Shown in pieces: positions 1 to 64,000 of a DNA stretch of 64,000 nt (the stretch's first letter is position 1; each line of letters opens with the position of its first letter). This DNA is from Aquimarina sp. RZ0. GTDB lineage: Bacteria > Bacteroidota > Bacteroidia > Flavobacteriales > Flavobacteriaceae. The position numbers and the translations under genes were made by a program. The notes beneath the pieces were generated by a model. It saw nothing but the letters and a program-made list of their open reading frames with translations. It was not told the origin of the DNA and did not search any database. The stretch spans positions 36,421 to 100,420 of the forward strand of contig NZ_VTZU01000016.1 of NCBI RefSeq assembly GCF_008370685.1, read 5' to 3'.

Positions 1-2
1 CC

Positions 3-737
3 GGAGATATTCTTCAACTGGCGGGGGTTTCTCTATTGTTCATGGGAGTTATCAATACTTTTTCAAAAAATAAATATATACCATTAATTATTGCATTGCT
101 AATTGTTTTGACAACTAGGGGAATACACGGCTTCCGATTGGATATAGTAGGTGTGGATTATGTTCTTGATCTTTTATGGGGAGCAAAGTGGAATGTTTAT
201 TTTGCTGTATTTCCTTGGTTTTCTTTTATTCTTATAGGCATGTTTTTTGGGATGTGGTATAAGGAGAAAAAAAATGATGTCAAGACCATATTCGATAAAA
301 TGGGTATTGGCGGAATACTTCTAATGGGTATTGGTGCGGGGTTATGCTACTATAATTTTGAATATCATTTTGGGGATTATTTTCATTTAGGCCCAGGAGG
401 AACTATGTATTTGGCAGGCTTTAATTTGATACTGATGTGGGTATCCAATGTATTAGTAACAAAAGTCAGGGAAAATCCTGTTTTTAACTTCTTCTTCTAT
501 TGTAGTAAAAGAGTTACCACCATTTATATGATCCAATGGATACTTATTTGTTGGGGAATGGGATTTTTAGGATATCAGCAATTTGGAGTTGTTGGTGTAC
601 TGTTCCTAATTCCTTGTTATACCATAGTAATCTTAGCCATCCAAAAGTTTGTAATAGATAAACTAAGCAGACCAAATACATCTAAAAAGCAATCAGCTAC
701 TATTCCTAAAAGGGGAGTGACCATGCAAAAAACGTAA
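3..737 (+). CDS. Integral membrane acyltransferase-like protein (DUF1624/HGSNAT type), 5' end outside window
   Basis: The reading frame is open from base 3, so the gene starts before the window; 244 C-terminal residues are visible. They form about six to seven hydrophobic segments with short polar loops and a basic tail (KLSRPNTSKKQ). The fragments GDILQLAG near the left edge and FPWFSFILIGMFFG resemble the DxLQ and PW...LG segments of the DUF1624/heparan-alpha-glucosaminide N-acetyltransferase family, which moves acyl groups across or at the membrane. An acyltransferase-3 or DUF418 protein is possible. The gene ends 4 bp before an RpfF-like crotonase on the same strand, so the two are probably one transcription unit. 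The family call rests on short motifs and topology only. Confidence 0.5.
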   Translation, partial: GDILQLAGVSLLFMGVINTFSKNKYIPLIIALLIVLTTRGIHGFRLDIVGVDYVLDLLWGAKWNVYFAVFPWFSFILIGMFFGMWYKEKKNDVKTIFDKMGIGGILLMGIGAGLCYYNFEYHFGDYFHLGPGGTMYLAGFNLILMWVSNVLVTKVRENPVFNFFFYCSKRVTTIYMIQWILICWGMGFLGYQQFGVVGVLFLIPCYTIVILAIQKFVIDKLSRPNTSKKQSATIPKRGVTMQKT

Positions 738-741
738 TATT

Positions 742-1569
742 ATGAGACAATTTAATTGTATTTCTATAGCGTATTATAAAGAAGAAGAACTCTTGTTTTG
801 GAAAATAAAAGACACAGGGATGCCTAACTTTTGTTTAAGAGGGCTCACGGAATTTAGTGAATTTTGTATGTGGATAACAGCATATTTTTCGCACCCGGAC
901 AGGCCTTTAAAATTTATAGTTTCCGGCTCCGAACATAAAGATATTTATAATATGGGAGGAGATCTGGCATTTTTTCTGGAGAGTATCAGAACAAACAATG
1001 TTCAACAACTAAAGACGTATGCCTACTTATGTATTGATGCTATTTATAATATGTATACTTCATTTGGTTTACCAGTAATCACGATAGCTCTTACAGAAGG
1101 GAATGCCTATGGTGGAGGGTTTGAGTGTGCATTAGCACATGATTTTATCGTATCAAATGACAATGTACAATTTGGTCTGCCAGAGAATAAATTCAATTTA
1201 TTTCCGGGGATGGGTGCCTATAGTTTATTGTATAGAAAACTGAATACCATCGATGCAGATGCCATTATTCGAAGCGGAAAGATATATACATCCAGATATC
1301 TGGAATCTTTAGGACTTATAGAAAAAATTGCTGTAAAAGATAGTACGATGCTTGTACTACACAAATTTATAAGAGAGATTAATGAGCGATTTAATTTTGA
1401 GTATCATCATATCCAATGTAAAAAACTAATACATCCATTATCAAAACATGAATTACTAAAAATAACAGATGTCTGGTTAGAAGCCTGCATGAAAATTAGC
1501 CAATTTGATCTGCGTAAAATGGAGATCTTATCAAAGGCACAATCCAGAAAGTCCAAAGTAGTATTATAA
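742..1569 (+). CDS. RpfF-like crotonase (DSF synthase-type enoyl-CoA hydratase/isomerase)
   Basis: This 275-residue crotonase-fold protein matches RpfF more closely than ordinary enoyl-CoA hydratases. The segments NMGGDLAFF (about 70-78), GGGFECAL (124-131) and GLPENKFNLFPGMGAYS (145-161) correspond to NLGGDLALF, GGGFEAAL and GLPE..FNLFPGMGAYS of DSF synthases. Both catalytic glutamates are present, E128 and E148, with the same 20-residue spacing as E141/E161 in Xanthomonas RpfF. Known RpfF enzymes dehydrate 3-hydroxyacyl-ACP and cleave the thioester to release cis-2-unsaturated fatty acid signals. No RpfC/RpfG sensor system is visible; the partner upstream is a membrane acyltransferase-like gene, so the product may instead feed a lipid or natural-product pathway. 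Family assignment is firm; the signal role is inference. Confidence 0.75.
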   Translation: MRQFNCISIAYYKEEELLFWKIKDTGMPNFCLRGLTEFSEFCMWITAYFSHPDRPLKFIVSGSEHKDIYNMGGDLAFFLESIRTNNVQQLKTYAYLCIDAIYNMYTSFGLPVITIALTEGNAYGGGFECALAHDFIVSNDNVQFGLPENKFNLFPGMGAYSLLYRKLNTIDADAIIRSGKIYTSRYLESLGLIEKIAVKDSTMLVLHKFIREINERFNFEYHHIQCKKLIHPLSKHELLKITDVWLEACMKISQFDLRKMEILSKAQSRKSKVVL

Positions 1570-1570
1570 A

Positions 1571-2587
1571 CTATGTTTTTTCGGTTACCAAGGTATTTCT
1601 GAATTTTTTTGGAGTAATTCCTTCGATTTTCTTGAATGCAGCTGTAAAATGTGTGGCATTTTTGTAACCGACCAGTTCTGAAATTTCATAAATAGGTTTT
1701 GTACTATGATATAATAATTGTTTGGCTTTTTTCATCCGCAGTTCGGTAGCATACTCAAAAATTGTTTGACCAAATACTCTCTTGAATTCTTTTTTGAGCG
1801 CAAAATCATTCAATCCTATTTCGCGAGCCAGTTGTTGTATAGAATACTGTATAGAAAGATCTGAAGAAATCAGATGCTGAGTTTTATATAGCTTTTTAAC
1901 CAGTTTATCAGGTTGGTTTTTGATTTCTTGAGTATTTGATTTTTTAGTATCTAATTTGAGCGTAATTAATTCCAGTATTTTTGATTCTAAGAATAAACGT
2001 TTTAATAGACCATTTTTTTTGTCAGATATAATTTCAGAAAGTATTTCTTGTGTTTTGCTGCACAATGGTCTTATAAAATTATCTTGAGACCTCATTAATG
2101 CATACCGATTCAGAATATCATACGCTTCATAAAGGCGATGTCTTTTTAGAAATGAAACATCCATTCTGATTTTAATTTCTTTTAGATGCTTGCGTTTATG
2201 ATAGGCTATAGAACCAGTGATATCTTGTACATATACCAGGTAACTTTCCTGACTTTCATATATAAAATCATTGACTAGCGTATCAATTTTTATGATTTGT
2301 TCTCCTTCAATAAGGAAAGAGAGCTCAAGCAAATCTTTGGATAAATATCCTGTAATGGTAAAGTCTTTTTTTAAAACCACATCAAATATGTAAACGTATA
2401 ATCCATTAAAATGATAAGATTCAAAATGACCAGTGCCATATTCTTCTAAGAATTTGAATTTTTTAAAAATAATGCCACATTGTTCCTGGGTACTTATTAA
2501 TTGAGATATAGCGTATAATGCACAGTTGTCTTTTTTGCTATTGGTTTCGGTTTTAAGCGACGTTGCTTCACGTCTTTTTTTATCCAT
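1571..2587 (-). CDS. AraC-family transcriptional regulator
   Basis: This 338-residue protein has a C-terminal AraC/XylS double helix-turn-helix (about 235-335). The segments SIQQLAREIGLNDFALKKEFKRVFGQTIFEYATELRMKKAKQLL and YEISELVGYKNATHFTAAFKKIEGITPKKFR are typical of PchR-like regulators. The N-terminal two thirds are not recognised and would be the ligand-sensing part. It is transcribed divergently from the TonB receptor at 2698, the usual arrangement for a siderophore-responsive activator, and its stop lies 2 bp from the convergent RpfF-like gene. Control of the adjacent iron locus is inferred from position. Confidence 0.8.
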   Translation of the reverse strand: MDKKRREATSLKTETNSKKDNCALYAISQLISTQEQCGIIFKKFKFLEEYGTGHFESYHFNGLYVYIFDVVLKKDFTITGYLSKDLLELSFLIEGEQIIKIDTLVNDFIYESQESYLVYVQDITGSIAYHKRKHLKEIKIRMDVSFLKRHRLYEAYDILNRYALMRSQDNFIRPLCSKTQEILSEIISDKKNGLLKRLFLESKILELITLKLDTKKSNTQEIKNQPDKLVKKLYKTQHLISSDLSIQYSIQQLAREIGLNDFALKKEFKRVFGQTIFEYATELRMKKAKQLLYHSTKPIYEISELVGYKNATHFTAAFKKIEGITPKKFRNTLVTEKT

Positions 2588-2617
2588 AATACGTCATTTT
2601 TCTCTTTTTATAGATAG

Positions 2618-2625
2618 TAATTTTG
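2618..2625 (+). promoter_or_regulatory. Candidate -7 box (TAATTTTG) before the TonB receptor
   Basis: The octamer matches the Bacteroidota consensus TAnnTTTG in the AraC/TonB divergent intergenic region. No TTG at the usual -33 spacing is visible, which would fit an activator-dependent promoter. Confidence 0.35.
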
Positions 2626-2697
2626 TAACTATATTTATTTAGATCAAATATAAATAATATTGTAATGTCTAACTGAATTGTTCAAAAAAAATTGTAG

Positions 2698-5034
2698 TTG
2701 TCAGTGATAATTTTACGAAAAGAATGGAATGCTTGTATGTTGTTTTTTGCTGTACTATCGTGTAGTGCTCAACATAATATTCAGGGAATTGTTTTAGATC
2801 AAAAATCTACTCCGATTGTAGGTGCTACAATTGTAGTAAAAGGCCTAAAAAAACTGGGGGTTACAACTGATTTTGAGGGTCAATTTGTTATCTCAGTTCC
2901 AGAAGGTTCTTACACTTTGGAAACTAGTTATATTGGTTTTAAAAAAAGTACCAAAACAATAACAGTATCTACTGCAGATCCCGTATTCCTTACCATCGTT
3001 TTACAAGAGGATATTGAAGAACTTAATAGTGTTACTGTCAGAGGGAAAACTGAAAACGAGAAAAAAAGAAGTACAGGATATGCTATTAATGTTATAGAAG
3101 CCAAAGAGCTAAAAAATATCCCGACAGATATCAATCAGGTTATAAAGAGTATTCCAGGAATTAATTTGAGAGAAGCAGGAGGGTTAGGATCTAATTTTAA
3201 GTTGGCACTAAATGGATTAGCAGGGAATCAGGTTCGATATTTTATAGACGGAATTCCTATGGAAAATTTTGGTTCTTCCTTGACGCTTAATAATTTCCCT
3301 GTAAATCTTATTAAATCCGTTGAGGTTTATAAAGGAGTTGTTCCTGTTTCTTTGGGATCAGATGCATTGGGAGGGGCAATAAATATAATAACAGAAGGGA
3401 AGAAAGAAAACTATGTAGATGCCAGTTATAGTATTGGTTCTTTTAATACTCATAGAACAGCTTTGAATGCTCAATATAGTAATGCGCATAAAAATTATGT
3501 AAAGTTAATTTCATTTTTTAATTATTCAGATAATGATTATTTGATGAGAGATGTTCCACTTTTTGATCTTGAATTAGGGAATTTTTTGGGAAATATTGAC
3601 GTCAACAGGTTTTATGATCAATATACCTCTACGATGTTATCTGCCGAGTTTGGGGTTTTTGATAAGAAGTATGCCGATCAATGGTATGTTCGTTTAACGA
3701 GTGCTTATAATAAAAATGAGTACCAACATCCTGATAATAATATTTTACGAGTGCTTGGCGAATTTAATACAGAAGGTAATACAATTTTATTGTCTACCGT
3801 GTACGAGAAAGAAATAGATAAATTAGGAATAAAACTATCAGGTCTTGTCGGAAATGTAAAGGAAATCAACGATGATACCAGTACCCGAAAATATAACTGG
3901 GCAGGAGATTTTATAGAACGAGATCCTTCTGATGGATTAGGAGAATTGGGGGTTGCCCGGTCTTTATTTCGGCTAACAGATCAATTGATTAATAGCCAGG
4001 CAAATGCTAAATATACGATCACTGATGCTCATAGTTTAGAAGGTAATTATACATTTAATTATTTAAGACGTAAAGGCAAGGATGATATAAACCCGGTAAA
4101 TTTCTCCTTTAGAGAACCCAGTACCTTGTCAAAAAATATTTTTGGTGTATCCTATACGTTAAAAAGTATAAGATATAAATATGATATTTCATTTTTTGCA
4201 AAACAGTATTTGTTTTCTGGAAAGCAAAAAAACGCAAATACAGAAGAAGTAACAACAGTTGATTTCTCAGACACAGGATATGGAGGAGTGTTGGCCCTAA
4301 ATCCATTGAGTTATCTAACCATAAAGGCTTCTTATGAGAAATCCTATAGAATTCCGGAAAGTTACGAGTTATTAGGAGATGGATTATTTATACTACCTAA
4401 TTTTGAATTAACACCAGAAGAAAGTGATAATATTAATATTGGAGGTAGGTTGAATACTTCTTTTTCATTTTTTAGCCTTGTCTATAGTGCAAATGTATTC
4501 TATCGAAAATCAATTGATTTTATACGCTTGAAAAGACCAGAAGGTGTGTTTAGCGAATATGATAATATAACTAATGTAACTTCAAAAGGTATAGAATCTG
4601 GGGTTAAAGCTTCCTTCAACAATAAAATTGAAGCTCAATTCAATATTACCTATCAAGATATTATAGATAAGGATAGACTTGATGAAGGTGTAGAAAATGC
4701 TGCTTTTGATAGTAGAGTCCCTAATATCCCATATTTCTTTTGGAATACCAGAATGGGTTCTAAATTCTTTAAGAATAGACTTTCAATATATTGGAATTAC
4801 TCATTTACAGAATCCTTCTTTTTAAAAACAGAGAATAATGGGAACCCTCTTGATAAAAATGATATCCCTGTGCAACATGTGCATGGGATTGATATAGATT
4901 ATAATTGGAAACAAGGTAGATATAATCTTTCTGCTTCAGTCACGAATCTAACAGATGCATTGGTTTTTGACAATTTCAGAATTCAAAAACCAGGAAGGGC
5001 ATTGTATCTAAAATTCAGATACTTTTTACAATAA
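2698..5034 (+). CDS. TonB-dependent siderophore-type outer-membrane receptor
   Basis: The 778-residue protein has a signal-like N-terminus ending SCSAQ, then a carboxypeptidase-regulatory-like beta-sandwich (about 28-112, IQGIVLD..GATIVVKG), a plug domain (about 130-232, with VIKSIPGIN, YFIDGIPM and VEVYKGVVPVSLGSDALGGAINI) and a long beta-barrel ending in an aromatic C-terminus. It would import a ligand through the outer membrane using TonB energy. The start is uncertain: a TTG at 2698, a GTG at 2704 and an ATG at 2737 are in frame, and only the upstream ones give a normal-length signal peptide. It is followed 30 bp later by a DUF4374 lipoprotein and then a PepSY protein, which points to a ferric-siderophore cargo. 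Confidence 0.9.
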   Translation: MSVIILRKEWNACMLFFAVLSCSAQHNIQGIVLDQKSTPIVGATIVVKGLKKLGVTTDFEGQFVISVPEGSYTLETSYIGFKKSTKTITVSTADPVFLTIVLQEDIEELNSVTVRGKTENEKKRSTGYAINVIEAKELKNIPTDINQVIKSIPGINLREAGGLGSNFKLALNGLAGNQVRYFIDGIPMENFGSSLTLNNFPVNLIKSVEVYKGVVPVSLGSDALGGAINIITEGKKENYVDASYSIGSFNTHRTALNAQYSNAHKNYVKLISFFNYSDNDYLMRDVPLFDLELGNFLGNIDVNRFYDQYTSTMLSAEFGVFDKKYADQWYVRLTSAYNKNEYQHPDNNILRVLGEFNTEGNTILLSTVYEKEIDKLGIKLSGLVGNVKEINDDTSTRKYNWAGDFIERDPSDGLGELGVARSLFRLTDQLINSQANAKYTITDAHSLEGNYTFNYLRRKGKDDINPVNFSFREPSTLSKNIFGVSYTLKSIRYKYDISFFAKQYLFSGKQKNANTEEVTTVDFSDTGYGGVLALNPLSYLTIKASYEKSYRIPESYELLGDGLFILPNFELTPEESDNINIGGRLNTSFSFFSLVYSANVFYRKSIDFIRLKRPEGVFSEYDNITNVTSKGIESGVKASFNNKIEAQFNITYQDIIDKDRLDEGVENAAFDSRVPNIPYFFWNTRMGSKFFKNRLSIYWNYSFTESFFLKTENNGNPLDKNDIPVQHVHGIDIDYNWKQGRYNLSASVTNLTDALVFDNFRIQKPGRALYLKFRYFLQ

Positions 5035-5064
5035 TGAATATTCACTTTTTAAAATAAATATGAA

Positions 5065-6330
5065 ATGAAACAAATAAAAATAACCACTTTATTAGCAATA
5101 GTAATTTTGCTTGCAATTACTGCTTGTAGCAGTGATGACGAGACTACGGGAGGAGGTGTTGTTGAACCGGATGTTACAGGACAATCATCAAAAGGTTTTG
5201 TAATGGCATTAAGAACAACAGGAGATAACGAAACCGATTATATCGTGAGTAAAGAAGATATTATGTCTGGAGAAATTTCTGCAGAAGGAACAGGAATCGA
5301 ACTCACAAGTTGGAGATTTTTCTATCCCGTAGGTAAAACTCTTTTTAGTACAGGATATAGTGAAGATAACCAGGGAGCCGCCTATGCAGATAACGGACAG
5401 GGAAGCATAGAAAAAAAAGGAGGTTTTATTTTTGACAATGCACTAGAAATGTTTGGTGCCACAAATGATAAAACTACTTTACTGGCGATGGAAATTAACA
5501 GAGAAGATCCAACAAGGAGATTACATTTTATGGATGCTCAAAATGGTTTGGTCACAGAAATTAAAAATATAAGTATTTATCAGGAGATTGATAATCAGGA
5601 TCCAGTAAACTCTATTCTTTCATGGCCAACAGCTCTCGAAGTAAGAGGAGATAATTTTTTTATACCATTCCATAAGGTAAATACTAATACAGAATCTGTT
5701 GAGCCAGATGAAGCCTTAGTAGCAATATATCCTTTTCCTGCTGTTGGCAGTGCGCCAGAAAAAATTATAACAGATAATAGAACGGGACCCATAGGTGTCA
5801 ATGGAGCAACTACAGGTTTGATAGAAACTGCGAATGGTGACCTATATTCATTCTCTTGTGGTGCTGTGATGGCAGGATTTAAAGAAGCCTCTACAAAACC
5901 TTCAGGTATCTTGAAAATCAAAAGTAATGAAACAGAATTCGATAGTGACTACTTTTTTAATATTGAGGAAGCTACTAACGGTGGAAAATTATTCTCACTA
6001 GATTATGCGGGTGGTACTAAGGCGATTGCTAGAATTTTAACGAGCGATACAGGTGAAATTTGGGGTGCCTTCACAAGAAAACCTGAAGCTTTTAATCAAA
6101 AATTAGTCATTATAGATCTAGAAGCAAAAACTGTTACAGATGTAGCTAATGTTCCGCTACATGCAAAAAGATATACATCTCCAATTCTGGTAGAAGCTGG
6201 GAAAGCATATGTAAGTATAGAGACTGCAACTGATGCTCATGTATATCAAGTGGATATAGAAACTGCAACAAGCACAAAAGGCGCAAAAATAATAGGGAAA
6301 ACAATAAAAGGATTCTTTAGATTACAATGA
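5065..6330 (+). CDS. DUF4374-type lipoprotein, XusB-like siderophore-binding candidate
   Basis: This is a 421-residue lipoprotein with signal peptide and lipobox (ITAC, Cys at about residue 21) followed by acidic SSDDE, which fits surface export in Bacteroidota. The rest is beta-rich with repeated blade-like segments (GFVMALRTTGDNETDYIVS, EIWGAFTRKPEAFNQKLVIIDLEAKTV) and agrees with the DUF4374 beta-propeller family. In Bacteroides thetaiotaomicron the DUF4374 protein XusB captures ferric xenosiderophore next to TonB receptor XusA and PepSY protein XusC. Here the order receptor, lipoprotein, PepSY is the same. It lies 30 bp downstream of the receptor, so they are co-transcribed. Family call is good; ligand unknown. 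Confidence 0.8.
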   Translation: MKQIKITTLLAIVILLAITACSSDDETTGGGVVEPDVTGQSSKGFVMALRTTGDNETDYIVSKEDIMSGEISAEGTGIELTSWRFFYPVGKTLFSTGYSEDNQGAAYADNGQGSIEKKGGFIFDNALEMFGATNDKTTLLAMEINREDPTRRLHFMDAQNGLVTEIKNISIYQEIDNQDPVNSILSWPTALEVRGDNFFIPFHKVNTNTESVEPDEALVAIYPFPAVGSAPEKIITDNRTGPIGVNGATTGLIETANGDLYSFSCGAVMAGFKEASTKPSGILKIKSNETEFDSDYFFNIEEATNGGKLFSLDYAGGTKAIARILTSDTGEIWGAFTRKPEAFNQKLVIIDLEAKTVTDVANVPLHAKRYTSPILVEAGKAYVSIETATDAHVYQVDIETATSTKGAKIIGKTIKGFFRLQ

Positions 6331-6501
6331 TTTAAGAAAAAAAGTGTCCCGTCAACCTCTTGATAAAAAGGAACTGTTGTATGTATATGTAGACTATTAT
6401 TTCTAAAAACCTACAATTGATACGAGACTGACTTTTAAAGTTAAAATTTAGGGATATTTCTATCCAATCTTATATACTCTTAAAACCTAAATTAAAAATA
6501 A

Positions 6502-6662
6502 TACGATTTGTGATTAAAAAATTCGTATAAATTCATTGAATTATTTTTTCTTTATGCAAGGCAAAAAAATCAAGCATAGCTATAGCTACGGTTTATTTTT
6601 TAAACGAAGTAGAAAGGAAAAAGAAACGATGAATATGCGAAATTTTTAGTTATAAATCGTAT
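6502..6662. repeat. Family-1 palindromic element (termini ATACGATTT), divergent copy
   Basis: This 161-bp element starts ATACGATTTGTG and ends with the complement ATAAATCGTAT, so its ends are an imperfect inverted repeat of about 25-30 bp. The interior core at 6573-6595 (AGCATAGCTATAGCTACGG) recurs in other families. It sits between the DUF4374 and PepSY genes. Both flanks carry AATA, a possible but low-complexity target duplication. Confidence 0.75.
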
Positions 6663-6674
6663 AATACTAATTGT

Positions 6675-6902
6675 TGTTTGAATTTACTCGATAATCGAGA
6701 TTTAAATGCTCCGAGGCTTGCCTCGAAATCAAAATGTTTTTTTCAATAAATGCCCCGTGGGCTTGCCCCGAGGTAGTTTAAATGAAAAGCAAGATTTTTT
6801 TATCTCGGTGAATAAGAAAAATCAATCATAGCAAGGTTACGGTTTGTTTTTATGCTGAAGCTGAGGTGAAAAAAGAACATTTTATTCCAGTAAATTCAAA
6901 CA
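6675..6902. repeat. Family-4 element with perfect 14-bp terminal inverted repeats, carrying a nested hairpin module
   Basis: The ends TGTTTGAATTTACT and AGTAAATTCAAACA are perfect inverted repeats 228 bp apart. The left part contains a family-2 hairpin module (6686-6780). The right part has a core-like segment at 6824-6850 (CATAGCAAGGTTACGGTTTG) like those in the other elements. It fills the gap before the PepSY gene. Solitary ends occur at 35266 and 41387. Confidence 0.75.
6686..6780. repeat. Family-2 hairpin module (CTCGATAATCGAG ... GGTAGTTTA)
   Basis: Three small hairpins follow each other: CTCGAT-A-ATCGAG, CGAGGC-TT-GCCTCG and GGGC-TT-GCCC, separated by AT-rich spacers. The same arrangement recurs at 9945 and 52496, and decayed at 53101. 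G+C is well above the surrounding DNA. Confidence 0.75.
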
Positions 6903-7003
6903 GTAAATGGTATAAGTAGCGTACTGTTTTTAGTTGGTTTATTGAGTTTTAACATTCAAGGAATAAGATTTTTATAGATACTTTTTTTTATTAATGACCT
7001 GAT

Positions 7004-8176
7004 ATGACAGATAAAACAGAAAAGAAAAATAGACGTAAAACAATTCTTAAAATTCATCGAATACTTGGGTTAATTACAGGTGCGGTGCTTTTTATTGTTT
7101 CGGTTACAGGATGTCTTTGGGTTTTTAAAGAAGAAATCGAAAGCTTTTATGATGATTATAAATATGTAATTCCGCAAGAACAAGATTTTGTAAGTTCTTC
7201 TGAAGTAAAAAGGATTGCAGAAAGTATCATTCCTGATAGAGCTATTCACGGGGTGATCTACGGAAAACCAAATGAAGCGATAGAGGTGGTTTTTTATGAA
7301 GCAGAACCAGAGGTGTTTTATCATAGCGTTTTCTTAAACCCATATACGGGCAAATTTATTAAGAGCTTGGATAATAATTCGGGCTTCTTTGGTTTTATAC
7401 TAAAAGGGCATATAGGGCTATGGTTGCCAGAAGCAATTGGTTCCAGAATCGTATCTTATTCAGTCCTACTTTTTTTAATCATATTAATGACAGGAGTATT
7501 GCTTTGGTGGCCCAAAAAAATGAAAAACTTAAAAGCTCGACTAAGATTCAAATGGAATGACAAAACCCGTTGGAAACGTAAGAATTTTGACTTGCATACC
7601 ATCATCGGTTTTTATGTATCCTCATTTGGTTTGATACTGGCTTTTACCGGATGTGTAATGGCTTTTAACTGGTTTTATTTTATCGCGTATAAGGCTACAG
7701 GAGGTGATAAAGCACCACAATTTATAGTTCCTAACAGTGCTAGTCCTTATACCGATATATCAGATAAGGTTCCGGCATATGACAAGCTGATTCCGATATT
7801 ATATAAAACTTATAAAACTGCAAAAAGTTTTGAATTACATTATCCAGAAAATGATACGACATCAATTCTTGTTGAGGTGAGTAATTCTGACGGATTATAT
7901 TACAATATGGATTATCTTTTCTTTGATCAGAATACACTACAAGAGATCGAGACGACCAGTATCTATGGTAAATATAAAGATGCAAAATTTGCAGATAAAG
8001 TAATCCGGATGAACTATGATATCCATATAGGAGCTATAGGTGGTATTGCCGGAAAAGTAATTGCTTTTTTAGTAAGTTTTCTTTGTGCTTCACTACCAGT
8101 AAGTGGTGTTTTGCTTTGGTATGGCAGGAAATATAAGCGTATTAGAACCAATAAACTTAGTTTAATAAGTTCATAG
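7004..8176 (+). CDS. PepSY-associated TM helix protein (siderophore/iron utilisation)
   Basis: A 390-residue inner-membrane protein. A basic N-terminus leads into TM1 (about 16-38, IHRILGLITGAVLFIVSVTGCLWVF), a large periplasmic region, TM2 (about 148-166), TM3 (about 200-226, IIGFYVSSFGLILAFTGCVMAF) and a C-terminal TM (about 345-372) ending in RKYKR. PepSY_TM proteins are linked to reductive iron release from imported siderophores, as proposed for FoxB, FsrB and XusC. It follows the receptor and DUF4374 genes on the same strand, but 670 bp of repeats separate it, so it may have its own promoter. Its convergent neighbour is a lipoprotein at 8294. Confidence 0.85.
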   Translation: MTDKTEKKNRRKTILKIHRILGLITGAVLFIVSVTGCLWVFKEEIESFYDDYKYVIPQEQDFVSSSEVKRIAESIIPDRAIHGVIYGKPNEAIEVVFYEAEPEVFYHSVFLNPYTGKFIKSLDNNSGFFGFILKGHIGLWLPEAIGSRIVSYSVLLFLIILMTGVLLWWPKKMKNLKARLRFKWNDKTRWKRKNFDLHTIIGFYVSSFGLILAFTGCVMAFNWFYFIAYKATGGDKAPQFIVPNSASPYTDISDKVPAYDKLIPILYKTYKTAKSFELHYPENDTTSILVEVSNSDGLYYNMDYLFFDQNTLQEIETTSIYGKYKDAKFADKVIRMNYDIHIGAIGGIAGKVIAFLVSFLCASLPVSGVLLWYGRKYKRIRTNKLSLISS

Positions 8177-8293
8177 CTATATTTTACAGAATTCATAGTA
8201 TTGATGCACATAGTCAGGATGAAGTAATCCGGATATAAAACTAAAACACTAATGAGAGTGCATTATAAACAAAAATATGGAAATCAATAAGCA

Positions 8294-9163
8294 CTACTCA
8301 AGTGTATATTTGTATAATTTCCCTTTTCTATTGTTCCTTTTTTCATCAACTATAAAAACTGAATTCTCGTCGTTAAAACATATTCCTTCTTTCTGAGAAA
8401 AGTGGTTAAGTTTTATTTTTTTAATAGTCCCCTGAAATACATCATCACCTTTGAAATCTGTTAATAGAAAAATTTTATTATAAGTAAGAAGAACTATTTT
8501 ATTACCTCTTGTATTAATCGCTGCACTGCTTATAAAACAATCATTGGGATCATTACCTATTTTGAACGAAGTAATCAATTTTGCTACCTGTTTACCCGGT
8601 TGAGCTAAAACTTTGTATAGTTTAGTTTCTCCCTTAAATTTACTACTTCTGTTCTTAGTGAATAGAAAAAAGCTTCCGTTTTTATAGATAAAAGCCTCAA
8701 CATCAAAATTTCTATTCTTCTTTTTTGGAGGGAATTCTTTTTGATCTTCCAGGCTAAACTGAATTTTATGAGATTCTATTTTTTCAGAATCAATTCCCGA
8801 AATTTTATAAATAGTGAGATCCTTCCGTTTGTTATCATTATTACCAAAATCCCCTATGTATATATTACCTTGATTATCAAATGTTAAATCTTCCCAGTCA
8901 ATATTTTTAGCATTTGGAATTTTAAACTCTTTTACAATCTCTCCTTCTTCATTTATTTTAAAAAGAGTGTTGTCATTTCCAGAATCATTAATTGCATATA
9001 TAAAAGCAGTACCAGATATTTTGGTAATGCCAGAGATTTCTTTTAACCTATTTGATAAAACATTAATCTGTAAAAGATCAGTTTTTTCCTTTTTTTGACA
9101 ACTAACCGATATAGATGCGATTAATAAAAGTAATAATATTTTTGATTTTAATGGTAACGTCAA
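8294..9163 (-). CDS. Lipoprotein with beta-propeller-like sequence, function unknown
   Basis: A 289-residue protein with a lipoprotein signal (lipobox SVSC, Cys22). Repeating patterns such as ISGITKISGTAFIYAINDSGN, NIDWEDLTFDNQGNIYIGDFGNND and FDVEAFIYKNGSFFLFTKN look like propeller blades of the SMP-30/SdiA-regulated or esterase-like phytase type. Catalytic residues cannot be assigned. It is monocistronic, convergent with the PepSY gene, and followed upstream by a 200-bp AT-rich gap. Envelope location is supported; enzymatic role is not. Confidence 0.6.
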   Translation of the reverse strand: MTLPLKSKILLLLLIASISVSCQKKEKTDLLQINVLSNRLKEISGITKISGTAFIYAINDSGNDNTLFKINEEGEIVKEFKIPNAKNIDWEDLTFDNQGNIYIGDFGNNDNKRKDLTIYKISGIDSEKIESHKIQFSLEDQKEFPPKKKNRNFDVEAFIYKNGSFFLFTKNRSSKFKGETKLYKVLAQPGKQVAKLITSFKIGNDPNDCFISSAAINTRGNKIVLLTYNKIFLLTDFKGDDVFQGTIKKIKLNHFSQKEGICFNDENSVFIVDEKRNNRKGKLYKYTLE

Positions 9164-9377
9164 TTTTTTAGTTTTTTTATTTCAGACTTCGAGTATCTGA
9201 TTTATTTTTCTAATTCTCAAAATAGGTAGTCTGTTAAGTAGGTTTAGCCTTCTTGTTGTTTCTCTATGTAAATTGTAATAGTTTCAATCTATGTCTACTT
9301 TTTTTAGTATTGGATGCAAAAATACTATAGTTTATTTTTGCCCTATGAAGTTACAATAGTTATAGAGAATATTAGAA

Positions 9378-9932
9378 TTAATCTAATCGATTTATGATTT
9401 CCTTAAGAATAAAATTGTAGTATTCAGTTGTATGAGGAACATACCTGGTAGCCAATAGATCATCCGTAAGATCAGCTTTAAAATCGGTTATTGGTATACG
9501 TTTGACAGCTGCAACTTCTTCTTCTTGAAGCGTAAGTTCTTCTATGGCAGTGTCGAATTTTGAAACATATATATGATTAATCTCATTGTCAAAAAAGTTT
9601 GGTTTTGGCTGCTTTTTAGATACGTATGTTCCTATAAAAATTAGTTCTTCTTCAGAAAGAGATACTCCTATTTCTTCTTCAATTTCTCTGATAGCAGAAT
9701 TTTTGGGCGTCTCACCAGCAGCTATATGTCCGGCAACGGATATATCCCAAAGATTAGGAAACGTATCCTTATTATGAGCACGCTTTTGTAAAAGAATATT
9801 TCCGTCTACAGTATACAACCAAACATGAACACTTGCATGAAATAATCCTAATCGATGCGCATCCGCTTTTAATCTTATTTCTCCAGTCAGAAGACCATTT
9901 TCATCTAATATATCAATAAATTCATCTGTCAT
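9378..9932 (-). CDS. Nudix hydrolase, IPP-isomerase-like clade
   Basis: A 184-residue protein with a complete Nudix box at residues 68-90: G68, E74, then REIEEEIGV with R82, E83, E86 and E87, fitting GX5EX7REUXEEXGU. The N-terminus (MTDEFIDILDENG..TGEIRLKADAHRLGLFHASVHVWL) is typical of the Nudix group related to isopentenyl-diphosphate isomerase (YfcD-like). Substrate cannot be predicted: nucleoside diphosphate derivatives are likely, and the paired Cys/Glu of true IPP isomerase are not evident. A single gene, with a family-2 repeat starting right behind its start codon. Confidence 0.85.
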   Translation of the reverse strand: MTDEFIDILDENGLLTGEIRLKADAHRLGLFHASVHVWLYTVDGNILLQKRAHNKDTFPNLWDISVAGHIAAGETPKNSAIREIEEEIGVSLSEEELIFIGTYVSKKQPKPNFFDNEINHIYVSKFDTAIEELTLQEEEVAAVKRIPITDFKADLTDDLLATRYVPHTTEYYNFILKEIINRLD

Positions 9933-9944
9933 AAATACTGTATT

Positions 9945-10036
9945 ACTCGATAATCGAGATTAAAATACTCCGGCTTGCCTCGAAATCAAATTTCTTTTTC
10001 AATAAATGCCTCGTGGGCTTGCTCCGATATAGTTTA
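9945..10036. repeat. Family-2 hairpin module, second copy
   Basis: It begins ACTCGATAATCGAG and ends ATAGTTTA. It matches 6686-6780 with small deletions (the CTCCGG version of the second hairpin) and a weaker last hairpin. It lies immediately upstream of the Nudix gene's start codon, so it may be in its 5' leader. Confidence 0.7.
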
Positions 10037-10088
10037 TTTTTTAAAAATAATATTAAAAAATGAACTAAAATATTACTTTTTAGTAAAT

Positions 10089-10152
10089 GAACTCATCTTG
10101 ACTTTTTATTTTTAACCAAAAATGAGTTGAAATTTGACCAGATGAGTGCAGG
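10089..10152. repeat. Truncated family-3 element (one end only)
   Basis: It begins GAACTCATCTTGACTTTTTA and for about 60 bp follows the reverse complement of the right end of the 53358-53516 element, with scattered mismatches. The other terminus is missing. The remainder of 9933-10295 is AT-rich with no coding sign. Confidence 0.6.
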
Positions 10153-10295
10153 TACTTTAATTCTTAAAGTAATATATTTAACAAATGATCATTGTATACC
10201 AAATGGATTTTATTGTAGCACATTGAAACATTTATTTAGTATTATTTTAATTTAAAAATTACATTAGTAATAGATAGCATTATAAAATCAACAAA

Positions 10296-10559
10296 ATGAC
10301 AGAAAAGCAAAAAATAGCGAATGCATACTGGAAAGAAAATATAAAATACCTTTTTATATTACTATCAATTTGGTTCGTAGTTTCATATGGTGCAGGTATT
10401 TTGTTTAAAGATTGGTTAAATCACATTCGGTTAGGAGGTTTCCGATTAGGATTTTGGTTTGCACAACAAGGTGCTATCTATACATTTGTAATTTTAATTT
10501 TTATCTATGTGCGGTTGATGAACAAATTAGATAAGAAATATGGATATGATAGAGAATAA
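10296..10559 (+). CDS. DUF4212 protein, small subunit of sodium:solute symporter
   Basis: An 87-residue protein with two transmembrane helices (about 22-42 and 58-80) and a conserved YWKENIKYLFILLSIWFVVSYGAGILF start, characteristic of DUF4212. These proteins are always found just before a large SSS-family symporter, as here with a 20-bp gap. It most likely assists assembly or function of that transporter in the inner membrane. Confidence 0.92.
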   Translation: MTEKQKIANAYWKENIKYLFILLSIWFVVSYGAGILFKDWLNHIRLGGFRLGFWFAQQGAIYTFVILIFIYVRLMNKLDKKYGYDRE

Positions 10560-10579
10560 ATCATTTTAATATAACAAGA

Positions 10580-12370
10580 ATGAGTGTACAAATTTGGACA
10601 TATCTATTAGTTGGAATCACTTTTGCCGTATATATTGGTATTGCTATCTGGTCTAGGGCGGGGTCAACAAAAGAATTCTATGTTGCCGGAGGTGGAGTAT
10701 CTCCATTAGCAAACGGGATGGCAACTGCTGCTGATTGGATGAGTGCTGCTTCTTTTATTTCTATGGCAGGTATTATTGCTTTTGACGGGTATGACGGAGC
10801 AGTTTATCTAATGGGATGGACAGGAGGCTATGTATTGCTAGCTTTATTGTTAGCTCCATATCTCAGAAAATTTGGAAAATTTACAGTTCCTGATTTTATC
10901 GGAGATCGCTATTATTCTAAAACTGCCAGATCAGTAGCAGTATTTTGTGCGCTTCTGGTTTCATTTACATATGTAGCAGGTCAAATGAGAGGTGTAGGCA
11001 TCGTTTTTTCCCGGTTCTTAGAAGTAGAGATTAATACAGGTGTTCTTATAGGAATGATTATCGTACTGTTTTATGCTGTTCTCGGTGGTATGAAAGGAAT
11101 TACCTATACGCAGGTAGCTCAGTATTGTGTATTGATTTTTGCTTTTATGGTTCCCGCAATATTTATTTCTATCCAGATGACCGGAAACCCAATTCCGCAG
11201 TTAGGATTCGGTGATACTGTAGCGGATGGCTCTGGAACGTATCTTTTGGATAAATTGGATGGACTCAGTGTAGCACTTGGATTTGATGCTTATACCGACG
11301 GGTCTAAAACCATGTTAGATGTTTTTACAATTACCTTAGCTTTGATGGTAGGAACAGCAGGATTGCCTCACGTTATTGTTCGTTTTTTTACTGTAAAACG
11401 AGTAAAAGACGCTCGTAAATCAGCAGGGTATGCATTGCTACTAATCGCAATTTTATATACCACAGCACCAGCAGTAGCAGTTTTTGCAAAGACAAACCTT
11501 ATTGAATCGGTACATAATAAAGAGTATCAAGAACTGCCCTCGTGGTTTAAAAATTGGGAGCATACAGGTCTGTTAGGTTGGATTGATAAAAATGGAGATG
11601 GTAAGGTACAGTATGCAAAGGGACATGTAGTACAAGGAAATAAAAATAAACCTGTTTTTGAGAAAGAAAAAAGAGGGCAAAAAGGAGAACGAATTATTAG
11701 TAATGTAAATCCAGCTTCAGAAAATGAACTGTTTGTAGATCGAGATATTATGGTATTGGCTAATCCAGAAATAGCGAATTTACCAAATTGGGTAATTGCT
11801 CTGGTCGCGGCAGGAGGATTAGCAGCTGCGCTTTCTACAGCAGCCGGACTGTTATTGGTGATTTCATCTTCGGTATCTCATGATTTAATTAAAAAGATGA
11901 TCAAGCCTGATATTTCTGAAAAAGGAGAATTGATGGCAGCGCGTATATCGGCAGTAGCGGCTGTGTGCGTTGCAGGATATTTTGGGATTAATCCGCCAGG
12001 ATTTGTGGCCGCAGTAGTTGCCCTGGCTTTTGGATTAGCAGCTGCCTCTTTTTTTCCTGCAATTGTACTAGGAATTTTTTATAAAAGGATGAATAAGGAA
12101 GGAGCGATCTCGGGAATGATCGTAGGAATTATATGTATGCTTCTTTATATGGTCAAATATAAATTAGGATGGTTTGATGACGTAGTTCCTTCCTCAAATG
12201 AATGGTGGTTCGGTATTTCTCCAGAAGGTTTTGGGGCAATTGCAATGAGTATTAATTTCATAATATCATTGGTAGTTTGTCAATTCACAGCAAAACCACC
12301 CAAAGAAGTACAAGAAATAGTAGAAAACATTAGAATACCAGGCAATGCGGGAAGACCTACACACGAATGA
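10580..12370 (+). CDS. Sodium:solute symporter (VC_2705 subfamily), probable acetate/short-chain acid transporter
   Basis: A 596-residue SSS-family transporter with about 13 TM helices. ATAADWMSAASFISMAGIIAFDGYDG and the Na-site-type segment SYVAGQMRGVG-like (FTYVAGQMRGVG) are recognisable. It is longer than ActP-type members mainly through a hydrophilic loop at about 310-390, containing DKNGDGKVQYAK (336-347), an EF-hand-like loop. Sitting between DUF4212 and acs, it probably imports acetate or a similar carboxylate for activation to acetyl-CoA. The substrate is inferred from context only. Confidence 0.88.
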   Translation: MSVQIWTYLLVGITFAVYIGIAIWSRAGSTKEFYVAGGGVSPLANGMATAADWMSAASFISMAGIIAFDGYDGAVYLMGWTGGYVLLALLLAPYLRKFGKFTVPDFIGDRYYSKTARSVAVFCALLVSFTYVAGQMRGVGIVFSRFLEVEINTGVLIGMIIVLFYAVLGGMKGITYTQVAQYCVLIFAFMVPAIFISIQMTGNPIPQLGFGDTVADGSGTYLLDKLDGLSVALGFDAYTDGSKTMLDVFTITLALMVGTAGLPHVIVRFFTVKRVKDARKSAGYALLLIAILYTTAPAVAVFAKTNLIESVHNKEYQELPSWFKNWEHTGLLGWIDKNGDGKVQYAKGHVVQGNKNKPVFEKEKRGQKGERIISNVNPASENELFVDRDIMVLANPEIANLPNWVIALVAAGGLAAALSTAAGLLLVISSSVSHDLIKKMIKPDISEKGELMAARISAVAAVCVAGYFGINPPGFVAAVVALAFGLAAASFFPAIVLGIFYKRMNKEGAISGMIVGIICMLLYMVKYKLGWFDDVVPSSNEWWFGISPEGFGAIAMSINFIISLVVCQFTAKPPKEVQEIVENIRIPGNAGRPTHE

Positions 12371-12434
12371 TTAGCTATAAAAATTGATACACTATACTTT
12401 ATAAATTTTTCAACTAAAAATAGGATTAACCATA

Positions 12435-14342
12435 ATGAGTAATTATCACATAAAGCATCTCGAAGAATATTTTCAGGTTTATAGAAAATCTATACGTAAT
12501 CCAGAACTTTTCTGGAGTGAAGTAGCTGAAGAACATTTTTTATGGAAGAAGAAATGGGAAGCAGTATTAGATTGGGATTTTACAAAACCAGAAGTAAAAT
12601 GGTTTGAAGGTGCTAAGCTGAATATAACAGAGAATTGTATTGATAGGCATTTATACGTTCGAGGAGATAAAACTGCGATTTTATTTGAACCTAACAATCC
12701 TAATGAGCCTGCAGAACATATTACCTATAAACAATTACACGAACGGGTATGCAAATTCGCAAATGTTTTAAAAGAAAATGGTATAAAAAAAGGAGATAGA
12801 GTCTGTATTTACCTTCCTATGATTCCGGAGTTAGCAATATCTGTATTGGCTTGTGCAAGAATAGGGGCAATCCATTCTGTGATTTTTGCAGGGTTTTCTT
12901 CTACGGCATTAGCGACAAGAATAAACGATTGCCAGGCAACTATGATAATTACTTCAGACGGATCATTCAGAGGAGCAAAAACTATTGACCTGAAAAGTAT
13001 TGTAGATGATGCCTTAGAAAAATGTCCGACCATTGAAACCTCACTGGTTGTAAAACGTATCAATACAGAGGTAGTAATGAAAGAAGGAAGAGATAAATGG
13101 CTTCAACCATTACTAAATGAGGCTGATAAAGAATGTGTCCCCGAGATTATGGATGCAGAAGATCCGCTATTTATATTATATACTTCCGGGTCTACGGGTA
13201 AACCAAAAGGAATGATGCATACTACCGCAGGATATATGGTATATACGGCCTATAGTTTTAAAAATGTTTTTCAATACAAAGAAGATGACATCTATTGGTG
13301 TACAGCTGATATCGGATGGATAACCGGACATTCATATATTGTATACGGACCTTTGGCAAATGGAGCGACTACCGTCATGTTTGAGGGTGTTCCTTCATAT
13401 CCGGATTTTGGACGTTTTTGGGAAATAGTTCAAAAACATAAAATAACTCAGTTTTATACGGCTCCCACCGCAATTAGAGCTCTGGCAAAAGAAAATTTGG
13501 ATTACGTTACAAAGTATGATTTATCAAGTTTGAAGGTGTTGGGTACCGTAGGAGAACCTATTAATGAGGAAGCATGGCACTGGTATAATGATCATGTAGG
13601 GAAAAAAAAATGTCCTATTGTTGATACCTGGTGGCAGACAGAAACCGGAGGGATTTTAATTTCGCCAATACCCTTTTCTACACCAACAAAACCTACCTAT
13701 GCCACGTTGCCAATGCCAGGGATACAGCCAGCATTAATGAATGAACAGGGTAAGGAGATAAAAGGGAACCAGGTAGAAGGTAGATTGTGTATTAAATTTC
13801 CCTGGCCTTCTATGGCGAGAACTATTTGGGGAGATCATAAGCGATACCGCGATACTTATTTTGCAGCATTTAAGAATACTTATTTTACCGGTGATGGAGC
13901 ATTCAGAGATGAGGTAGGTTATTATAGAATAACAGGTAGAGTAGATGATGTCATTATAGTTTCCGGACATAATTTGGGAACGGCACCGATTGAAGATGCA
14001 ATTAATGAGCACCCTGCGGTGGCAGAATCAGCTATTGTAGGTTTTCCTCATGATATAAAAGGAAATGCATTATATGGATTTGTAATTTTAAAAGAAGTAG
14101 GAGAATCCCGGGATCGTGATAATTTAGGAAAAGAGGTGAATCAACAAATAACAGAGCGTATTGGTCCGATCGCTAAATTGGATAAAATTCAATTTGTACC
14201 AGGCTTACCAAAAACGAGAAGTGGTAAAATTATGCGACGTATTCTTAGAAAAATAGCATCAAAAGATACCTCTAATCTTGGCGATACAAGTACGTTGCTT
14301 AATCCAGAGGTGGTACAAGCTATTATTGATGAAGCCTTATAA
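12435..14342 (+). CDS. acs: Acetate--CoA ligase (AMP-forming)
   Basis: A 635-residue ANL-superfamily enzyme that converts acetate, ATP and CoA to acetyl-CoA through acetyl-AMP. The phosphate-binding motif YTSGSTGKPKG is at 249-259, DTWWQTETGG (about 400) forms the acetate/adenine site, TGDGA and GRVDDVI the hinge, and the catalytic, acetylatable Lys is K598 in TRSGKIMRR. Length is slightly short for Acs but the N-terminal domain (LEEYFQVYRKSIRNPELFW) is intact. It closes the DUF4212-symporter-acs operon, 64 bp after the symporter, and is followed by a strong hairpin at 14443-14480. Some family members prefer propionate; acetate is the best guess. Confidence 0.92.
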   Translation: MSNYHIKHLEEYFQVYRKSIRNPELFWSEVAEEHFLWKKKWEAVLDWDFTKPEVKWFEGAKLNITENCIDRHLYVRGDKTAILFEPNNPNEPAEHITYKQLHERVCKFANVLKENGIKKGDRVCIYLPMIPELAISVLACARIGAIHSVIFAGFSSTALATRINDCQATMIITSDGSFRGAKTIDLKSIVDDALEKCPTIETSLVVKRINTEVVMKEGRDKWLQPLLNEADKECVPEIMDAEDPLFILYTSGSTGKPKGMMHTTAGYMVYTAYSFKNVFQYKEDDIYWCTADIGWITGHSYIVYGPLANGATTVMFEGVPSYPDFGRFWEIVQKHKITQFYTAPTAIRALAKENLDYVTKYDLSSLKVLGTVGEPINEEAWHWYNDHVGKKKCPIVDTWWQTETGGILISPIPFSTPTKPTYATLPMPGIQPALMNEQGKEIKGNQVEGRLCIKFPWPSMARTIWGDHKRYRDTYFAAFKNTYFTGDGAFRDEVGYYRITGRVDDVIIVSGHNLGTAPIEDAINEHPAVAESAIVGFPHDIKGNALYGFVILKEVGESRDRDNLGKEVNQQITERIGPIAKLDKIQFVPGLPKTRSGKIMRRILRKIASKDTSNLGDTSTLLNPEVVQAIIDEAL

Positions 14343-14442
14343 TAGTAATAAAACCATAATTGAACCTTGACTTTATTCATAAAATATACTTCTGGAAGAC
14401 AGACAGTATTTAGATTTCTATAATAAGCTTTTAAAAAGGAGC

Positions 14443-14480
14443 ATAAAATAAAACCTCACGATTATGAGGTTTTATTTTAT
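14443..14480. terminator. Strong hairpin terminator after acs
   Basis: A 16-bp perfect stem (ATAAAATAAAACCTCA and its complement) encloses the 6-nt loop CGATTA. The outer A/T pairs supply U-tracts in both directions. The right end overlaps the first two bases of the family-1 element. Confidence 0.8.
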
Positions 14481-14641
14481 ACGATTTACGGGTGAGAATT
14501 TCGTAAAAATAATGGCAAGGATTTTTCGCTAGATTGATGAATTAAATTAAAGAATAGCCATAGCTATTGTTTCATTTTATGAAGAAAATATAGTAGAAAA
14601 AGAATGTCATTAGATGCGAAATTTTTATTCGTAAATCGTAT
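14479..14641. repeat. Family-1 palindromic element, copy nearly identical to 50552-50714
   Basis: A 163-bp element starting ATACGATTTACG and ending CGTAAATCGTAT: a perfect 12-bp terminal inverted repeat, extended imperfectly to about 25 bp. By eye it differs from the 50552 copy at one position (T/C in ATGAAT-AAATT). The core is at 14554-14572. The rest of 14642-14781 holds only a small hairpin (CATTCAAA/TTTGAATG at 14663-14687), perhaps the terminator of the M42 peptidase gene. Confidence 0.85.
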
Positions 14642-14781
14642 TATTTCTATTTTATAATTACCCATTCAAATTTACTTTTTTTGAATGCTGAAGAAAAAAC
14701 ACTTTTTATGTAAGTAATTCTAAATTAGTAATGGTATTAGAAAAAATTTAAGATTTTGTTTTAGATGTTGATTTAGGAATA

Positions 14782-15867
14782 TCAAAAATAACTAAAAGTA
14801 TTGCCCGCTTTGATATTCAATAAACTTTCATAAATCAAACGAATTACATTTTCTACATCATCTCTGTGTACCATTTCTACAGTAGTATGCATATATCTTA
14901 GTGGTAACGATATTAGTGCAGAAGCTACACCTCCATTACTATAGGCAAAGGCATCAGTATCAGTTCCTGTCATTCTGCTAGATGCCATTCTCTGAAAAGG
15001 AATTTTTTTCTTTTCTGCAGTTTCAATTAATAGTTCACGCAATCTGTTTTGTACAGCAGGAGCGTACGATATAACAGGACCATCGCCAATTTTAGTTTCT
15101 CCCTGCGTTTTCTTTTCAATCATAGGCGTGGTAGTATCATGACAAACATCTGTTACGATCGCTACATCTGGTTTGATGGTATGCGTAATCATTTCTGCAC
15201 CTCGTAAGCCGATCTCTTCTTGTACTGAATTCGTGATATACAACCCAAAATCAAGAGTGTCCTTATTTTCTTTTAATAAACGAGCAACTTCTGCAATCAT
15301 AAAACCACCCATTCTATTATCTAATGCTCTGCAAACGAACTTATCTTTATTAAGGACAAAAAATTCATCTGGATAGGTAATTACGCAGCCTACATGAACA
15401 CCTAGTTTTAATACTTCTTCCTTAGTATTACATCCTACATCAATACAAATATTCTCCAGTGTAGGGGCTTGTTCTTTTGATCCTTTACGAGTATGAATTG
15501 CCGGCCAGCCAAATACACCTTTTACAATTCCTTTTTTGGTGTGTATATTCACTCGTTTAGAGGTTGCAATCTGATGATCACTACCGCCATTTCTGATGAC
15601 ATATATGAGTCCATTATCGGTTATGTAGTTTACATACCACGATATTTCGTCTGCATGCCCCTCAATAACGACTTTATATTTTGCTTTTGGGTTTATAATA
15701 CCTACTGCCGTTCCATAAGTATCCGTGATGAATTCATCAACATATGGTTTAAGATAATCCATCCATATTTTCTGCCCTTCCCATTCATATCCGGTAGGAG
15801 CAGGATTGTTTAAGTATTTCTCAAGAAAAGTTAAAGACTTTTTATTTAATATGCTTTTTTTAGCCAT
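14782..15867 (-). CDS. M42-family metallo-aminopeptidase
   Basis: A 361-residue cytosolic zinc/cobalt peptidase of the M42 (glutamyl aminopeptidase/FrvX-like) family, cleaving N-terminal residues from short peptides. The likely metal ligands are all present: H71 in EGHADE, bridging D183 in ALDNRMGG, catalytic E217 with E218 in QEEIGLRG, D240 in VTDVCHD, and H327 in YMHTTVE. Length is normal. It is transcribed divergently from the DUF4294 gene, a pairing I recall as common in Flavobacteriia. Often misannotated as endoglucanase. Confidence 0.9.
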   Translation of the reverse strand: MAKKSILNKKSLTFLEKYLNNPAPTGYEWEGQKIWMDYLKPYVDEFITDTYGTAVGIINPKAKYKVVIEGHADEISWYVNYITDNGLIYVIRNGGSDHQIATSKRVNIHTKKGIVKGVFGWPAIHTRKGSKEQAPTLENICIDVGCNTKEEVLKLGVHVGCVITYPDEFFVLNKDKFVCRALDNRMGGFMIAEVARLLKENKDTLDFGLYITNSVQEEIGLRGAEMITHTIKPDVAIVTDVCHDTTTPMIEKKTQGETKIGDGPVISYAPAVQNRLRELLIETAEKKKIPFQRMASSRMTGTDTDAFAYSNGGVASALISLPLRYMHTTVEMVHRDDVENVIRLIYESLLNIKAGNTFSYF

Positions 15868-15973
15868 TTATAATTGTTTTTTCACGAAGTTAGTAATATT
15901 CACATAGATTTCACACTTAGCAAAAGGTTTATTGTTAATTTTGGAACTATTTTAGAAGATCATAATATTAGTT

Positions 15974-16690
15974 ATGCTAAGACAATTGTTGTACATATTA
16001 CCGTTTATTTTTTCTGTATCGATTTTTTCTCAAAAGAATGGTGATAAAGTGGTTGATTCTGTTAAGGTTGATACTGCGGGCTATGTTCAATACTATATCA
16101 TAGAGGGAGATACAATTCCTCATGAAGCAATCGATCTTGACGAAGTAGTCATATTAGGGCGATTGAAGTTTAAAGATAGACTGGCAAGAAGAAAGTATTT
16201 GATCCTGAGAAGAAAAACAAGAAAAGTATATCCATATGCAAAATTGGCAGCAGACAGATTGATTTCTCTGAATGAGAGATTAGAAAATATAAATTCAAAA
16301 AAGGCTCGTAAGAAATATGTAAAGATGCTACAGAAGTATATGGAGGAAGAGTTTACGGCAGAACTCAAAAAGATGACCAGAACTGAAGGTCAGATTTTGG
16401 TAAAACTCATTCATAGACAGACAGGGCATACGATGTTTAAACTGGTTAAGGATTATAGAAGTGGATGGAAAGCATTTTGGTATCATAAAGCAGCAAAGAT
16501 TTTTAGTATTTCATTAAAAGAAGAGTACGACCCTATTAACGTAGAAGAAGATTACTGGATAGAAGATATATTGCAGAGAAGTTTTCAATCTAATGTATTA
16601 GAAGAACAGAAAACAGCTTTAGACTTTAGTTTTTATGATTTGCGTAATAAGTGGACAGATACAATCAAAGCAGCAGCGATAAAGGATTAA
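15974..16690 (+). CDS. DUF4294 domain protein
   Basis: A 238-residue exported protein with signal peptide (LLYILPFIFSVSIFSQ). The conserved block IIEGDTIPHEAIDLDEVVILGRLKFKDR is followed by a strongly basic helical stretch (RRKYLILRRKTRKVYPYAKLAADRL) and KKMTRTEGQILVKLIHRQTG, all diagnostic of DUF4294. The function is unknown; the family is nearly confined to Bacteroidota. It ends 29 bp from convergent topB. Part of the sequence is predicted helical and could bind nucleic acid or the cell wall, but nothing decides this. Confidence 0.85.
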   Translation: MLRQLLYILPFIFSVSIFSQKNGDKVVDSVKVDTAGYVQYYIIEGDTIPHEAIDLDEVVILGRLKFKDRLARRKYLILRRKTRKVYPYAKLAADRLISLNERLENINSKKARKKYVKMLQKYMEEEFTAELKKMTRTEGQILVKLIHRQTGHTMFKLVKDYRSGWKAFWYHKAAKIFSISLKEEYDPINVEEDYWIEDILQRSFQSNVLEEQKTALDFSFYDLRNKWTDTIKAAAIKD

Positions 16691-16719
16691 CTTCAAAGGT
16701 TGAATGTGGTAAAATAATT

Positions 16720-19020
16720 CTAAGTAATTCCTTTTAAAATAGAGTATACGAGTGCTTTGGATAAAGTTTTTCCAGCAGCTTTATTTCTGACGGTTTCAAA
16801 AGAAAATCTAAAATCACATCCATTTTTAAATTCGCTACATCCATATGCCGTTTTTCCTTTTAAGATATGTCCGGTGTCGCATTGAGGACAAGACATCTTA
16901 TCAGAAACACGAGAAGGTTTTGTTTTTGTGAGATCCTTCTTTTCTTCTAAGATGAGCTGATAACTAGCATCAAGACGCACTAAACCTTCTGTTATACCTA
17001 TTTCAGTTTTAAAACCTTTAAGATTGACCGTGCATCCTTTTTTGAGTAGCCGTATATATTGTTTCTCTGATATTTTTTTATCCATAAAATAAAACGGAAG
17101 CTGAAAATCACATCCTTTTTTGAATGCTTTACAGCCATAAGCAGTTTTTCCTTTTAAGATTGTTGCTTTTTGGCATTTAGGACATTTGAGCGCAGTAATA
17201 CCATCATTCGGTTTTTTGGATGTTTTTTTAGATTCCTTGGGAATTGCATGTGATATATTGGCGCGTACTTTTTCGGTCCTTACCTCATACACCAGATGAT
17301 CTACCATTTGTTTCATGCTTTTTATAAAAGTTCCTGCGTGATGCGTACCTTTTTCAATCTCCTTTAATTGCTTTTCCCATCTTCCTGTTAATTCTGCAGA
17401 GGTTAATAGCTTATTCTGGATAGTATCTATTAATTGAATACCTGTAGCCGTAGGAAGGATTTGTTTTTTATTACGTTCTATATAAGTACGTTTAAAAAGA
17501 GTTTCTATAATATTAGCACGGGTAGAAGGTCTTCCTATACCATTTTCTTTCATCAATTCCCGCATTTCATCATCGTCAACCTGTTTTCCGGCAGTTTCCA
17601 TGGCTCTTAGCAAAGTAGCTTCAGTAAACTGCTTAGGAGGTTTGGTTTCTTTTTCAAGAAAAGAAGGCTCATGAGGTCCTTTTTCTCCTTTTATAAAATT
17701 AGGAAGCACTCCTGTTTCTTTTTTTTCAGGGAGATTGGGAGTTTCAAAAACGACACGCCATCCTTTATGCAGAATGACTTTTCCTGTAGTTTTAAACGAA
17801 ACGTCGGCTGCTTTACCAATAACGGTCGTATTGGCTACCTTACAATCATCATAGAATACGGCGATAAAACGTTTTGCAATAATATCATATACCTGTTTCT
17901 GATTATATTGTAAATTCATGTGTTCGCCAGTAGGAATAATAGCATGGTGATCCGTAACCTTTTTGTCATTAAATACCTTAGCAGATTTTTTAATCTTTTT
18001 ATCTAATAAAGGCTTGGTCAAACTATGATAATCTACTAATTTTTGTAAAATCCTGGGAACTTTGGGATATACATCGTTTGGCAAAAACGTAGTATCTACT
18101 CTAGGATAGGTTACAATCTTCTGTTCATATAATTTCTGAACAATTTTTAAAGTCTCATCAGCAGAAAATCCAAATTTTGTATTGCAATAAACCTGCAGCC
18201 CTGTAAGATCAAATAGTTTTGGAGCGTATTCTTTACCTTCTTTTTTGGTAATAGAGATAATTTCAAAATCACTTTCTTTTACCTTGTTTGCCAATAGCGC
18301 TCCTTCTTCTTTTTTTAAGAAACGTCCTTCTTCATAACTGAAGGTTGTATCTCTATATAATGTCTGTAACTCCCAATAAGGTTGAGGTCTGAAATTCTGA
18401 ATTTCCTTATACCTGTTTACAACCATAGCCAAACTCGGAGTTTGCACTCTGCCTATCGATAATACCTGTTTATATCCTCCATGTTTTACAGTATATAATC
18501 GAGTCGCATTAATTCCCAGCAGCCAATCACCAATTGCTCTGGAGAACCCAGCATAATATAGATTATCATATTGTTTAGAAGATTTTAGGTTTTTAAAACC
18601 TTCTTTTATAGCCTCTGTTGTTAGGGACGAAATCCATAAACGCTGTATTTCTCCGGTATATGCTGCCTGATGGATTACCCATCGCTGGATCAATTCTCCT
18701 TCTTGCCCTGCATCCCCGCAGTTGATAACCAGACTGGCTTTATCAAATAAAGATTTTATGATATTGAATTGTTTCTGGATTCCAGGATTATCAACCACTT
18801 TTGTCTTAAACTTATCAGGAAGCATCGGTAGATTATTAAGATCCCAGCTTTTCCAATAAGGTTTATAGTCTGTTGGTTCATATAATGTGCATAGATGCCC
18901 AAAGGTATAAGTTACTGCATATCCATTACCTTCATAATATCCATCATGTTTGATATTTGCTCCCAGAACAGCAGCTATTTCTCTAGCAACACTTGGTTTT
19001 TCGGCAATGCAGACTTTCAT
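16720..19020 (-). CDS. topB: DNA topoisomerase III
   Basis: A 766-residue type IA topoisomerase that relaxes or decatenates DNA by single-strand passage. The TOPRIM domain has E7 (IAEKPS) and D103/E107 in DAGQEGE; the conserved SIGRVQTPSLAMVV is at 188-201; the active-site tyrosine is Y305 in TYPRVDT. The GIGRPSTRA segment is intact. Two C-terminal Cys4-type zinc modules (CPKCQK...GCKAFKKGCDF and CPQCDT...GCSEFKNGCDF) follow, each preceded or followed by an SEKQYIRLLKKG-like linker. A monocistronic gene. Confidence 0.95.
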   Translation of the reverse strand: MKVCIAEKPSVAREIAAVLGANIKHDGYYEGNGYAVTYTFGHLCTLYEPTDYKPYWKSWDLNNLPMLPDKFKTKVVDNPGIQKQFNIIKSLFDKASLVINCGDAGQEGELIQRWVIHQAAYTGEIQRLWISSLTTEAIKEGFKNLKSSKQYDNLYYAGFSRAIGDWLLGINATRLYTVKHGGYKQVLSIGRVQTPSLAMVVNRYKEIQNFRPQPYWELQTLYRDTTFSYEEGRFLKKEEGALLANKVKESDFEIISITKKEGKEYAPKLFDLTGLQVYCNTKFGFSADETLKIVQKLYEQKIVTYPRVDTTFLPNDVYPKVPRILQKLVDYHSLTKPLLDKKIKKSAKVFNDKKVTDHHAIIPTGEHMNLQYNQKQVYDIIAKRFIAVFYDDCKVANTTVIGKAADVSFKTTGKVILHKGWRVVFETPNLPEKKETGVLPNFIKGEKGPHEPSFLEKETKPPKQFTEATLLRAMETAGKQVDDDEMRELMKENGIGRPSTRANIIETLFKRTYIERNKKQILPTATGIQLIDTIQNKLLTSAELTGRWEKQLKEIEKGTHHAGTFIKSMKQMVDHLVYEVRTEKVRANISHAIPKESKKTSKKPNDGITALKCPKCQKATILKGKTAYGCKAFKKGCDFQLPFYFMDKKISEKQYIRLLKKGCTVNLKGFKTEIGITEGLVRLDASYQLILEEKKDLTKTKPSRVSDKMSCPQCDTGHILKGKTAYGCSEFKNGCDFRFSFETVRNKAAGKTLSKALVYSILKGIT

Positions 19021-19095
19021 AAATATGTTATTTATTTGCCCGAAAATTACGGAATTTTAAAATTACGAATACTACCGCCCTCAAATGATATTATC

Positions 19096-19256
19096 GAAGT
19101 GGTTTACACTTTTTTGATTCAGGCGAAAAATAGTATTTTTTTAATCAATTGAAGTGTTTTTTGTACTTCACAGCAGCGTTACGAAGTAAGAAAAAGACAA
19201 GAATTGAGTGAAAAAAGACATTTTTATAGCGAATTGAAAAAAGTTTAAATCACTTC
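19096..19256. repeat. Family-6 palindromic element (termini GAAGTG-TTTA-ACTTTTTT)
   Basis: Its ends are 20-bp imperfect inverted repeats: GAAGTGGTTTACACTTTTTT on the left, and the complement of GAAGTGATTTAAACTTTTTT on the right, with two mismatches. The total is 161 bp, like families 1, 3 and 5. The core-like segment is at 19169-19190 (CACAGCAGCGTTACGAAGTA). Confidence 0.65.
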
Positions 19257-19429
19257 ATCTACTAAAATTATTTCTTTTTGTCCCATATTTCAAAATAAAA
19301 CACGTCAATAGTGCTGCGACCTCTTAATTTTCTTTATCGACTGAATCAAAAATAATTAAATTCAGTTAACAGTACTATTGTCTGATGCTTGTATAAAAAG
19401 ATATTTATAAGCATTGTTTTTTCTAATTT

Positions 19430-19518
19430 GGGCGTGACCACAAGGGTCGGGCTATCCACTTTTACGCCTCGCACCTCCTGATGTCGGGCTGTGGGGTAAC
19501 CGTTACTATCCCTCACGC
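19430..19518. repeat. GC-rich repeat-like element GGGCGTGA...CCCTCACGC
   Basis: An 89-bp block of clearly higher G+C, bounded by GGGCGTGA and its near complement CCCTCACGC, with internal GGTCGGGC and GTCGGGCTGTGG. From memory it resembles an interspersed repeat frequent in flavobacterial intergenic regions; no second copy is in this window. The sequences around it (19257-19429 and 19519-19662) show nothing. Confidence 0.55.
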
Positions 19519-19662
19519 ATACTTTTGAGGTTATTACAGAAAAAACAGCAATTTTTATATTTATTCAAAAAATAGCGTCTAAATCCAGGATAGATTGTTT
19601 TTTTTAAACAGAAACATTCGTTTTTCTATGAAATTACTACTCCCTTTTTGAAGATTAACAAG

Positions 19663-19670
19663 TACATTTG
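19663..19670 (+). promoter_or_regulatory. Candidate -7 box (TACATTTG) of aroC
   Basis: A full match to TAnnTTTG, placed so that transcription would start a few bases before the ATG at 19686. It overlaps the in-frame TTG at 19668, which argues that the TTG is not the start codon. Confidence 0.45.
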
Positions 19671-19685
19671 TTAAAAATTTTTTTA

Positions 19686-20750
19686 ATGGCAGGAAATACA
19701 TTTGGAAACCTATTTAAGGTAACCACTTTTGGAGAATCTCATGGAGTTGCAATAGGCGGGATCATTGATGGATGTCCTTCTGGAGTAAAATTAGATTTAG
19801 AAGCGATACAAGCAGAATTGGATCGCCGCAAACCAGGGCAGTCTGCCATTGTTACCCAGCGTAAAGAACCGGATACTGTAGAATTTTATTCAGGAATTTT
19901 TGAAGAAGTGACTACAGGAACTCCCATCGGTTTTGTTATTAAAAATGCGAACCAAAAATCTAAAGATTATTCTCATATAAAAGATTCCTACAGACCATCA
20001 CACGCAGATTATACCTATGATCAAAAATATGGAATACGAGATTATAGAGGTGGCGGACGCTCATCAGCTCGAGAAACTGCGAGTAGAGTGGTAGCTGGGG
20101 CGATTGCAAAACAGGTGCTTTCTGGAATCTCTTTTAATGCCTATGTAAGTGGAGTAGGAGCAATAAAACTGGATACACCGCATACAGAATTAGATTTTTC
20201 GTTAACCGAAAGTAATATCGTACGTTGCCCGGATACCGAAAAAGCTGCAGAAATGGAACAGTATATTAAGCAGATACGAAAAGAAGGAGATACGGTAGGA
20301 GGCATCGTAAGTTGTGCTATTTCTGGGGTGCCTGTTGGTTTAGGCGAACCAGTTTTTGATAAATTACATGCAGAATTAGGCAAAGCTATGCTATCAATCA
20401 ATGCCGTAAAAGGATTCGAATATGGTAGTGGTTTTGAGGGAGCAGCATTAAAAGGGAGTCAGCATAACGACCTTTTTAATCCAGATGGAACGACAAAAAC
20501 AAACCTTTCTGGAGGTATCCAGGGAGGAATTTCTAACGGGATGGATATCTATTTTAATGTAGCGTTTAAACCTGTAGCGACGATCATGCAAGATCAGGAA
20601 ACTATCAATAAGGAAGGTACTATGGTAAATATGCAAGGTAAAGGACGTCACGACCCATGTGTAGTGCCCAGAGCAGTGCCCATTGTAGAAGCAATGGCAG
20701 CGCTAGTCATCGTTGATTATTGGCTTATGAACCGTACAATAAAGAAGTAA
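19686..20750 (+). CDS. aroC: Chorismate synthase
   Basis: From the ATG at 19686 the product is 354 residues ([20 protein letters not shown]), the family's standard N-terminus; an in-frame TTG 18 bp upstream is unlikely. The enzyme uses reduced FMN to convert 5-enolpyruvylshikimate-3-phosphate to chorismate. Signatures are GESHG, the long RPSHADYTY...[21 protein letters not shown] segment and the C-terminal [23 protein letters not shown]. It stands alone with its own promoter box and a hairpin terminator; aroQ of the same pathway is at 34489 rather than adjacent. Confidence 0.96.
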
Positions 20751-20772
20751 ACTATAGAAATATAGTTAATAT

Positions 20773-20804
20773 AACGGTAATCTTAGTAAGGTTACCGTTT
20801 TTTT
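20773..20804 (+). terminator. Rho-independent terminator of aroC
   Basis: The stem AACGGTAA/TTACCGTT encloses a 12-nt, partly pairable loop and is followed by a run of T, 22 bp after the aroC stop codon. Confidence 0.75.
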
Positions 20805-20855
20805 ATATTTAATTTATACCTTCGATTTTTTGTATCCAAAAACTACATAATTCAC

Positions 20856-22178
20856 ATGAAGAAGCTTGCATTACATTGGCAAATTATGATCGGAATGATC
20901 ACTGGGATCATATTCGGATTTTTAATGACACAATTTTCCTGGGGAAAAGGATTTACAGGAGATTGGATAGCACCCTTGGGAACTATTTTTGTAAACCTTC
21001 TGAAATTAATAGCTGTTCCCTTGATTTTAGCTTCATTAATTAAAGGGATTTCTGATCTAAAAGATATTTCGAAATTTAAAGCCATTGGCGGTCGCACTAT
21101 TATTATTTATATTTTGACAACCGTTATTGCGATTACCATCGGATTAGTACTAGTTAATCTAATAAAACCAGGTAATGGTATTACATCAGAAACGATTGAA
21201 AAATTAACAACAGAATATGCGAGCAGTGCTAAAATTTCAGAGCGTATTGCAGAAGCAGGCAGACAAAAAGAAAGTGGACCGTTACAATTTGTAGTGGATA
21301 TGGTACCACAAAACGCAATGGCTGCTATGAGTAATAATAAGCTGATGCTTCAGGTAATATTCTTTGCGATATTTCTAGGGATTTGTATGCTTTTGATCAA
21401 GGAAGAACAATCTGAGCCATTAAAAAAATTCTTTGATAGCCTCAATGAGGTTGTACTTAAAATGGTCGATCTCATCATGCTTACAGCTCCCTATGCCGTA
21501 TTTGCCTTGTTAGCAAATGTAGTAGTTACTTCAGACGATCCTGATATCTTGCTAGCGTTATTGCGATATGCTGGTGTCGTAGTCTTTGGATTAGCTTTAA
21601 TGATTTTGTTTTACTGTGTTTTGGTGTCTGTCATTACAAAAAAATCTCCATTATGGTTTTTAAAACAAATCAGCCCGGCCCAGTTATTGGCCTTTTCTAC
21701 AAGTTCTAGTGCAGCAACACTTCCCGTTACTATGGAAAGAGTAGAAGAACATATTGGTGTAGATAAAGAAGTTTCTAGTTTTGTATTACCAGTAGGAGCT
21801 ACTATTAATATGGATGGGACTAGTCTATATCAGGCCGTAGCTTCTGTTTTTATTATGCAGGTATTATGGCCGGAAGGATTAACTTTTAGTAATCAGCTCA
21901 CTATTGTATTAACTGCATTACTGGCTTCAATTGGTTCTGCAGCCGTTCCCGGTGCCGGGATGGTGATGTTAGTAATTGTTTTAGAAGCTATTGGTTTTCC
22001 GTCTGATAAACTACCTATTGGATTAGCATTGATATTTGCTGTAGATAGACCATTAGATATGTTGCGTACTACTATTAATGTAACAGGAGATGCTACTGTT
22101 TCTATGATTGTTGCCAAATCTGTTGGGAAATTAGGAAATCCCAAAGTAAAGGATTGGGATGATAATTATACTGGCTGA
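20856..22178 (+). CDS. Dicarboxylate/amino acid:cation symporter (DAACS/GltP family)
   Basis: A 440-residue inner-membrane transporter of the glutamate/aspartate/C4-dicarboxylate family. Diagnostic segments are the serine-rich reentrant loop AFSTSSSAATLPVTM (about 283-297), NMDGTSLYQAVASVF (about 315-329, cation/substrate site) and the second reentrant loop ASIGSAAVPGAGMVML, followed by DRPLDMLRTTINVTGD with the substrate-binding Arg and Asp/Asn. The gene is convergent with a LysR regulator, 25 bp away. Whether it imports glutamate, aspartate or succinate cannot be decided. Confidence 0.92.
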   Translation: MKKLALHWQIMIGMITGIIFGFLMTQFSWGKGFTGDWIAPLGTIFVNLLKLIAVPLILASLIKGISDLKDISKFKAIGGRTIIIYILTTVIAITIGLVLVNLIKPGNGITSETIEKLTTEYASSAKISERIAEAGRQKESGPLQFVVDMVPQNAMAAMSNNKLMLQVIFFAIFLGICMLLIKEEQSEPLKKFFDSLNEVVLKMVDLIMLTAPYAVFALLANVVVTSDDPDILLALLRYAGVVVFGLALMILFYCVLVSVITKKSPLWFLKQISPAQLLAFSTSSSAATLPVTMERVEEHIGVDKEVSSFVLPVGATINMDGTSLYQAVASVFIMQVLWPEGLTFSNQLTIVLTALLASIGSAAVPGAGMVMLVIVLEAIGFPSDKLPIGLALIFAVDRPLDMLRTTINVTGDATVSMIVAKSVGKLGNPKVKDWDDNYTG

Positions 22179-22203
22179 TTTTTGTTATAGGTCTAAAACG
22201 TCG

Positions 22204-23085
22204 TCAATGACCCTTCCAGTTTTTTAATAACTCAAAAAGAGCAGGGTATTCTTTCTCTCGTTCCTGATCCCACATCATGGTAAGTTTTGCTTTTTGTTTG
22301 ATATTTTTTAATTCTATACTTTTTATCGGAAATTCATGATCCCGAAGAGAAGAAATTGGTTCCAGAGAAATACCAATACCAGCTTCTACCAATCTAAAAC
22401 TTGTGCTGGCAGAATCTGTTTCATGAACTACTTTTGGTTTAAAACCAGCATCTGTGCATATTGATTCTACAATCTGTACATAGTTGGGACCATCAGTTCT
22501 AGAGGGAAAAATAAATTCTTCTTTAGAAAAAATAGAGAAATTCTGATAGTTTTCCTGATTCACAGGATGTTTTTTAGGTAATAAGATTACAAAATTATCA
22601 ATATGAAGTACTTTGTGTTTTAAATTACCGGGAACCAGAGGATTTGTAGCAAAACTTATATCTAATTCACCTTGCTGTAATGCCCAATACTGATCATGAT
22701 TATTCATCTCTTTTAAAATGGTTTTCAAACCGGGCATCTGTTGATGCATAGTTTTAAGAATTTTGGGTAAAATGGTTTGCATAATAGAATGAGTAAAACC
22801 GATTCTTATTTCACCAATTTGTCCATTGTGAATGTATGCTGTGTGTTTTGATATTCTTTCTATTTGTGTAATAAGCTTATCAGCTTCTTTTACAAAGTAT
22901 TGACCAGCTTTGGTAAGTATTACATTCCGCTTATTTCTCTGAAACAATAATGCGCCTATTTCACGCTCTATTTGCTTTATCTGCCTGCTCAGAGCAGGCT
23001 GAACAATATTTAGTTCTTCGGCAGCCCGGGTGAAGTTTAGTTTATCTGCCAGAACCAATATATTTTTTAATTGTTGTATATTCAT
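22204..23085 (-). CDS. LysR-family transcriptional regulator
   Basis: A 293-residue protein with an N-terminal winged helix-turn-helix (1-60, LKNILVLADKLNFTRAAEELNIVQPALSRQIKQIEREIG) and a LysR substrate-binding domain (about 88-290). It is divergent from the PLP decarboxylase at 23185 across a 99-bp gap that contains an inverted repeat and a -7 box. Autorepression plus control of the decarboxylase is the usual pattern for such pairs and is inferred here. Confidence 0.92.
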   Translation of the reverse strand: MNIQQLKNILVLADKLNFTRAAEELNIVQPALSRQIKQIEREIGALLFQRNKRNVILTKAGQYFVKEADKLITQIERISKHTAYIHNGQIGEIRIGFTHSIMQTILPKILKTMHQQMPGLKTILKEMNNHDQYWALQQGELDISFATNPLVPGNLKHKVLHIDNFVILLPKKHPVNQENYQNFSIFSKEEFIFPSRTDGPNYVQIVESICTDAGFKPKVVHETDSASTSFRLVEAGIGISLEPISSLRDHEFPIKSIELKNIKQKAKLTMMWDQEREKEYPALFELLKNWKGH

Positions 23086-23098
23086 TTATGCATTTTTG

Positions 23099-23139
23099 TT
23101 ATTAATATATCAAAATTAAGTATTTTTTATTATTAATAA
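23099..23139. promoter_or_regulatory. Candidate LysR operator (TTATTAAT...ATTAATAA)
   Basis: An 8-bp perfect inverted repeat with a 25-bp centre in the divergent LysR/decarboxylase gap. It is AT-rich, so chance occurrence is possible; position is the main support. Confidence 0.35.
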
Positions 23140-23146
23140 AGCTGCT

Positions 23147-23154
23147 TAACTTTG
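23147..23154 (+). promoter_or_regulatory. Candidate -7 box (TAACTTTG) of the decarboxylase
   Basis: A full match to TAnnTTTG, 30 bp before the ATG at 23185. No clear TTG at -33, as expected of a promoter needing an activator. Confidence 0.4.
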
Positions 23155-23184
23155 ATGAATTAGAAAAACTAAAGAGTAACAGAT

Positions 23185-24648
23185 ATGAAAGATGTAGTTG
23201 ACAATTATGAGGTGTTAAAAAAGGTATACGATCCGTCTGATTTCAGGAAATTAGGACATCAGGTGATTGATTTATTAGCAGACCATTTGGAGAAGGTTCA
23301 ATCGGATATAGAGCAACCAGTACTGAAATACAAAACACCTACTGATGAACTTAAATATTGGCAGGAAGACTTTTCTTCTTCTGATTCTGAAATGCTGGAT
23401 TTTTTTAAGAATATAATAGCGCATTCTACTCATGTACACCATCCCAGATGTATGGGGCATCAACTGGCAGTTCCTTCTTTTATAGCAGCTTTATCCGGAT
23501 TGGTATCTGATTTACTAAGTAATGGAACTGGAGTTTATGAAATGGGAATGGCATCAAACGCGCTAGAAAAGATTGTAACAGATTTTGTCGCCGGGTATAT
23601 TGGTTATGATGAACACGCATCAGGGTTTCTGACCTCTGGCGGGACATTAGCAAATCTGACGGCGCTATTGGCTGCCCGAAAAGCAAAAGCGCCGAATGCT
23701 GTCTGGGAAAATGGTCATCAGGAAAAGTTAGCAGTCATGGTATCCGAAGAAGCACATTATTGCATTGATCGCGCCGCAAGAATATTAGGTTTTGGGAGTG
23801 AAGGTATTATAAAAGTACCCGTAAATAATTCTTTTCAGATAGAAACCACTCTTTTAGAAACATATTTACAAAAAGCAAAAGCAAAAGACATACGTGTGAT
23901 AGCTGTTATTGGTTGTGCTTCATCTACTGCTACGGGTTCTTATGATGACTTAAATGCATTAGCAGATTTTGCAGATAAGAATGATTTGTGGTTTCACGTA
24001 GATGGCGCACACGGAGGAGGAGTTGCATTTTCTAAGCAGTATTCATACTTAGTCAAAGGTATTAATCGTGCCGATTCTGTAGTTATTGATTTTCATAAGA
24101 TGTTAATGATTCCAGCACTAAACACTGCATTAGTTTTTAAGCATGGAGAGAATTCATATAAAACTTTTCAGCAAAAAGCTCAGTATTTATGGGATTCACA
24201 GCATTCTCAAGAGTGGTATAATTCAGGGAAGCGTACTTTTGAATGCACAAAATTGATGATGTCTGTCAAAGTCTATTCTGTTATAAAAATGTATGGAAAA
24301 GATATTTTTGAGAAAAATATTGACAGGCTTTATGGTTTGGCTAAAACCTTTGCTGCCATTCTCTTAGAACAAACTGATTTTGATCTGGCGATTACCCCTC
24401 AATCAAATATCATTAATTTTAGATTTATTGGTAGTAAAGCAGGTTTGGAAGAAATCAATCTTCTCAATGCTACCATACGCGATACTTTAATTGAATCAGG
24501 GGCATTTTATATTGTACAAACAATGATAGGAGGAAGGCGTTATCTCCGGACAACTATTATGAACCCAATGACTACCGAGACAGATTTTATTACACTTTTG
24601 GATAGAATAAAGGATATAGTTTCAGAATTAAAAAAGGGATATCGATAA
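23185..24648 (+). CDS. PLP-dependent group II decarboxylase (diaminobutyrate/aromatic-acid decarboxylase-like)
   Basis: A 487-residue fold-type I PLP enzyme of the glutamate/tyrosine/2,4-diaminobutyrate decarboxylase group. SGGTLANLTALLAAR (about 152-166) binds the cofactor phosphate, D273 in FHVDGAHGGG pairs with the pyridine nitrogen, and K305 in IDFHKM is the Schiff-base lysine (family pattern D-x-HK). The closest recognised pattern is L-2,4-diaminobutyrate decarboxylase, whose products feed siderophore or polyamine synthesis, but substrate prediction from motifs is unsafe. The divergent LysR gene probably controls it. Confidence 0.85.
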   Translation: MKDVVDNYEVLKKVYDPSDFRKLGHQVIDLLADHLEKVQSDIEQPVLKYKTPTDELKYWQEDFSSSDSEMLDFFKNIIAHSTHVHHPRCMGHQLAVPSFIAALSGLVSDLLSNGTGVYEMGMASNALEKIVTDFVAGYIGYDEHASGFLTSGGTLANLTALLAARKAKAPNAVWENGHQEKLAVMVSEEAHYCIDRAARILGFGSEGIIKVPVNNSFQIETTLLETYLQKAKAKDIRVIAVIGCASSTATGSYDDLNALADFADKNDLWFHVDGAHGGGVAFSKQYSYLVKGINRADSVVIDFHKMLMIPALNTALVFKHGENSYKTFQQKAQYLWDSQHSQEWYNSGKRTFECTKLMMSVKVYSVIKMYGKDIFEKNIDRLYGLAKTFAAILLEQTDFDLAITPQSNIINFRFIGSKAGLEEINLLNATIRDTLIESGAFYIVQTMIGGRRYLRTTIMNPMTTETDFITLLDRIKDIVSELKKGYR

Positions 24649-24724
24649 GAATTAACATTTAATAACGCAACATGTAAAGATGATCGTCATCTAGTAGTAT
24701 ATACAAACTATTATATTTATTAAG

Positions 24725-25120
24725 ATGAATCGTATTTATATTTTATTGCTTTCAATCATACTCGTAAGTTGTAGTAATGATGATGATAGTCAAAGTCAAA
24801 CGAGTGCTCTAAACGGCGAATGGAATTTAGTAAATATCACCGGGGGATTTATAGGAATGGATCAGGATTTTGAGAAAGGAATCATCGTTTGGAATTTTAA
24901 TGAGTCTACCCAAAAGGTAACTATTACTAATAATAGTACAATAGATGGAGTATATAATGGCTTGCCATCTGGAACTTATCCATATGCAATAAGTGCACCA
25001 GCAGATGCAGATGAACTTATTGTAAATGAAAATAGCTTAGGTTTTTTAGAATTAACTTCTAATAGTTTTTCTGTTAGCGAACAGTTCGGAGATGGGTTTA
25101 CGATAAAATTTGAAAGATAA
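24725..25120 (+). CDS. Small lipoprotein, lipocalin-like
   Basis: A 131-residue protein with lipoprotein signal (lipobox LVSC, Cys16) and acidic SNDDDSQSQ after the cysteine, consistent with surface export. The remainder (LNGEWNLVNITGGFIG...VWNFNESTQKVTITN) has the GxW start and alternating strands of small lipocalin-like domains. No ligand can be proposed. It follows the decarboxylase by 76 bp and converges on the T9SS gene. Confidence 0.6.
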   Translation: MNRIYILLLSIILVSCSNDDDSQSQTSALNGEWNLVNITGGFIGMDQDFEKGIIVWNFNESTQKVTITNNSTIDGVYNGLPSGTYPYAISAPADADELIVNENSLGFLELTSNSFSVSEQFGDGFTIKFER

Positions 25121-25299
25121 TATACATTAGTATGATCATTTTTTCTTTAGGAGCTACTAGAGAAAAAAAGTTTAAAACAATTTCGCTAATACTCAATAGT
25201 GTTAGTATACGGATTTAATGTTAAACCTGGCTTGTCTCAATTTTTTTATAAACTAACTTCATTGAACAAGCCCAATCAGACAGTGATTGAGCTGTAAGA

Positions 25300-25333
25300 A
25301 AATAGGTATGCGCCAAAACGTACATACCTATTT
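25300..25333. terminator. Hairpin terminator between convergent genes
   Basis: An 11-bp stem AAATAGGTATG/CATACCTATTT with a 12-nt loop, lying between the lipoprotein and the T9SS gene at 25403. A/T ends could serve both directions. Confidence 0.65.
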
Positions 25334-25402
25334 ATCTATCTATAAACAACTTTTCTCTCATTACTTTACAAATAAATCTTTCCTTACACTTCATTAATTC
25401 AC

Positions 25403-28300
25403 TTATCTGATTAAAGTAAAATGGCTGCGATATTTTTCAGATCTGTCTTTTAGCTCTGCAGTAAACCAGTAATCTGTAGCAGGTAAGGGAACACCTTTAT
25501 AAGTTCCATCCCATCCTTTTTCATTAGGATCTAATTGTTTTAATAATTTTCCATATCGATCAAAAATATAGATATCCATCGCAGGTATTTCAAAATCGCC
25601 AATTACATTCCAGAAATCGTTAAATCCATCATTATTAGGTGTGAAAAAATTAGGAAAACCTAAGACAAATATTATTTCCGTAATAGCACCACAGTCATTA
25701 CCACCAGAGACCGTTACTTCATGGACACCCAGGGAAACATTATCAAACCTGTTACTTTCCTGAAAAGCACCTCCATCCAAAGAGAATTCAAAAGGTCCTT
25801 CTCCAGTTACATTTGCTAGAATTCCATTATTTTGAGAAAAGACACCTTCTGTTAATGATAATATTAAATTTTCGGGTCCACTATCAAATACTACAGTAAC
25901 TGATGCTTCTTCCGTACAGCCAGAGGTTATATCCGTATATAATACATCATAGGTTCCGGGTTCTCTAGCAGTAATCAGAGGAGCCACTTCTCCTGTTATT
26001 GGGACACCTTCGAGCATCCAAACAAAAGTATACTGAGTAGCATCCAGTTCAGTAGTAATGATTGGGTACTCAAATCCTTCTACAGGAGCTCCATTTTGAT
26101 CAACGCAGATAGTTTTTGGATTGTCTAATGTTATTTGAGGGCAGCTACAATCAGGTGTCATTACTGTTAATGTAGAAGAGCAGGAAGCAAGGTTGGTAGC
26201 ATTTGCAGTAATTTCAATAGCGGTTCCTTGTGGGATGTTAAAAATTCTATTGCCATCAGAATCAACCTCTCCAGCAGTAGTTGTTATATTACTTTCAGTA
26301 TCTACATCATAGATTACTTCATAAGTAGTATCAGTACAGTTCGTGCTGATGAGTGTTATTGTGGGCAATACTACCGTATTGACAGTTACAGTTGCCTGAT
26401 CTGTTCCACAATCATTTTCTGATGTTACAGTATAAGTATATACTCCTGCGGTATCAGTTGCAGGATCAAAAACACCTGCTCCACTTGTTAGTAGTGGATC
26501 CCAGCTTCCTCCAGTATCTGGTGTGCCTTCTAATATGGTAAAAAGATCTATGGTCGTATCATTCGCACAAATATCTATAGTTCCAGGCTCTCCCGCATTT
26601 AGGATAGGGGTGACAGTTACTGTTACAGTTGTTTCATCTGTACCACAATTATTTTCTGATGTGACCGTATAGGTATATACTCCAGCGGTATCTGTTGCAG
26701 GATCAAAAACACCTGTTCCACTTGTTAGTGGCGGACTCCAGATTCCTCCAGTGTCTGGTGTGCCACCGATAATCGTAAAAAGATCTGTAGTTGTTGCATT
26801 CGCACAGATATCTACAGTTCCGGGTTCTCCAGCATTTTGGATGGGAGTAATGGTAACAGTTACAGTTGCCTGATCAGTATTACATTCTCCAGGCGTTGAA
26901 TCGAATGAGTATGTATATACTCCTCCAAGGTCTACTGCAGGATCAAATACTCCGGTACCACTAGTTAAAGCTGGAGTCCAGCTTCCTCCGGTATCCGGTG
27001 TACCTCCTAATATTGTAAATAAGTCAATGCTGGTAGCAGATTCACATATATCTATAACACCATCAGTTCCGGCATCAGGAGCTGTTATATAGGTAACAAC
27101 AACATCAGCAGAATCAGGATCAGGACACAAAGTGCCTATAACGGTGTAGGTATATGTGCCAGGAGGATCAATTGCAGGGTCAAAAACTCCAGTTCCGCTT
27201 GTCAATGTAGGACTCCAAGTTCCACCAGTTGATGGCATATCACCCAATAGTGTAAATAGATCGATGGTAGTGGTACTACCAGCACAGATATCCAGAGTTC
27301 CATCCGCTCCTGCATTAGGGGAATCAGTACCTGTAACATCTATATCATCGGTTAATGTAACAAGATCTCCATTACAATTAGTGTATATAATTTCGGCAGT
27401 ATAGTTAGTATCTACTGTAGGACACACATTAATAGTTACAGTATTACCTATGTTATTTCCAGCATCATCAAACCAATTGATTTCATAGTTTGGGTCTCCA
27501 TTAGGAGTAAACCTCCAGGCTTCATTAGTTGTTTCCCAGGGGCTGTCAGAAGTATTTCTTCCAGGAGGCACATATGCAATATCTCCGGGGTTATTCTGAA
27601 TACCAATTACCGCATTACCCTGATTCCAGGTTGTACAAAAAGGTTTATCTTTTACATAAACTTCTATGACATTAGTAGTTTCATATAAAACAATTTGAGA
27701 GGTTGATTCAAATGCAACACAACTAGGGTCAAAATGAGTTAGATTGGCATAGGATACAACAAATGTTCTACAAGGAGAAGTACCTGTTAATTCCCAGGCA
27801 ATTTCGGGATTCGAACCAAGAATTGAGGGGTCAATGTCATGACCTACCCCAAAAATGTTGGCTTCTCCAAGTGCAGGAATTACATTATTAGGTATATCTT
27901 CATCGAATTGCCATTCGTTTGTAAGGTCTACTGGTTCTATCTCTAATCTTAGTACACCATTGGATCCAACCTGAATTTGGTTATACGTATCTCCAAAAAA
28001 ACAAAAATCAAATGGTAGGTCTATGACATCAGACCATATGTCATCAACGCCTATTCCTATAGGGTTGGCCAATCCTGTAAAAGGAAATGGAGGTGCATAT
28101 GTAATTGAAGAAACCTGGTATGAATCGGTCAAACCTGTCTCTAAAAATGTGGCTGTTAAGTCAGCGCATTTATTATCACAGTCTGTTGTTGTATCACCAT
28201 CAATATTTATATTAGGACAACCTGGAGCTTGAGAAAAACAATGAACCCCGGTAAAAATTAAAAAAAATAAAACGCTGTAATTTTTTAGAAATTTTTTCAT
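25403..28300 (-). CDS. Large secreted protein with T9SS type B sorting domain
   Basis: A 965-residue exported protein. After the signal peptide (to about residue 24) an N-terminal domain (about 25-275) contains the PFDFCFFGDTYNQIQVGSNGVLRL pattern seen in gliding/T9SS proteins. Four tandem domains of about 75-80 residues follow (about 325-640), each with DICA..T..DLFT-L-G-P-TGG-W and SG-GVFDP..D..G-YTYT. Then come a cysteine-bearing Ig-like region and the type B C-terminal domain FFTPNNDGFNDFW...IYIFDRYGKLL...YWFTAELKD, which directs export by T9SS and surface attachment. It is an adhesin-like surface protein by architecture. Its C-terminal half nearly duplicates that of the next gene. Confidence 0.88.
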   Translation of the reverse strand: MKKFLKNYSVLFFLIFTGVHCFSQAPGCPNINIDGDTTTDCDNKCADLTATFLETGLTDSYQVSSITYAPPFPFTGLANPIGIGVDDIWSDVIDLPFDFCFFGDTYNQIQVGSNGVLRLEIEPVDLTNEWQFDEDIPNNVIPALGEANIFGVGHDIDPSILGSNPEIAWELTGTSPCRTFVVSYANLTHFDPSCVAFESTSQIVLYETTNVIEVYVKDKPFCTTWNQGNAVIGIQNNPGDIAYVPPGRNTSDSPWETTNEAWRFTPNGDPNYEINWFDDAGNNIGNTVTINVCPTVDTNYTAEIIYTNCNGDLVTLTDDIDVTGTDSPNAGADGTLDICAGSTTTIDLFTLLGDMPSTGGTWSPTLTSGTGVFDPAIDPPGTYTYTVIGTLCPDPDSADVVVTYITAPDAGTDGVIDICESATSIDLFTILGGTPDTGGSWTPALTSGTGVFDPAVDLGGVYTYSFDSTPGECNTDQATVTVTITPIQNAGEPGTVDICANATTTDLFTIIGGTPDTGGIWSPPLTSGTGVFDPATDTAGVYTYTVTSENNCGTDETTVTVTVTPILNAGEPGTIDICANDTTIDLFTILEGTPDTGGSWDPLLTSGAGVFDPATDTAGVYTYTVTSENDCGTDQATVTVNTVVLPTITLISTNCTDTTYEVIYDVDTESNITTTAGEVDSDGNRIFNIPQGTAIEITANATNLASCSSTLTVMTPDCSCPQITLDNPKTICVDQNGAPVEGFEYPIITTELDATQYTFVWMLEGVPITGEVAPLITAREPGTYDVLYTDITSGCTEEASVTVVFDSGPENLILSLTEGVFSQNNGILANVTGEGPFEFSLDGGAFQESNRFDNVSLGVHEVTVSGGNDCGAITEIIFVLGFPNFFTPNNDGFNDFWNVIGDFEIPAMDIYIFDRYGKLLKQLDPNEKGWDGTYKGVPLPATDYWFTAELKDRSEKYRSHFTLIR

Positions 28301-28901
28301 CGGATATCTCTTATAAATTTTACAGGAATGACTGTTTTATTAAAGACTGAGGTCATAGGTTTTAAAGATGTCTTAGAGATGTTTTGTTTTAAAATGATTG
28401 GATTTTTCATAGGAATTAGTTTGGTGAAGTGTTGTTCTTTGTTTCAGAAAATGCTATTGGATAATAATCAAATTCATTGACTGATGAGATGGTGTTCTTA
28501 ATCTCGAATAATGGTTAAATAAAGCTAAAATGGTTTAATATGAACTTACTATTTGTTCCTTGTTGATGTCAAACCTAAAAATATCAATGTTGACTATATT
28601 GCTATTGTAATAGATGACTTCGGGTTCAGTATTTCTACATTTGTAGTACTTAATAATTATTTTTATACCAGTTTGATTTTATAAGTATAAAAGTGATTCT
28701 AAGAATACCTGACTAGATTAACTTATGTAAGATTTTCGTGAAAAAGGTGGTTGAATTGTAGGCATAAAGAGATTTTTTAGAGATTTTTGTTTTAATTAAT
28801 ATTGGGTTGATTAAATTATTGGTATTATTAGGTTTATATGTGGTTTGTTATGATATTTTGGTTTGTTTCATAAAAAGTATTTCTGGTTATTTGATGATTC
28901 A
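28301..28901. other. AT-rich intergenic gap between the two T9SS genes
   Basis: About 600 bp with stop codons in all frames and no repeat element, tRNA or hairpin that stands out. It probably holds the promoter of the 25403-28300 gene. Confidence 0.6.
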
Positions 28902-31265
28902 TTATCTTATTAATGTAAAATGGCTACGGTATTTTTCTGATTTATCTTTTAGTTCTGCCGTAAACCAATAGTCGGTAGCAGGTAGGGGGACACCATTATA
29001 GATCCCATCCCATCCCGTTTCATTAGGATCTAATTGTTTTAATAATTTACCATATCTATCAAAAATATAAATATCCATTGCAGGTATTTCGAAATCACCA
29101 ATTACATTCCAAAAATCATTAAATCCATCATTATTAGGTGTGAAAAAATTAGGAAAGCCAAGGACAAGTATACTTTCTGTAATAGTGCCACAATTATTGC
29201 CACCAGCGACAGTTACTTCGTGGATACCCAGGGAAACACTATCAAACCTGTTACTTTCCTGAAAAGCACCTCCATCTAATGAGAATTCAAAAGGTCCTCC
29301 TCCGGTTACATTTGCTATAATTCCATTATTTTGAGAAAAAACACCTTCTGTTAGTGTCAATATTAGATTGTCAGGACTTTTATCGAATACTACAGTAACA
29401 GAAGCTTCTCTCATACAGCCAGAAATCGTATCATTATATGATACAGTATAGGTTCCGGGTTCTCTGGCAGTAATGAGAGGAGATGTTTCTCCTGTCATTG
29501 TAACTCCTTCAAACGTCCAGATGAATGTGTATTGGGAAGCGTCCAGTTCAGTAGTAATAATTGGGTACTCAAATCCTTCTATAGGAGTTCCATTTTGATC
29601 AACGCAGATAGCTTGTGGATTATCTAGTATTATTTGAGGACAATCACAATCGGGAGCCTGAACTGCTAAAATGGAGGAGCAGGAGGTAAGGTTGGTAGCA
29701 TTTGCAGTAATTTCAATAGCAGCTCCTTGTGGGATATTAAAAATCCTATTACCATCAGGATCAACCTCTCCTGCAGTAGTTGTTATATTACTTTCTGTAT
29801 CTACATCATAGATTACTTCATAAGTAGTATCTGTACAGTTCGTGCTGATTAATGTTATCGTTGGTACTTGTATTGTAGTAACGGTTACAGTCGCTTGATC
29901 TGTTCCACAATTATTTTCTGATGTTACTGTATATGTATATATTCCTGCAGCATCTGTTACAGGGTCAAAAACACCTGTTCCACTTGTTAGTAGTGGATCC
30001 CAGATTCCTCCAATATCCGGGGTGCCCCCCAAGATAGTAAAAAGGTCTATAGCGACATCATTCACACAGATATCTACAGTTCCGGGTTCCCCTGCATTGA
30101 GAACAGGAATTATAGTGACTTGTATAGAATCTTCAAACTCTCTGCCATCATCTCTTACAATAACACTATAAATACCACCTTGACTAACCGTGATAGTAGA
30201 AGAAACTTCACCTATGATAGGAACTCCATCCAATAGCCATTCATAAGTTTCCATACCAGAAAAAGGATCATCTACAGATTGCGCAGTAAGTATTTCCTCT
30301 TCTCCTTCGCACATAGAAAAATTTAACTCAGATCCTTCTTCATCAACAATAACCACATTGGAATTAGTAGCAAATCCTCTAATAAATACGGCTGAGTCTA
30401 ATCTATTATCACCTCGATCTGCAATGATTATTTTGATTGTGTACGTTTCTCCTGCAATTACACTGGTTTCTGTAAGAAGAATATCTGTATATCCATCAAA
30501 CTGTACAACACCAGTATTATTAGCATTTGAGTTACTAATGTAAAATTCTGGAAAAAAATTTGTTCCTGTTATCTCAGTACCGCAAGAAAAAGAATCGTCG
30601 TGGATGGATCCGGTATTTACAATAATATTATTCGAACTAGGAACGGCAGCAATGTTCTTTCCACCAAAAGCAGTACCAGAATCATTGTTTATTCCAGGGC
30701 CTTTGATTAAAAAAGCAAAACCATCTCTAAAATTATTATCACATTCAAAATCATTCTCATATTCTTCAGATCCAAAAATAAAATCAAACTTTAGCGTATT
30801 ACCATCAGGAATAAAATCAAATTGAAATATAGTTGCATCAAATGTCTCTACGACATCTCCATTTACATCATTAAGAATAGTTTCCAGGTCATCATCACCA
30901 GGCCATTCTCCTTCTAGTATAGATGTAAAGCCAGCTTGATTATTAGGTCCTTCGGATCTTTTAGCACTTCCTGTAGATAGTAAAATACCTTCATCAAATG
31001 GGAATGTACTTGTTCCTTTCTGGAAATATCCCCAACTCCTCTTATCCAGATCTCCAACTCCGTCTGGACTTTCAGTTACGATAAGAGATGCAGGGTCAAA
31101 GGTTATTCCTCCATTCACTAATAAAACTTGTTGAATTAATTCTGCAGCACCCAGATTAGATGCGGGATTGCCCATAGGATTCACCTCAATTGATTGAGCA
31201 TTAATACTGTGAAAACATATTAAAAAAAATAAAGATAGTATTTTTAGAGTAGTTTTTTGATTCAC
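28902..31265 (-). CDS. Secreted protein with choice-of-anchor L domain and T9SS type B sorting domain
   Basis: A 787-residue exported protein starting at a GTG codon. The signal peptide ends near SINAQ. The choice-of-anchor L domain occupies about 30-310: NPASNLGAAELIQQVLLVNGGITF, FDEGILLSTGSAKRSEGPNN, FDFIFGSEEYENDFEC and FAFLIKGPGIN. An Ig-like segment, one copy of the DIC..DLFTILGGTPD domain and the same C-terminal module as the neighbouring gene follow, ending with the T9SS type B signal. Likely a surface-anchored adhesin or matrix protein. The pair probably arose by duplication or recombination. Confidence 0.88.
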   Translation of the reverse strand: MNQKTTLKILSLFFLICFHSINAQSIEVNPMGNPASNLGAAELIQQVLLVNGGITFDPASLIVTESPDGVGDLDKRSWGYFQKGTSTFPFDEGILLSTGSAKRSEGPNNQAGFTSILEGEWPGDDDLETILNDVNGDVVETFDATIFQFDFIPDGNTLKFDFIFGSEEYENDFECDNNFRDGFAFLIKGPGINNDSGTAFGGKNIAAVPSSNNIIVNTGSIHDDSFSCGTEITGTNFFPEFYISNSNANNTGVVQFDGYTDILLTETSVIAGETYTIKIIIADRGDNRLDSAVFIRGFATNSNVVIVDEEGSELNFSMCEGEEEILTAQSVDDPFSGMETYEWLLDGVPIIGEVSSTITVSQGGIYSVIVRDDGREFEDSIQVTIIPVLNAGEPGTVDICVNDVAIDLFTILGGTPDIGGIWDPLLTSGTGVFDPVTDAAGIYTYTVTSENNCGTDQATVTVTTIQVPTITLISTNCTDTTYEVIYDVDTESNITTTAGEVDPDGNRIFNIPQGAAIEITANATNLTSCSSILAVQAPDCDCPQIILDNPQAICVDQNGTPIEGFEYPIITTELDASQYTFIWTFEGVTMTGETSPLITAREPGTYTVSYNDTISGCMREASVTVVFDKSPDNLILTLTEGVFSQNNGIIANVTGGGPFEFSLDGGAFQESNRFDSVSLGIHEVTVAGGNNCGTITESILVLGFPNFFTPNNDGFNDFWNVIGDFEIPAMDIYIFDRYGKLLKQLDPNETGWDGIYNGVPLPATDYWFTAELKDKSEKYRSHFTLIR

Positions 31266-32201
31266 AATTGGTTAGGTGATGGTTGATTATAAAAGCTAAC
31301 GTGTTTCCTTAATTATTTAGTATTCAAAATTTATAATAGATGATTATGTACGCTTGTAGTTATTTTCATATTAAAAGTTATTTATATATTGTATTTTTCT
31401 ATTTAGATGCTTTTTGTAGATTAAAAATTACTTTTCATCTGTGGTTACAAAGGTGTATTATGAAGTTTAACTGTTAAGATTTTATGATTTATTTATGATA
31501 TTTTAAATTTTCGTTTTATTTATGCATTTTTTTTGATAAAAAGAGAGTAGGCTTTAAAAGAATTAAGATAAAACGGATTTAATTTTTAGAATGTAATTTC
31601 TAGATTTTGGTTAATCATCATCACGCACTTTTTTAAGTACTACAGTACTTCGGTTTTTTCATTTCTTTCTGCATACAATATTTTAGTTAAATAATTATCA
31701 TTTAAAAATTAACTATAATTTTTAAAAATAGGTTTATTATCAATTTCAGCACATAACTATTAAAATAGATAGATTATACTAGCATTCTTTGATTAAAAGA
31801 TTGGTGCTAAAAAAATATGATACATTATTTTAGTCATTAAGCAAGTAATGTATACTATATTCTTGAATGGTCATCCCATATTTTTTATTTTGTTCTGGAG
31901 TTTTTTATCATTATTAATAAATTTTGTAAAGAAATAATAGCACATAAACAGATTAATGGTTTTAGTTTTTTTATGCAGCCGTACTGTGTGTAAATATAAA
32001 TATAAAACCTATTCTTTCCATTGAAAAAAAAACAAAAAAAACCCTCTTTTTTGGGGAATTTAGAATATATTTAGTGTTTAACTCTACTAAAATAGGGGGA
32101 AAACCCCTGTATGATTTTTAGCTAAAGTACCCTTAATTTGTATGGAGTATATATATACTTTTGAACCACACAAGTTTGATAAAATTTAAAACAATAAATA
32201 T
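31266..32201. other. Gene-poor AT-rich region
   Basis: About 940 bp without convincing coding sequence. Visible structures are a short hairpin AAGTACT-AC-AGTACTT near 31640 and AGGGG-GAAAA-CCCCT near 32094-32108, about 95 bp before the small gene at 32202. The latter could lie in a leader. Confidence 0.5.
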
Positions 32202-32375
32202 ATGAAACGGCTTTTTCTACCCTTAGCTTTAATTTCATTTTCAATAATATGTCTGAGTATTGTACATATTGATAATATGAATAAATTAGATATTGAATCT
32301 AAAAAATTAAAGAAAAATTATAAAACCAATTCTCTTACAGATGCTGAAATAGCAGAAAATCAATCTAATATTTAA
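32202..32375 (+). CDS. Small membrane/secreted protein A (57 aa), paralogue of 32812-32970
   Basis: A 57-residue reading frame from ATG, preceded by an A-rich leader. It starts MKRL, has one hydrophobic helix (about 4-21, containing LISF and ICL), then VHIDN, NKLD and a Lys-rich, polar tail ending NQSNI. It could be a single-pass membrane protein or a secreted peptide precursor. Support for being real comes from the second gene 440 bp downstream, which shares the same N-terminal 30 residues at about two thirds identity with mostly conservative changes. A strong hairpin at 32557-32591 ends the unit. Function unknown. Confidence 0.65.
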   Translation: MKRLFLPLALISFSIICLSIVHIDNMNKLDIESKKLKKNYKTNSLTDAEIAENQSNI

Positions 32376-32556
32376 TAGTTAAAAGATAGTGGTAATATAT
32401 ACTCAATTAGTGATATAATATATTAGTGTATAGTTTCTGATTGTAGCCTTATGTAGCCTGATTATCATGTATTACTGTTTTGTCAATGTTATGAATTATT
32501 ATCATTGAAGAAAGTTTTGGGGGAACAATAAAATAGTAAATACTTGGTAGGTTTTG

Positions 32557-32591
32557 TAAAGCCGTTTTGCATATTGCAAAACGGCTTTCTA
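32557..32591 (+). terminator. Perfect GC-containing hairpin terminator
   Basis: AAAGCCGTTTTGCA, a 3-nt loop TAT, and its exact complement TGCAAAACGGCTTT form a 14-bp stem followed by CTATTTT. It would terminate the transcript of small gene A, 180 bp after its stop codon, so that transcript would have a long 3' region. Confidence 0.75.
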
Positions 32592-32687
32592 TTTTGAAAT
32601 AAAAAAATATGTATACGATTCTATAAGTTAAATATATTGATTTTTAGTGTTTTAGGTTTATTGTGTATTTCTATTTCTTTTTATTTA

Positions 32688-32723
32688 TCTACGAATTCTA
32701 AATAAACGTCTACGAATTCTAAA
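32688..32723. promoter_or_regulatory. 15-bp direct repeats with 21-bp period upstream of small gene B
   Basis: TCTACGAATTCTAAA occurs twice, at 32688-32702 and 32709-32723, exactly two helical turns apart and about 90-125 bp before the ATG at 32812. This phasing is typical of a dimeric activator binding one face of DNA. No such pair precedes gene A. Confidence 0.5.
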
Positions 32724-32811
32724 ATCACTTTTTATTAACGTAAAAACAGGGCTACTTTTATACCGTAGTTTAATTACGGTTTTACTTACAATAACCCTCA
32801 AAATAAAGATT

Positions 32812-32970
32812 ATGAAACGCTTGGTATTGCCTGTGGTATTAATTTCGTTTACAGTAATTTGTTTATGTTTTGTACACATTGATAACATAAATAAATTGGA
32901 TAAAGAATTAAATACAATACAGAGCCAAAAAGAATTTAAGCTTGACTCTAGAAATGTCCAAAACCAGTAA
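32812..32970 (+). CDS. Small membrane/secreted protein B (52 aa), paralogue of 32202-32375
   Basis: A 52-residue reading frame from ATG. MKRL, hydrophobic stretch with LISF and ICL, VHIDN and NKLD are shared with gene A, while the C-terminal 20 residues (Gln/Lys-rich, ending NVQNQ) have diverged. This conservation of the N-terminus with divergence of the tail suggests either a leader plus variable peptide or a membrane anchor with a short periplasmic tail. Upstream are the phased direct repeats and an ACCGTA/TACGGT hairpin (about 32762-32780). Confidence 0.65.
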   Translation: MKRLVLPVVLISFTVICLCFVHIDNINKLDKELNTIQSQKEFKLDSRNVQNQ

Positions 32971-33135
32971 ATATAAATTTAACATAACTTAACTAATTTT
33001 GATTAAACCTCTAAATGACCTGAAAGATACACCGTTGTTTTTTTACATCACTATGAATTGTTTACATAGCCCCATGCTACGGAAATATTTAATAATGCAG
33101 TAAAATGTATAGGTATATTTCAGGAAATTTTAGGG

Positions 33136-33161
33136 GTTCAATCTACTTATATAGATTGAAC
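33136..33161 (-). terminator. Hairpin after the DCC-family gene
   Basis: A 10-bp perfect stem GTTCAATCTA/TAGATTGAAC with a 6-nt loop, 14 bp beyond the stop of the minus-strand gene. The U-tract is weak. Confidence 0.5.
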
Positions 33162-33174
33162 ATTTATCTAATAA

Positions 33175-33585
33175 TTATTCGATAAAAAGAGATTTCAGTT
33201 CAGGAGTTGGAATCACACAACTTTCTCTTTTTCCAAACCATTTATATCTGTTTTTGGCTATTATATCATACACAAAATCTCTTAAGAATTTAGGGAAGAA
33301 GAGAAAAACAGAGAATAACGGATAACCACCAGACAGCTGTTTTGCAATATGCAAGGCAGCTGTTGATTTATGATAATAACCTACTTTGGGATCAATTAGA
33401 AGTATCGAATCTAGTTTTGAGGTATCAATGTTTAATTCTTTGGCTAGTTTAACACCCACTTCACTTTGCAAGGAAGCATACCTGAATACAGTATTCTTAT
33501 CTCTTTTTATAATAAAATTAATAGCACCATTACATAGGTTGCAGACGCCATCAAATAATATAATCTTTTTCCCATTTTCTACCAT
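33175..33585 (-). CDS. DCC-family thiol-disulfide oxidoreductase (DUF393)
   Basis: A 136-residue protein whose N-terminus carries the family name motif: ILFDGVCNLCNGAINFII with C15 and C18 as the predicted redox pair. Downstream FRYASLQSEVG, SILLIDPKVGYYHKSTAALHIAKQL and RYKWFGKRESC are also typical of DUF393. These thioredoxin-like proteins are presumed to handle disulfides; the substrate is unknown. Monocistronic. Confidence 0.9.
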   Translation of the reverse strand: MVENGKKIILFDGVCNLCNGAINFIIKRDKNTVFRYASLQSEVGVKLAKELNIDTSKLDSILLIDPKVGYYHKSTAALHIAKQLSGGYPLFSVFLFFPKFLRDFVYDIIAKNRYKWFGKRESCVIPTPELKSLFIE

Positions 33586-33746
33586 AGTACAAAGATACTA
33601 AATAATGAAAAGTTTAGCGATACGATTCTTTTGGCTTTTCGATAGTAGCAGAATGCTATTTTTAGTTTTTCATTTGCCAGTTAGTCGTTATCAAAAATTA
33701 AACTATTTTTGGGCATAAACTCATTTCGATATAAAACTTAGTATAC

Positions 33747-34385
33747 ATGAAACAAAAGTTTTTAATTTTAGGTGTATTGCTATTCATTTCTAACTACGCA
33801 ATGTCTCAAAAAATAGATGATCAAGAACCTTTGTATGCGCGTGCAGGTTTTAAAGGAGGTGCCAATTATACTAATATTACAGGAGATACAGATGGAGCAG
33901 AAGGAAGGGTAAGAGTGCATCTAGGTGTTGTGGTAGAATATCCGATTTCCAGAAATTTTTTATTACAAGCAGAGTTGTTATATACAGCGCAAGGATATAA
34001 AATCGAAGTAGAAGGTGAGGAACAGAAAATAAACCTAAATTATTTTACATTACCCCTGCTGGCAAAATTTCATATAACGAATCCTTTAAGTATAGAATCT
34101 GGACCGCAGGTAGGTTTATTAAACGGAGCTACAAATGATGCTGTAGAAAATACAGATGTTTTTTTTGATTCTTTTAATAGCTTAGAATTTAGTTGGGCTT
34201 TTGGAGCTGGTTATAAATTAAAAAGTGGTTTATTTTTTCAAGTACGTTATAATATCGGTTTGACCAATATCAATGATACCGCAGTGATAAATATTATTAA
34301 TAATAATGCGGTGGCTCAGCTATCAATAGGATATCTTTTTAAAACCGAAAACAATCGACGAATTATACAAGAGTTCACAGAATAA
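33747..34385 (+). CDS. Outer-membrane beta-barrel protein (PorT-like family)
   Basis: A 212-residue protein with a signal peptide (FLILGVLLFISNYAMSQ) followed by the start RAGFKGGANYTNITGD, which is the usual first strand of small PorT-like eight-stranded barrels. Alternating strands include VVEYPISRNFLLQAELLYTAQGYK, FTLPLLAKFHI and SWAFGAGYKLKSGLFFQVRYNIGL. It ends GYLFKTENNRRIIQEFTE. A structural or unknown role in the outer membrane. It precedes aroQ, which has its own promoter. Confidence 0.85.
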   Translation: MKQKFLILGVLLFISNYAMSQKIDDQEPLYARAGFKGGANYTNITGDTDGAEGRVRVHLGVVVEYPISRNFLLQAELLYTAQGYKIEVEGEEQKINLNYFTLPLLAKFHITNPLSIESGPQVGLLNGATNDAVENTDVFFDSFNSLEFSWAFGAGYKLKSGLFFQVRYNIGLTNINDTAVINIINNNAVAQLSIGYLFKTENNRRIIQEFTE

Positions 34386-34432
34386 AACTACGTTCTTTGG
34401 AGTAATTTATCATTAATATACTTTTAGATTTT

Positions 34433-34462
34433 TTGGTGTTAAAATGCTATTAATTACATTTG
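34433..34462 (+). promoter_or_regulatory. Consensus Bacteroidota promoter of aroQ
   Basis: TTG at 34433-34435 and TACATTTG at 34455-34462 are separated by 19 bp, matching TTG-N19-TAnnTTTG. Transcription would start about 20 bp before the GTG at 34489. This is the clearest promoter seen in the window. Confidence 0.65.
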
Positions 34463-34488
34463 AACTTAATTAAAAAAATAAAAAACAG

Positions 34489-34902
34489 GTGAAGCTTCTG
34501 ATACTTAATGGTCCAAATTTAAATCTACTGGGTAAACGAGAACCTGGTATTTATGGAAATCAAACTTTTGAAGAATTCTTTAATGAATTGAAAATGAGAT
34601 TTAGCGATATTACCCTTGATTATTTTCAATCGAATATAGAAGGAGTATTGATCACTAAAATTCAGGAAGCTGATGATTTATACGATGGGGTTGTTCTTAA
34701 TGCCGGTGCATATACGCATACATCAATAGGTATTGGCGACGCTATAAAATCAGTCTCGGTTCCTGTAGTAGAAGTACATATCTCTAATACCTTTGGAAGA
34801 GAAGCATTTAGACACCAATCATATATATCACCAAATGCAAAAGGTGTTATTCTGGGCTTTGGTATGGAGAGCTATGTATTAGGAATTCAAAGTTTTTTGT
34901 AA
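34489..34902 (+). CDS. aroQ: Type II 3-dehydroquinate dehydratase
   Basis: A 137-residue enzyme, slightly short for the family's 140-150, that dehydrates 3-dehydroquinate in the shikimate pathway. The GTG start gives the standard MKLLILNGPNLNLLGKREPGIYG N-terminus, with the catalytic Arg/Tyr of KREPGIYG. LNAGAYTHTS and EVHISNTFGREAFRHQS, with the catalytic His, form the rest of the active site. It probably acts as the usual dodecamer. Monocistronic; other shikimate genes are not adjacent. Confidence 0.95.
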   Translation: MKLLILNGPNLNLLGKREPGIYGNQTFEEFFNELKMRFSDITLDYFQSNIEGVLITKIQEADDLYDGVVLNAGAYTHTSIGIGDAIKSVSVPVVEVHISNTFGREAFRHQSYISPNAKGVILGFGMESYVLGIQSFL

Positions 34903-34985
34903 GATATATATGTTATAATTATAGTCAAAATTCTAGCATTTAGTGTTTTATGTTGGATTTGTTGACTATTCTATCCTTGTTGTTT

Positions 34986-35146
34986 ATACCATTTTTGCTT
35001 TAAAATTACCCAAATAAAATACAGTTGCTTTTTCTTTAGGCAAAAAAGAAAAGTTCAGTATAGCCTAAGTGACAGTTAATTTTTATTTTGAAACATAAGG
35101 GGAAAAGAACAAATTTTAGTGGTTGATTTTAAGGTAGAAATGGTAT
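34986..35146. repeat. Family-5 palindromic element (termini ATACCATTT-T-C-TTAAAAT)
   Basis: The left end ATACCATTTTTGCTTTAAAA pairs with the right end, the complement of ATACCATTTCTACCTTAAAA, with a few mismatches over about 20 bp. Total 161 bp. The core-like segment is at 35056-35084 (AGTATAGCCTAAGTGACAG). A single related end (ATGGTATTAGA) occurs near 14732. Confidence 0.65.
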
Positions 35147-35955
35147 TAGAACGATATATCTAAGAAATTTAAAAAAAATTGATACTCTTTAACAAGGCAT
35201 CCTGAATTTTTTTTTTACTAGAATCTAAAAGTTTAAATTTTCTCAAACCATCTATTGTTTGAATTTACCGTAAGGAATATCAAAAATCTATTTTTATAGA
35301 TGCATATTCAGAAATCATCATACGATTTTTCTTCAAAAAAAAAGGATAGTTAAAAAAGTGTGATGTTATTTTGACTCAAAATAATGAATACTTACTTCTA
35401 CTATATCAAATCTGACAAAAATTTAATGCTTAGTATAAAATGATATTTGTCATTTGCTTTTATAGGTTTGGAGTTCCAAAATTTACATTCAGTAGAATTA
35501 CGCTCAAATAATCAATATAACTGGTATATAAAGTATGCTGATTGCTCTCTTTTAACATCAGTGTTTATTTCTCTTTCCTTACAAAATAATGGTATTCCAG
35601 AATCATAGATGATAAAAGTAAGACCTGATAAAAGTCATCTTTTAAAAAGAAAACATATACTAATTTTGACTGTAGAAATTAGAAAAACATACTATTTCTC
35701 AAAGAGTTGTAATCCTTAAAATTAATAAAATGAAAACTGTATTAATTCTTGCGAATTTTTCTAGATACCCAATGCGTACAATTGCTAATACCTCTAAAAC
35801 GAATAGAGCAGAACCCTATAAAATTGTGCAATAAATTTGTATAAATATTTTTTGGATACGTTCTGAAATTATTTTGAAAACTGACATTTCCTGGCTTACC
35901 ATTCCTAAGCTTTTTAGTTCCCGCTTTTAATTCTAAAACTTTTATTATCAAGACC
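35147..35955. other. Non-coding gap before the universal stress protein
   Basis: About 800 bp, AT-rich. It contains a solitary family-4 end at 35266-35279 (13 of 14 bases). A 34-codon frame at 35730-35834 (MKTVLILANFS...) has no other support. No other feature is seen. Confidence 0.5.
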
Positions 35956-36753
35956 ATGAATACTATTGAAAAAATATTAATTCCATTTGATTTATCTACT
36001 ACCTCTGAGTATGCTTTACGATTTGCATTGAGTCTATTCTCAATAGATTATAAACCAGATATAGTTATAATACATTCGTATAACTCTTCAAATAGAGATA
36101 AAATTGTTATACAATTAGAGTCTAAGATTGAAAAAATTAAATCAGAATTTCAGTACGCAAAAGCATCTACTATTGAATTGGTTATAAAACCTGATTTTTT
36201 GATAGATACAATATTAGTAGAGCAACAAGAGCGAGAAGCAGATTTAATCATAATGGGCACCAAAGGGTGTGATATTGATGATGAAAGTATATTCTCAAAT
36301 ACCTCAGAACTAGTATTAGAAGCAGATTGTCCCGTTTTGGTAATTCCAGAGACTATCTTAAAAGATGGTATACATAAAATAGCTTTAGTTCTTGGAAAAG
36401 AAGAAATAGATGATCCATCTGTATTAATGACATTATTAATATTAGCAAGACATTTTAAAGCAAAAGTATATGTTCTAACCATTGTAAACAAAGATGATAG
36501 TTATGGTTATACAGCTGCAGATCAAAAGAATGAAAACACAGTAGAGTATTATTTAGAAAATTTTTATTCACAGCATGTATTTAGAGAAAGTGATGATGTA
36601 GAACAAGGAATTTTTGATTTTGTAGCAAATAATAAAATAGATATGGTTACTATTTTACCCTATAATCACGCAAAAAGACACGAGCCTTCAGAGGGTAGGT
36701 TAACAAAACTTCTGGCATTACATACCCAAGTGCCTTTACTAACTCTGGACTAA
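35956..36753 (+). CDS. Universal stress protein (tandem UspA-like)
   Basis: A 265-residue cytosolic protein. The N-terminal Usp domain starts IEKILIPFDLSTTSEYALRFALSLF and ends with IIMGTKGCDIDDESIFSNTSELVLEADCPVLVIPE, the G-2X-G-type nucleotide-binding stretch in a modified form. A second, degenerate Usp-like half spans about 137-265. Such proteins respond to energy or envelope stress. It is 37 bp ahead of an SLC13 permease and probably co-transcribed, which may mean it senses the transported carboxylate or sulfate state. Confidence 0.85.
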   Translation: MNTIEKILIPFDLSTTSEYALRFALSLFSIDYKPDIVIIHSYNSSNRDKIVIQLESKIEKIKSEFQYAKASTIELVIKPDFLIDTILVEQQEREADLIIMGTKGCDIDDESIFSNTSELVLEADCPVLVIPETILKDGIHKIALVLGKEEIDDPSVLMTLLILARHFKAKVYVLTIVNKDDSYGYTAADQKNENTVEYYLENFYSQHVFRESDDVEQGIFDFVANNKIDMVTILPYNHAKRHEPSEGRLTKLLALHTQVPLLTLD

Positions 36754-36790
36754 TTTTAACAAATTAATGTATTAATTAAAACCTCCGAGA

Positions 36791-38629
36791 ATGATATCTC
36801 TTATCGTTATTTTAAGCATTACAATAGGACTTTTTATTTGGGGAAAATTTACACCAGATATTGTTGCGCTATTGTCTATGCTCAGCCTTTTTTTAACAGG
36901 GGTTTTAGATCTTAATGAAACACTTAGTGGTTTTAGCAATCCGACTGTTATTATGATTGCCTCTCTTTTTATTATTGGAGAAGGTTTATCCCAAACAGGT
37001 TGGACAGCTCTTGCCGGTCAAAAATTTGTAAAATGGGCAGGAAAAAGTATCCCTAAGCTGTTGATTTTGGTAGTATTTGGATCCGGGATATTATCTGGTT
37101 TTGTAAGTAATACAGGAACTGTAGCAACTTTATTACCAGTAACCGTATCAGCAGCCTGGAATATTGGTACATTACCGTCAAAACTATTGATTCCAGTAGC
37201 ATTCGGTTCTAATACGGGCGGTTTATTAACACTAACAGGTACACCCCCTAATATTATAGCCAGTAATGCACTTGTAGAGAATGGTTATCAAGCTTTTTCA
37301 TTTTTTGAGTTTGCGATGATAGGGCTTCCATTATTGCTCATTACAATAGTGTACTTTAGATATGTAGGAACTAAGATTTTACCCAAAAATACGGCAGAAA
37401 ACATACCTATAAACCTTGATTCAGAAATGCATCAATGGATAGAAAATTATAGTATTGATAAAGGTATATACCGCCTTCGCATAAGATCAATGTCTCCATT
37501 AATCAATACAACGATTGGAGTGTGGAATTTTGAAGATACGTATAATGTATCTATTATCAGGTTACGAAGAAGGCATCCTAACCTTTTTAAAGGAACCAAA
37601 CATTTTGTAGAATTCCCAACACAAGATACAGAACTACGTTACCACGATATAATTACTGTAAAAGGTAAGACAGAAGATGTGGATAAAATGATTATCGAAT
37701 TTAAATTAGGTATTATTCCTATGAAAAATTCTGATGATGAATTCAAAAATGAATTTATCAATCAAGAAGTGGGCATGGCAGAAATGATCATAACACCAAA
37801 ATCATTTTTTTTAGGAACTAGTATTCCAATGGGAACTTATCTAAAACAAACAGGTATTCAGTTACTGGCAACATCAAGAAATAACAAACCGTTGATCGAT
37901 AAAAATGTTGTAGTAAAAGCTGGAGATGCTTTTATAATAAGAGGTCCCTGGGAACGTATAGAAGCACTAAAAAATACCTATAAGAATTTGGTGATTTCAG
38001 GAAGTCCTGAAAAAATGGCAAAAGAAGTAGATGCCTTGACATATAAGTCTTTTATAGCGTTAGGAATGCTTTTATTAATGATCATATTACTTGTTTTTAA
38101 AATTGTACCGAGTGCCATTGCAGCATTAATCTGTGCAGGTGTTATACTAATCACAGGATGTGTACCCATTGCAAAAGCTTATAAAGGAATTAGCTGGGTA
38201 AGTGTTGTGATGATTGCGGCGATGATTCCAATGGGGATTGCATTACAAAAAACCGGAGCAGCGCAGCTAGCAGCAAATAGCTTAGTAGAATATTTGGGTA
38301 GTATCCATCCAACAGTTTTACTAGGAGGTATTTTTTTACTGACAACCAGTTTTAGTCAGACAATAAACAACTCGGCAACAGCCGTATTGATGGCACCAAT
38401 TGCGATTATGGCAGCTACAGCATTACATATATCACCTAAACCATTTATGATTACTGTTGCTATAAGTGCATCAACAGCATTTTTAACACCAGTTGGGACT
38501 ACAACAAATGCAATGGTAATGGCTGCGGGAGATTATAAATTTATGGATTATGTAAAGGTAGGAGCTCCATTATTATTAATTTTTTTTTGTATAACTCTCA
38601 TATTAGTACCTATCATATGGCCCTTTTAA
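36791..38629 (+). CDS. SLC13-family permease with two TrkA-C (RCK_C) domains
   Basis: A 612-residue inner-membrane transporter. TM helices at about 1-200 and 415-612 flank a cytosolic insertion with two RCK_C/TrkA-C domains (about 215-300 and 320-400). The paired Na-binding loops are visible: SNTGTVATLLPV plus LTGTPPNIIAS in the first half, and NNSATAVLMAPIA plus TPVGTTTNAMVM in the second. Members carry dicarboxylates, citrate or sulfate with sodium. It lies between the Usp gene and pckA (82 bp), so a C4-dicarboxylate substrate feeding oxaloacetate would make sense, but that is inference. Confidence 0.87.
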   Translation: MISLIVILSITIGLFIWGKFTPDIVALLSMLSLFLTGVLDLNETLSGFSNPTVIMIASLFIIGEGLSQTGWTALAGQKFVKWAGKSIPKLLILVVFGSGILSGFVSNTGTVATLLPVTVSAAWNIGTLPSKLLIPVAFGSNTGGLLTLTGTPPNIIASNALVENGYQAFSFFEFAMIGLPLLLITIVYFRYVGTKILPKNTAENIPINLDSEMHQWIENYSIDKGIYRLRIRSMSPLINTTIGVWNFEDTYNVSIIRLRRRHPNLFKGTKHFVEFPTQDTELRYHDIITVKGKTEDVDKMIIEFKLGIIPMKNSDDEFKNEFINQEVGMAEMIITPKSFFLGTSIPMGTYLKQTGIQLLATSRNNKPLIDKNVVVKAGDAFIIRGPWERIEALKNTYKNLVISGSPEKMAKEVDALTYKSFIALGMLLLMIILLVFKIVPSAIAALICAGVILITGCVPIAKAYKGISWVSVVMIAAMIPMGIALQKTGAAQLAANSLVEYLGSIHPTVLLGGIFLLTTSFSQTINNSATAVLMAPIAIMAATALHISPKPFMITVAISASTAFLTPVGTTTNAMVMAAGDYKFMDYVKVGAPLLLIFFCITLILVPIIWPF

Positions 38630-38711
38630 ACCTATAGATAAGATAGTTTTTCAATAGATCAATATATCAAAAAATAGTAAACTTTAATCCAACTTGTAAA
38701 TTTTTTAAATT

Positions 38712-40343
38712 ATGGAAACAACAACAAGATCACCACAAAACAAAGACCTTAAAAAATATGGTTTAACACCAGATAAAGTATATTGGAATTTAGATCCGGA
38801 AACCCTGCAAAAATTTACAGTAGAAAAAAAAATGGGTACCGAAACTGCTAATGGAACACTAAATATCAATACTGGTAAGTTTACAGGACGTTCTCCAAAA
38901 GATCGTTTTTTAGTGCAAGATGCATATACAAAAGATAAAGTATGGTGGGGTAGAACAAATAAACCAGTTTCTCCAGAAAATTTTGATAAGCTTTATGACG
39001 AAGTAATAAATTATTTTTCTGGAAAAGAAGTGTATGTGAGAGATGCAGCAGTGTGTGCAGATCCAAAATATAAAATGAATGTAAGAACCATAACTGAGTA
39101 TCCTTGGTCAAACTACTTTGTAAACAATATGTTTCTTCGTTTATCAGAAGAAGAATTAAAAGACTTTGAGGAAGAATGGTTGGTGCTTTGTGCACCGGGG
39201 TATGAAGCTCCGAATCCTAAAGAATTTGGTCTTCGTCAAGGAAATTTTTCAATATTGAATTTTACAAAAAAAATAGCACTCGTAGGAGGTTCTGCTTATA
39301 CAGGAGAAATTAAGAAAGGAATATTTTCAGCCTTAAACCTGATTCTTCCAGTTGAGAAAGAAGTGTTACCGATGCATTGCTCTGCAAATGTAGGAGAAGA
39401 TGGTGAGACGGCTATTTTCTTTGGACTTTCTGGTACAGGAAAAACAACATTGTCTGCCGACCCTAACCGAAAACTTATTGGAGATGATGAACACGGGTGG
39501 ACAGCAGAAAATACAGTTTTTAATTTTGAAGGAGGATGTTATGCAAAAGTTATTGATTTAACAGAAGAAAAAGAACCGGATATTTATCGGGCAATTAAAC
39601 CTGGCGCATTGTTAGAAAATATTGTTTTTAAAGAAGGAACAAAAGAAGTTAATTTTGAGGATAGTTCAATTACTCAAAATACAAGAGTAAGCTATCCATT
39701 AGATCACATAGATAAAATTCAACAACCATCGTATGCAAGCAACCCCAAAAATATATTTTTCCTTACCTGTGATGCTTTTGGAGTGTTACCTCCGATTTCA
39801 AAACTGACTCCCGGACAAGCTGCTTATCATTTTATTTCTGGATATACAGCCAAAGTAGCAGGTACTGAAGCAGGTATTACAGAACCAGTACCTTCATTCT
39901 CAGCTTGTTTTGGAGAACCATTTATGCCATTACACCCAACTGTATATGCAGAGATGTTAAGCAAAAAAATGACTGAAGCTGGAGTAGATGTATGGTTGGT
40001 TAATACAGGATGGTCAGGAGGACCATATGGCGTAGGATCCAGGATAAAACTGAAGTATACCAGAGCTATGATATCGGCTGCCCTTAGAGGAGAGCTTACT
40101 GATGTAGAATTTGAAGAGCACCCGATTTTTGGATTAAATATGCCAAAATATGTACCTGGTGTGCCTACAGAAATGCTAGACCCTATGAACACTTGGCTGC
40201 AAAAAGGAAGTTATATAAGTAAAGCTATTCAGCTAGCACATTCATTTCATATTAATTTTGATAAATTCGTAAATCAAGCTAATGATGAAACGTTGCATGG
40301 AGGTCCACTAATTGATGCACATCAGATTTTAGATCATATCTAA
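38712..40343 (+). CDS. pckA: Phosphoenolpyruvate carboxykinase (ATP)
   Basis: A 543-residue enzyme converting oxaloacetate and ATP to phosphoenolpyruvate and CO2, the entry to gluconeogenesis. The kinase-1 P-loop GLSGTGKTT is at residues 238-246. GRSPKDRF near 56-63 is the substrate-binding Arg segment. LIGDDEHGW carries the metal-binding Asp residues, and FLTCDAFGVLPP follows. Full length. Next to a dicarboxylate-type permease and upstream of a phosphofructokinase, it marks a carbon-flux region. A family-3 mini-hairpin directly follows it. Confidence 0.96.
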   Translation: METTTRSPQNKDLKKYGLTPDKVYWNLDPETLQKFTVEKKMGTETANGTLNINTGKFTGRSPKDRFLVQDAYTKDKVWWGRTNKPVSPENFDKLYDEVINYFSGKEVYVRDAAVCADPKYKMNVRTITEYPWSNYFVNNMFLRLSEEELKDFEEEWLVLCAPGYEAPNPKEFGLRQGNFSILNFTKKIALVGGSAYTGEIKKGIFSALNLILPVEKEVLPMHCSANVGEDGETAIFFGLSGTGKTTLSADPNRKLIGDDEHGWTAENTVFNFEGGCYAKVIDLTEEKEPDIYRAIKPGALLENIVFKEGTKEVNFEDSSITQNTRVSYPLDHIDKIQQPSYASNPKNIFFLTCDAFGVLPPISKLTPGQAAYHFISGYTAKVAGTEAGITEPVPSFSACFGEPFMPLHPTVYAEMLSKKMTEAGVDVWLVNTGWSGGPYGVGSRIKLKYTRAMISAALRGELTDVEFEEHPIFGLNMPKYVPGVPTEMLDPMNTWLQKGSYISKAIQLAHSFHINFDKFVNQANDETLHGGPLIDAHQILDHI

Positions 40344-40382
40344 ATTTTAACATTCTTAAATCATCAATTTTTGAAAATTATG

Positions 40383-40429
40383 AACTCATCTTGACTTTTT
40401 CTATTTCCTGAAAAAGTTAAGACGAGTCA
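40383..40429. repeat. Family-3 mini-element acting as a hairpin after pckA
   Basis: Both termini of the family are kept (GAACTCATCTTGACTTTTTC and the near complement ending AAGACGAGTC) but the interior is deleted, leaving a stem of about 19 bp with an 8-nt loop. It lies 40 bp after the pckA stop and could act as a terminator or mRNA 3'-end stabiliser. Beyond it, 40430-40687 is AT-rich with nothing recognised. Confidence 0.65.
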
Positions 40430-40687
40430 ATAGAAGGCTCCTATATATCTAGCAAGGTTTAATTATGTATGGGAGTTTTTTTTGATGGTATCTTCTATGA
40501 ATTTTGGAGGATAGTTCAGCATAATTATTTTGATAACGTATAGCGCAACAGATGCTCTTTTTCTATTGACTGTAAAAATGCTTTTTATTTAGTTTTTACT
40601 TATCAGATAAAACAGCTCTAACGTGTAAAAAAGAATGGCAATAGATTAAAAAATCACTTCATTATCAAATCACTTAAAAATACTATT

Positions 40688-41380
40688 TTGACTCGATTTT
40701 TTTTAATCCTGTTTTTGTTTACTATACCGCTGAGCGGTCAGAAAAACAGAAATGATATTACCTTAGGATCATGGGTAATAGTATCAGGAACTAATAGACT
40801 CTCCAAACGTTGGAGTATACCCACTGTTGGAATTTTAAGGCATTATGATATTTTTAAATCTTATGAACTATCCTTTTTTAGATCCGGATTTACCTATGCT
40901 GTCAACCCTAAGTTAGATGTAACTTTGGGGTATGGTTATCTAGATTCAGATTCATATATTAATTACAAACCTGGAACCAGGCAACATTGGTTATATCAGG
41001 AGTTCTATATAAAGTCTCACGCTAATGGTTTTCCTGTATCTCATAGATATCGATGGGAAACACGTTGGATTGAAAAAGCAAATAATCAGGAAGTTAATCA
41101 TAGAATACGGTATCGATTGAGGTGGATTCAATCTCTTAATTCATATTTTTATACCAACCTTTTTAATGAAATTTTTTTGAGTTTGCAAGATCCTGTTTTT
41201 AATCAAAATAGATTTCACGCTGGTGTCGGCTATGTTTTTAGTAAAAATTTAAAACTAGAGATGGGATATCTGAAAAATCATTTTTCAAAAGCGCACTATG
41301 ATCGTCTTCGAATAGGGATTCTTTTTAAAACAAATTTTGCCTCAAAGCAGATAGTATCAACTGCAAGTGGTAGTAACTAA
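40688..41380 (+). CDS. DUF2490 outer-membrane-type protein
   Basis: A 230-residue protein with a signal peptide (TRFFLILFLFTIPLSGQ), supporting the unusual TTG start at 40688. The mature part is rich in alternating aromatic strands (SYELSFFRSGFTYAVNPKLDVTLGYGYL, HRYRWETRWIEK, RIRYRLRWIQSL, LKLEMGYLKNHF) and fits DUF2490, a predicted outer-membrane beta-barrel family. Function unknown. It precedes the phosphofructokinase gene but a solitary repeat end lies between them. Confidence 0.8.
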   Translation: MTRFFLILFLFTIPLSGQKNRNDITLGSWVIVSGTNRLSKRWSIPTVGILRHYDIFKSYELSFFRSGFTYAVNPKLDVTLGYGYLDSDSYINYKPGTRQHWLYQEFYIKSHANGFPVSHRYRWETRWIEKANNQEVNHRIRYRLRWIQSLNSYFYTNLFNEIFLSLQDPVFNQNRFHAGVGYVFSKNLKLEMGYLKNHFSKAHYDRLRIGILFKTNFASKQIVSTASGSN

Positions 41381-41386
41381 TACAAT

Positions 41387-41400
41387 TGTTTGAATTTACT
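41387..41400. repeat. Solitary family-4 terminal repeat
   Basis: An exact 14-bp copy of TGTTTGAATTTACT, the end of the 6675-6902 element, with no partner nearby. It lies about 60 bp before the phosphofructokinase start. Confidence 0.5.
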
Positions 41401-41459
41401 ATAGGAGAAAATATATAATTTACTTTATTTTAGAACACAAAAAATTGAAAACACATATT

Positions 41460-42782
41460 ATGAAATCTAATCAGAACTTCGAAATTAAATTTATCGGAGA
41501 ACCTACTTATAAATCACCACTAAGACTTAGTAAAACTAAAGGGGATGGGGTTTTTAACTTTATAAATGAAGAGGAAAGATTGATTCTTAATACATCTGTA
41601 TCAGGATTTGAGCAATGTATTAGAGACAATAAAAAACCATTGAGTTTAGAAAAGGCTGGTCCGAGAGAAAAGATATACTTTGATATCAAAACCACAAAAG
41701 CAGCCATTGTAACTTGTGGTGGCTTATGTCCTGGAATCAATAATGTAATACAAGGCTTGGTTATGGGGCTTCATTATTTTTATGGCGTATCAGAAGTGAT
41801 AGGGATTCGTTATGGTTATGAAGGATTAAATCCAAAAACAAAACATGAGTTTGTAACGCTAACTCCGGAGAAAGTAAAAAATATTCACGAATTTGGAGGT
41901 ACTATTTTGGGATCATCCCGAGGAGCGCAGGATGTTGTCGAAATGGTTAACACATTAGAAAAAAATGAGATTAATATACTTTTTACTATTGGAGGAGATG
42001 GTACTTTAAAAGGCGCATATGAACTTACCAAAGAGATTGAAAAGAGAAATCTTGAGTGTGTAGTAGTAGGAATCCCAAAAACAATAGATAATGATATTGA
42101 TTTAATTGATAAATCTTTTGGTTTTGAAACAGCATTTGATGTCGCTACTCCAATTATAAGAGATGCACATAATGAAGCGGTAGGAGCCTATAATGGTATT
42201 TCGATTGTCAAGCTTATGGGCAGAGATAGTGGTTTTATAGCTGCTTCTGCTGCACTTTCGATGCCAGTTGTTAATTTTGTTTTAGTACCAGAAATGGAAT
42301 TCGAACTACGTGGCGAGAAAGGTTTTTTATCAGCACTTAAGGAGCGATTGGATTCTAGGAATCATATTGTTATTGTTGTAGCAGAAGGTGCCGGGCAACA
42401 TTTGTTTGATACCGATGAATCCAATAAAACAGACGCTTCTGGTAACATACTGCATAAGGATATAGGTCTATTATTAAAAGATAAAATAAATGAATTTTTT
42501 CAGGAACATGATATTCCCACAACGATTAAATATATTGACCCAAGCTATATTATAAGAAGTGCACCGGCAAATGCAAATGATCGCATTTTTTGTAATCGAC
42601 TGGCGCATCTGGCGGTTCATGGTGCTATGAATGGCAAAACTGGATTTGTAATAGGGATTGTTAATAATAGTTTTGTTCATATCCCTATTGCAGAAGTAAT
42701 AAATAAAAGAAAAAAAATAGACTTAGAAGGAGAATTTTGGTATTCAGTTTGTGAGAGCACGGGACAGCTATCCTTGATGTAA
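41460..42782 (+). CDS. 6-phosphofructokinase (plant/trypanosomatid-like clade)
   Basis: From the ATG at 41460 the enzyme has 440 residues; an in-frame TTG lies 15 bp upstream. It phosphorylates fructose-6-phosphate. TIGGDGTLKG (about 176-185) has Gly after GGD, which is associated with ATP rather than pyrophosphate as donor. PKTIDND (about 206-212) has Lys where E. coli PfkA has Gly and includes the catalytic Asp. This G/K combination is known from plant and trypanosomatid ATP-PFKs and long bacterial forms. MGRDSGFIAASAAL and the effector-free length also fit. Donor specificity is a prediction. Confidence 0.88.
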   Translation: MKSNQNFEIKFIGEPTYKSPLRLSKTKGDGVFNFINEEERLILNTSVSGFEQCIRDNKKPLSLEKAGPREKIYFDIKTTKAAIVTCGGLCPGINNVIQGLVMGLHYFYGVSEVIGIRYGYEGLNPKTKHEFVTLTPEKVKNIHEFGGTILGSSRGAQDVVEMVNTLEKNEINILFTIGGDGTLKGAYELTKEIEKRNLECVVVGIPKTIDNDIDLIDKSFGFETAFDVATPIIRDAHNEAVGAYNGISIVKLMGRDSGFIAASAALSMPVVNFVLVPEMEFELRGEKGFLSALKERLDSRNHIVIVVAEGAGQHLFDTDESNKTDASGNILHKDIGLLLKDKINEFFQEHDIPTTIKYIDPSYIIRSAPANANDRIFCNRLAHLAVHGAMNGKTGFVIGIVNNSFVHIPIAEVINKRKKIDLEGEFWYSVCESTGQLSLM

Positions 42783-42907
42783 TCATTTAAAATGGGTTAT
42801 ATTATATAGATTTTAGTTGCTGGGTTAACTTCTTTATTTGCAAGTATTTATTCGTAAAAGAGATTTCTTATTGATAACTATAAATGTACAGTCAAGATAA
42901 GTATGAA

Positions 42908-43660
42908 TTATAGTTTTATACTCGTATTAATAGAAATAGCAGTTTCTTTAAGACATTTAATTAAAAAATCTCCAGTTTTTTGTTTTTGATTTATAGATTC
43001 CAAACTGGAAATTGCAAGGACACTAAAAATTCCTGAATTGGTATGACCTATAGGAACAGCAATATCAGTTACTCCAATGGTTAGATCACTTTTTTTTAAT
43101 TCGTAACCGTTTTTTTCTATACTTTTTAGATTGGTTCTAAAATTGACCTGCTCTTTTTTCGAAAGTGCATTAAACTCTGGATTCGTCTGGAGTATTTTTT
43201 CTAATTCATCTGTCTCCATAAAAGCTAATAAGACCCTTCCTGAGGTGGTTTTTGTTAAAGGAAAAAGGCTTCCTTCTTCTATGGATAAGGAAACAGGACC
43301 TGGACTTTGTACTTGTGATATGACCATAAGTTGGCCACTATATAATATTCCCATATGACAAGATTGTTTTGTTTTATTGGCAAGATCCTCCATGATGGGT
43401 TTGGCAACTTTTAATAATCCGTCAATAGGACTATGCCTATGAGATAAGTGGTATAATTTCAGTGATAGTGAGTACTTTCCAGATGTTGATTTTATAATGT
43501 AACCTCTATATTCCAGACAAGCTAGCATTCGATAAATCTCATTGGCAGATTTATTGAGCCCTTGAGCTATTTCTACCTGGGATTGTGGAACCCCTTTATT
43601 GGATAGATATTCTAAGATGTCTAAACCTTTTTCTAATGCAGGTGCAGGATATTTATTCAT
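42908..43660 (-). CDS. IclR-family transcriptional regulator
   Basis: A 250-residue protein with an N-terminal winged HTH (about 5-65, ALEKGLDILEYLSNKGVPQSQVEIAQGLNKSANEIYRMLACLEYRGYI) and an IclR effector-binding domain (about 75-245, GRVLLAF, DLTIGVTDIAVPIG). It is divergent from the GH2 gene, and the 71-bp gap contains a perfect 13-bp-arm palindrome. Regulators of this family usually respond to a pathway acid or its CoA-route intermediate; here it probably controls the whole 43732-52194 island. Confidence 0.92.
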   Translation of the reverse strand: MNKYPAPALEKGLDILEYLSNKGVPQSQVEIAQGLNKSANEIYRMLACLEYRGYIIKSTSGKYSLSLKLYHLSHRHSPIDGLLKVAKPIMEDLANKTKQSCHMGILYSGQLMVISQVQSPGPVSLSIEEGSLFPLTKTTSGRVLLAFMETDELEKILQTNPEFNALSKKEQVNFRTNLKSIEKNGYELKKSDLTIGVTDIAVPIGHTNSGIFSVLAISSLESINQKQKTGDFLIKCLKETAISINTSIKL

Positions 43661-43680
43661 GCTGTTTTTTGTATAAACTT

Positions 43681-43712
43681 TTCAAATATAAATTTTTGTA
43701 TTTATATTTGAA
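43681..43712. promoter_or_regulatory. Palindromic operator candidate for the IclR regulator
   Basis: TTCAAATATAAAT and its exact complement ATTTATATTTGAA, 6 bp apart (TTTTGT), centred in the divergent gap 20 bp before the GH2 start codon. A perfect 26-base symmetry at this place is best explained as the binding site of the regulator. Confidence 0.65.
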
Positions 43713-43731
43713 TTATAAATTTAATTGAATT

Positions 43732-46275
43732 ATGAGACCAAATTTTAAAAGAAAGTTAAAGAATATTTTAGGAACTTTCTTCATATTAATGTCATTAATT
43801 GGGTTTGCTCAACCCAACACAACCTTCAATGGTAACTTAGGTGATAAGTCTGAAAGAGATTTAAGTGGTATGATGTGGCGCATGAAAATGATGCTTCCAG
43901 GGGAAGGAGTAAAAAAAGGATTACATAAACTTCCTTCAGAAGATATCGAAACTTTAGTTTGGAACAATGCTAAAGTTCCGGGAGATGTCTATACCGATTT
44001 ATGGAAAGCAGGTGTGATCGACGATCCTTACTTTGGTCGTAACAGTGTGAAAGCCCAATGGGTCCAACAATATGAGTGGTGGTATTCTCTGCAGTTCAGC
44101 GTTACAGAGGATACGGTAGATAAGATAATTGATATCGTTTTTGAAGGCGTTGATTATGCCTGTGAAGTATGGCTGAATGGTCATTATTTGGGAAAGCATG
44201 AAGGTGCTTTTTCTAAGTTTTCATTCACTGTAAATGATTATTTACGTGTTAGTAAAGATGATTTCCTTAAAGGACGCAATATGCTAATGGTAAAATTAGA
44301 TTCCCCTCCACAAGTAAATGCCTTTGTAGCGGGTAAAAAAACGCCATGGTTTGGTGATTACTGGAGAGATTTGACGCCAATAGGGATATGGAGACCTGTA
44401 AAAATGATTACTACGGGAATGACTCGTTTTACAGATGTATATGCCAATAATAGTATTAATAAGGACGGTAGCGCTAATGTCAATTTAGAAATGATGATCG
44501 AAAACGTATCCAATAAATCAAAAGATATCACCATAATAACCACTGTAAAAGGTAAAAATTTTGATATGAAACCTTTGGATTTTAAATTTAACCAGCATTT
44601 AAAACCTGGAATAAACAAAATTACAAAGGAAGTTAAAATTGATGAAGCAAAATTATGGTGGCCTTGGGATCTCGGCGAGCCAAATTTATATGAAGCTAAG
44701 ATTGTACTACAAAAAGATACATTTATTCATGATATTAATAAAACTGTGTTTGGTATTCGGGAAGTAACTTCCAAATGGAATCCTGGTTTTAAAAAAGGGG
44801 TAGACGTTAGTTTCCCTCGTTCTACATATATCAATGGGAAATTTCATTTTATCAGATCTGCCTGTTGGGGCGGTCCCCCAGATATTTTTACTGGTAGAAC
44901 TTCTGTAGATGAATATAAGGAGCTTTTTCGTTTAGCAAAGGAAATGAATATGAACAATATCCGTATCTTTGGATGGCATCCGCCTGAGATTCCTGAGTTT
45001 TATCAACTTGCTGATGAAATGGGGATTACCATTTGGCAGGATATGATCCCTTTGGGAACAGGTAATATTCCGTCTGATGAAAATAATTTGGCTGAAATTT
45101 TTAATGAAGGAGTCCGTGTTATTAAGGAACGAAGAAACCATCCATCGCTAATAATGATGGAGGGAGGTGAAGAAATGATGTTCAGAACACGTGACCCAAA
45201 ATTTGGACGCGAATTTCTAGAACGTTTGGGAGACTCTTTGCAGGCATATGCAAAATTACCCTATATTCCTGATTCTCCAATGACAGATCATGTAGCACAA
45301 CAAGCAGGTTTCAAGCCAAAAGAGGCTGTACACGCATTACGTTACTTTTATGATATGGGCGATTGGCTGCATGAAGATTGGTATCAGACGAAAGCAAACG
45401 GCTATCCTATTGTACCTGAGTTTGCAATTACGTCAGTACCATCAGTAGAAAGTCTTAAAAAATTCATACCTGCAGAAGAATTGTGGCCTCCAGGGCTTAG
45501 TTGGGGACATCATTGGGCAGATCTGATACGATTGAGAATGCAAAATTGGGATGTATTTGGTAATGAGATGAAAGGATCACTCGAAGAATTTGTAAATGCT
45601 ACTCAGGATGCGCAAGGAATTATTTTTCAAAATGGAATAGAACACTTTAGACGAGATAAGCCTGGTCTGAGCGCAATTGCACTTTGTCATTTTATAACCT
45701 ATGGTCCGGATATGAAGTGGGCAATTATTGATAACTATCAGAAGCCAAAACGTTCTTTTAATTTTGTTAAAAAGGCGTATCAACCACTTCTGGTAAATTT
45801 TGAATTTAAAAAACGAAGATGGCGTATAGAAGAACCTTTTGTAGGGAACATATGGATAATTAATGATTTTTATAAATCATACAAGGATTGTAAGGTAAGT
45901 TTCAAAATAAAAAACGATACAGGAGAGGTACTTTACTCTCAGGAGTTTGACGTAGCAAGCATAGAAGGCAATAGTGCGAAATCCTTTTTTAAGATTAAAG
46001 AAAAAGTACTTAAAAAGGTTAAAGAAAAATTCTATGTAGATTTAGAACTAACAAATAAAAAGGGTACAGTTATTTCTGCAAATGATTATTTTTTTCTGAT
46101 TGGAGACCAGGAAGCAGCTAGTAAGCGATTTAAAGATTGGAAAGAAGAACGCCTGGAACAGGAGAATAAACACGGTGCTTATGGTTCATACTACCATTTC
46201 TTTAAGGAGCTTACCGGTCAGGATGGTACTAAATATGAAAGCGGAAATGAAATTCCGAGAGCAATTGGGTATTAA
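43732..46275 (+). CDS. Exported glycoside hydrolase family 2 enzyme (beta-mannosidase-like)
   Basis: An 847-residue protein with a signal peptide ending near LIGFAQ. A jelly-roll sugar-binding domain (about 40-225, VDYACEVWLNGHYLGKHEGAFSKFSF), Ig-like domain (about 230-345) and TIM barrel (about 360-660, MNNIRIFGWHPPEIPEFYQLADEMGITIWQDM) follow in GH2 order. The predicted acid/base is E480 and the nucleophile E563 (VPEFA). The usual GNNE motif before the acid/base reads GGEE here. Nearest described types are beta-mannosidases and exo-glucosaminidases. It leads a six-gene operon (19-bp gap to the next gene) and probably releases a sugar or glycosylated acid in the periplasm. Confidence 0.85.
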   Translation: MRPNFKRKLKNILGTFFILMSLIGFAQPNTTFNGNLGDKSERDLSGMMWRMKMMLPGEGVKKGLHKLPSEDIETLVWNNAKVPGDVYTDLWKAGVIDDPYFGRNSVKAQWVQQYEWWYSLQFSVTEDTVDKIIDIVFEGVDYACEVWLNGHYLGKHEGAFSKFSFTVNDYLRVSKDDFLKGRNMLMVKLDSPPQVNAFVAGKKTPWFGDYWRDLTPIGIWRPVKMITTGMTRFTDVYANNSINKDGSANVNLEMMIENVSNKSKDITIITTVKGKNFDMKPLDFKFNQHLKPGINKITKEVKIDEAKLWWPWDLGEPNLYEAKIVLQKDTFIHDINKTVFGIREVTSKWNPGFKKGVDVSFPRSTYINGKFHFIRSACWGGPPDIFTGRTSVDEYKELFRLAKEMNMNNIRIFGWHPPEIPEFYQLADEMGITIWQDMIPLGTGNIPSDENNLAEIFNEGVRVIKERRNHPSLIMMEGGEEMMFRTRDPKFGREFLERLGDSLQAYAKLPYIPDSPMTDHVAQQAGFKPKEAVHALRYFYDMGDWLHEDWYQTKANGYPIVPEFAITSVPSVESLKKFIPAEELWPPGLSWGHHWADLIRLRMQNWDVFGNEMKGSLEEFVNATQDAQGIIFQNGIEHFRRDKPGLSAIALCHFITYGPDMKWAIIDNYQKPKRSFNFVKKAYQPLLVNFEFKKRRWRIEEPFVGNIWIINDFYKSYKDCKVSFKIKNDTGEVLYSQEFDVASIEGNSAKSFFKIKEKVLKKVKEKFYVDLELTNKKGTVISANDYFFLIGDQEAASKRFKDWKEERLEQENKHGAYGSYYHFFKELTGQDGTKYESGNEIPRAIGY

Positions 46276-46294
46276 TCAGTAAGTATCAAAAAAG

Positions 46295-47449
46295 ATGAAA
46301 AAAGATAGAAAAATACAACTGAAAGGAATTACCTGGAATCATAGTAGAGGATTTACCTCGGTCGTAGCAACCGCTCAACGATTTCATGAACTGAACCCAA
46401 ATGTAGAAATTACCTGGGAAAAACGTTCGTTACAAGCATTTGCTGATGAGCCTATAAATGAATTGGCTAAGAGATATGATCTGCTAATTATAGATCATCC
46501 ATGGGCAGGTTTTGCAGCTAGGACAGAAGTAATCATAGCTTTGGATAAATACATACCTTTAGATTTTATAGATCATTTAGAACAACATACCGTCGGGAAA
46601 TCTCACAAAAGTTATTCTTTTAATGGACACCAATGGGCATTAGCTATAGATGCAGCTACTCCGGTTGCTGCCAGTAGGCAGGATTTATTATATAAATTAA
46701 ATAAAAAACGTCCTGAAACCTGGAATGAACTTATTAAATTATCAGAAAATGGTTTGGTAGCCATTCCCGGTATTCCCCAGGATATATTGATGAGTTTTTA
46801 TATGATTTGCAGTACTCTGGGAGAAGATGTTTGTACTGTAAAAGAGCAGGTAGTTTCAGAAAAAATAGGATTAAAAGCATTAGAGATACTTAGAGATTTA
46901 GGGCAAAATATTGATTATAAATGTTATCGTATGAATCCTATTCAGGTATATGAGGCAATGACAAGTACAGATCAATTTGCATATTCACCTTTTGCCTATG
47001 GGTATTCCAATTATTCTAAAAAAGGCTATGCAAAACATATCTTAAAATTTCACGATGTAGTTAACTTAGAAGAAAAGAAACTTGTCACGACCTTAGGTGG
47101 TACCGGACTGGCAATATCTAGCGAATGTGATTACAAGGACATAGCAGCAAAATACGTACAATATACAGCAAGTCCAGAAGTGCAAAAGACATTATTTTTT
47201 AATAATGGAGGACAACCAGGTCATCGATTAGCGTGGGAAGATACCTATACGAATTTTAATTCTATGGATTATTTTAAAGATACATTGCCTACCCTGGATA
47301 GGGCTTTTTTAAGACCACGTTATCATGGGCATATGTATTTTCAGGATAATTCTGGAGCTCCTGTTCGTGAATATATGATGAACGGGGGCAATGCTAAAAA
47401 TGTATTAAGTGAGTTAAACAGATTATATATAGAGTCCCTAAAACTCTAA
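46295..47449 (+). CDS. Solute-binding-protein family 1 homologue without export signal
   Basis: A 384-residue protein with the fold signatures of ABC extracellular sugar-binding proteins: ERSLQAF-like substrate loop (WEKRSLQAFADEPINELAKRYDLLIIDHPWAGFA), ATPVAASRQDLLYK, RPETWNELIKL and the C-terminal KYVQYTASPEVQKTLFFNNGGQPGHR. It begins MKKDRKIQLKGITWNHSRGF with no hydrophobic signal and no lipobox, and no permease or ATPase gene is nearby. It lies 19 bp after GH2 and 13 bp before a CoA-transferase. It may act in the cytosol as a carrier, sensor or scaffold for a pathway intermediate. Translation could begin elsewhere, but no upstream in-frame signal is evident. Confidence 0.8.
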   Translation: MKKDRKIQLKGITWNHSRGFTSVVATAQRFHELNPNVEITWEKRSLQAFADEPINELAKRYDLLIIDHPWAGFAARTEVIIALDKYIPLDFIDHLEQHTVGKSHKSYSFNGHQWALAIDAATPVAASRQDLLYKLNKKRPETWNELIKLSENGLVAIPGIPQDILMSFYMICSTLGEDVCTVKEQVVSEKIGLKALEILRDLGQNIDYKCYRMNPIQVYEAMTSTDQFAYSPFAYGYSNYSKKGYAKHILKFHDVVNLEEKKLVTTLGGTGLAISSECDYKDIAAKYVQYTASPEVQKTLFFNNGGQPGHRLAWEDTYTNFNSMDYFKDTLPTLDRAFLRPRYHGHMYFQDNSGAPVREYMMNGGNAKNVLSELNRLYIESLKL

Positions 47450-47462
47450 AAAAAACGTAACC

Positions 47463-48608
47463 ATGTTACCATTAGAAGGAATTACAGTAGTAGAGTTTGC
47501 ACAATTTATGGCAGGACCTTCTGCAGGTCTAAAACTTGCTGATTTAGGAGCGCGTGTCATAAAAATCGAACGCCCCAAAGTAGGAGAGTCTGGAAGACAA
47601 ATAGCAATTAAAAATTTGTTTATCGACAATGACAGTTTGGTGTTTCATACTATTAATAGAAATAAAGAATCCTTTGCTGCAAACCTAAAAGACACTGATG
47701 ATTTAGATAAAATCAAGAAGCTACTATGTCAGGTGGATGTAATGACACATAATTTTAGACCTGGAGTCATGGAAAAGATAGGTCTGGATTATAGATCTGT
47801 AAAAAAAATGAATTCTAAAATAATCTATGGCGATATCACCGGGTATGGTAAAAAAGGTCCCTGGGCAAAAAAACCAGGTCAGGATTTATTAATTCAATCA
47901 TTATCTGGTGTTACGTATTTAACAGGAAATAAAGAGGATAACCCTACACCAATGGGTATCGCAGCATCAGATATGTTTACAGGAGGTCATTTAGCACAAG
48001 GAATTTTGGCAGCCTTATACCAACGAACAAAGACTGGCGAAGGAGCTATGATTTCTGTGAGTCTTCTGGAATCTACTTTGGACATGCAATTTGAAGGATT
48101 GACTACTTATTTAAACAATGATAATCAACTGCCAGTCAGAGCATATCAGGGAAACGCGCAACCGTTACTTGCAGCTCCATATGGGATTTATAAAACTTTT
48201 GATAGTAATATTGCAATCTCTATGGTTGATTTACCGGTACTGTTACAGGCTATGGATATAGAAACTCCATCAGAATTTTCAGAACCTGATTCCTGGTTTG
48301 AAAATCGCGATGAAATTATGAAATATCTGGCATTGGTATTCATAAAAAAAACAACAAAACACTGGCTTGCTATATTTGATGAAAAGAATATATGGTCTGC
48401 ACCAATATATGATTACCATACACTACTGAATCATCCAGGTTTCACAGCATTAAAAATGATTCAAGAAGTAAAAACCTTGCACGGAGAAGTAATCAAAACT
48501 ACAAGATGCCCATTTAGAATTGATGGCGAGCGTATTTTTTCTTGTAAATCAGCACCAACTGTAGGAGAAGATAATGAAAAAATCAATGAAGAATTTAATC
48601 TAAATTAA
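47463..48608 (+). CDS. Class III (CaiB/BaiF) CoA-transferase, first paralogue
   Basis: A 381-residue family III CoA-transferase that moves CoA between carboxylic acids. The N-terminal GITVVEFAQFMAGPSAGLKLADLGARVIKIERP is diagnostic, NFRPGVMEKIGLDY and IYGDITGYGKKGPWAKKPGQDLLIQSLSG are conserved, and the catalytic Asp is D170 in GIAASDMFTGG. It is about 50% identical to the next gene over much of the length and is 6 bp from it; such pairs (BbsEF, SmtAB) form heteromeric enzymes. It probably activates an acid made from the GH2 product, with aldehyde dehydrogenase and crotonase as neighbours. Confidence 0.92.
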   Translation: MLPLEGITVVEFAQFMAGPSAGLKLADLGARVIKIERPKVGESGRQIAIKNLFIDNDSLVFHTINRNKESFAANLKDTDDLDKIKKLLCQVDVMTHNFRPGVMEKIGLDYRSVKKMNSKIIYGDITGYGKKGPWAKKPGQDLLIQSLSGVTYLTGNKEDNPTPMGIAASDMFTGGHLAQGILAALYQRTKTGEGAMISVSLLESTLDMQFEGLTTYLNNDNQLPVRAYQGNAQPLLAAPYGIYKTFDSNIAISMVDLPVLLQAMDIETPSEFSEPDSWFENRDEIMKYLALVFIKKTTKHWLAIFDEKNIWSAPIYDYHTLLNHPGFTALKMIQEVKTLHGEVIKTTRCPFRIDGERIFSCKSAPTVGEDNEKINEEFNLN

Positions 48609-48614
48609 ATCAGG

Positions 48615-49766
48615 ATGAATAAACCTTTAGAAGATGTTTTAGTGATTGATTTTAGTCAGTTCTTATCAGGACCTTCTGCCAGTTTGCGATTGGCTGATTT
48701 GGGAGCGCGGGTTGTAAAAATTGAACAACCTGATACAGGTGATATATGTCGTTCTTTATATGTATCTAATATTGTATTGAATGGAGAATCAACCATTTTT
48801 CAAGCCATTAACAGAAATAAAGAAAGTTATCAGGCAGATTTAAAAGATACTGAAGAACAAAAAAAAATATATCAGCTAATAAAAAAAGCAGATGTTGTTA
48901 TTCATAACTTCAGACCAGGAGTTGCAGAAAGATTAGGGATTGACTACAAAACAATTTCTAAATTAAATCCGGAAATTATTTATGGAGATATTACAGGCTA
49001 TGGCAAAACAGGTGTCTGGAAAGATAAACCAGGGCAAGATTTGTTACTACAAGCTATTTCGGGATTGACAGGATTAAGTGGTAATGATGGAGCAGGTCCG
49101 GTACCAATGGGACTAGCTATTGTAGATATGCTGGCAGGAATTCATCTGACTCAGGGAATACTCGCTGGTTTATTTAAAAAAGCAAGACATAAAAAAGGGA
49201 CGCTCATAGAAGTGAGTATGCTGGAATCTATTATAGAATTTCAATTTGAATCCATTACAACGTATTATCGTGATGGAGGAGAGCCTATACAACGCACCAA
49301 GACTAATAATGCTCACGCCTATTTGGGTGCGCCCTATGGAATATATGAAACCAAAGATGGTTTTATAGCACTAGCTATGGGACAAATTCCTGTATTAGGA
49401 GAATTACTTTCTTGTAGCGAATTATTGAATTATACTGAAATCAAGAGTTGGTATAATCAACGCGATGAGATTAAAGAAATTTTATCGAGTCACTTAAAAA
49501 CGAAAATCACAGAATATTGGCTATCCATATTAGAGCCAGCTGATATTTGGTGTTCAGCCGTACTTAATTGGAGAGAGTTGTTTGATAGCGAGGGATTCAA
49601 AGTACTCAATATGATTTGTGAAGTAGTAATGACTGACGGTTTTAAATTAAAGACAACGCGATGCCCAATACAAATCAATGATCAGTATTTAGAATCTGAT
49701 TTGGGAGCCCCTAAATTAGGAGAACACACAAAAAAAATTACAACTGAATTTTTATTAAATGGATGA
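48615..49766 (+). CDS. Class III (CaiB/BaiF) CoA-transferase, second paralogue
   Basis: A 383-residue family III CoA-transferase, paralogous to the preceding gene. DVLVIDFSQFLSGPSASLRLADLGARVVKIEQPD and IIYGDITGYGKTGVWKDKPGQDLLLQAISG are shared, and the catalytic Asp is kept at D171 in GLAIVDMLAG, so neither copy looks inactivated by this residue. Overlapping expression is assured by gaps of 6 bp before and 3 bp after. Acceptor and donor acids cannot be read from sequence; a heterodimer with the first paralogue is the simplest model. Confidence 0.92.
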   Translation: MNKPLEDVLVIDFSQFLSGPSASLRLADLGARVVKIEQPDTGDICRSLYVSNIVLNGESTIFQAINRNKESYQADLKDTEEQKKIYQLIKKADVVIHNFRPGVAERLGIDYKTISKLNPEIIYGDITGYGKTGVWKDKPGQDLLLQAISGLTGLSGNDGAGPVPMGLAIVDMLAGIHLTQGILAGLFKKARHKKGTLIEVSMLESIIEFQFESITTYYRDGGEPIQRTKTNNAHAYLGAPYGIYETKDGFIALAMGQIPVLGELLSCSELLNYTEIKSWYNQRDEIKEILSSHLKTKITEYWLSILEPADIWCSAVLNWRELFDSEGFKVLNMICEVVMTDGFKLKTTRCPIQINDQYLESDLGAPKLGEHTKKITTEFLLNG

Positions 49767-49769
49767 AAG

Positions 49770-50552
49770 ATGCAAGATTTAGATTCACAAATATTAGTAA
49801 GTAAAATAGATACGATTGTAATAATTAGCCTTAATCGACTACCAGTCAATGGTTATTATCTGGATTTCCTAGAACGATTGAGTAGTATAATAACAGAAGC
49901 TAGTCTTGATGATACTATTAAAGTTATTTTAATAAAAAGTACTTCTGAAAAGTTTTTTTGTGCAGGAGCAGATATCAAAATATTTGCGTCAAATACACAA
50001 ATACAAAACAATGAAATGGTAAAGACAGCAAGAAAAGTAAGTGCTGCTATTTGCAACAGTAAAAAAATTGTAGTTGCTGCTATAAAAGGACATGTGTTGG
50101 GTGGCGGATTAGAAATATGTATGGCTTGTGACATCAGGCTCGCCGCCAAAGGAGATTATTTGATAGGACTCCCGGAAGTAAAATTGGGATTGATGCCGGG
50201 TAATGGAGGTACCCCGAGGTTAATAGACCTGATCGGAGCAAGTAGAGCTATGGAGTTGCTTGTCACTGGAAACACTATAACTCCTCAAAAAGCATATGAT
50301 TATGGGCTGTTTAATCAATTGTACGAAGAAATAAGCTTTGAGAATGAGGTGGAAATTTATGTAGATAAAATAGCAAAGGGAGCAGGAAAGGCTATGAGTG
50401 CCATAAAAGAATATGTAGGACGACATAAAGGAATGAGTCTGCAGGAATCTTTAATTTTTGAAACAGAATGTGTGGATATTTTGTATAATACACCAGATGC
50501 AAAAGAAGGATTTAATGCTTTTGTAGAAAAACGTACTCCAGAATTTGAATAA
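49770..50552 (+). CDS. Enoyl-CoA hydratase/isomerase
   Basis: A 260-residue crotonase. FFCAGADIKIF (about 62-72) and HVLGGGLEICMACD (108-121) form the oxyanion hole. E115 and E136 (GLPEVKLGLMPGNGGTPRL) correspond to the two catalytic glutamates of enoyl-CoA hydratase, so hydration of a 2-enoyl-CoA is plausible. It follows the second CoA-transferase by 3 bp. The last base of its stop codon is the first base of a family-1 repeat element. Confidence 0.9.
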   Translation: MQDLDSQILVSKIDTIVIISLNRLPVNGYYLDFLERLSSIITEASLDDTIKVILIKSTSEKFFCAGADIKIFASNTQIQNNEMVKTARKVSAAICNSKKIVVAAIKGHVLGGGLEICMACDIRLAAKGDYLIGLPEVKLGLMPGNGGTPRLIDLIGASRAMELLVTGNTITPQKAYDYGLFNQLYEEISFENEVEIYVDKIAKGAGKAMSAIKEYVGRHKGMSLQESLIFETECVDILYNTPDAKEGFNAFVEKRTPEFE

Positions 50553-50714
50553 TACGATTTACGGGTGAGAATTTCGTAAAAATAATGGCAAGGATTTTTC
50601 GCTAGATTGATGAATCAAATTAAAGAATAGCCATAGCTATTGTTTCATTTTATGAAGAAAATATAGTAGAAAAAGAATGTCATTAGATGCGAAATTTTTA
50701 TTCGTAAATCGTAT
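50552..50714. repeat. Family-1 palindromic element inside the catabolic operon
   Basis: A 163-bp copy with 12-bp perfect terminal inverted repeats (ATACGATTTACG), differing from 14479-14641 at one base by eye. It starts on the crotonase stop codon and ends 22 bp before the aldehyde dehydrogenase ATG, filling the whole gap. The core is at 50627-50640. Both flanks read AATA. Confidence 0.85.
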
Positions 50715-50736
50715 AATAACGTAAAACTTTAACAAA

Positions 50737-52194
50737 ATGGATCAAACTATAAAACACTACCAATGTTATATTAATGGAGAATGGTTAGACACTTCCGGCA
50801 GAGAAGTAATTGAAGTGGAAAATCCGGCAACAAACGAAGTTTTTTCGACGGTGACAGCCTGTACAGTTAGCGACGTACAGTATGCACTGGAAACTTCTGA
50901 ACAAGCACAAAAAAGCTGGGGATTATTACCCGCACAAACCAGAGCCAACTATATTTATGCTATTTGTGACAAGCTAAAATCGGAACGGGAACATTTTGCC
51001 GAATTATTAGTAATGGAACAAGGTAAAACATATGCTGAAGCTCTGGGAGAAGTAACTGATACTATTCGTTATATGTCGTATTCAGCAGAAGCTGCGAGGC
51101 GTATACAGGGAGCAGTATTTCCTTCTGAAAATCCAAATGAACGATTGACAATATATAAAGTTCCATACGGTGTAACAGTTGCTTTGTGTGCTTTTAATTA
51201 TCCGCTGGCTCTAATTGGAAGGAAATTAGGCCCAGCATTAGTGACCGGAAATACTATTATTTTGAAACCTCATGAATTAACACCAATCACAACTGCAGAA
51301 TTTTGCAGACTTGTGCATGATGCAGGTGTTCCCAAAGGGGTCATAAATATGGTGTCTGCAAAAAATGCTCAAGCAGCCTCTCTTTTGGTTGAAAGTCCAA
51401 TAACTAAGCTAATTAGCTTAACAGGAAGTACTAATGCAGGTCGTGCTATGTATCGTGCTGCAGCCGATAATATTACCGGTATGATATTAGAATTGGGAGG
51501 AAAAGCACCATTTATTGTATGTCGGGATGCCGATATTGACAGAGCCGTAGAAGCTGCTGCTATTTCGAGATATGCCAATTGTGGTCAGGTTTGTATCTGT
51601 AATGAAATGGTCATGGTGGATGAGCGTATCGCTGATGAATTTACCGAGAAGTTAATACAACGAGTAAAACAAATTAGGGTAGGAAATCCATTTGATACAA
51701 AAAATCATATGGGACCTAATGTTAGTAAGATTGGATTGGATAGAGTTCGTAAATTAGTCCAGGAGAATATTGCTGAAGGAGCCGAATTGGTACTAGGAGG
51801 AGGAAGGCCAGAAGGGAAAGTTTTTGAAAAAGGAAATTGGTTTGCTCCCACTATTTTAACCAATGTGAAAAATGGAGATGCAACTACAAAACACGAATTA
51901 TTTGCTCCGATATTACCCATTATAAAGGTATCAGGTTTTGAAGAGGCAATGGCTATGAGTAATGCTCGTGAAGAAGGGCTATCGGCATACTTATATACTA
52001 ATGATTATAGAATACATCAAAAAGCAATAGATTCTCTAGAAGTAGGAACAATATTTATAAACAAAGGGATTGTTGGTTATATTCAAGGATATCATTCGGG
52101 TCATAAAACATCTGGTTTGGGTGGTGAAGATGGCATTTATGGAATTGAAGAATACCTTCAAAAGAGAACCATTTATATGGATTATTCTAATTAA
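50737..52194 (+). CDS. NAD(P)-dependent aldehyde dehydrogenase
   Basis: A 485-residue ALDH-superfamily enzyme oxidising an aldehyde to an acid. The general-base glutamate is E252 in LELGGKAPF and the catalytic cysteine C286 in CGQVCIC, 34 residues apart as in the family. FNYPLALIGRKLGPALVTGNT is the cofactor-site Asn/Lys region. The best-fitting groups are succinate-semialdehyde, lactaldehyde and glycolaldehyde dehydrogenases. It is the last gene of the island and its only long gap (184 bp) is filled by a repeat element, so it probably still belongs to the operon. Confidence 0.92.
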   Translation: MDQTIKHYQCYINGEWLDTSGREVIEVENPATNEVFSTVTACTVSDVQYALETSEQAQKSWGLLPAQTRANYIYAICDKLKSEREHFAELLVMEQGKTYAEALGEVTDTIRYMSYSAEAARRIQGAVFPSENPNERLTIYKVPYGVTVALCAFNYPLALIGRKLGPALVTGNTIILKPHELTPITTAEFCRLVHDAGVPKGVINMVSAKNAQAASLLVESPITKLISLTGSTNAGRAMYRAAADNITGMILELGGKAPFIVCRDADIDRAVEAAAISRYANCGQVCICNEMVMVDERIADEFTEKLIQRVKQIRVGNPFDTKNHMGPNVSKIGLDRVRKLVQENIAEGAELVLGGGRPEGKVFEKGNWFAPTILTNVKNGDATTKHELFAPILPIIKVSGFEEAMAMSNAREEGLSAYLYTNDYRIHQKAIDSLEVGTIFINKGIVGYIQGYHSGHKTSGLGGEDGIYGIEEYLQKRTIYMDYSN

Positions 52195-52311
52195 TAACCA
52201 AGTAGTGTTGAATTGGTTTCTATATATTTTGGCAAATAAAAACACAGCCTTGTTGTAAGAAAATAACAGCATATCTCAAATTTTTGAATGTTTTACACCA
52301 TTTCTGTCTTA

Positions 52312-52465
52312 GAACTCATCTTGAGTAATGGTTTTTAACCGAAAAGTTAGGCTTTGGCACTACAATGAAGTAGTTTTTTTAGCATAACCATACGGTTAAA
52401 AAAACCAACAAATTAGCGTGCAAAATGTAAATTTTGTAGGTCAAAGCAATACTCAATATGAGTTC
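52312..52465. repeat. Family-3 palindromic element (termini GAACTCATCTTGA), copy 1
   Basis: A 154-bp element with GAACTCATCTTGAG at the left and its near complement CTCAATATGAGTTC at the right. The core is at 52381-52398 (AGCATAACCATACGGTTA), flanked by GGTTTTTAACC-type hairpin arms. It resembles 58647-58806 along its whole length. It lies after the aldehyde dehydrogenase; 52195-52311 shows nothing else. Confidence 0.8.
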
Positions 52466-52495
52466 ATGAAATTATATCTGTTATTTACGATGTTT

Positions 52496-52586
52496 ACTCG
52501 ATAATCGAGATTTAAATGCTCCGGGGCTTGCCTCGAAATCAAAATGTTTTTTTCAATAAATGCTCGGCTTGCCCCGAGGTAGTTTA
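52496..52586. repeat. Family-2 hairpin module, third copy
   Basis: It starts ACTCGATAATCGAG and ends TAGTTTA, nearly identical to 6686-6780 except for a small deletion in the third hairpin (CTCGGCTTGCCCCGAG). It is directly upstream of the AraC remnant. Confidence 0.75.
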
Positions 52587-52628
52587 TTTTAAAAATTCAC
52601 AGCCTGTAATCTGTCTTTCACAACATTT

Positions 52629-52982
52629 TTGATTTTTGGGACTACTTCTTTCATAATAAATGGAGATGATCGTATACAAAGTATTTTGAATTATATCGCT
52701 GAGAATTTTGATAAAAAAATATCGAATAAAACAATGGCTGATTTAGTTTTCTTAACTGAAATTTCTTTTTGTAAATTTTTCAAACGTAATTTTAATAAAT
52801 CATTTACTAATTATTTAAACGAGTTTCGTATCAGAAAATCCTGTCAGTTATTGCGACAAACAAATAAGAAGTTATTAGATATTGCAGAGGAATGTGGTTA
52901 TGAAAACATGTCTTTTTTTCATCGGCAGTTCAAAAAGTATATCAAGAAAACTCCTTCAGAGTATAGGATAAGTTTTTTATAA
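52629..52982 (+). pseudogene. AraC-family regulator remnant (C-terminal DNA-binding domain only)
   Basis: About 117 residues encode a full AraC double HTH: IQSILNYIAENFDKKISNKTMADLVFLTEISFCKFFKRNFNKSFTNYLNEFRIRKSCQLL and IAEECGYENMSFFHRQFKKYIKKTPSEYR. The N-terminal sensor half of a normal 280-300-residue regulator is absent. No ATG start or plausible leader is present, only a TTG. The 5' side abuts a family-2 module and repeats also lie downstream, so the gene was probably cut during repeat-mediated rearrangement. Expression as a short HTH protein cannot be excluded. Confidence 0.65.
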
Positions 52983-53100
52983 TTCTGGATTTCTATTCTT
53001 AAAACGAAGTCATCTCATCTCATCTCAATTTTAGTTAAACGAGTCATAAAACTCTAATGATATATACTTTTGGTTTTGAGGTTTGTTTTTATAGTACTTC

Positions 53101-53176
53101 TGATTTAAATACGTGTCTCGAAATCGAAATGGCTTTCTTGAGAAATGCTTTGTGGGCTTGCAACGAGGTCGTTTAT
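53101..53176. repeat. Decayed family-2 module
   Basis: GTCTCGAAATCGAAATGGCT, AGAAATGCTTTGTGGGCTTG and CGAGGTCGTTTATC follow the order of the intact modules, with many substitutions. The rest of 52983-53357 shows nothing else beyond short CTCAT repeats near 53013-53027. Confidence 0.5.
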
Positions 53177-53357
53177 CTTTTTTTTGCTGATACTTCAAAA
53201 TAGAAAGAAGCCCTAGATTGAATTTTCTTTTTTGTCAAAACAAGAATTACTAGCTTTTATTTGAGTATTTTCAGCATAGGATTGGGATTAATCTTGATAC
53301 TATTACTAATTTAGATCTTTTAAGGTTACAACTAAAATTGTCAAGATTTTTTCCATT

Positions 53358-53516
53358 GAACTCATCTTGATTTTTCTATTTCATAAAAAATGGCTAAAAT
53401 TCGTCCATATTTCATTACTTTTTTGGTCTGTAGTGCCGCTATAGACTATACAAAGTGCATTATCTGTTCATATTTCACTTCATTTTCGGTTAAAAATGAA
53501 AAGTCAAGATGAGTTC
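53358..53516. repeat. Family-3 palindromic element, variant subtype
   Basis: A 159-bp element with perfect 13-bp terminal inverted repeats GAACTCATCTTGA/TCAAGATGAGTTC. Its interior differs from the 52312 and 58647 copies and includes GTGCCGCTATAGACTATACA. The truncated copy at 10089 and the mini-element at 40383 derive from this subtype. Confidence 0.8.
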
Positions 53517-53695
53517 ATTAAAAAAGAGAAGTTTTAAGATACTTTAAGCAAATTATTTTTCTTGGAAAAGGATGATTACTAATAATTTTAATTTTTTAAT
53601 CAGGATTTGTAGATTACTACAAAAAAGAATACAAATTAGTTGTTAAAACGTTTCGTTGTGTTTGTAATTATGCAATAAAATCTTACCAAAAACCT

Positions 53696-53703
53696 TACAT
53701 TTG
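53696..53703 (+). promoter_or_regulatory. Candidate -7 box (TACATTTG) of ccsBA
   Basis: A full match to TAnnTTTG, 19 bp before the ATG at 53723; no clear TTG at the standard distance. Confidence 0.4.
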
Positions 53704-53722
53704 CCAAGCAAAAAAAAATAGT

Positions 53723-56700
53723 ATGCAAAAGAAGTTGATGAGTATTTTATTTTCTACAAGATTGATGGCAATTTTATTTCTCGTTTTTGCAACTTCTATG
53801 GGGATAGGTACTTTTTTAGAAGATGCGCACGGCACTACAGCTGCGAGAATATGGATTTATAATACCTGGTGGTTTGAGGCAATTATGGCATTTTTTATGG
53901 TTAATTTCTGTGGTAATATTGTTAGATACAGACTTTACAAAAAAGACAAATGGGCTACCTTATTGTTACACCTCTCCTTTATATTAATTCTTTTGGGAGC
54001 ATTTGTTACCAGATATATTAGTTATGAAGGAGTCATGCCTATACGTGAAGGTGAAACTACAGCTACCTTTCTTTCAGAAAAAACATACATGACTATTTTT
54101 TTAGATGGTGAAATTGATGGGCAACCTCGCAGAAGAATCGTCTCAGAAGCTCTAGAATTGGCAGAAAATACAGCTAATGATTTTACAATAAATACGGATT
54201 ATAACAAGCAGGAAGTAATCATTGAGTATAAAGATTATATTCAAGGTGCAGAAATGGGGTTGGTAGAAACTGAAAATGGAGAAAATTATCTTAAAATTGT
54301 AGAAGCAGGTGATGGTAATAGACACGATCATTATCTGAAAGAAGGGGAAATATCCAACATTCACAATATTCTGGTAAGTTTTAATTCACCAACCAAAGGA
54401 GCAATTAATATTACTTATAAAAAAGGTGAGTATTATATAGAATCCCCTTTTGAAGGTTCTTTCTTGAGAATGGCAGATCAATTACAAGGTGTTGTGATTA
54501 AAGATAGTATCCAACCATTAATGTTGCGATCCTTATACCAGACTGCAGGCATGCAATTTGTTATTCCTGATCCAGTCACTCGGGGTGTTTATGATATAAA
54601 ACCAATCGAAATTAAAGCTAAAGGGCAGCAAGATGCCCTGATAGTAGAGGTTTCTACATCTGGAGAAACTAAGGAAGTGAAATTATTAGGAGGAAAAGGT
54701 TTTGCTAATGATATGCAGAAAATTTCTATTGGCGGATTAGATATGTATTTTAATTATGGGTCGAAACGATTAGAGCTACCTTTTTCATTAAAACTGAATG
54801 ATTTTATAGCAGAAAAACAGCCGGGAACAGCTAAAGTCTATAAATCATATATGAGTAAAGTTGATATTATAGAGGATGCTAAAACACCAAAACCTTATGA
54901 TATTTATATGAATCATGTACTGGATCATAAGGGATATAGGTTTTTTCAGGCGTCTTTTGATCCAGATGAAAAAGGAACAGTACTATCTGTAAGCCATGAT
55001 TATTGGGGAACAACAATAACATATGCAGGGTATATGTTACTGTATTTGGGATTGATGCTTATTTTGTTTACCAAAGGATCGAGGTTTAAGGATCTTGAGC
55101 AAATGCTGAATAAAGTAAAAGTTAAAAAGAAAGCATTAACAACGGCAGTAATACTTTGTATTTCTACAATTTCCTTAGCTCAGCAGCAGCCATCTCACGT
55201 AAATCATTTACAAACATTACCAAGCAAAGCACAATTAGATTCTATTATAATAGCTAATGCAGTATCCGAAGCACATGCAGAAAAGTTTGGTAGTATTGTA
55301 ATTCAGGATGAACGTGGTCGAATGAAGCCTGTTAATACTTTTTCTTCAGAATTACTGCGTAAATTGAGTAAAAAAGATACATATGAGGGATTAACAGCTG
55401 ATCAGGTATTTGTATCTATGGTAGAAAATCCATTTGTTTGGTACAGTGTACCGATTATCGAAATAGAGCGTAAGAATGATAGTATTCGTAAAATATTAGG
55501 AGTGCCCAAAACAGAACGAAGGGTTTCTCTTATCGATCTTGTAGAACCGGATGGTACTTATAAGCTGACTCCATATTTAGAAGAGGCGAGTAGTACCAGC
55601 ACCCCAAGTAAGTTTGAAAAAGATTTTTTGAAAACTCATGAAAAGTTTTACCTGTTAAACCAGGCTTTGGGAGGAGGAATTCTGCGAATTTTTCCAGTTC
55701 CTGAGGATGAAAATAATATCTGGGTTTCTGTACCGCAACTCAATGAATATAAATTTACAGGCATGGATTCTGTATATACCAGACAAATCATACCGATCTA
55801 TCGACAAGCATTACAAGAAGCCAGAAAATCCGGAGATTATAGTAAACCTGATCAATATATAGAAAGTATTAAAAGTTTTCAGAAAAAATTCGGTAATGAA
55901 GTGTTGCCAACGGATAAAAAGATTAAAGCGGAAATTGCTTTAAATAAATATGATATTTTTAAGACACTGTTTGGATACTATTTTTTATTCGGTATTTTTC
56001 TAATGGTATTTGTTGTCTTTAGAATATTTAAAGAATCTAAAATAATCATATGGTTGATTAATGGTACCATTGGATCGGTTATTTTGCTTTTTATGGTTCA
56101 TACAGCTGGTTTGATTATTCGCTGGTATGTATCTGGTCACGCACCCTGGAGCGATGCTTATGAATCTATGATATATGTCGCCTGGGCAACTATGGCATTA
56201 GGATTAGCTTTTGGTAGAAAAAGTAATCTTTCTATTGCTGCTACTGCTTTTGTAGCCGGAATCATATTAGCTTTTGCGCATGAAAACTGGACTGATCCTG
56301 CAATTGCCAATCTACAACCCGTATTGGATTCTTATTGGGTATTGATACATGTATCTATCATTGTGGGAAGTTATGGTCCTTTCTTTATGGGGGCTATACT
56401 GGGAGTTCTTTCATTAGTGCTAATGATTTTGACCACAAAGTCTAATAAGAAACGAATGGATCTCAATATAAGGGAAATTACTATTATTAATGAGATGGCA
56501 TTAACCATTGGTTTGGTTATGTTAACTATTGGTAATTTTTTGGGAGGAATGTGGGCAAACGAAAGTTGGGGTCGTTATTGGGGATGGGATCCAAAAGAGA
56601 CCTGGGCTTTAGTGAGTATTATGGTCTATGCTTTTGTCATACATATGAGACTGGTTCCTGGTCTGAGAAGTAGGTGGTTTTTTAATTTGATGTCAATTTT

Positions 56701-56878
56701 GGCAGTTGGATCTATACTAATGACCTATTTTGGAGTAAATTTCTATCTCAAAGGATTACACTCGTATGCAAGTGGTGATCAGGTGGTAACTCCATCATCC
56801 GTTTATTATAGTATATTGGTATTGGTACTCCTTGGATCTTTTTCTTATTGGAGATATACAATTCATTATAAAAAATGA
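53723..56878 (+). CDS. ccsBA: Fused cytochrome c biogenesis protein CcsB-CcsA (system II)
   Basis: A 1051-residue inner-membrane protein combining a ResB/CcsB part (about 1-470, with TM helices and a large periplasmic domain) and a CcsA/ResC part (about 740-1051). The heme-handling WWD-type segment WGRYWGWDPKETWALVSIMVYA is at about 950-970. HTAGLIIRWYVSGHAPWSDAYESM and its His residues belong to the CcsA heme pathway. A central periplasmic region (about 480-740) links them. The protein exports heme and ligates it to apocytochrome c thiols. Fused forms are common in Bacteroidota and epsilonproteobacteria. Monocistronic. Confidence 0.93.
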   Translation: MQKKLMSILFSTRLMAILFLVFATSMGIGTFLEDAHGTTAARIWIYNTWWFEAIMAFFMVNFCGNIVRYRLYKKDKWATLLLHLSFILILLGAFVTRYISYEGVMPIREGETTATFLSEKTYMTIFLDGEIDGQPRRRIVSEALELAENTANDFTINTDYNKQEVIIEYKDYIQGAEMGLVETENGENYLKIVEAGDGNRHDHYLKEGEISNIHNILVSFNSPTKGAINITYKKGEYYIESPFEGSFLRMADQLQGVVIKDSIQPLMLRSLYQTAGMQFVIPDPVTRGVYDIKPIEIKAKGQQDALIVEVSTSGETKEVKLLGGKGFANDMQKISIGGLDMYFNYGSKRLELPFSLKLNDFIAEKQPGTAKVYKSYMSKVDIIEDAKTPKPYDIYMNHVLDHKGYRFFQASFDPDEKGTVLSVSHDYWGTTITYAGYMLLYLGLMLILFTKGSRFKDLEQMLNKVKVKKKALTTAVILCISTISLAQQQPSHVNHLQTLPSKAQLDSIIIANAVSEAHAEKFGSIVIQDERGRMKPVNTFSSELLRKLSKKDTYEGLTADQVFVSMVENPFVWYSVPIIEIERKNDSIRKILGVPKTERRVSLIDLVEPDGTYKLTPYLEEASSTSTPSKFEKDFLKTHEKFYLLNQALGGGILRIFPVPEDENNIWVSVPQLNEYKFTGMDSVYTRQIIPIYRQALQEARKSGDYSKPDQYIESIKSFQKKFGNEVLPTDKKIKAEIALNKYDIFKTLFGYYFLFGIFLMVFVVFRIFKESKIIIWLINGTIGSVILLFMVHTAGLIIRWYVSGHAPWSDAYESMIYVAWATMALGLAFGRKSNLSIAATAFVAGIILAFAHENWTDPAIANLQPVLDSYWVLIHVSIIVGSYGPFFMGAILGVLSLVLMILTTKSNKKRMDLNIREITIINEMALTIGLVMLTIGNFLGGMWANESWGRYWGWDPKETWALVSIMVYAFVIHMRLVPGLRSRWFFNLMSILAVGSILMTYFGVNFYLKGLHSYASGDQVVTPSSVYYSILVLVLLGSFSYWRYTIHYKK

Positions 56879-57051
56879 AAATTTTATAGTTGATTGTTTG
56901 TGATTACTTTATTATCAAAAATACCTATACAAAAACTATACAATGCTATTAAAATGATCATTTGTAGTATATTTTTATAATCTAATAGACTTTTGAAGTA
57001 AATAATATTCATACTTTTAACAATTAATATAAAACTGTTTAAATCTTAAAT

Positions 57052-58632
57052 ATGGGCATTATTTCTTTTGTAGCGTTTACACTTTTGGTAGCGGTTGTAT
57101 CGTATCTGGCTACCCGAAAAACAGACGAAAATTCATCAGATGGTTATTTTCTTGGCGGTCGAAGTCTCACCGCAGTAGTAATCGCAGGATCATTATTATT
57201 AACAAATCTTTCTACTGAGCAAATAGTAGGCCTCAATGGTTCTGCATATACAGATGGTATATTGGTGATGGCATGGGAAACTCTTGCTGCAATTGCTATG
57301 GTTATTACGGCCGTATATTTATTGCCAAAATACCTTAAAGGAGGTATTAGTACGATCCCTACATATCTGGAAAGAAGATTTGATGCTTCTACAAAAGCGA
57401 TGATTTCTGGATTATTTCTTACGGGATATGCCGTAGTATTATTACCTATTGTACTATACTCAGGTTCTCTTGCGATTAGTACAATGTTTAATATACCAGA
57501 AATGTTGGGCGTATCCGAATGGACTTCTTTATGGATATGTATATGGGGTATCGGTATTATTGGATCGATCTATGCCATTTTTGGAGGCCTGAAAGCGGTG
57601 GCGGTTTCTGATACTATTAATGCTGTTGGGTTATTGGTAGGAGGATTATTGATACCTGTGTTTGGTTTAATGGCGATTGGAGATGGTAGTGTATTAACCG
57701 GTCTTAATACTTTAACGACAGAACATCCAGAAAAATTCAATGCAATAGGAGGTGAGGATTCTTCTATACCATTTGCGACAATATTTACAGGGATGATGCT
57801 AGTACAGCTGTTTTATTGGGGTACTAATCAGGCTATAATACAGAGAGCATTGGGAGCAAAAAACCTGGTAGAAGGGCAAAAAGGACTTTTGATAGCTGCT
57901 TTTATTAAAATCCTGGGACCTATTATAGTCGTATTGCCTGGAATAATAGCTTATCATATGTTTAAAGGAGAATTAGAAGTTCCGGATCAGTCATATCCAA
58001 GACTTGTAAGTGAAGTATTACCAACGCCATTAGTCGGTTTTTTTGCTGCTGTTTTATTTGGTGCTATTTTGAGTTCTTTCAATAGTGCTTTGAATAGTTC
58101 AGTGACGTTGTTTGGTATTGATATATATAAACAATTCTTTAATACCGAAGCACCAGAAAGAAAAGTAGTATCTGTCGGGAAAAAGTTTGGTATCATCCTT
58201 GCAATTTTTTCAATGACAATTGCTCCGTTTTTATATTTTGCATCAGACGGTCTTTTTGGATACCTGCAGACGGTAAACGGATGTTATAGTATTCCTATTT
58301 TATCTATTATTGTGGTAGGTTTTCTTACCAAAAGAGTACCTGCTATTGCGGCAAAAGCAGGAGTTATTTTTGGTTTTGTAATTTATGTAATCTATGTGTT
58401 GATGGAAAAAACATTTGAAGTAGAAGGATTACCTCATTTCTTACATGTACAGGCAATTACTTTTGTTCTTTCTATAACGATTATGTTGGTTATAGGTAAG
58501 TTAAAGCCAAGAGAAACAGATTATGTGCAAGCATATACTAAAGAAGTAGATGTAACCCCCTGGAAATATACAAAGATAGTGGGTGCGGCTATATGTTTAA
58601 TTGTAGTTTCTACATATCTCTACTTTAATTAA
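57052..58632 (+). CDS. Solute:sodium symporter (SSS/SLC5 family)
   Basis: A 526-residue transporter with about 13-14 TM helices. GYFLGGRSLTAVVIAGSLLLTNLSTEQIVGLNGSAY is the conserved N-terminal signature, FGGLKAVAVSDTINAVGLLVGG the TM5/6 segment, and AVLFGAILSSFNSALNSSVTLFGIDIYKQF the Na2-site helix with its Ser residues. It resembles the YidK/SglT sugar-type branch more than ActP. Substrate unknown; monocistronic with a family-3 element and a terminator behind it. Confidence 0.9.
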   Translation: MGIISFVAFTLLVAVVSYLATRKTDENSSDGYFLGGRSLTAVVIAGSLLLTNLSTEQIVGLNGSAYTDGILVMAWETLAAIAMVITAVYLLPKYLKGGISTIPTYLERRFDASTKAMISGLFLTGYAVVLLPIVLYSGSLAISTMFNIPEMLGVSEWTSLWICIWGIGIIGSIYAIFGGLKAVAVSDTINAVGLLVGGLLIPVFGLMAIGDGSVLTGLNTLTTEHPEKFNAIGGEDSSIPFATIFTGMMLVQLFYWGTNQAIIQRALGAKNLVEGQKGLLIAAFIKILGPIIVVLPGIIAYHMFKGELEVPDQSYPRLVSEVLPTPLVGFFAAVLFGAILSSFNSALNSSVTLFGIDIYKQFFNTEAPERKVVSVGKKFGIILAIFSMTIAPFLYFASDGLFGYLQTVNGCYSIPILSIIVVGFLTKRVPAIAAKAGVIFGFVIYVIYVLMEKTFEVEGLPHFLHVQAITFVLSITIMLVIGKLKPRETDYVQAYTKEVDVTPWKYTKIVGAAICLIVVSTYLYFN

Positions 58633-58646
58633 GATAGAATAAAAAT

Positions 58647-58806
58647 GAACTCATCTTGAGTAGTGGTTTTCAACCGAAAAGTTTGGCTTTTGTGCTATAA
58701 TGAAGTAGGTTTTTTTCAGCATAGTCATAGCTATGGTTTAAAAACCAACAAAATTAGCGTTGAAAATGTAAATTTGATAGATCAAAGCATGACTCAAGAT
58801 GAGTTC
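58647..58806. repeat. Family-3 palindromic element, copy 3
   Basis: A 160-bp element with GAACTCATCTTGAG at the left and CTCAAGATGAGTTC at the right, a perfect 14-bp terminal inverted repeat. The core at 58718-58740 reads AGCATAGTCATAGCTATGG. It is alignable with 52312-52465 throughout. Confidence 0.85.
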
Positions 58807-58831
58807 AATATAAATAAAATTGTAAAAAAAG

Positions 58832-58857
58832 AAACCCGAGATTATCCTCGGGTTTTA
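58832..58857. terminator. Bidirectional hairpin terminator
   Basis: AAACCCGAG, loop ATTATC, CTCGGGTTT, with A- and T-rich flanks. It lies between the symporter and convergent lpdA and can serve both. Confidence 0.8.
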
Positions 58858-58887
58858 TAGTATAATATGTTGTTAGGTGTTTAAAAA

Positions 58888-60279
58888 TTATAAGTGAATA
58901 ACTTCGTCATAAGCATCAGCTACAGCTTCCATTACAGCTTCACTCATGGTAGGGTGAGGGTGAACGGCTTTTAATACTTCATGCCCGGTTGTTTCTAATT
59001 TTCTTCCTAAAACAGCTTCTGCAATCATATCGGTCACTCCGGCACCAATCATATGGCATCCAAGCCATTCGCCATATTTAGCATCAAAAATCACTTTGAC
59101 AAAACCATCTTTGGTTCCGGCAGCACTGGCTTTACCAGATGCAGAAAAAGGAAATTTTCCTACTTTGATATCGTAACCAGCTTCTTTGGCTTGTTTTTCG
59201 CTCATACCCACGCTAGCAATCTCAGGAGATGCATAGGTACATCCAGGAATGTTACCATAGTCTATAGCTTCTATATGCATTCCAGCAATTTTTTCTACAC
59301 AAGTAATCCCTTCTGCAGATGCTACATGAGCCAAAGCGGGACCTGGTACTACGTCTCCTATGGCATAGATACCAGGAATATTGGTTTGATACCAGTCATT
59401 CACAACAATTTTATCTCTATCAGTTGCAATACCAAGTTCTTCTAATCCAATATTTTCAATATTTGTTTTGATACCTACTGCTGATAAAACAATATCAGCT
59501 TCGAGAATTTCTTCGCCCTTTTTTGTTTTTACAGTCGCTTTTATTCCATCCCCGCTAGTATCTACACCTTCTACAGAAGAATTGGTCATTACTTTTATAC
59601 CAGCTTTCTTAAAACTACGTCCAAATTGTTTAGATACTTCTTCGTCTTCCAGTGGTACCAGATTAGGTAAAAATTCTACGATCGTAACTTCTGTACCCAT
59701 CGCATTATAAAAATGAGCAAATTCTACACCAATAGCACCAGAACCAACCACAATCATCTTTTTAGGCTGAGATTCTAATGTCATGGCTTCTCTGTATCCA
59801 ATTACTTTTTTACCATCTTGGGGTAAATTTGGTAATTCTCTAGATCTTGCTCCTGTCGCTATAATAATATGTTTGCCTTCATAATCAGCGATTTTTCCAT
59901 CTTTGTCTGTAACAGATACTTTATTATTAGCTTTTAATTTTCCAAAACCTTCTATTACATCAATTTTATTTTTCTTCATTAAGAACTGTACACCTTTGCT
60001 CATTCCATCTGCAACACCACGACTTCTTTTTACAACGGCATCAAAATCTTTGTCGAATTTCTCTACAGTTAATCCATAATCTGAAGCATGTTTCAGATAA
60101 TCAAAAACCTGTGCACTTTTTAATAATGCTTTAGTAGGTATACATCCCCAATTAAGGCATACACCTCCAAGGCTTTCTTTCTCAATAATTGCAGTTTTAA
60201 ATCCTAATTGAGAAGCTCTAATTGCTGTAACATAACCACCAGGTCCACTTCCTAATACAATAATATCATATGCGCTCAT
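58888..60279 (-). CDS. lpdA: Dihydrolipoyl dehydrogenase (E3)
   Basis: From the ATG at 60279 the protein is 463 residues (MSAYDIIVLGSGPGGYV); an in-frame TTG lies 9 bp upstream. It reoxidises the dihydrolipoyl groups of pyruvate and 2-oxoglutarate dehydrogenase using FAD and NAD. The FAD motif GSGPGG, redox-active C41/C46 in GGVCLNWGCIPTK, the NAD motif GSGAIGVEFA, and the C-terminal HPHPTMSEAV with the catalytic His are all intact. Monocistronic, so the E1/E2 genes are elsewhere. Confidence 0.95.
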   Translation of the reverse strand: MSAYDIIVLGSGPGGYVTAIRASQLGFKTAIIEKESLGGVCLNWGCIPTKALLKSAQVFDYLKHASDYGLTVEKFDKDFDAVVKRSRGVADGMSKGVQFLMKKNKIDVIEGFGKLKANNKVSVTDKDGKIADYEGKHIIIATGARSRELPNLPQDGKKVIGYREAMTLESQPKKMIVVGSGAIGVEFAHFYNAMGTEVTIVEFLPNLVPLEDEEVSKQFGRSFKKAGIKVMTNSSVEGVDTSGDGIKATVKTKKGEEILEADIVLSAVGIKTNIENIGLEELGIATDRDKIVVNDWYQTNIPGIYAIGDVVPGPALAHVASAEGITCVEKIAGMHIEAIDYGNIPGCTYASPEIASVGMSEKQAKEAGYDIKVGKFPFSASGKASAAGTKDGFVKVIFDAKYGEWLGCHMIGAGVTDMIAEAVLGRKLETTGHEVLKAVHPHPTMSEAVMEAVADAYDEVIHL

Positions 60280-60381
60280 AAATGTCAATTTTTTGAAGAC
60301 ACGAATTTACGGATAATTCGGCTAATCATAAAAGGAAATGAATGATCACTTTTGGTACTACCGTTTAATAAGTAAAGACAT

Positions 60382-60416
60382 AAAAAAAACACTATTTTCT
60401 TAATAGTGTTTTTTTA
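60382..60416. terminator. Hairpin terminator of the collagen-like lipoprotein gene
   Basis: AACACTATT, loop TTCTT, AATAGTGTT, with A8 on one side and T7 on the other. It lies 43 bp downstream of the minus-strand gene at 60459. Confidence 0.75.
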
Positions 60417-60458
60417 GTAATAATTATATTTTTTTGAGATTTTAGAAGAATATATAAT

Positions 60459-61004
60459 TTATTCTGTTGAAATTTTGATAATATCTTTTTTACTCAATTT
60501 TAATGATGACATCACACTATTAAGATCATTAAGATTAATATTCTTTGCCTGTACAAATGCTGCAGGTACTACAACAATTCTAAAAACTTGATTAGTAGTA
60601 AATTCTGCGCCTAGGGTTGTAGGGTCATCACTTTCTAATATGATATCAACATCTCCGATTGTAAAATTAAATCTGTACTGTAAAAACCCACCATCTTCAA
60701 AAAATATGGTTGCAGTAGGCAATGGCTCCCAAACATCTAAATCTTCAACCACATCCTCTAATCGATATACAAGTACAACATCAGAATCAAAAATATTCTG
60801 AGGAAAGGTAAATCGGGTTGCAAAATCAGGAGCAACAAAATTTACATTTTCTATTTCAAAAACATCTGCGACTATATCCTCTCCCTGAGGACCTGGCGGG
60901 CCATCTGCTCCATCTCGTCCATCAAATCCCGGTGGTCCCTGATCTCCTTCGCAGGAAATGAATAAAATTGTTGATAGAAATAAAAGTGTGAATATCTTCT
61001 TCAT
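60459..61004 (-). CDS. Lipoprotein with short collagen-like Gly-X-Y segment
   Basis: A 181-residue protein with lipoprotein signal (lipobox FISC, Cys19). Residues 20-41 are Gly-X-Y triplets (GDQGPPGFDGRDGADGPPGP), about seven in a row, beginning directly after the lipidated cysteine. A beta-rich globular domain follows (about 45-181, FEIENVNFVAPDFATRFTFPQNIFDSDVVLVYR). The collagen-like stretch may trimerise the protein or space it from the membrane. Function unknown; such lipoproteins are frequent in flavobacteria. Confidence 0.7.
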   Translation of the reverse strand: MKKIFTLLFLSTILFISCEGDQGPPGFDGRDGADGPPGPQGEDIVADVFEIENVNFVAPDFATRFTFPQNIFDSDVVLVYRLEDVVEDLDVWEPLPTATIFFEDGGFLQYRFNFTIGDVDIILESDDPTTLGAEFTTNQVFRIVVVPAAFVQAKNINLNDLNSVMSSLKLSKKDIIKISTE

Positions 61005-61090
61005 AATTTGTAAAATATTTTATGTTATACTGTTGTTATGTATTGTAAGATATCAATAAGTGTTCCAAAAAATAATTTTCCTAAATCATT

Positions 61091-61486
61091 TCACATCTTA
61101 TCAAAATCTATACTAACAGAATTCACACAATAACGCTGTCCTGTCTCAGTAGGACCATCATTAAATACATGACCAATGTGACTGCCACAATTAGCACATA
61201 AAATTTCTGTTCTTATCATTCCGTGTGAAGAATCTCTAATATACTCAATACTTCCTTCTATAGATTTATCAAAACTTGGCCACCCACAGCCAGAATCAAA
61301 TTTTGTAGTACTGTCAAATAAAGGAGTGTGACAAGCCATGCATGCATAGGTTCCATTTTCTGAATGCATATTATACGTTCCTGTAAAAGGGCGTTCAGTG
61401 CCTTTTTGTCTTAAAATTCTATATTGATCTTCAGAAAGTATTTCTTTCCATTCTTTTTCTGTTTTATGATAAGGATATTTACTCAT
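61091..61486 (-). CDS. msrB: Methionine-(R)-sulfoxide reductase B, cytosolic form
   Basis: A 131-residue enzyme reducing protein methionine-R-sulfoxide. Zinc ligands C49, C52 (CMAC) and C97, C100 (CANC), catalytic C120 in RYCVNS and a likely resolving C67 in SGCGWPSF are present. No signal peptide. Its ATG shares one base with the stop codon of the upstream msrB (TAATG), indicating translational coupling. Confidence 0.94.
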
Positions 61487-61980
61487 TATTTGACTTCTTT
61501 TTCTTTGGGTATAAAAATTAGTGCATCTCCATTAATGCAATGTCTTTTGCCTGTGGTCTCTCTTGGCCCATCATTAAACACATGTCCTAGATGTCCTCCA
61601 CAAGTGGCACATAGTAATTCTGTTCTGGAATATCCTAGTTTATGATCTACATCATAGTCTACATTACCTTTTACGGCTCTGTCAAAACTAGGCCAACCTG
61701 TACCACTATCAAATTTATGTTTGCTTTCATACAAGGGAGTTTTACAAGCTGCACATTGAAAAGTGCCGGCAGTATACACTTTATTTAACAAGCTGGAGAA
61801 AGGTCTTTCTGTGCCAGCTTGCCTCAAAATATAATACTGATCAGCGGTCAGAATTTCTTTCCATTCCTTTTGTGTTTTAGATACTTTGTATTCTTTTTTT
61901 TCCTTTTTGACCTCTTTTTGTGCTACACTGGTGCAACTAAAGGCTAAAAAGCTAATAAATACTATAATGAATTTTTGCAT
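61486..61980 (-). CDS. msrB: Methionine-(R)-sulfoxide reductase B, exported lipoprotein form
   Basis: A 164-residue MsrB with an N-terminal signal and probable lipobox (AFSC, Cys16), then a Lys-rich linker. Zinc ligands C76, C79, C124 and C127 and catalytic C148 (RHCING) are kept. The resolving-Cys position seen in its neighbour is Thr94 (SGTGWPSF), so it must be recycled by thioredoxin directly or by another cysteine. It probably repairs envelope proteins while the coupled downstream copy works in the cytosol. Confidence 0.9.
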
Positions 61981-62280
61981 AACAATTTTATTAATTTAAA
62001 CAAAGTATACTCATAGTCGTATAAAGCATACTAGGATAACAAAATATTACAAATGTATAGTTAGAGAATAGATATAACTAGAAAATAGTTTCTAATAAGC
62101 GTATTCTCAGTATTATATTAATAGTTTAAAAGTAAAAGAACTTTAGAAGGTGTGAGAAATTTTATATATAATTAACATTTTTAACAAAAAAGAAATATAT
62201 AAACAAAATATATTCCTCGAATTCTTTTTTAGAACTTCACAAAGTCCTTAATTTTGTCCCTTATTTTTAACAAATAAAAA
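61981..62280. promoter_or_regulatory. Divergent promoter gap msrB/helicase
   Basis: A 300-bp AT-rich gap. The octamer TAATTTTG at 62249-62256 fits the -7 box TAnnTTTG and would place a start just before the helicase ATG. Nothing else is recognised. Confidence 0.4.
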
Positions 62281-63795
62281 ATGCGGGTGGATCCCAGAGA
62301 TATACACAAAAAGAAGCAAAAAGTACTGTATGATTATCAAGCGAGAGATATTGATAAGATATTTGGGCGTTTAAAAGAATTTTCTGAAAAATATAATTTA
62401 TTATATCAGCTGCCTACTGGAGGTGGTAAAACAGTTATTTTTTCTGAGATCGTTCGCAGATATATAGAGACTACCCAAAAAAAGGTAGTTGTTCTTACAC
62501 ATCGTATTGAACTCTGTGCACAAACCTCTAATATGCTTACAGAGTTTGATGTTAAGAATAAGATCATCAACAGTACTGTAAAAAAGCTCGAAGATCAGGA
62601 AGAGTATATGTGTTTTGTCGCTATGGTAGAAACACTAAACAATAGACTTAATGATGATCAATTAGAACTCAATAATGTTGGGATGGTTATTATTGATGAA
62701 GCTCATTATAACTCATTCAGAAAATTATTTAAGTTTTTTAGTGATTGTTTTATCCTGGGAGTTACGGCAACACCTCTAAGTTCTAATATGAAACTTCCTA
62801 TGAAGGATCATTATCAGGAGTTAATTGTTGGAGATACGATTTCTTCACTCATAAATAAAGGTTTTTTAGCAAAACCTATTACTTATACATATGACGTAGG
62901 TCTTGGTTCTCTTAAAATAGGTATGAATGGTGACTATACTGTAAAATCATCAGAAGATTTATATACCAATGCGTTAATGCAGGATAAATTGTTAAAAGCT
63001 TATGAAGAAAGATCCAAAGGAACAAAAACGCTAGTTTTTAATAATGGTATCAATACCTCTATACAGGTATATGATACTTTTCATAGAGCCGGATATCCAA
63101 TTAGGCATTTGGATAATACTAATAGTAAACAAGATAGGATAGATATACTAAAATGGTTTAAAACAACAGATAATGCTATATTAACTTCTGTAAGTATTCT
63201 CACAACAGGTTTTGATGAACCAACGGTAGAAACAATAATCCTTAATCGCGCTACAAAATCTCTTACTTTATATTTTCAGATGATCGGAAGAGGGTCTAGA
63301 ATATTGCCTAATAAACCTGAGTTTTCTATTATTGATATGGGAAATAATACAGCTAGATTTGGTTTATGGAGTGGTGATGTAGACTGGCAAGCTATTTTTA
63401 AGTCTCCAGATTTTTATTATGATAATCTGGTAAGTGATGATGAAATAGAACGTAACTTTAGATATGTAATGTCTGAAGAAATACGAAAAGAGTTTAAGAA
63501 TTCTGATGATATTGATTTTGATGTAGAGTTAGAGTATGTTAAAACAAAAAGAAACGGTTTACGTAGTAAAAGTGTTCTGGATAGATCCATTGCACAACAT
63601 GCAAAGATGTGTGTAGAAAATAGCGAAGATGTATTTGATGCACGAATTCTTAGTAAATTGTTAGATCAGGATATAGAATATAGAGTACGCAGATATTCAT
63701 ATTGTATCAGTAAGAGTACAAAAAATTATAGGGATTGGTTGCAAGAAGATTATAATAGAAAATTAAGATCCAAAATCAATCAAATGTTCTTGTAG
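62281..63795 (+). CDS. SF2 DEAD/DEAH-box helicase (UvrB/restriction-type)
   Basis: A 504-residue protein with all core SF2 motifs: Q-like YDYQARDI (about 19-26), Walker A LPTGGGKT (about 43-50), Ia LTHRIEL, II IIDEAHY (about 136-142), III GVTATP (about 160-165), and motif VI QMIGRGSR (about 337-344). The C-terminal 130 residues are not recognised and contain charged helices. The family resembles helicase subunits of restriction or repair systems, but no nuclease, methylase or other defence gene is adjacent inside the window; a partner could lie beyond 64 kb. Confidence 0.85.
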   Translation: MRVDPRDIHKKKQKVLYDYQARDIDKIFGRLKEFSEKYNLLYQLPTGGGKTVIFSEIVRRYIETTQKKVVVLTHRIELCAQTSNMLTEFDVKNKIINSTVKKLEDQEEYMCFVAMVETLNNRLNDDQLELNNVGMVIIDEAHYNSFRKLFKFFSDCFILGVTATPLSSNMKLPMKDHYQELIVGDTISSLINKGFLAKPITYTYDVGLGSLKIGMNGDYTVKSSEDLYTNALMQDKLLKAYEERSKGTKTLVFNNGINTSIQVYDTFHRAGYPIRHLDNTNSKQDRIDILKWFKTTDNAILTSVSILTTGFDEPTVETIILNRATKSLTLYFQMIGRGSRILPNKPEFSIIDMGNNTARFGLWSGDVDWQAIFKSPDFYYDNLVSDDEIERNFRYVMSEEIRKEFKNSDDIDFDVELEYVKTKRNGLRSKSVLDRSIAQHAKMCVENSEDVFDARILSKLLDQDIEYRVRRYSYCISKSTKNYRDWLQEDYNRKLRSKINQMFL

Positions 63796-63889
63796 AGATT
63801 TTTTAAAAAAATTAATAAGTATGGCTTTTCTACTCAATACAAATCAGGATTATGATACTTTTTCATTTTTTAGGGAAGTGTAATTATAA

Positions 63890-63954
63890 CCCTGTCTCAG
63901 GGTTAAGCCCCAGGAGGGCTCTGGGAGCTAGCTCCCAGAGCCCTCCTGGGGCTT
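63890..63954. repeat. 50-bp perfect palindrome with small upstream hairpin
   Basis: Bases 63905-63954 are perfectly self-complementary with no loop: 25 bp per arm, centred between 63929 and 63930 (AGCT/AGCT). It is very GC-rich (GCCCCAGGAGGGCTCTGGGA in the arm). Just before it CCCTG-TCT-CAGGG (63890-63902) is a second small hairpin. It lies 110 bp after the helicase stop codon. The last 46 bp of the window show nothing. Confidence 0.85.
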
Positions 63955-64000
63955 GGTCGCTAAATCAAGTGCCACTCGATCTTCAAATCTAATATATAAT

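What the first reader, a model, noticed from the sequence alone, without database searches (positions are those of the whole stretch)
6502..58806. Several families of ~160-bp palindromic elements share length and an interior core but not their ends
Elements at 6502, 14479, 50552 (ends ATACGATTT), 52312, 53358, 58647 (ends GAACTCATCTTGA), 34986 (ends ATACCATTT) and 19096 (ends GAAGTG) are each 154-163 bp long with terminal inverted repeats that are unrelated between families. In most of them, at a similar internal position, a core such as AGCATAGCTATAGCTACGG (6573), ATAGCCATAGCTATTG (14554), AGCATAGTCATAGCTATGG (58718) or AGTATAGCCTAAGTGACAG (35056) is followed by a T-rich and then an A/G-rich tract with GAAAAAGAA. 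Constant size and core with exchangeable ends suggests one architecture mobilised by, or folding for, different partners. All lie between genes. Possible explanations are non-autonomous transposable elements, REP-type sequences moved by RAYT transposases, or structured RNA ends.
Basis: partly seen in the sequence, partly recalled or inferred. Interest (0 to 1): 0.8.

Follow-up and report, generated by a model that had tools for sequence, protein, structure and literature searches.

The report
Palindromic mini-transposons with swappable ends
These gene-less, roughly 160-base palindromes are mini-transposons that sit in hundreds of copies in a bacterium that is likely an Aquimarina species; across its family the same central motif recurs between different ends, so one body has likely been refitted several times for different transposases, which would make it a rare case of a genome parasite that changes its carrier.

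Summary
The eight listed elements are 154-161 bp whole-element palindromes; seven carry an exact 3-bp target duplication, and empty sites exist for family A elsewhere in the genome. They are MITEs. Family A (window 6502-6661) has about 300 nearly identical copies by extrapolation and core count. Six of nine families found in 838 kb share a homologous core at the element centre although their ends differ (TACC/TACG, GAACTCATC, GAAGTGRTTTAAAC). A covariance model of the core matches 30 of 37 genomes of the genus (own included) and 18 of 79 other genera of the family, there also between further ends, most of them seen in a single element (GAGACTGTTT, GGGTTTGATAT, ATGTTANTCAT). The GAAGTG ends are the ends of 928-bp IS5-family elements in the same genome; a core-less family (F) has the ends of an 884-bp IS5 element. 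So: a MITE body that likely switched transposases by changing its terminal repeats. RAYT/REP and transcript readings are not supported. No transposase was found for the abundant TACC/TACG ends or for GAACTC ends; how ends are exchanged and what the core does are inferred. New variant of a known kind.

The parts
6502..6661 (+). Family A MITE, 160 bp, TACGATTT...AAATCGTA, TSD TAA (6499-6501 and 6662-6664); core AGCATAGC-TATA-GCTACGG at 6573
   Evidence: 302 exact cores of this pattern in the genome, a few of them possibly from C2 copies
6665..6912 (+).
   Evidence: R1 91.3 bits, E 4.5e-15 (this copy was among the model's 22 sequences)
6688..6785 (.). REP-like insert with repeats resembling those around an IS200-type gene in L314 (CTCGATAATCGAG ... 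GTGGGCTTGCCCCGAGGTAG), nested in the H element; borders approximate, read by eye
   Evidence: L314 gene typed
14480..14640 (+). Family B MITE, 161 bp, TACGATTT ends, TSD TTA
19096..19256 (+). Family E MITE, 161 bp, GAAGTGGTTTA...TAAATCACTTC, TSD ATC; ends are those of 928-bp IS5-family elements (L071, L072)
19070..19390 (-). Older TACC-type core-bearing element into which E inserted (borders approximate, by eye)
   Evidence: R1 match 19265-19365 minus, E 0.004; paralogous empty site in L060 4664-4771, 76%
34987..35145 (+). Family D MITE, 159 bp, TACCATTT...AAATGGTA, TSD TTA
50553..50713 (+). Family B MITE, 161 bp, TSD TAA
52312..52465 (+). Family C2 MITE, 154 bp, GAACTCATC ends, no exact TSD
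53358..53516 (+). Family C3 MITE, 159 bp, same GAACTCATCTTGA ends as C2 but a different interior (reverse-strand match to E), TSD ATT; not found by model R1
58647..58806 (+). Family C2 MITE, 160 bp, GAACTCATC ends, TSD AAT; core AGCATAG-TCAT-AGCTATGG
10089..10150 (-). Fragment of a C3 element
   Evidence: E 7.7e-6

Best explanation
They are non-autonomous mini-transposons (MITEs): whole-element palindromes of about 160 bp with 3-bp target duplications and, for family A, empty sites, which share one central motif but are bounded by different terminal repeats, one of which equals the ends of IS5-family elements in the same genome, so that they are likely moved in trans by such transposases and the body has likely changed ends several times. 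SHOWN: size, palindromy, target duplications, empty sites, near-identity of the sampled A copies, core homology across end types, presence in the genus and in other genera, the IS5 match of the GAAG ends, co-variation of the two arms in the TACC family, and a B element with an A-type end on one side only. INFERRED: transposition by IS5-type enzymes (only the terminal 18-20 bp are shared with the IS); exchange of ends by a one-sided chimera followed by copying of one arm onto the other within the hairpin, which would make the new ends symmetrical; retention of the central CATAGC-N3/4-GYTAYGG motif and of the 160-bp length because the centre would help any transposase bring the two ends of so short a DNA together (bend or host-factor site), or because it is the hairpin apex.
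For: 3-bp TSD: in 838 kb A 33 of 36, B 5 of 5, F 5 of 5, D 3 of 4, H 1 of 4, C2 6 of 9, E 2 of 4, C3 1 of 3, G 0 of 3; among elements selected for an exact TSD, TNA in A 79 of 80, TACC 32 of 32, B 11 of 11, F 9 of 9. Empty sites: A in L083 against L085, 98.6% over 140 nt without gap; A in L314 against L321, 99.2% over 118 nt. Ends: GAAG MITE ends match 928-bp IS5 elements at 15-18 of the first 18 nt and at 1-4 of the next 7 (IS5 by NCBIfam: longer frame of L072 below the whole-protein cut-off; the F element above it). Core: TACC profile to C2 12.2 bits, GAAG profile to C2 9.2 and to H 9.1, each 0 of 500 palindrome-preserving shuffles; TACC, GAAC and GAAG ends 44-45% alike, shuffled median 42%. 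Same ends, other interior: C2 against C3. Range: 30 of 37 genomes of the genus, 19 of 80 of the family, own included in both, further end types there. Arms: 46 TACC elements, 24 of 37 pairs with double changes, 195 cells, maximum 86 in 200 permutations. One-sided chimera L197. Core-less 51-53 bp forms with TACC-type ends, two with TSD as read from the sequence.
Against: No autonomous element with TACC/TACG ends was found: 306 ends examined in the DNA held, 17 distinct unpaired end sequences, none the end of an IS; two possible distant partners are ends of neighbouring A elements and a third is no exact end; no IS-size pair, by eye and at up to 2 mismatches, in the fully listed genomes G301, G304, G308, G317, G323; none at DDE_Tnp_1, DDE_Tnp_1_2, DDE_Tnp_4, rve or Y1_Tnp loci of the own genome. 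Only part of the own genome was held. None for GAACTC either; an IS701-like element has only similar ends, AACTCACCTTACGCA. Weak or missing core links: TACC profile to E 3.6 bits, 3 of 500; GAAC profile to E 6.0, 1 of 500, to D 5.4, 1 of 500, to H 5 of 500; GAAG profile to A no match, to D 31 of 500. Not all ends are unrelated: L348 resembles F (70%) and TACG (67%), L345 resembles GAAG (80%), above the 99% mark of shuffles, 61%. GAAC and GAAG families show little arm co-variation, 8 cells each against permutation maxima of 8 and 6. Outside the genus, elements were chosen by the core model, so core conservation and part of the centrality there are selected. No transposition was observed.
Confidence: 0.67

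Rival explanations
1. Ordinary independent MITEs: each end type arose separately from its own IS, and the shared core and length reflect convergence of A/T-rich palindromes of a favoured size.
For: F and G families have the same length (about 157-165 bp) and palindromy without a forward core, so size alone needs no common descent; E to TACC similarity is weak, and the GAAG profile does not find A.
Against: TACC-C2, GAAG-C2 and GAAG-H matches survive palindrome-preserving shuffles (the first two also dinucleotide shuffles); an exact 23-nt core pattern has 302 matches in the genome, 0 with the reversed pattern; the CATAGC-N-GYTAYGG centre occurs between seven or more end types in 14 genera, though several of these ends were seen once and the elements were found by the core model.
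Confidence: 0.15
2. The core is the functional part: a structured RNA, terminator or regulatory hairpin kept by the host, with transposition only as a means of dispersal.
For: Centre strongly conserved across genera while ends vary; compensatory changes in the stem; all classified copies intergenic, 20 of 78 between convergent genes that hold 17% of intergenic bases; one terminator-like site in the A core, minus strand, 0.4 expected; F (4 of 4) and C3 (3 of 3) lie on the strand of their tandem neighbours.
Against: No significant strand preference of the core-bearing families relative to flanking tandem genes (22 to 14, p 0.24), no Rfam match, no excess of promoter-like sites around A (3 found, 3.5 expected), burst of nearly identical copies in one genome, insertions into transposase genes.
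Confidence: 0.11
3. REP/RAYT-type elements moved by a Y1 (tyrosine) transposase.
For: 15 Y1_Tnp matches in the genome, TACG-type ends near 12 of these 15; REP-like repeats present.
Against: 3-bp target duplications and DDE-type ends; the two Y1 proteins classified are IS200/IS605; for two Y1 loci with an A copy, L314 and L317, empty-site relatives show that A inserted there, and the Y1 element of L314 itself lies inside a C2 element.
Confidence: 0.03

Closest known systems
Prokaryotic MITEs in general (review PMC10969869, passages read), with Correia and ERIC elements named there
   Same: Short, gene-less, terminal inverted repeats, direct repeats, high copy number, intergenic; a predicted fold of the whole element is shown there for QMITE2
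   Different: The passages read describe no set of families that share a centre while carrying different terminal repeats
MITEs of Porphyromonas gingivalis, e.g. BrickBuilt, MITE239, MITE464 (PMC4596501, passages read)
   Same: Bacteroidota; terminal repeats equal or nearly equal to those of IS5-family elements, no transposase remnant inside BrickBuilt
   Different: In the passages read I saw no body shared between different end types
MITECca01 of Cardinium (PMC9769881, passages read)
   Same: Bacteroidota; 169 copies, mostly intergenic and inside other mobile elements
   Different: IS982-family parent, about 240 bp, one end type
MITEPsy1 of Pseudomonas syringae (PMC3189936, passages read)
   Same: Ends like an IS5-family element (ISPsy2), target duplication; its transposition was trapped by experiment, mobilisation by ISPsy2 held likely there
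   Different: 100 nt, one end type, 4-bp target
TIMEs (PMC4133298, abstract read)
   Same: Non-autonomous miniature elements that form mosaics
   Different: Tn3-type 38-bp ends; ends are constant and the inside varies, the reverse of the present case
mPing/mPong of rice (PMC9921582, abstract read; PIF/Harbinger membership recalled)
   Same: Chimeric elements were tested; inside as well as ends set mobility
   Different: Plant elements; swaps made in the laboratory
GTAG/CGTC-tagged REPs (PMC3733652, listing and start of abstract only)
   Same: Palindromic repeats in high copy number
   Different: 20-40 bp units; a REP-like repeat here is a separate insert

Membership tests
MITE | Terminal inverted repeats | tested here: met
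MITE | Target site duplication of fixed length | tested here: met
   3 bp; A 33 of 36, B 5 of 5, F 5 of 5, but H 1 of 4, C3 1 of 3, G 0 of 3
MITE | No coding capacity, under 500 bp | tested here: met
   window elements 154-161 bp; 78 of 78 classified outside ORFs of 90 codons or more
MITE | Ends shared with an autonomous element | tested here: inconclusive
   met for GAAG (L071, L072) and F (L074); no such element found for TACC/TACG and GAACTC; G not pursued beyond an end scan
MITE | Transposition in trans | not testable with these tools
   only empty sites
IS5 family derivative | Same ends and TSD as an IS5 element of the genome | tested here: inconclusive
   E and F yes (TSD of the IS copies read by eye); TACC/TACG and GAACTC no element found
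IS5 family derivative | Interior left over from the IS (internal deletion) | tested here: not met
   similarity to the IS ends stops after about 18-20 bp (25 nt compared)
REP/RAYT (REPIN) | 20-40 bp hairpin with GTAG-type tag, no TSD | tested here: not met
   about 160 bp, 3-bp TSD; size and tag from the title and start of the abstract of PMC3733652, absence of TSD recalled
REP/RAYT (REPIN) | Cognate RAYT gene flanked by the elements | tested here: inconclusive
   2 of 15 Y1 loci classified, both IS200/IS605; ends near 12 of 15, explained by insertion for two
Known structured RNA | Match to an Rfam family | tested here: not met
   0 matches at gathering scores in the window

The most novel reading that the evidence does not exclude
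A carrier-switching genome parasite: one palindromic 160-bp body, older than the genus and spread through Flavobacteriaceae, has repeatedly replaced its terminal repeats to exploit one transposase family after another. Being a hairpin over its full length, it copies a newly acquired end from one arm onto the other, and it keeps a central motif that works with any of the transposases.
Probability: 0.44. Interest if true: 0.78.

Novelty: new variant of a known kind. Interest (0 to 1): 0.63.

Why it matters
MITEs are normally defined by their ends and thought of as crippled copies of one parent IS; how they arise and persist after the parent dies is an old question. Here a conserved centre between different ends offers natural variants in which ends and body can be tested apart, and the palindrome gives a concrete, testable route (one arm templating the other) by which a parasite could change its carrier. 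Hundreds of nearly identical copies in one genome also make a recent burst that can be studied.

Tried and rejected
RAYT/REP, Rfam and transcript function: not supported, though one search shows one terminator-like site in the A core. A 2479-bp pair of H-like ends at C200 looked like an IS but holds several elements and no recognised transposase; its one long frame (393 codons) was not classified. L314, where GAACTC ends flank a Y1 gene, reads as a C2 element interrupted by an IS200-type insertion, not as a GAACTC-ended IS. IS701-like element as carrier of the GAACTC family: ends similar only; left as a weak lead. A strict inverted-repeat scan (18 nt, 16 matches) missed most elements and was replaced. 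Scan of viral contigs with a window protein: none. Literature: the listings of nine searches showed no report of these elements or of one core with several ends; the library holds open-licence papers only.
Full report
1. Observation. The eight listed elements were located, and their borders fixed by the target duplication. They are 154-161 bp long and fold largely as one hairpin (A, 6504-6663, as single-stranded DNA: z -4.6). A long-palindrome scan of 838 kb of the same genome (the window, the other 36 kb of its contig, and stretches of four more contigs) gave 30 palindromes of 30 bits or more in two contigs and none in a Markov control of these. It added families H, F and G to those of the window. 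Nine families resulted, without overlap between their hits: A 37 copies, B 6, D 5, H 5, C2 14, C3 6, E 6, F 5, G 4, fragments included; 79 are 130 bp or longer.

2. They are mobile elements. In that sample an exact 3-bp duplication flanks A 33 of 36, B 5 of 5, F 5 of 5, D 3 of 4, H 1 of 4, C2 6 of 9, E 2 of 4, C3 1 of 3 and G 0 of 3 copies with both ends recognised. Over all DNA then held, relatives included, elements selected for an exact duplication show TNA for A (79 of 80), TACC (32 of 32), B (11 of 11) and F (9 of 9), and mostly A/T-rich triplets without that rule for GAAC (30) and GAAG (11). Empty sites: A in the transposase gene of L083 against L085 (98.6% over 140 nt, no gap), A in L314 against L321 (99.2% over 118 nt), A in L317 against L320 (91%), A in L088 against L196 (88%), and E of the window against L060 (76%). 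Many other lines printed by this script are trivial overlaps with other copies and do not count; its output was cut.

3. Number and age. A 23-nt core pattern has 302 exact matches in the own genome, 12 in one genome of the same genus and none in the other 297 of 299 genomes of the family searched; the reversed pattern has none in the two. The pattern admits some C2 copies, but 37 A copies in 838 kb of 7.04 Mb also extrapolate to about 310. Of 36 full A copies in the sample 26 are identical to the window's copy over 159 nt; over 162 nt 24 are, and the other 12 are 98.8-99.4% identical. 78 of 78 classified elements lie between ORFs although ORFs cover 83.5%; 20 of 78 lie between convergent genes, which hold 17% of intergenic bases.

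4. Same core, different ends. With 28 bp trimmed from each side, local alignments of consensus interiors exceed 1000 dinucleotide shuffles for A-B, A-D, A-H, A-C2, D-H and D-C2 (p 0.001), C2-E (0.002), B-C2 and H-E (0.008); 26 of 36 comparisons are not significant at 0.02, among them every one with C3 (C3-E 0.035, in reverse), and F-G match only in reverse (0.015). Profiles against palindrome-preserving shuffles: TACC profile to A 50.8 bits, B 26.0, C2 12.2; GAAC profile to A 9.0; GAAG profile to C2 9.2 and H 9.1, each 0 of 500. Weaker: TACC profile to E 3.6 bits, 3 of 500; GAAC profile to E 6.0 and D 5.4, 1 of 500 each, to B 1 of 500, to H 5 of 500. GAAG profile to A none, to D 31 of 500. In reverse: GAAG profile to C3 9.2 and to F 5.8, 0 of 500 each. 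G: no convincing match. TACC, GAAC and GAAG ends are 44-45% alike, shuffled median 42%. C2 and C3 have the same 13-bp ends and different interiors. So ends and interior have been combined in more than one way.

5. Spread. A covariance model of the interior, built from 22 copies of six families, matches 30 of 37 genomes of the genus at E 1e-3 and 19 of 80 genomes of the family, each from another genus, own included in both (stricter filters). Of 101 loci read in the genus, taken from the best-scoring listed matches, 43 are C2 with GAAC at both ends, 38 have TACC ends on both sides and 13 GAAG on both sides; seven gave mixed or uncertain end calls by this crude score. In other genera TACC ends prevail, often with TNA duplications, but the core also lies between GAAG ends (G019, G042), GAAC ends (G050), an end that reads like a blend of GAAC and GAAG (GAACTCATTTAAAC, G061), GAGACTGTTT (G006, TSD TAA), TATACTCAAA (G006), ATGTTANTCAT (G005) and GGGTTTGATAT (G042), the last five in one element each. 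In one search an exact 3-bp duplication was favoured by the score, so its 30 of 60 are not independent evidence. Of these 60 loci I kept 42 (150 bp or longer, with TSD or a fair inverted repeat), added six of the eleven loci and six consensus sequences: in these 54 the centre reads CATAGC-N-GYTAYGG with a spacer of 3 or 4 in 50, T at 54 of 54 and G at 53 of 54 of two positions, and its midpoint lies at 0.506 +- 0.011 of the length. As the elements were found by the model, core conservation and part of the centrality are selected; the variety of ends is not. Not all ends are strangers to each other: L348 is 70% like F and 67% like TACG, L345 80% like GAAG (shuffled 99% mark 61%).

6. Carriers. 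Two 928-bp elements with GAAGTGRTTTAAAC ends (L071, L072) carry a DDE transposase gene; 3-bp duplications at both are read. In L072 the frame is split in two; the longer part matches the IS5 family, below the whole-protein cut-off, the shorter matches nothing. The F ends belong to an 884-bp element with a 279-codon IS5-family gene. MITE and IS agree at 14-18 of the first 18 nt and at 1-4 of the next 7, so the MITEs are not simple internal deletions of these ISs. For TACC/TACG and GAACTC ends no carrier was found. The A burst therefore has an unknown mover; TNA duplications as in F would fit an IS5-type enzyme (inference).

7. How ends could change. (a) L197 is a B element with an A-type end on one side only. 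(b) In 46 TACC elements 24 of 37 stem pairs show double changes, 195 cells against at most 86 in 200 permutations and at most 43 when slid; 52 GAAC and 16 GAAG elements show 8 cells each, against permutation maxima of 8 and 6. (c) Across families A/T tracts flip between arms with pairing kept; 12 of 14 consensus pairs have a double change. (d) Core-less forms of 51-53 bp with the same ends, two with TSD as read from the sequence (G317 TTA, G324 TGA), show that the inside can be lost. I infer that a one-sided change is copied to the other arm through the hairpin. Selection for pairing would look the same in (b).

8. Role of the core. No significant strand preference (22 to 14), no Rfam family and no promoter excess speak against a transcript; one terminator-like site in the A core speaks for a closer look. 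A fixed motif at the middle of a DNA of fixed, very short length fits a site that helps the ends to meet; this is the weakest step.

9. Host. In one search the exact core was confined to the window's genus among 236. The genus is thus likely Aquimarina, not proven.

10. Known or not. The closest kinds are bacterial MITEs with IS5-type ends; in the passages read and abstracts I saw no family set with one body and several ends, and the listings of nine library searches showed none. Verdict: a real, large and unusual MITE superfamily; new variant of a known kind. On recounting I lowered confidence by 0.01 each for the statement and the novel case, because of the core comparisons that fail and of the ends that resemble each other.

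Noticed in passing
window 6665-6912: A TACC-type element lies directly beside A, shares the TAA junction with it and is interrupted by a REP-like insert.
   Followed up: yes
L314 1179-2054: An IS200/IS605-type gene bounded by GGCTTGCCTCG / GTGGGCTTGCCCCGAGG repeats sits inside a C2 element and has itself an A element inserted: three nested layers. Such a repeat recurs in the window (6759), and CTCGATAATCGAG at 6687, 9946, 52497.
   Followed up: partly
window 19070-19390: The E element sits inside an older TACC-type element of a further family (relatives L060 4707-4807, L040 15991-16090).
   Followed up: partly
Y1_Tnp loci L313-L327 and DDE loci L078-L093: A copies are conspicuously often in or beside transposase genes: TACG-type ends within about 1.5 kb at 12 of 15 Y1 loci (up to 2 mismatches). 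Tolerance of such sites and target preference were not separated.
   Followed up: partly
G317:C1 5621158-5621210, G304:C1 5273987-5274038, G324:C20 142628-142680: 51-53 bp core-less palindromes with TACC-type ends, two of them with TSD.
   Followed up: partly
L192 543-1717 (C254): IS701-like element whose ends AACTCACCTTACGCA resemble the GAACTCATCTTGA ends, with AGT on both sides as read from the sequence.
   Followed up: partly
families F and G in the sample (C79:20968-21124, C189:208026-208190): Palindromic MITEs of the same length without a forward core, F with IS5 ends and TNA duplications; why the length is the same is unexplained.
   Followed up: no
window 6590-6575 (minus strand): A terminator-like stem-loop with a T tail lies in the A core; not tested for function.
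   Followed up: no
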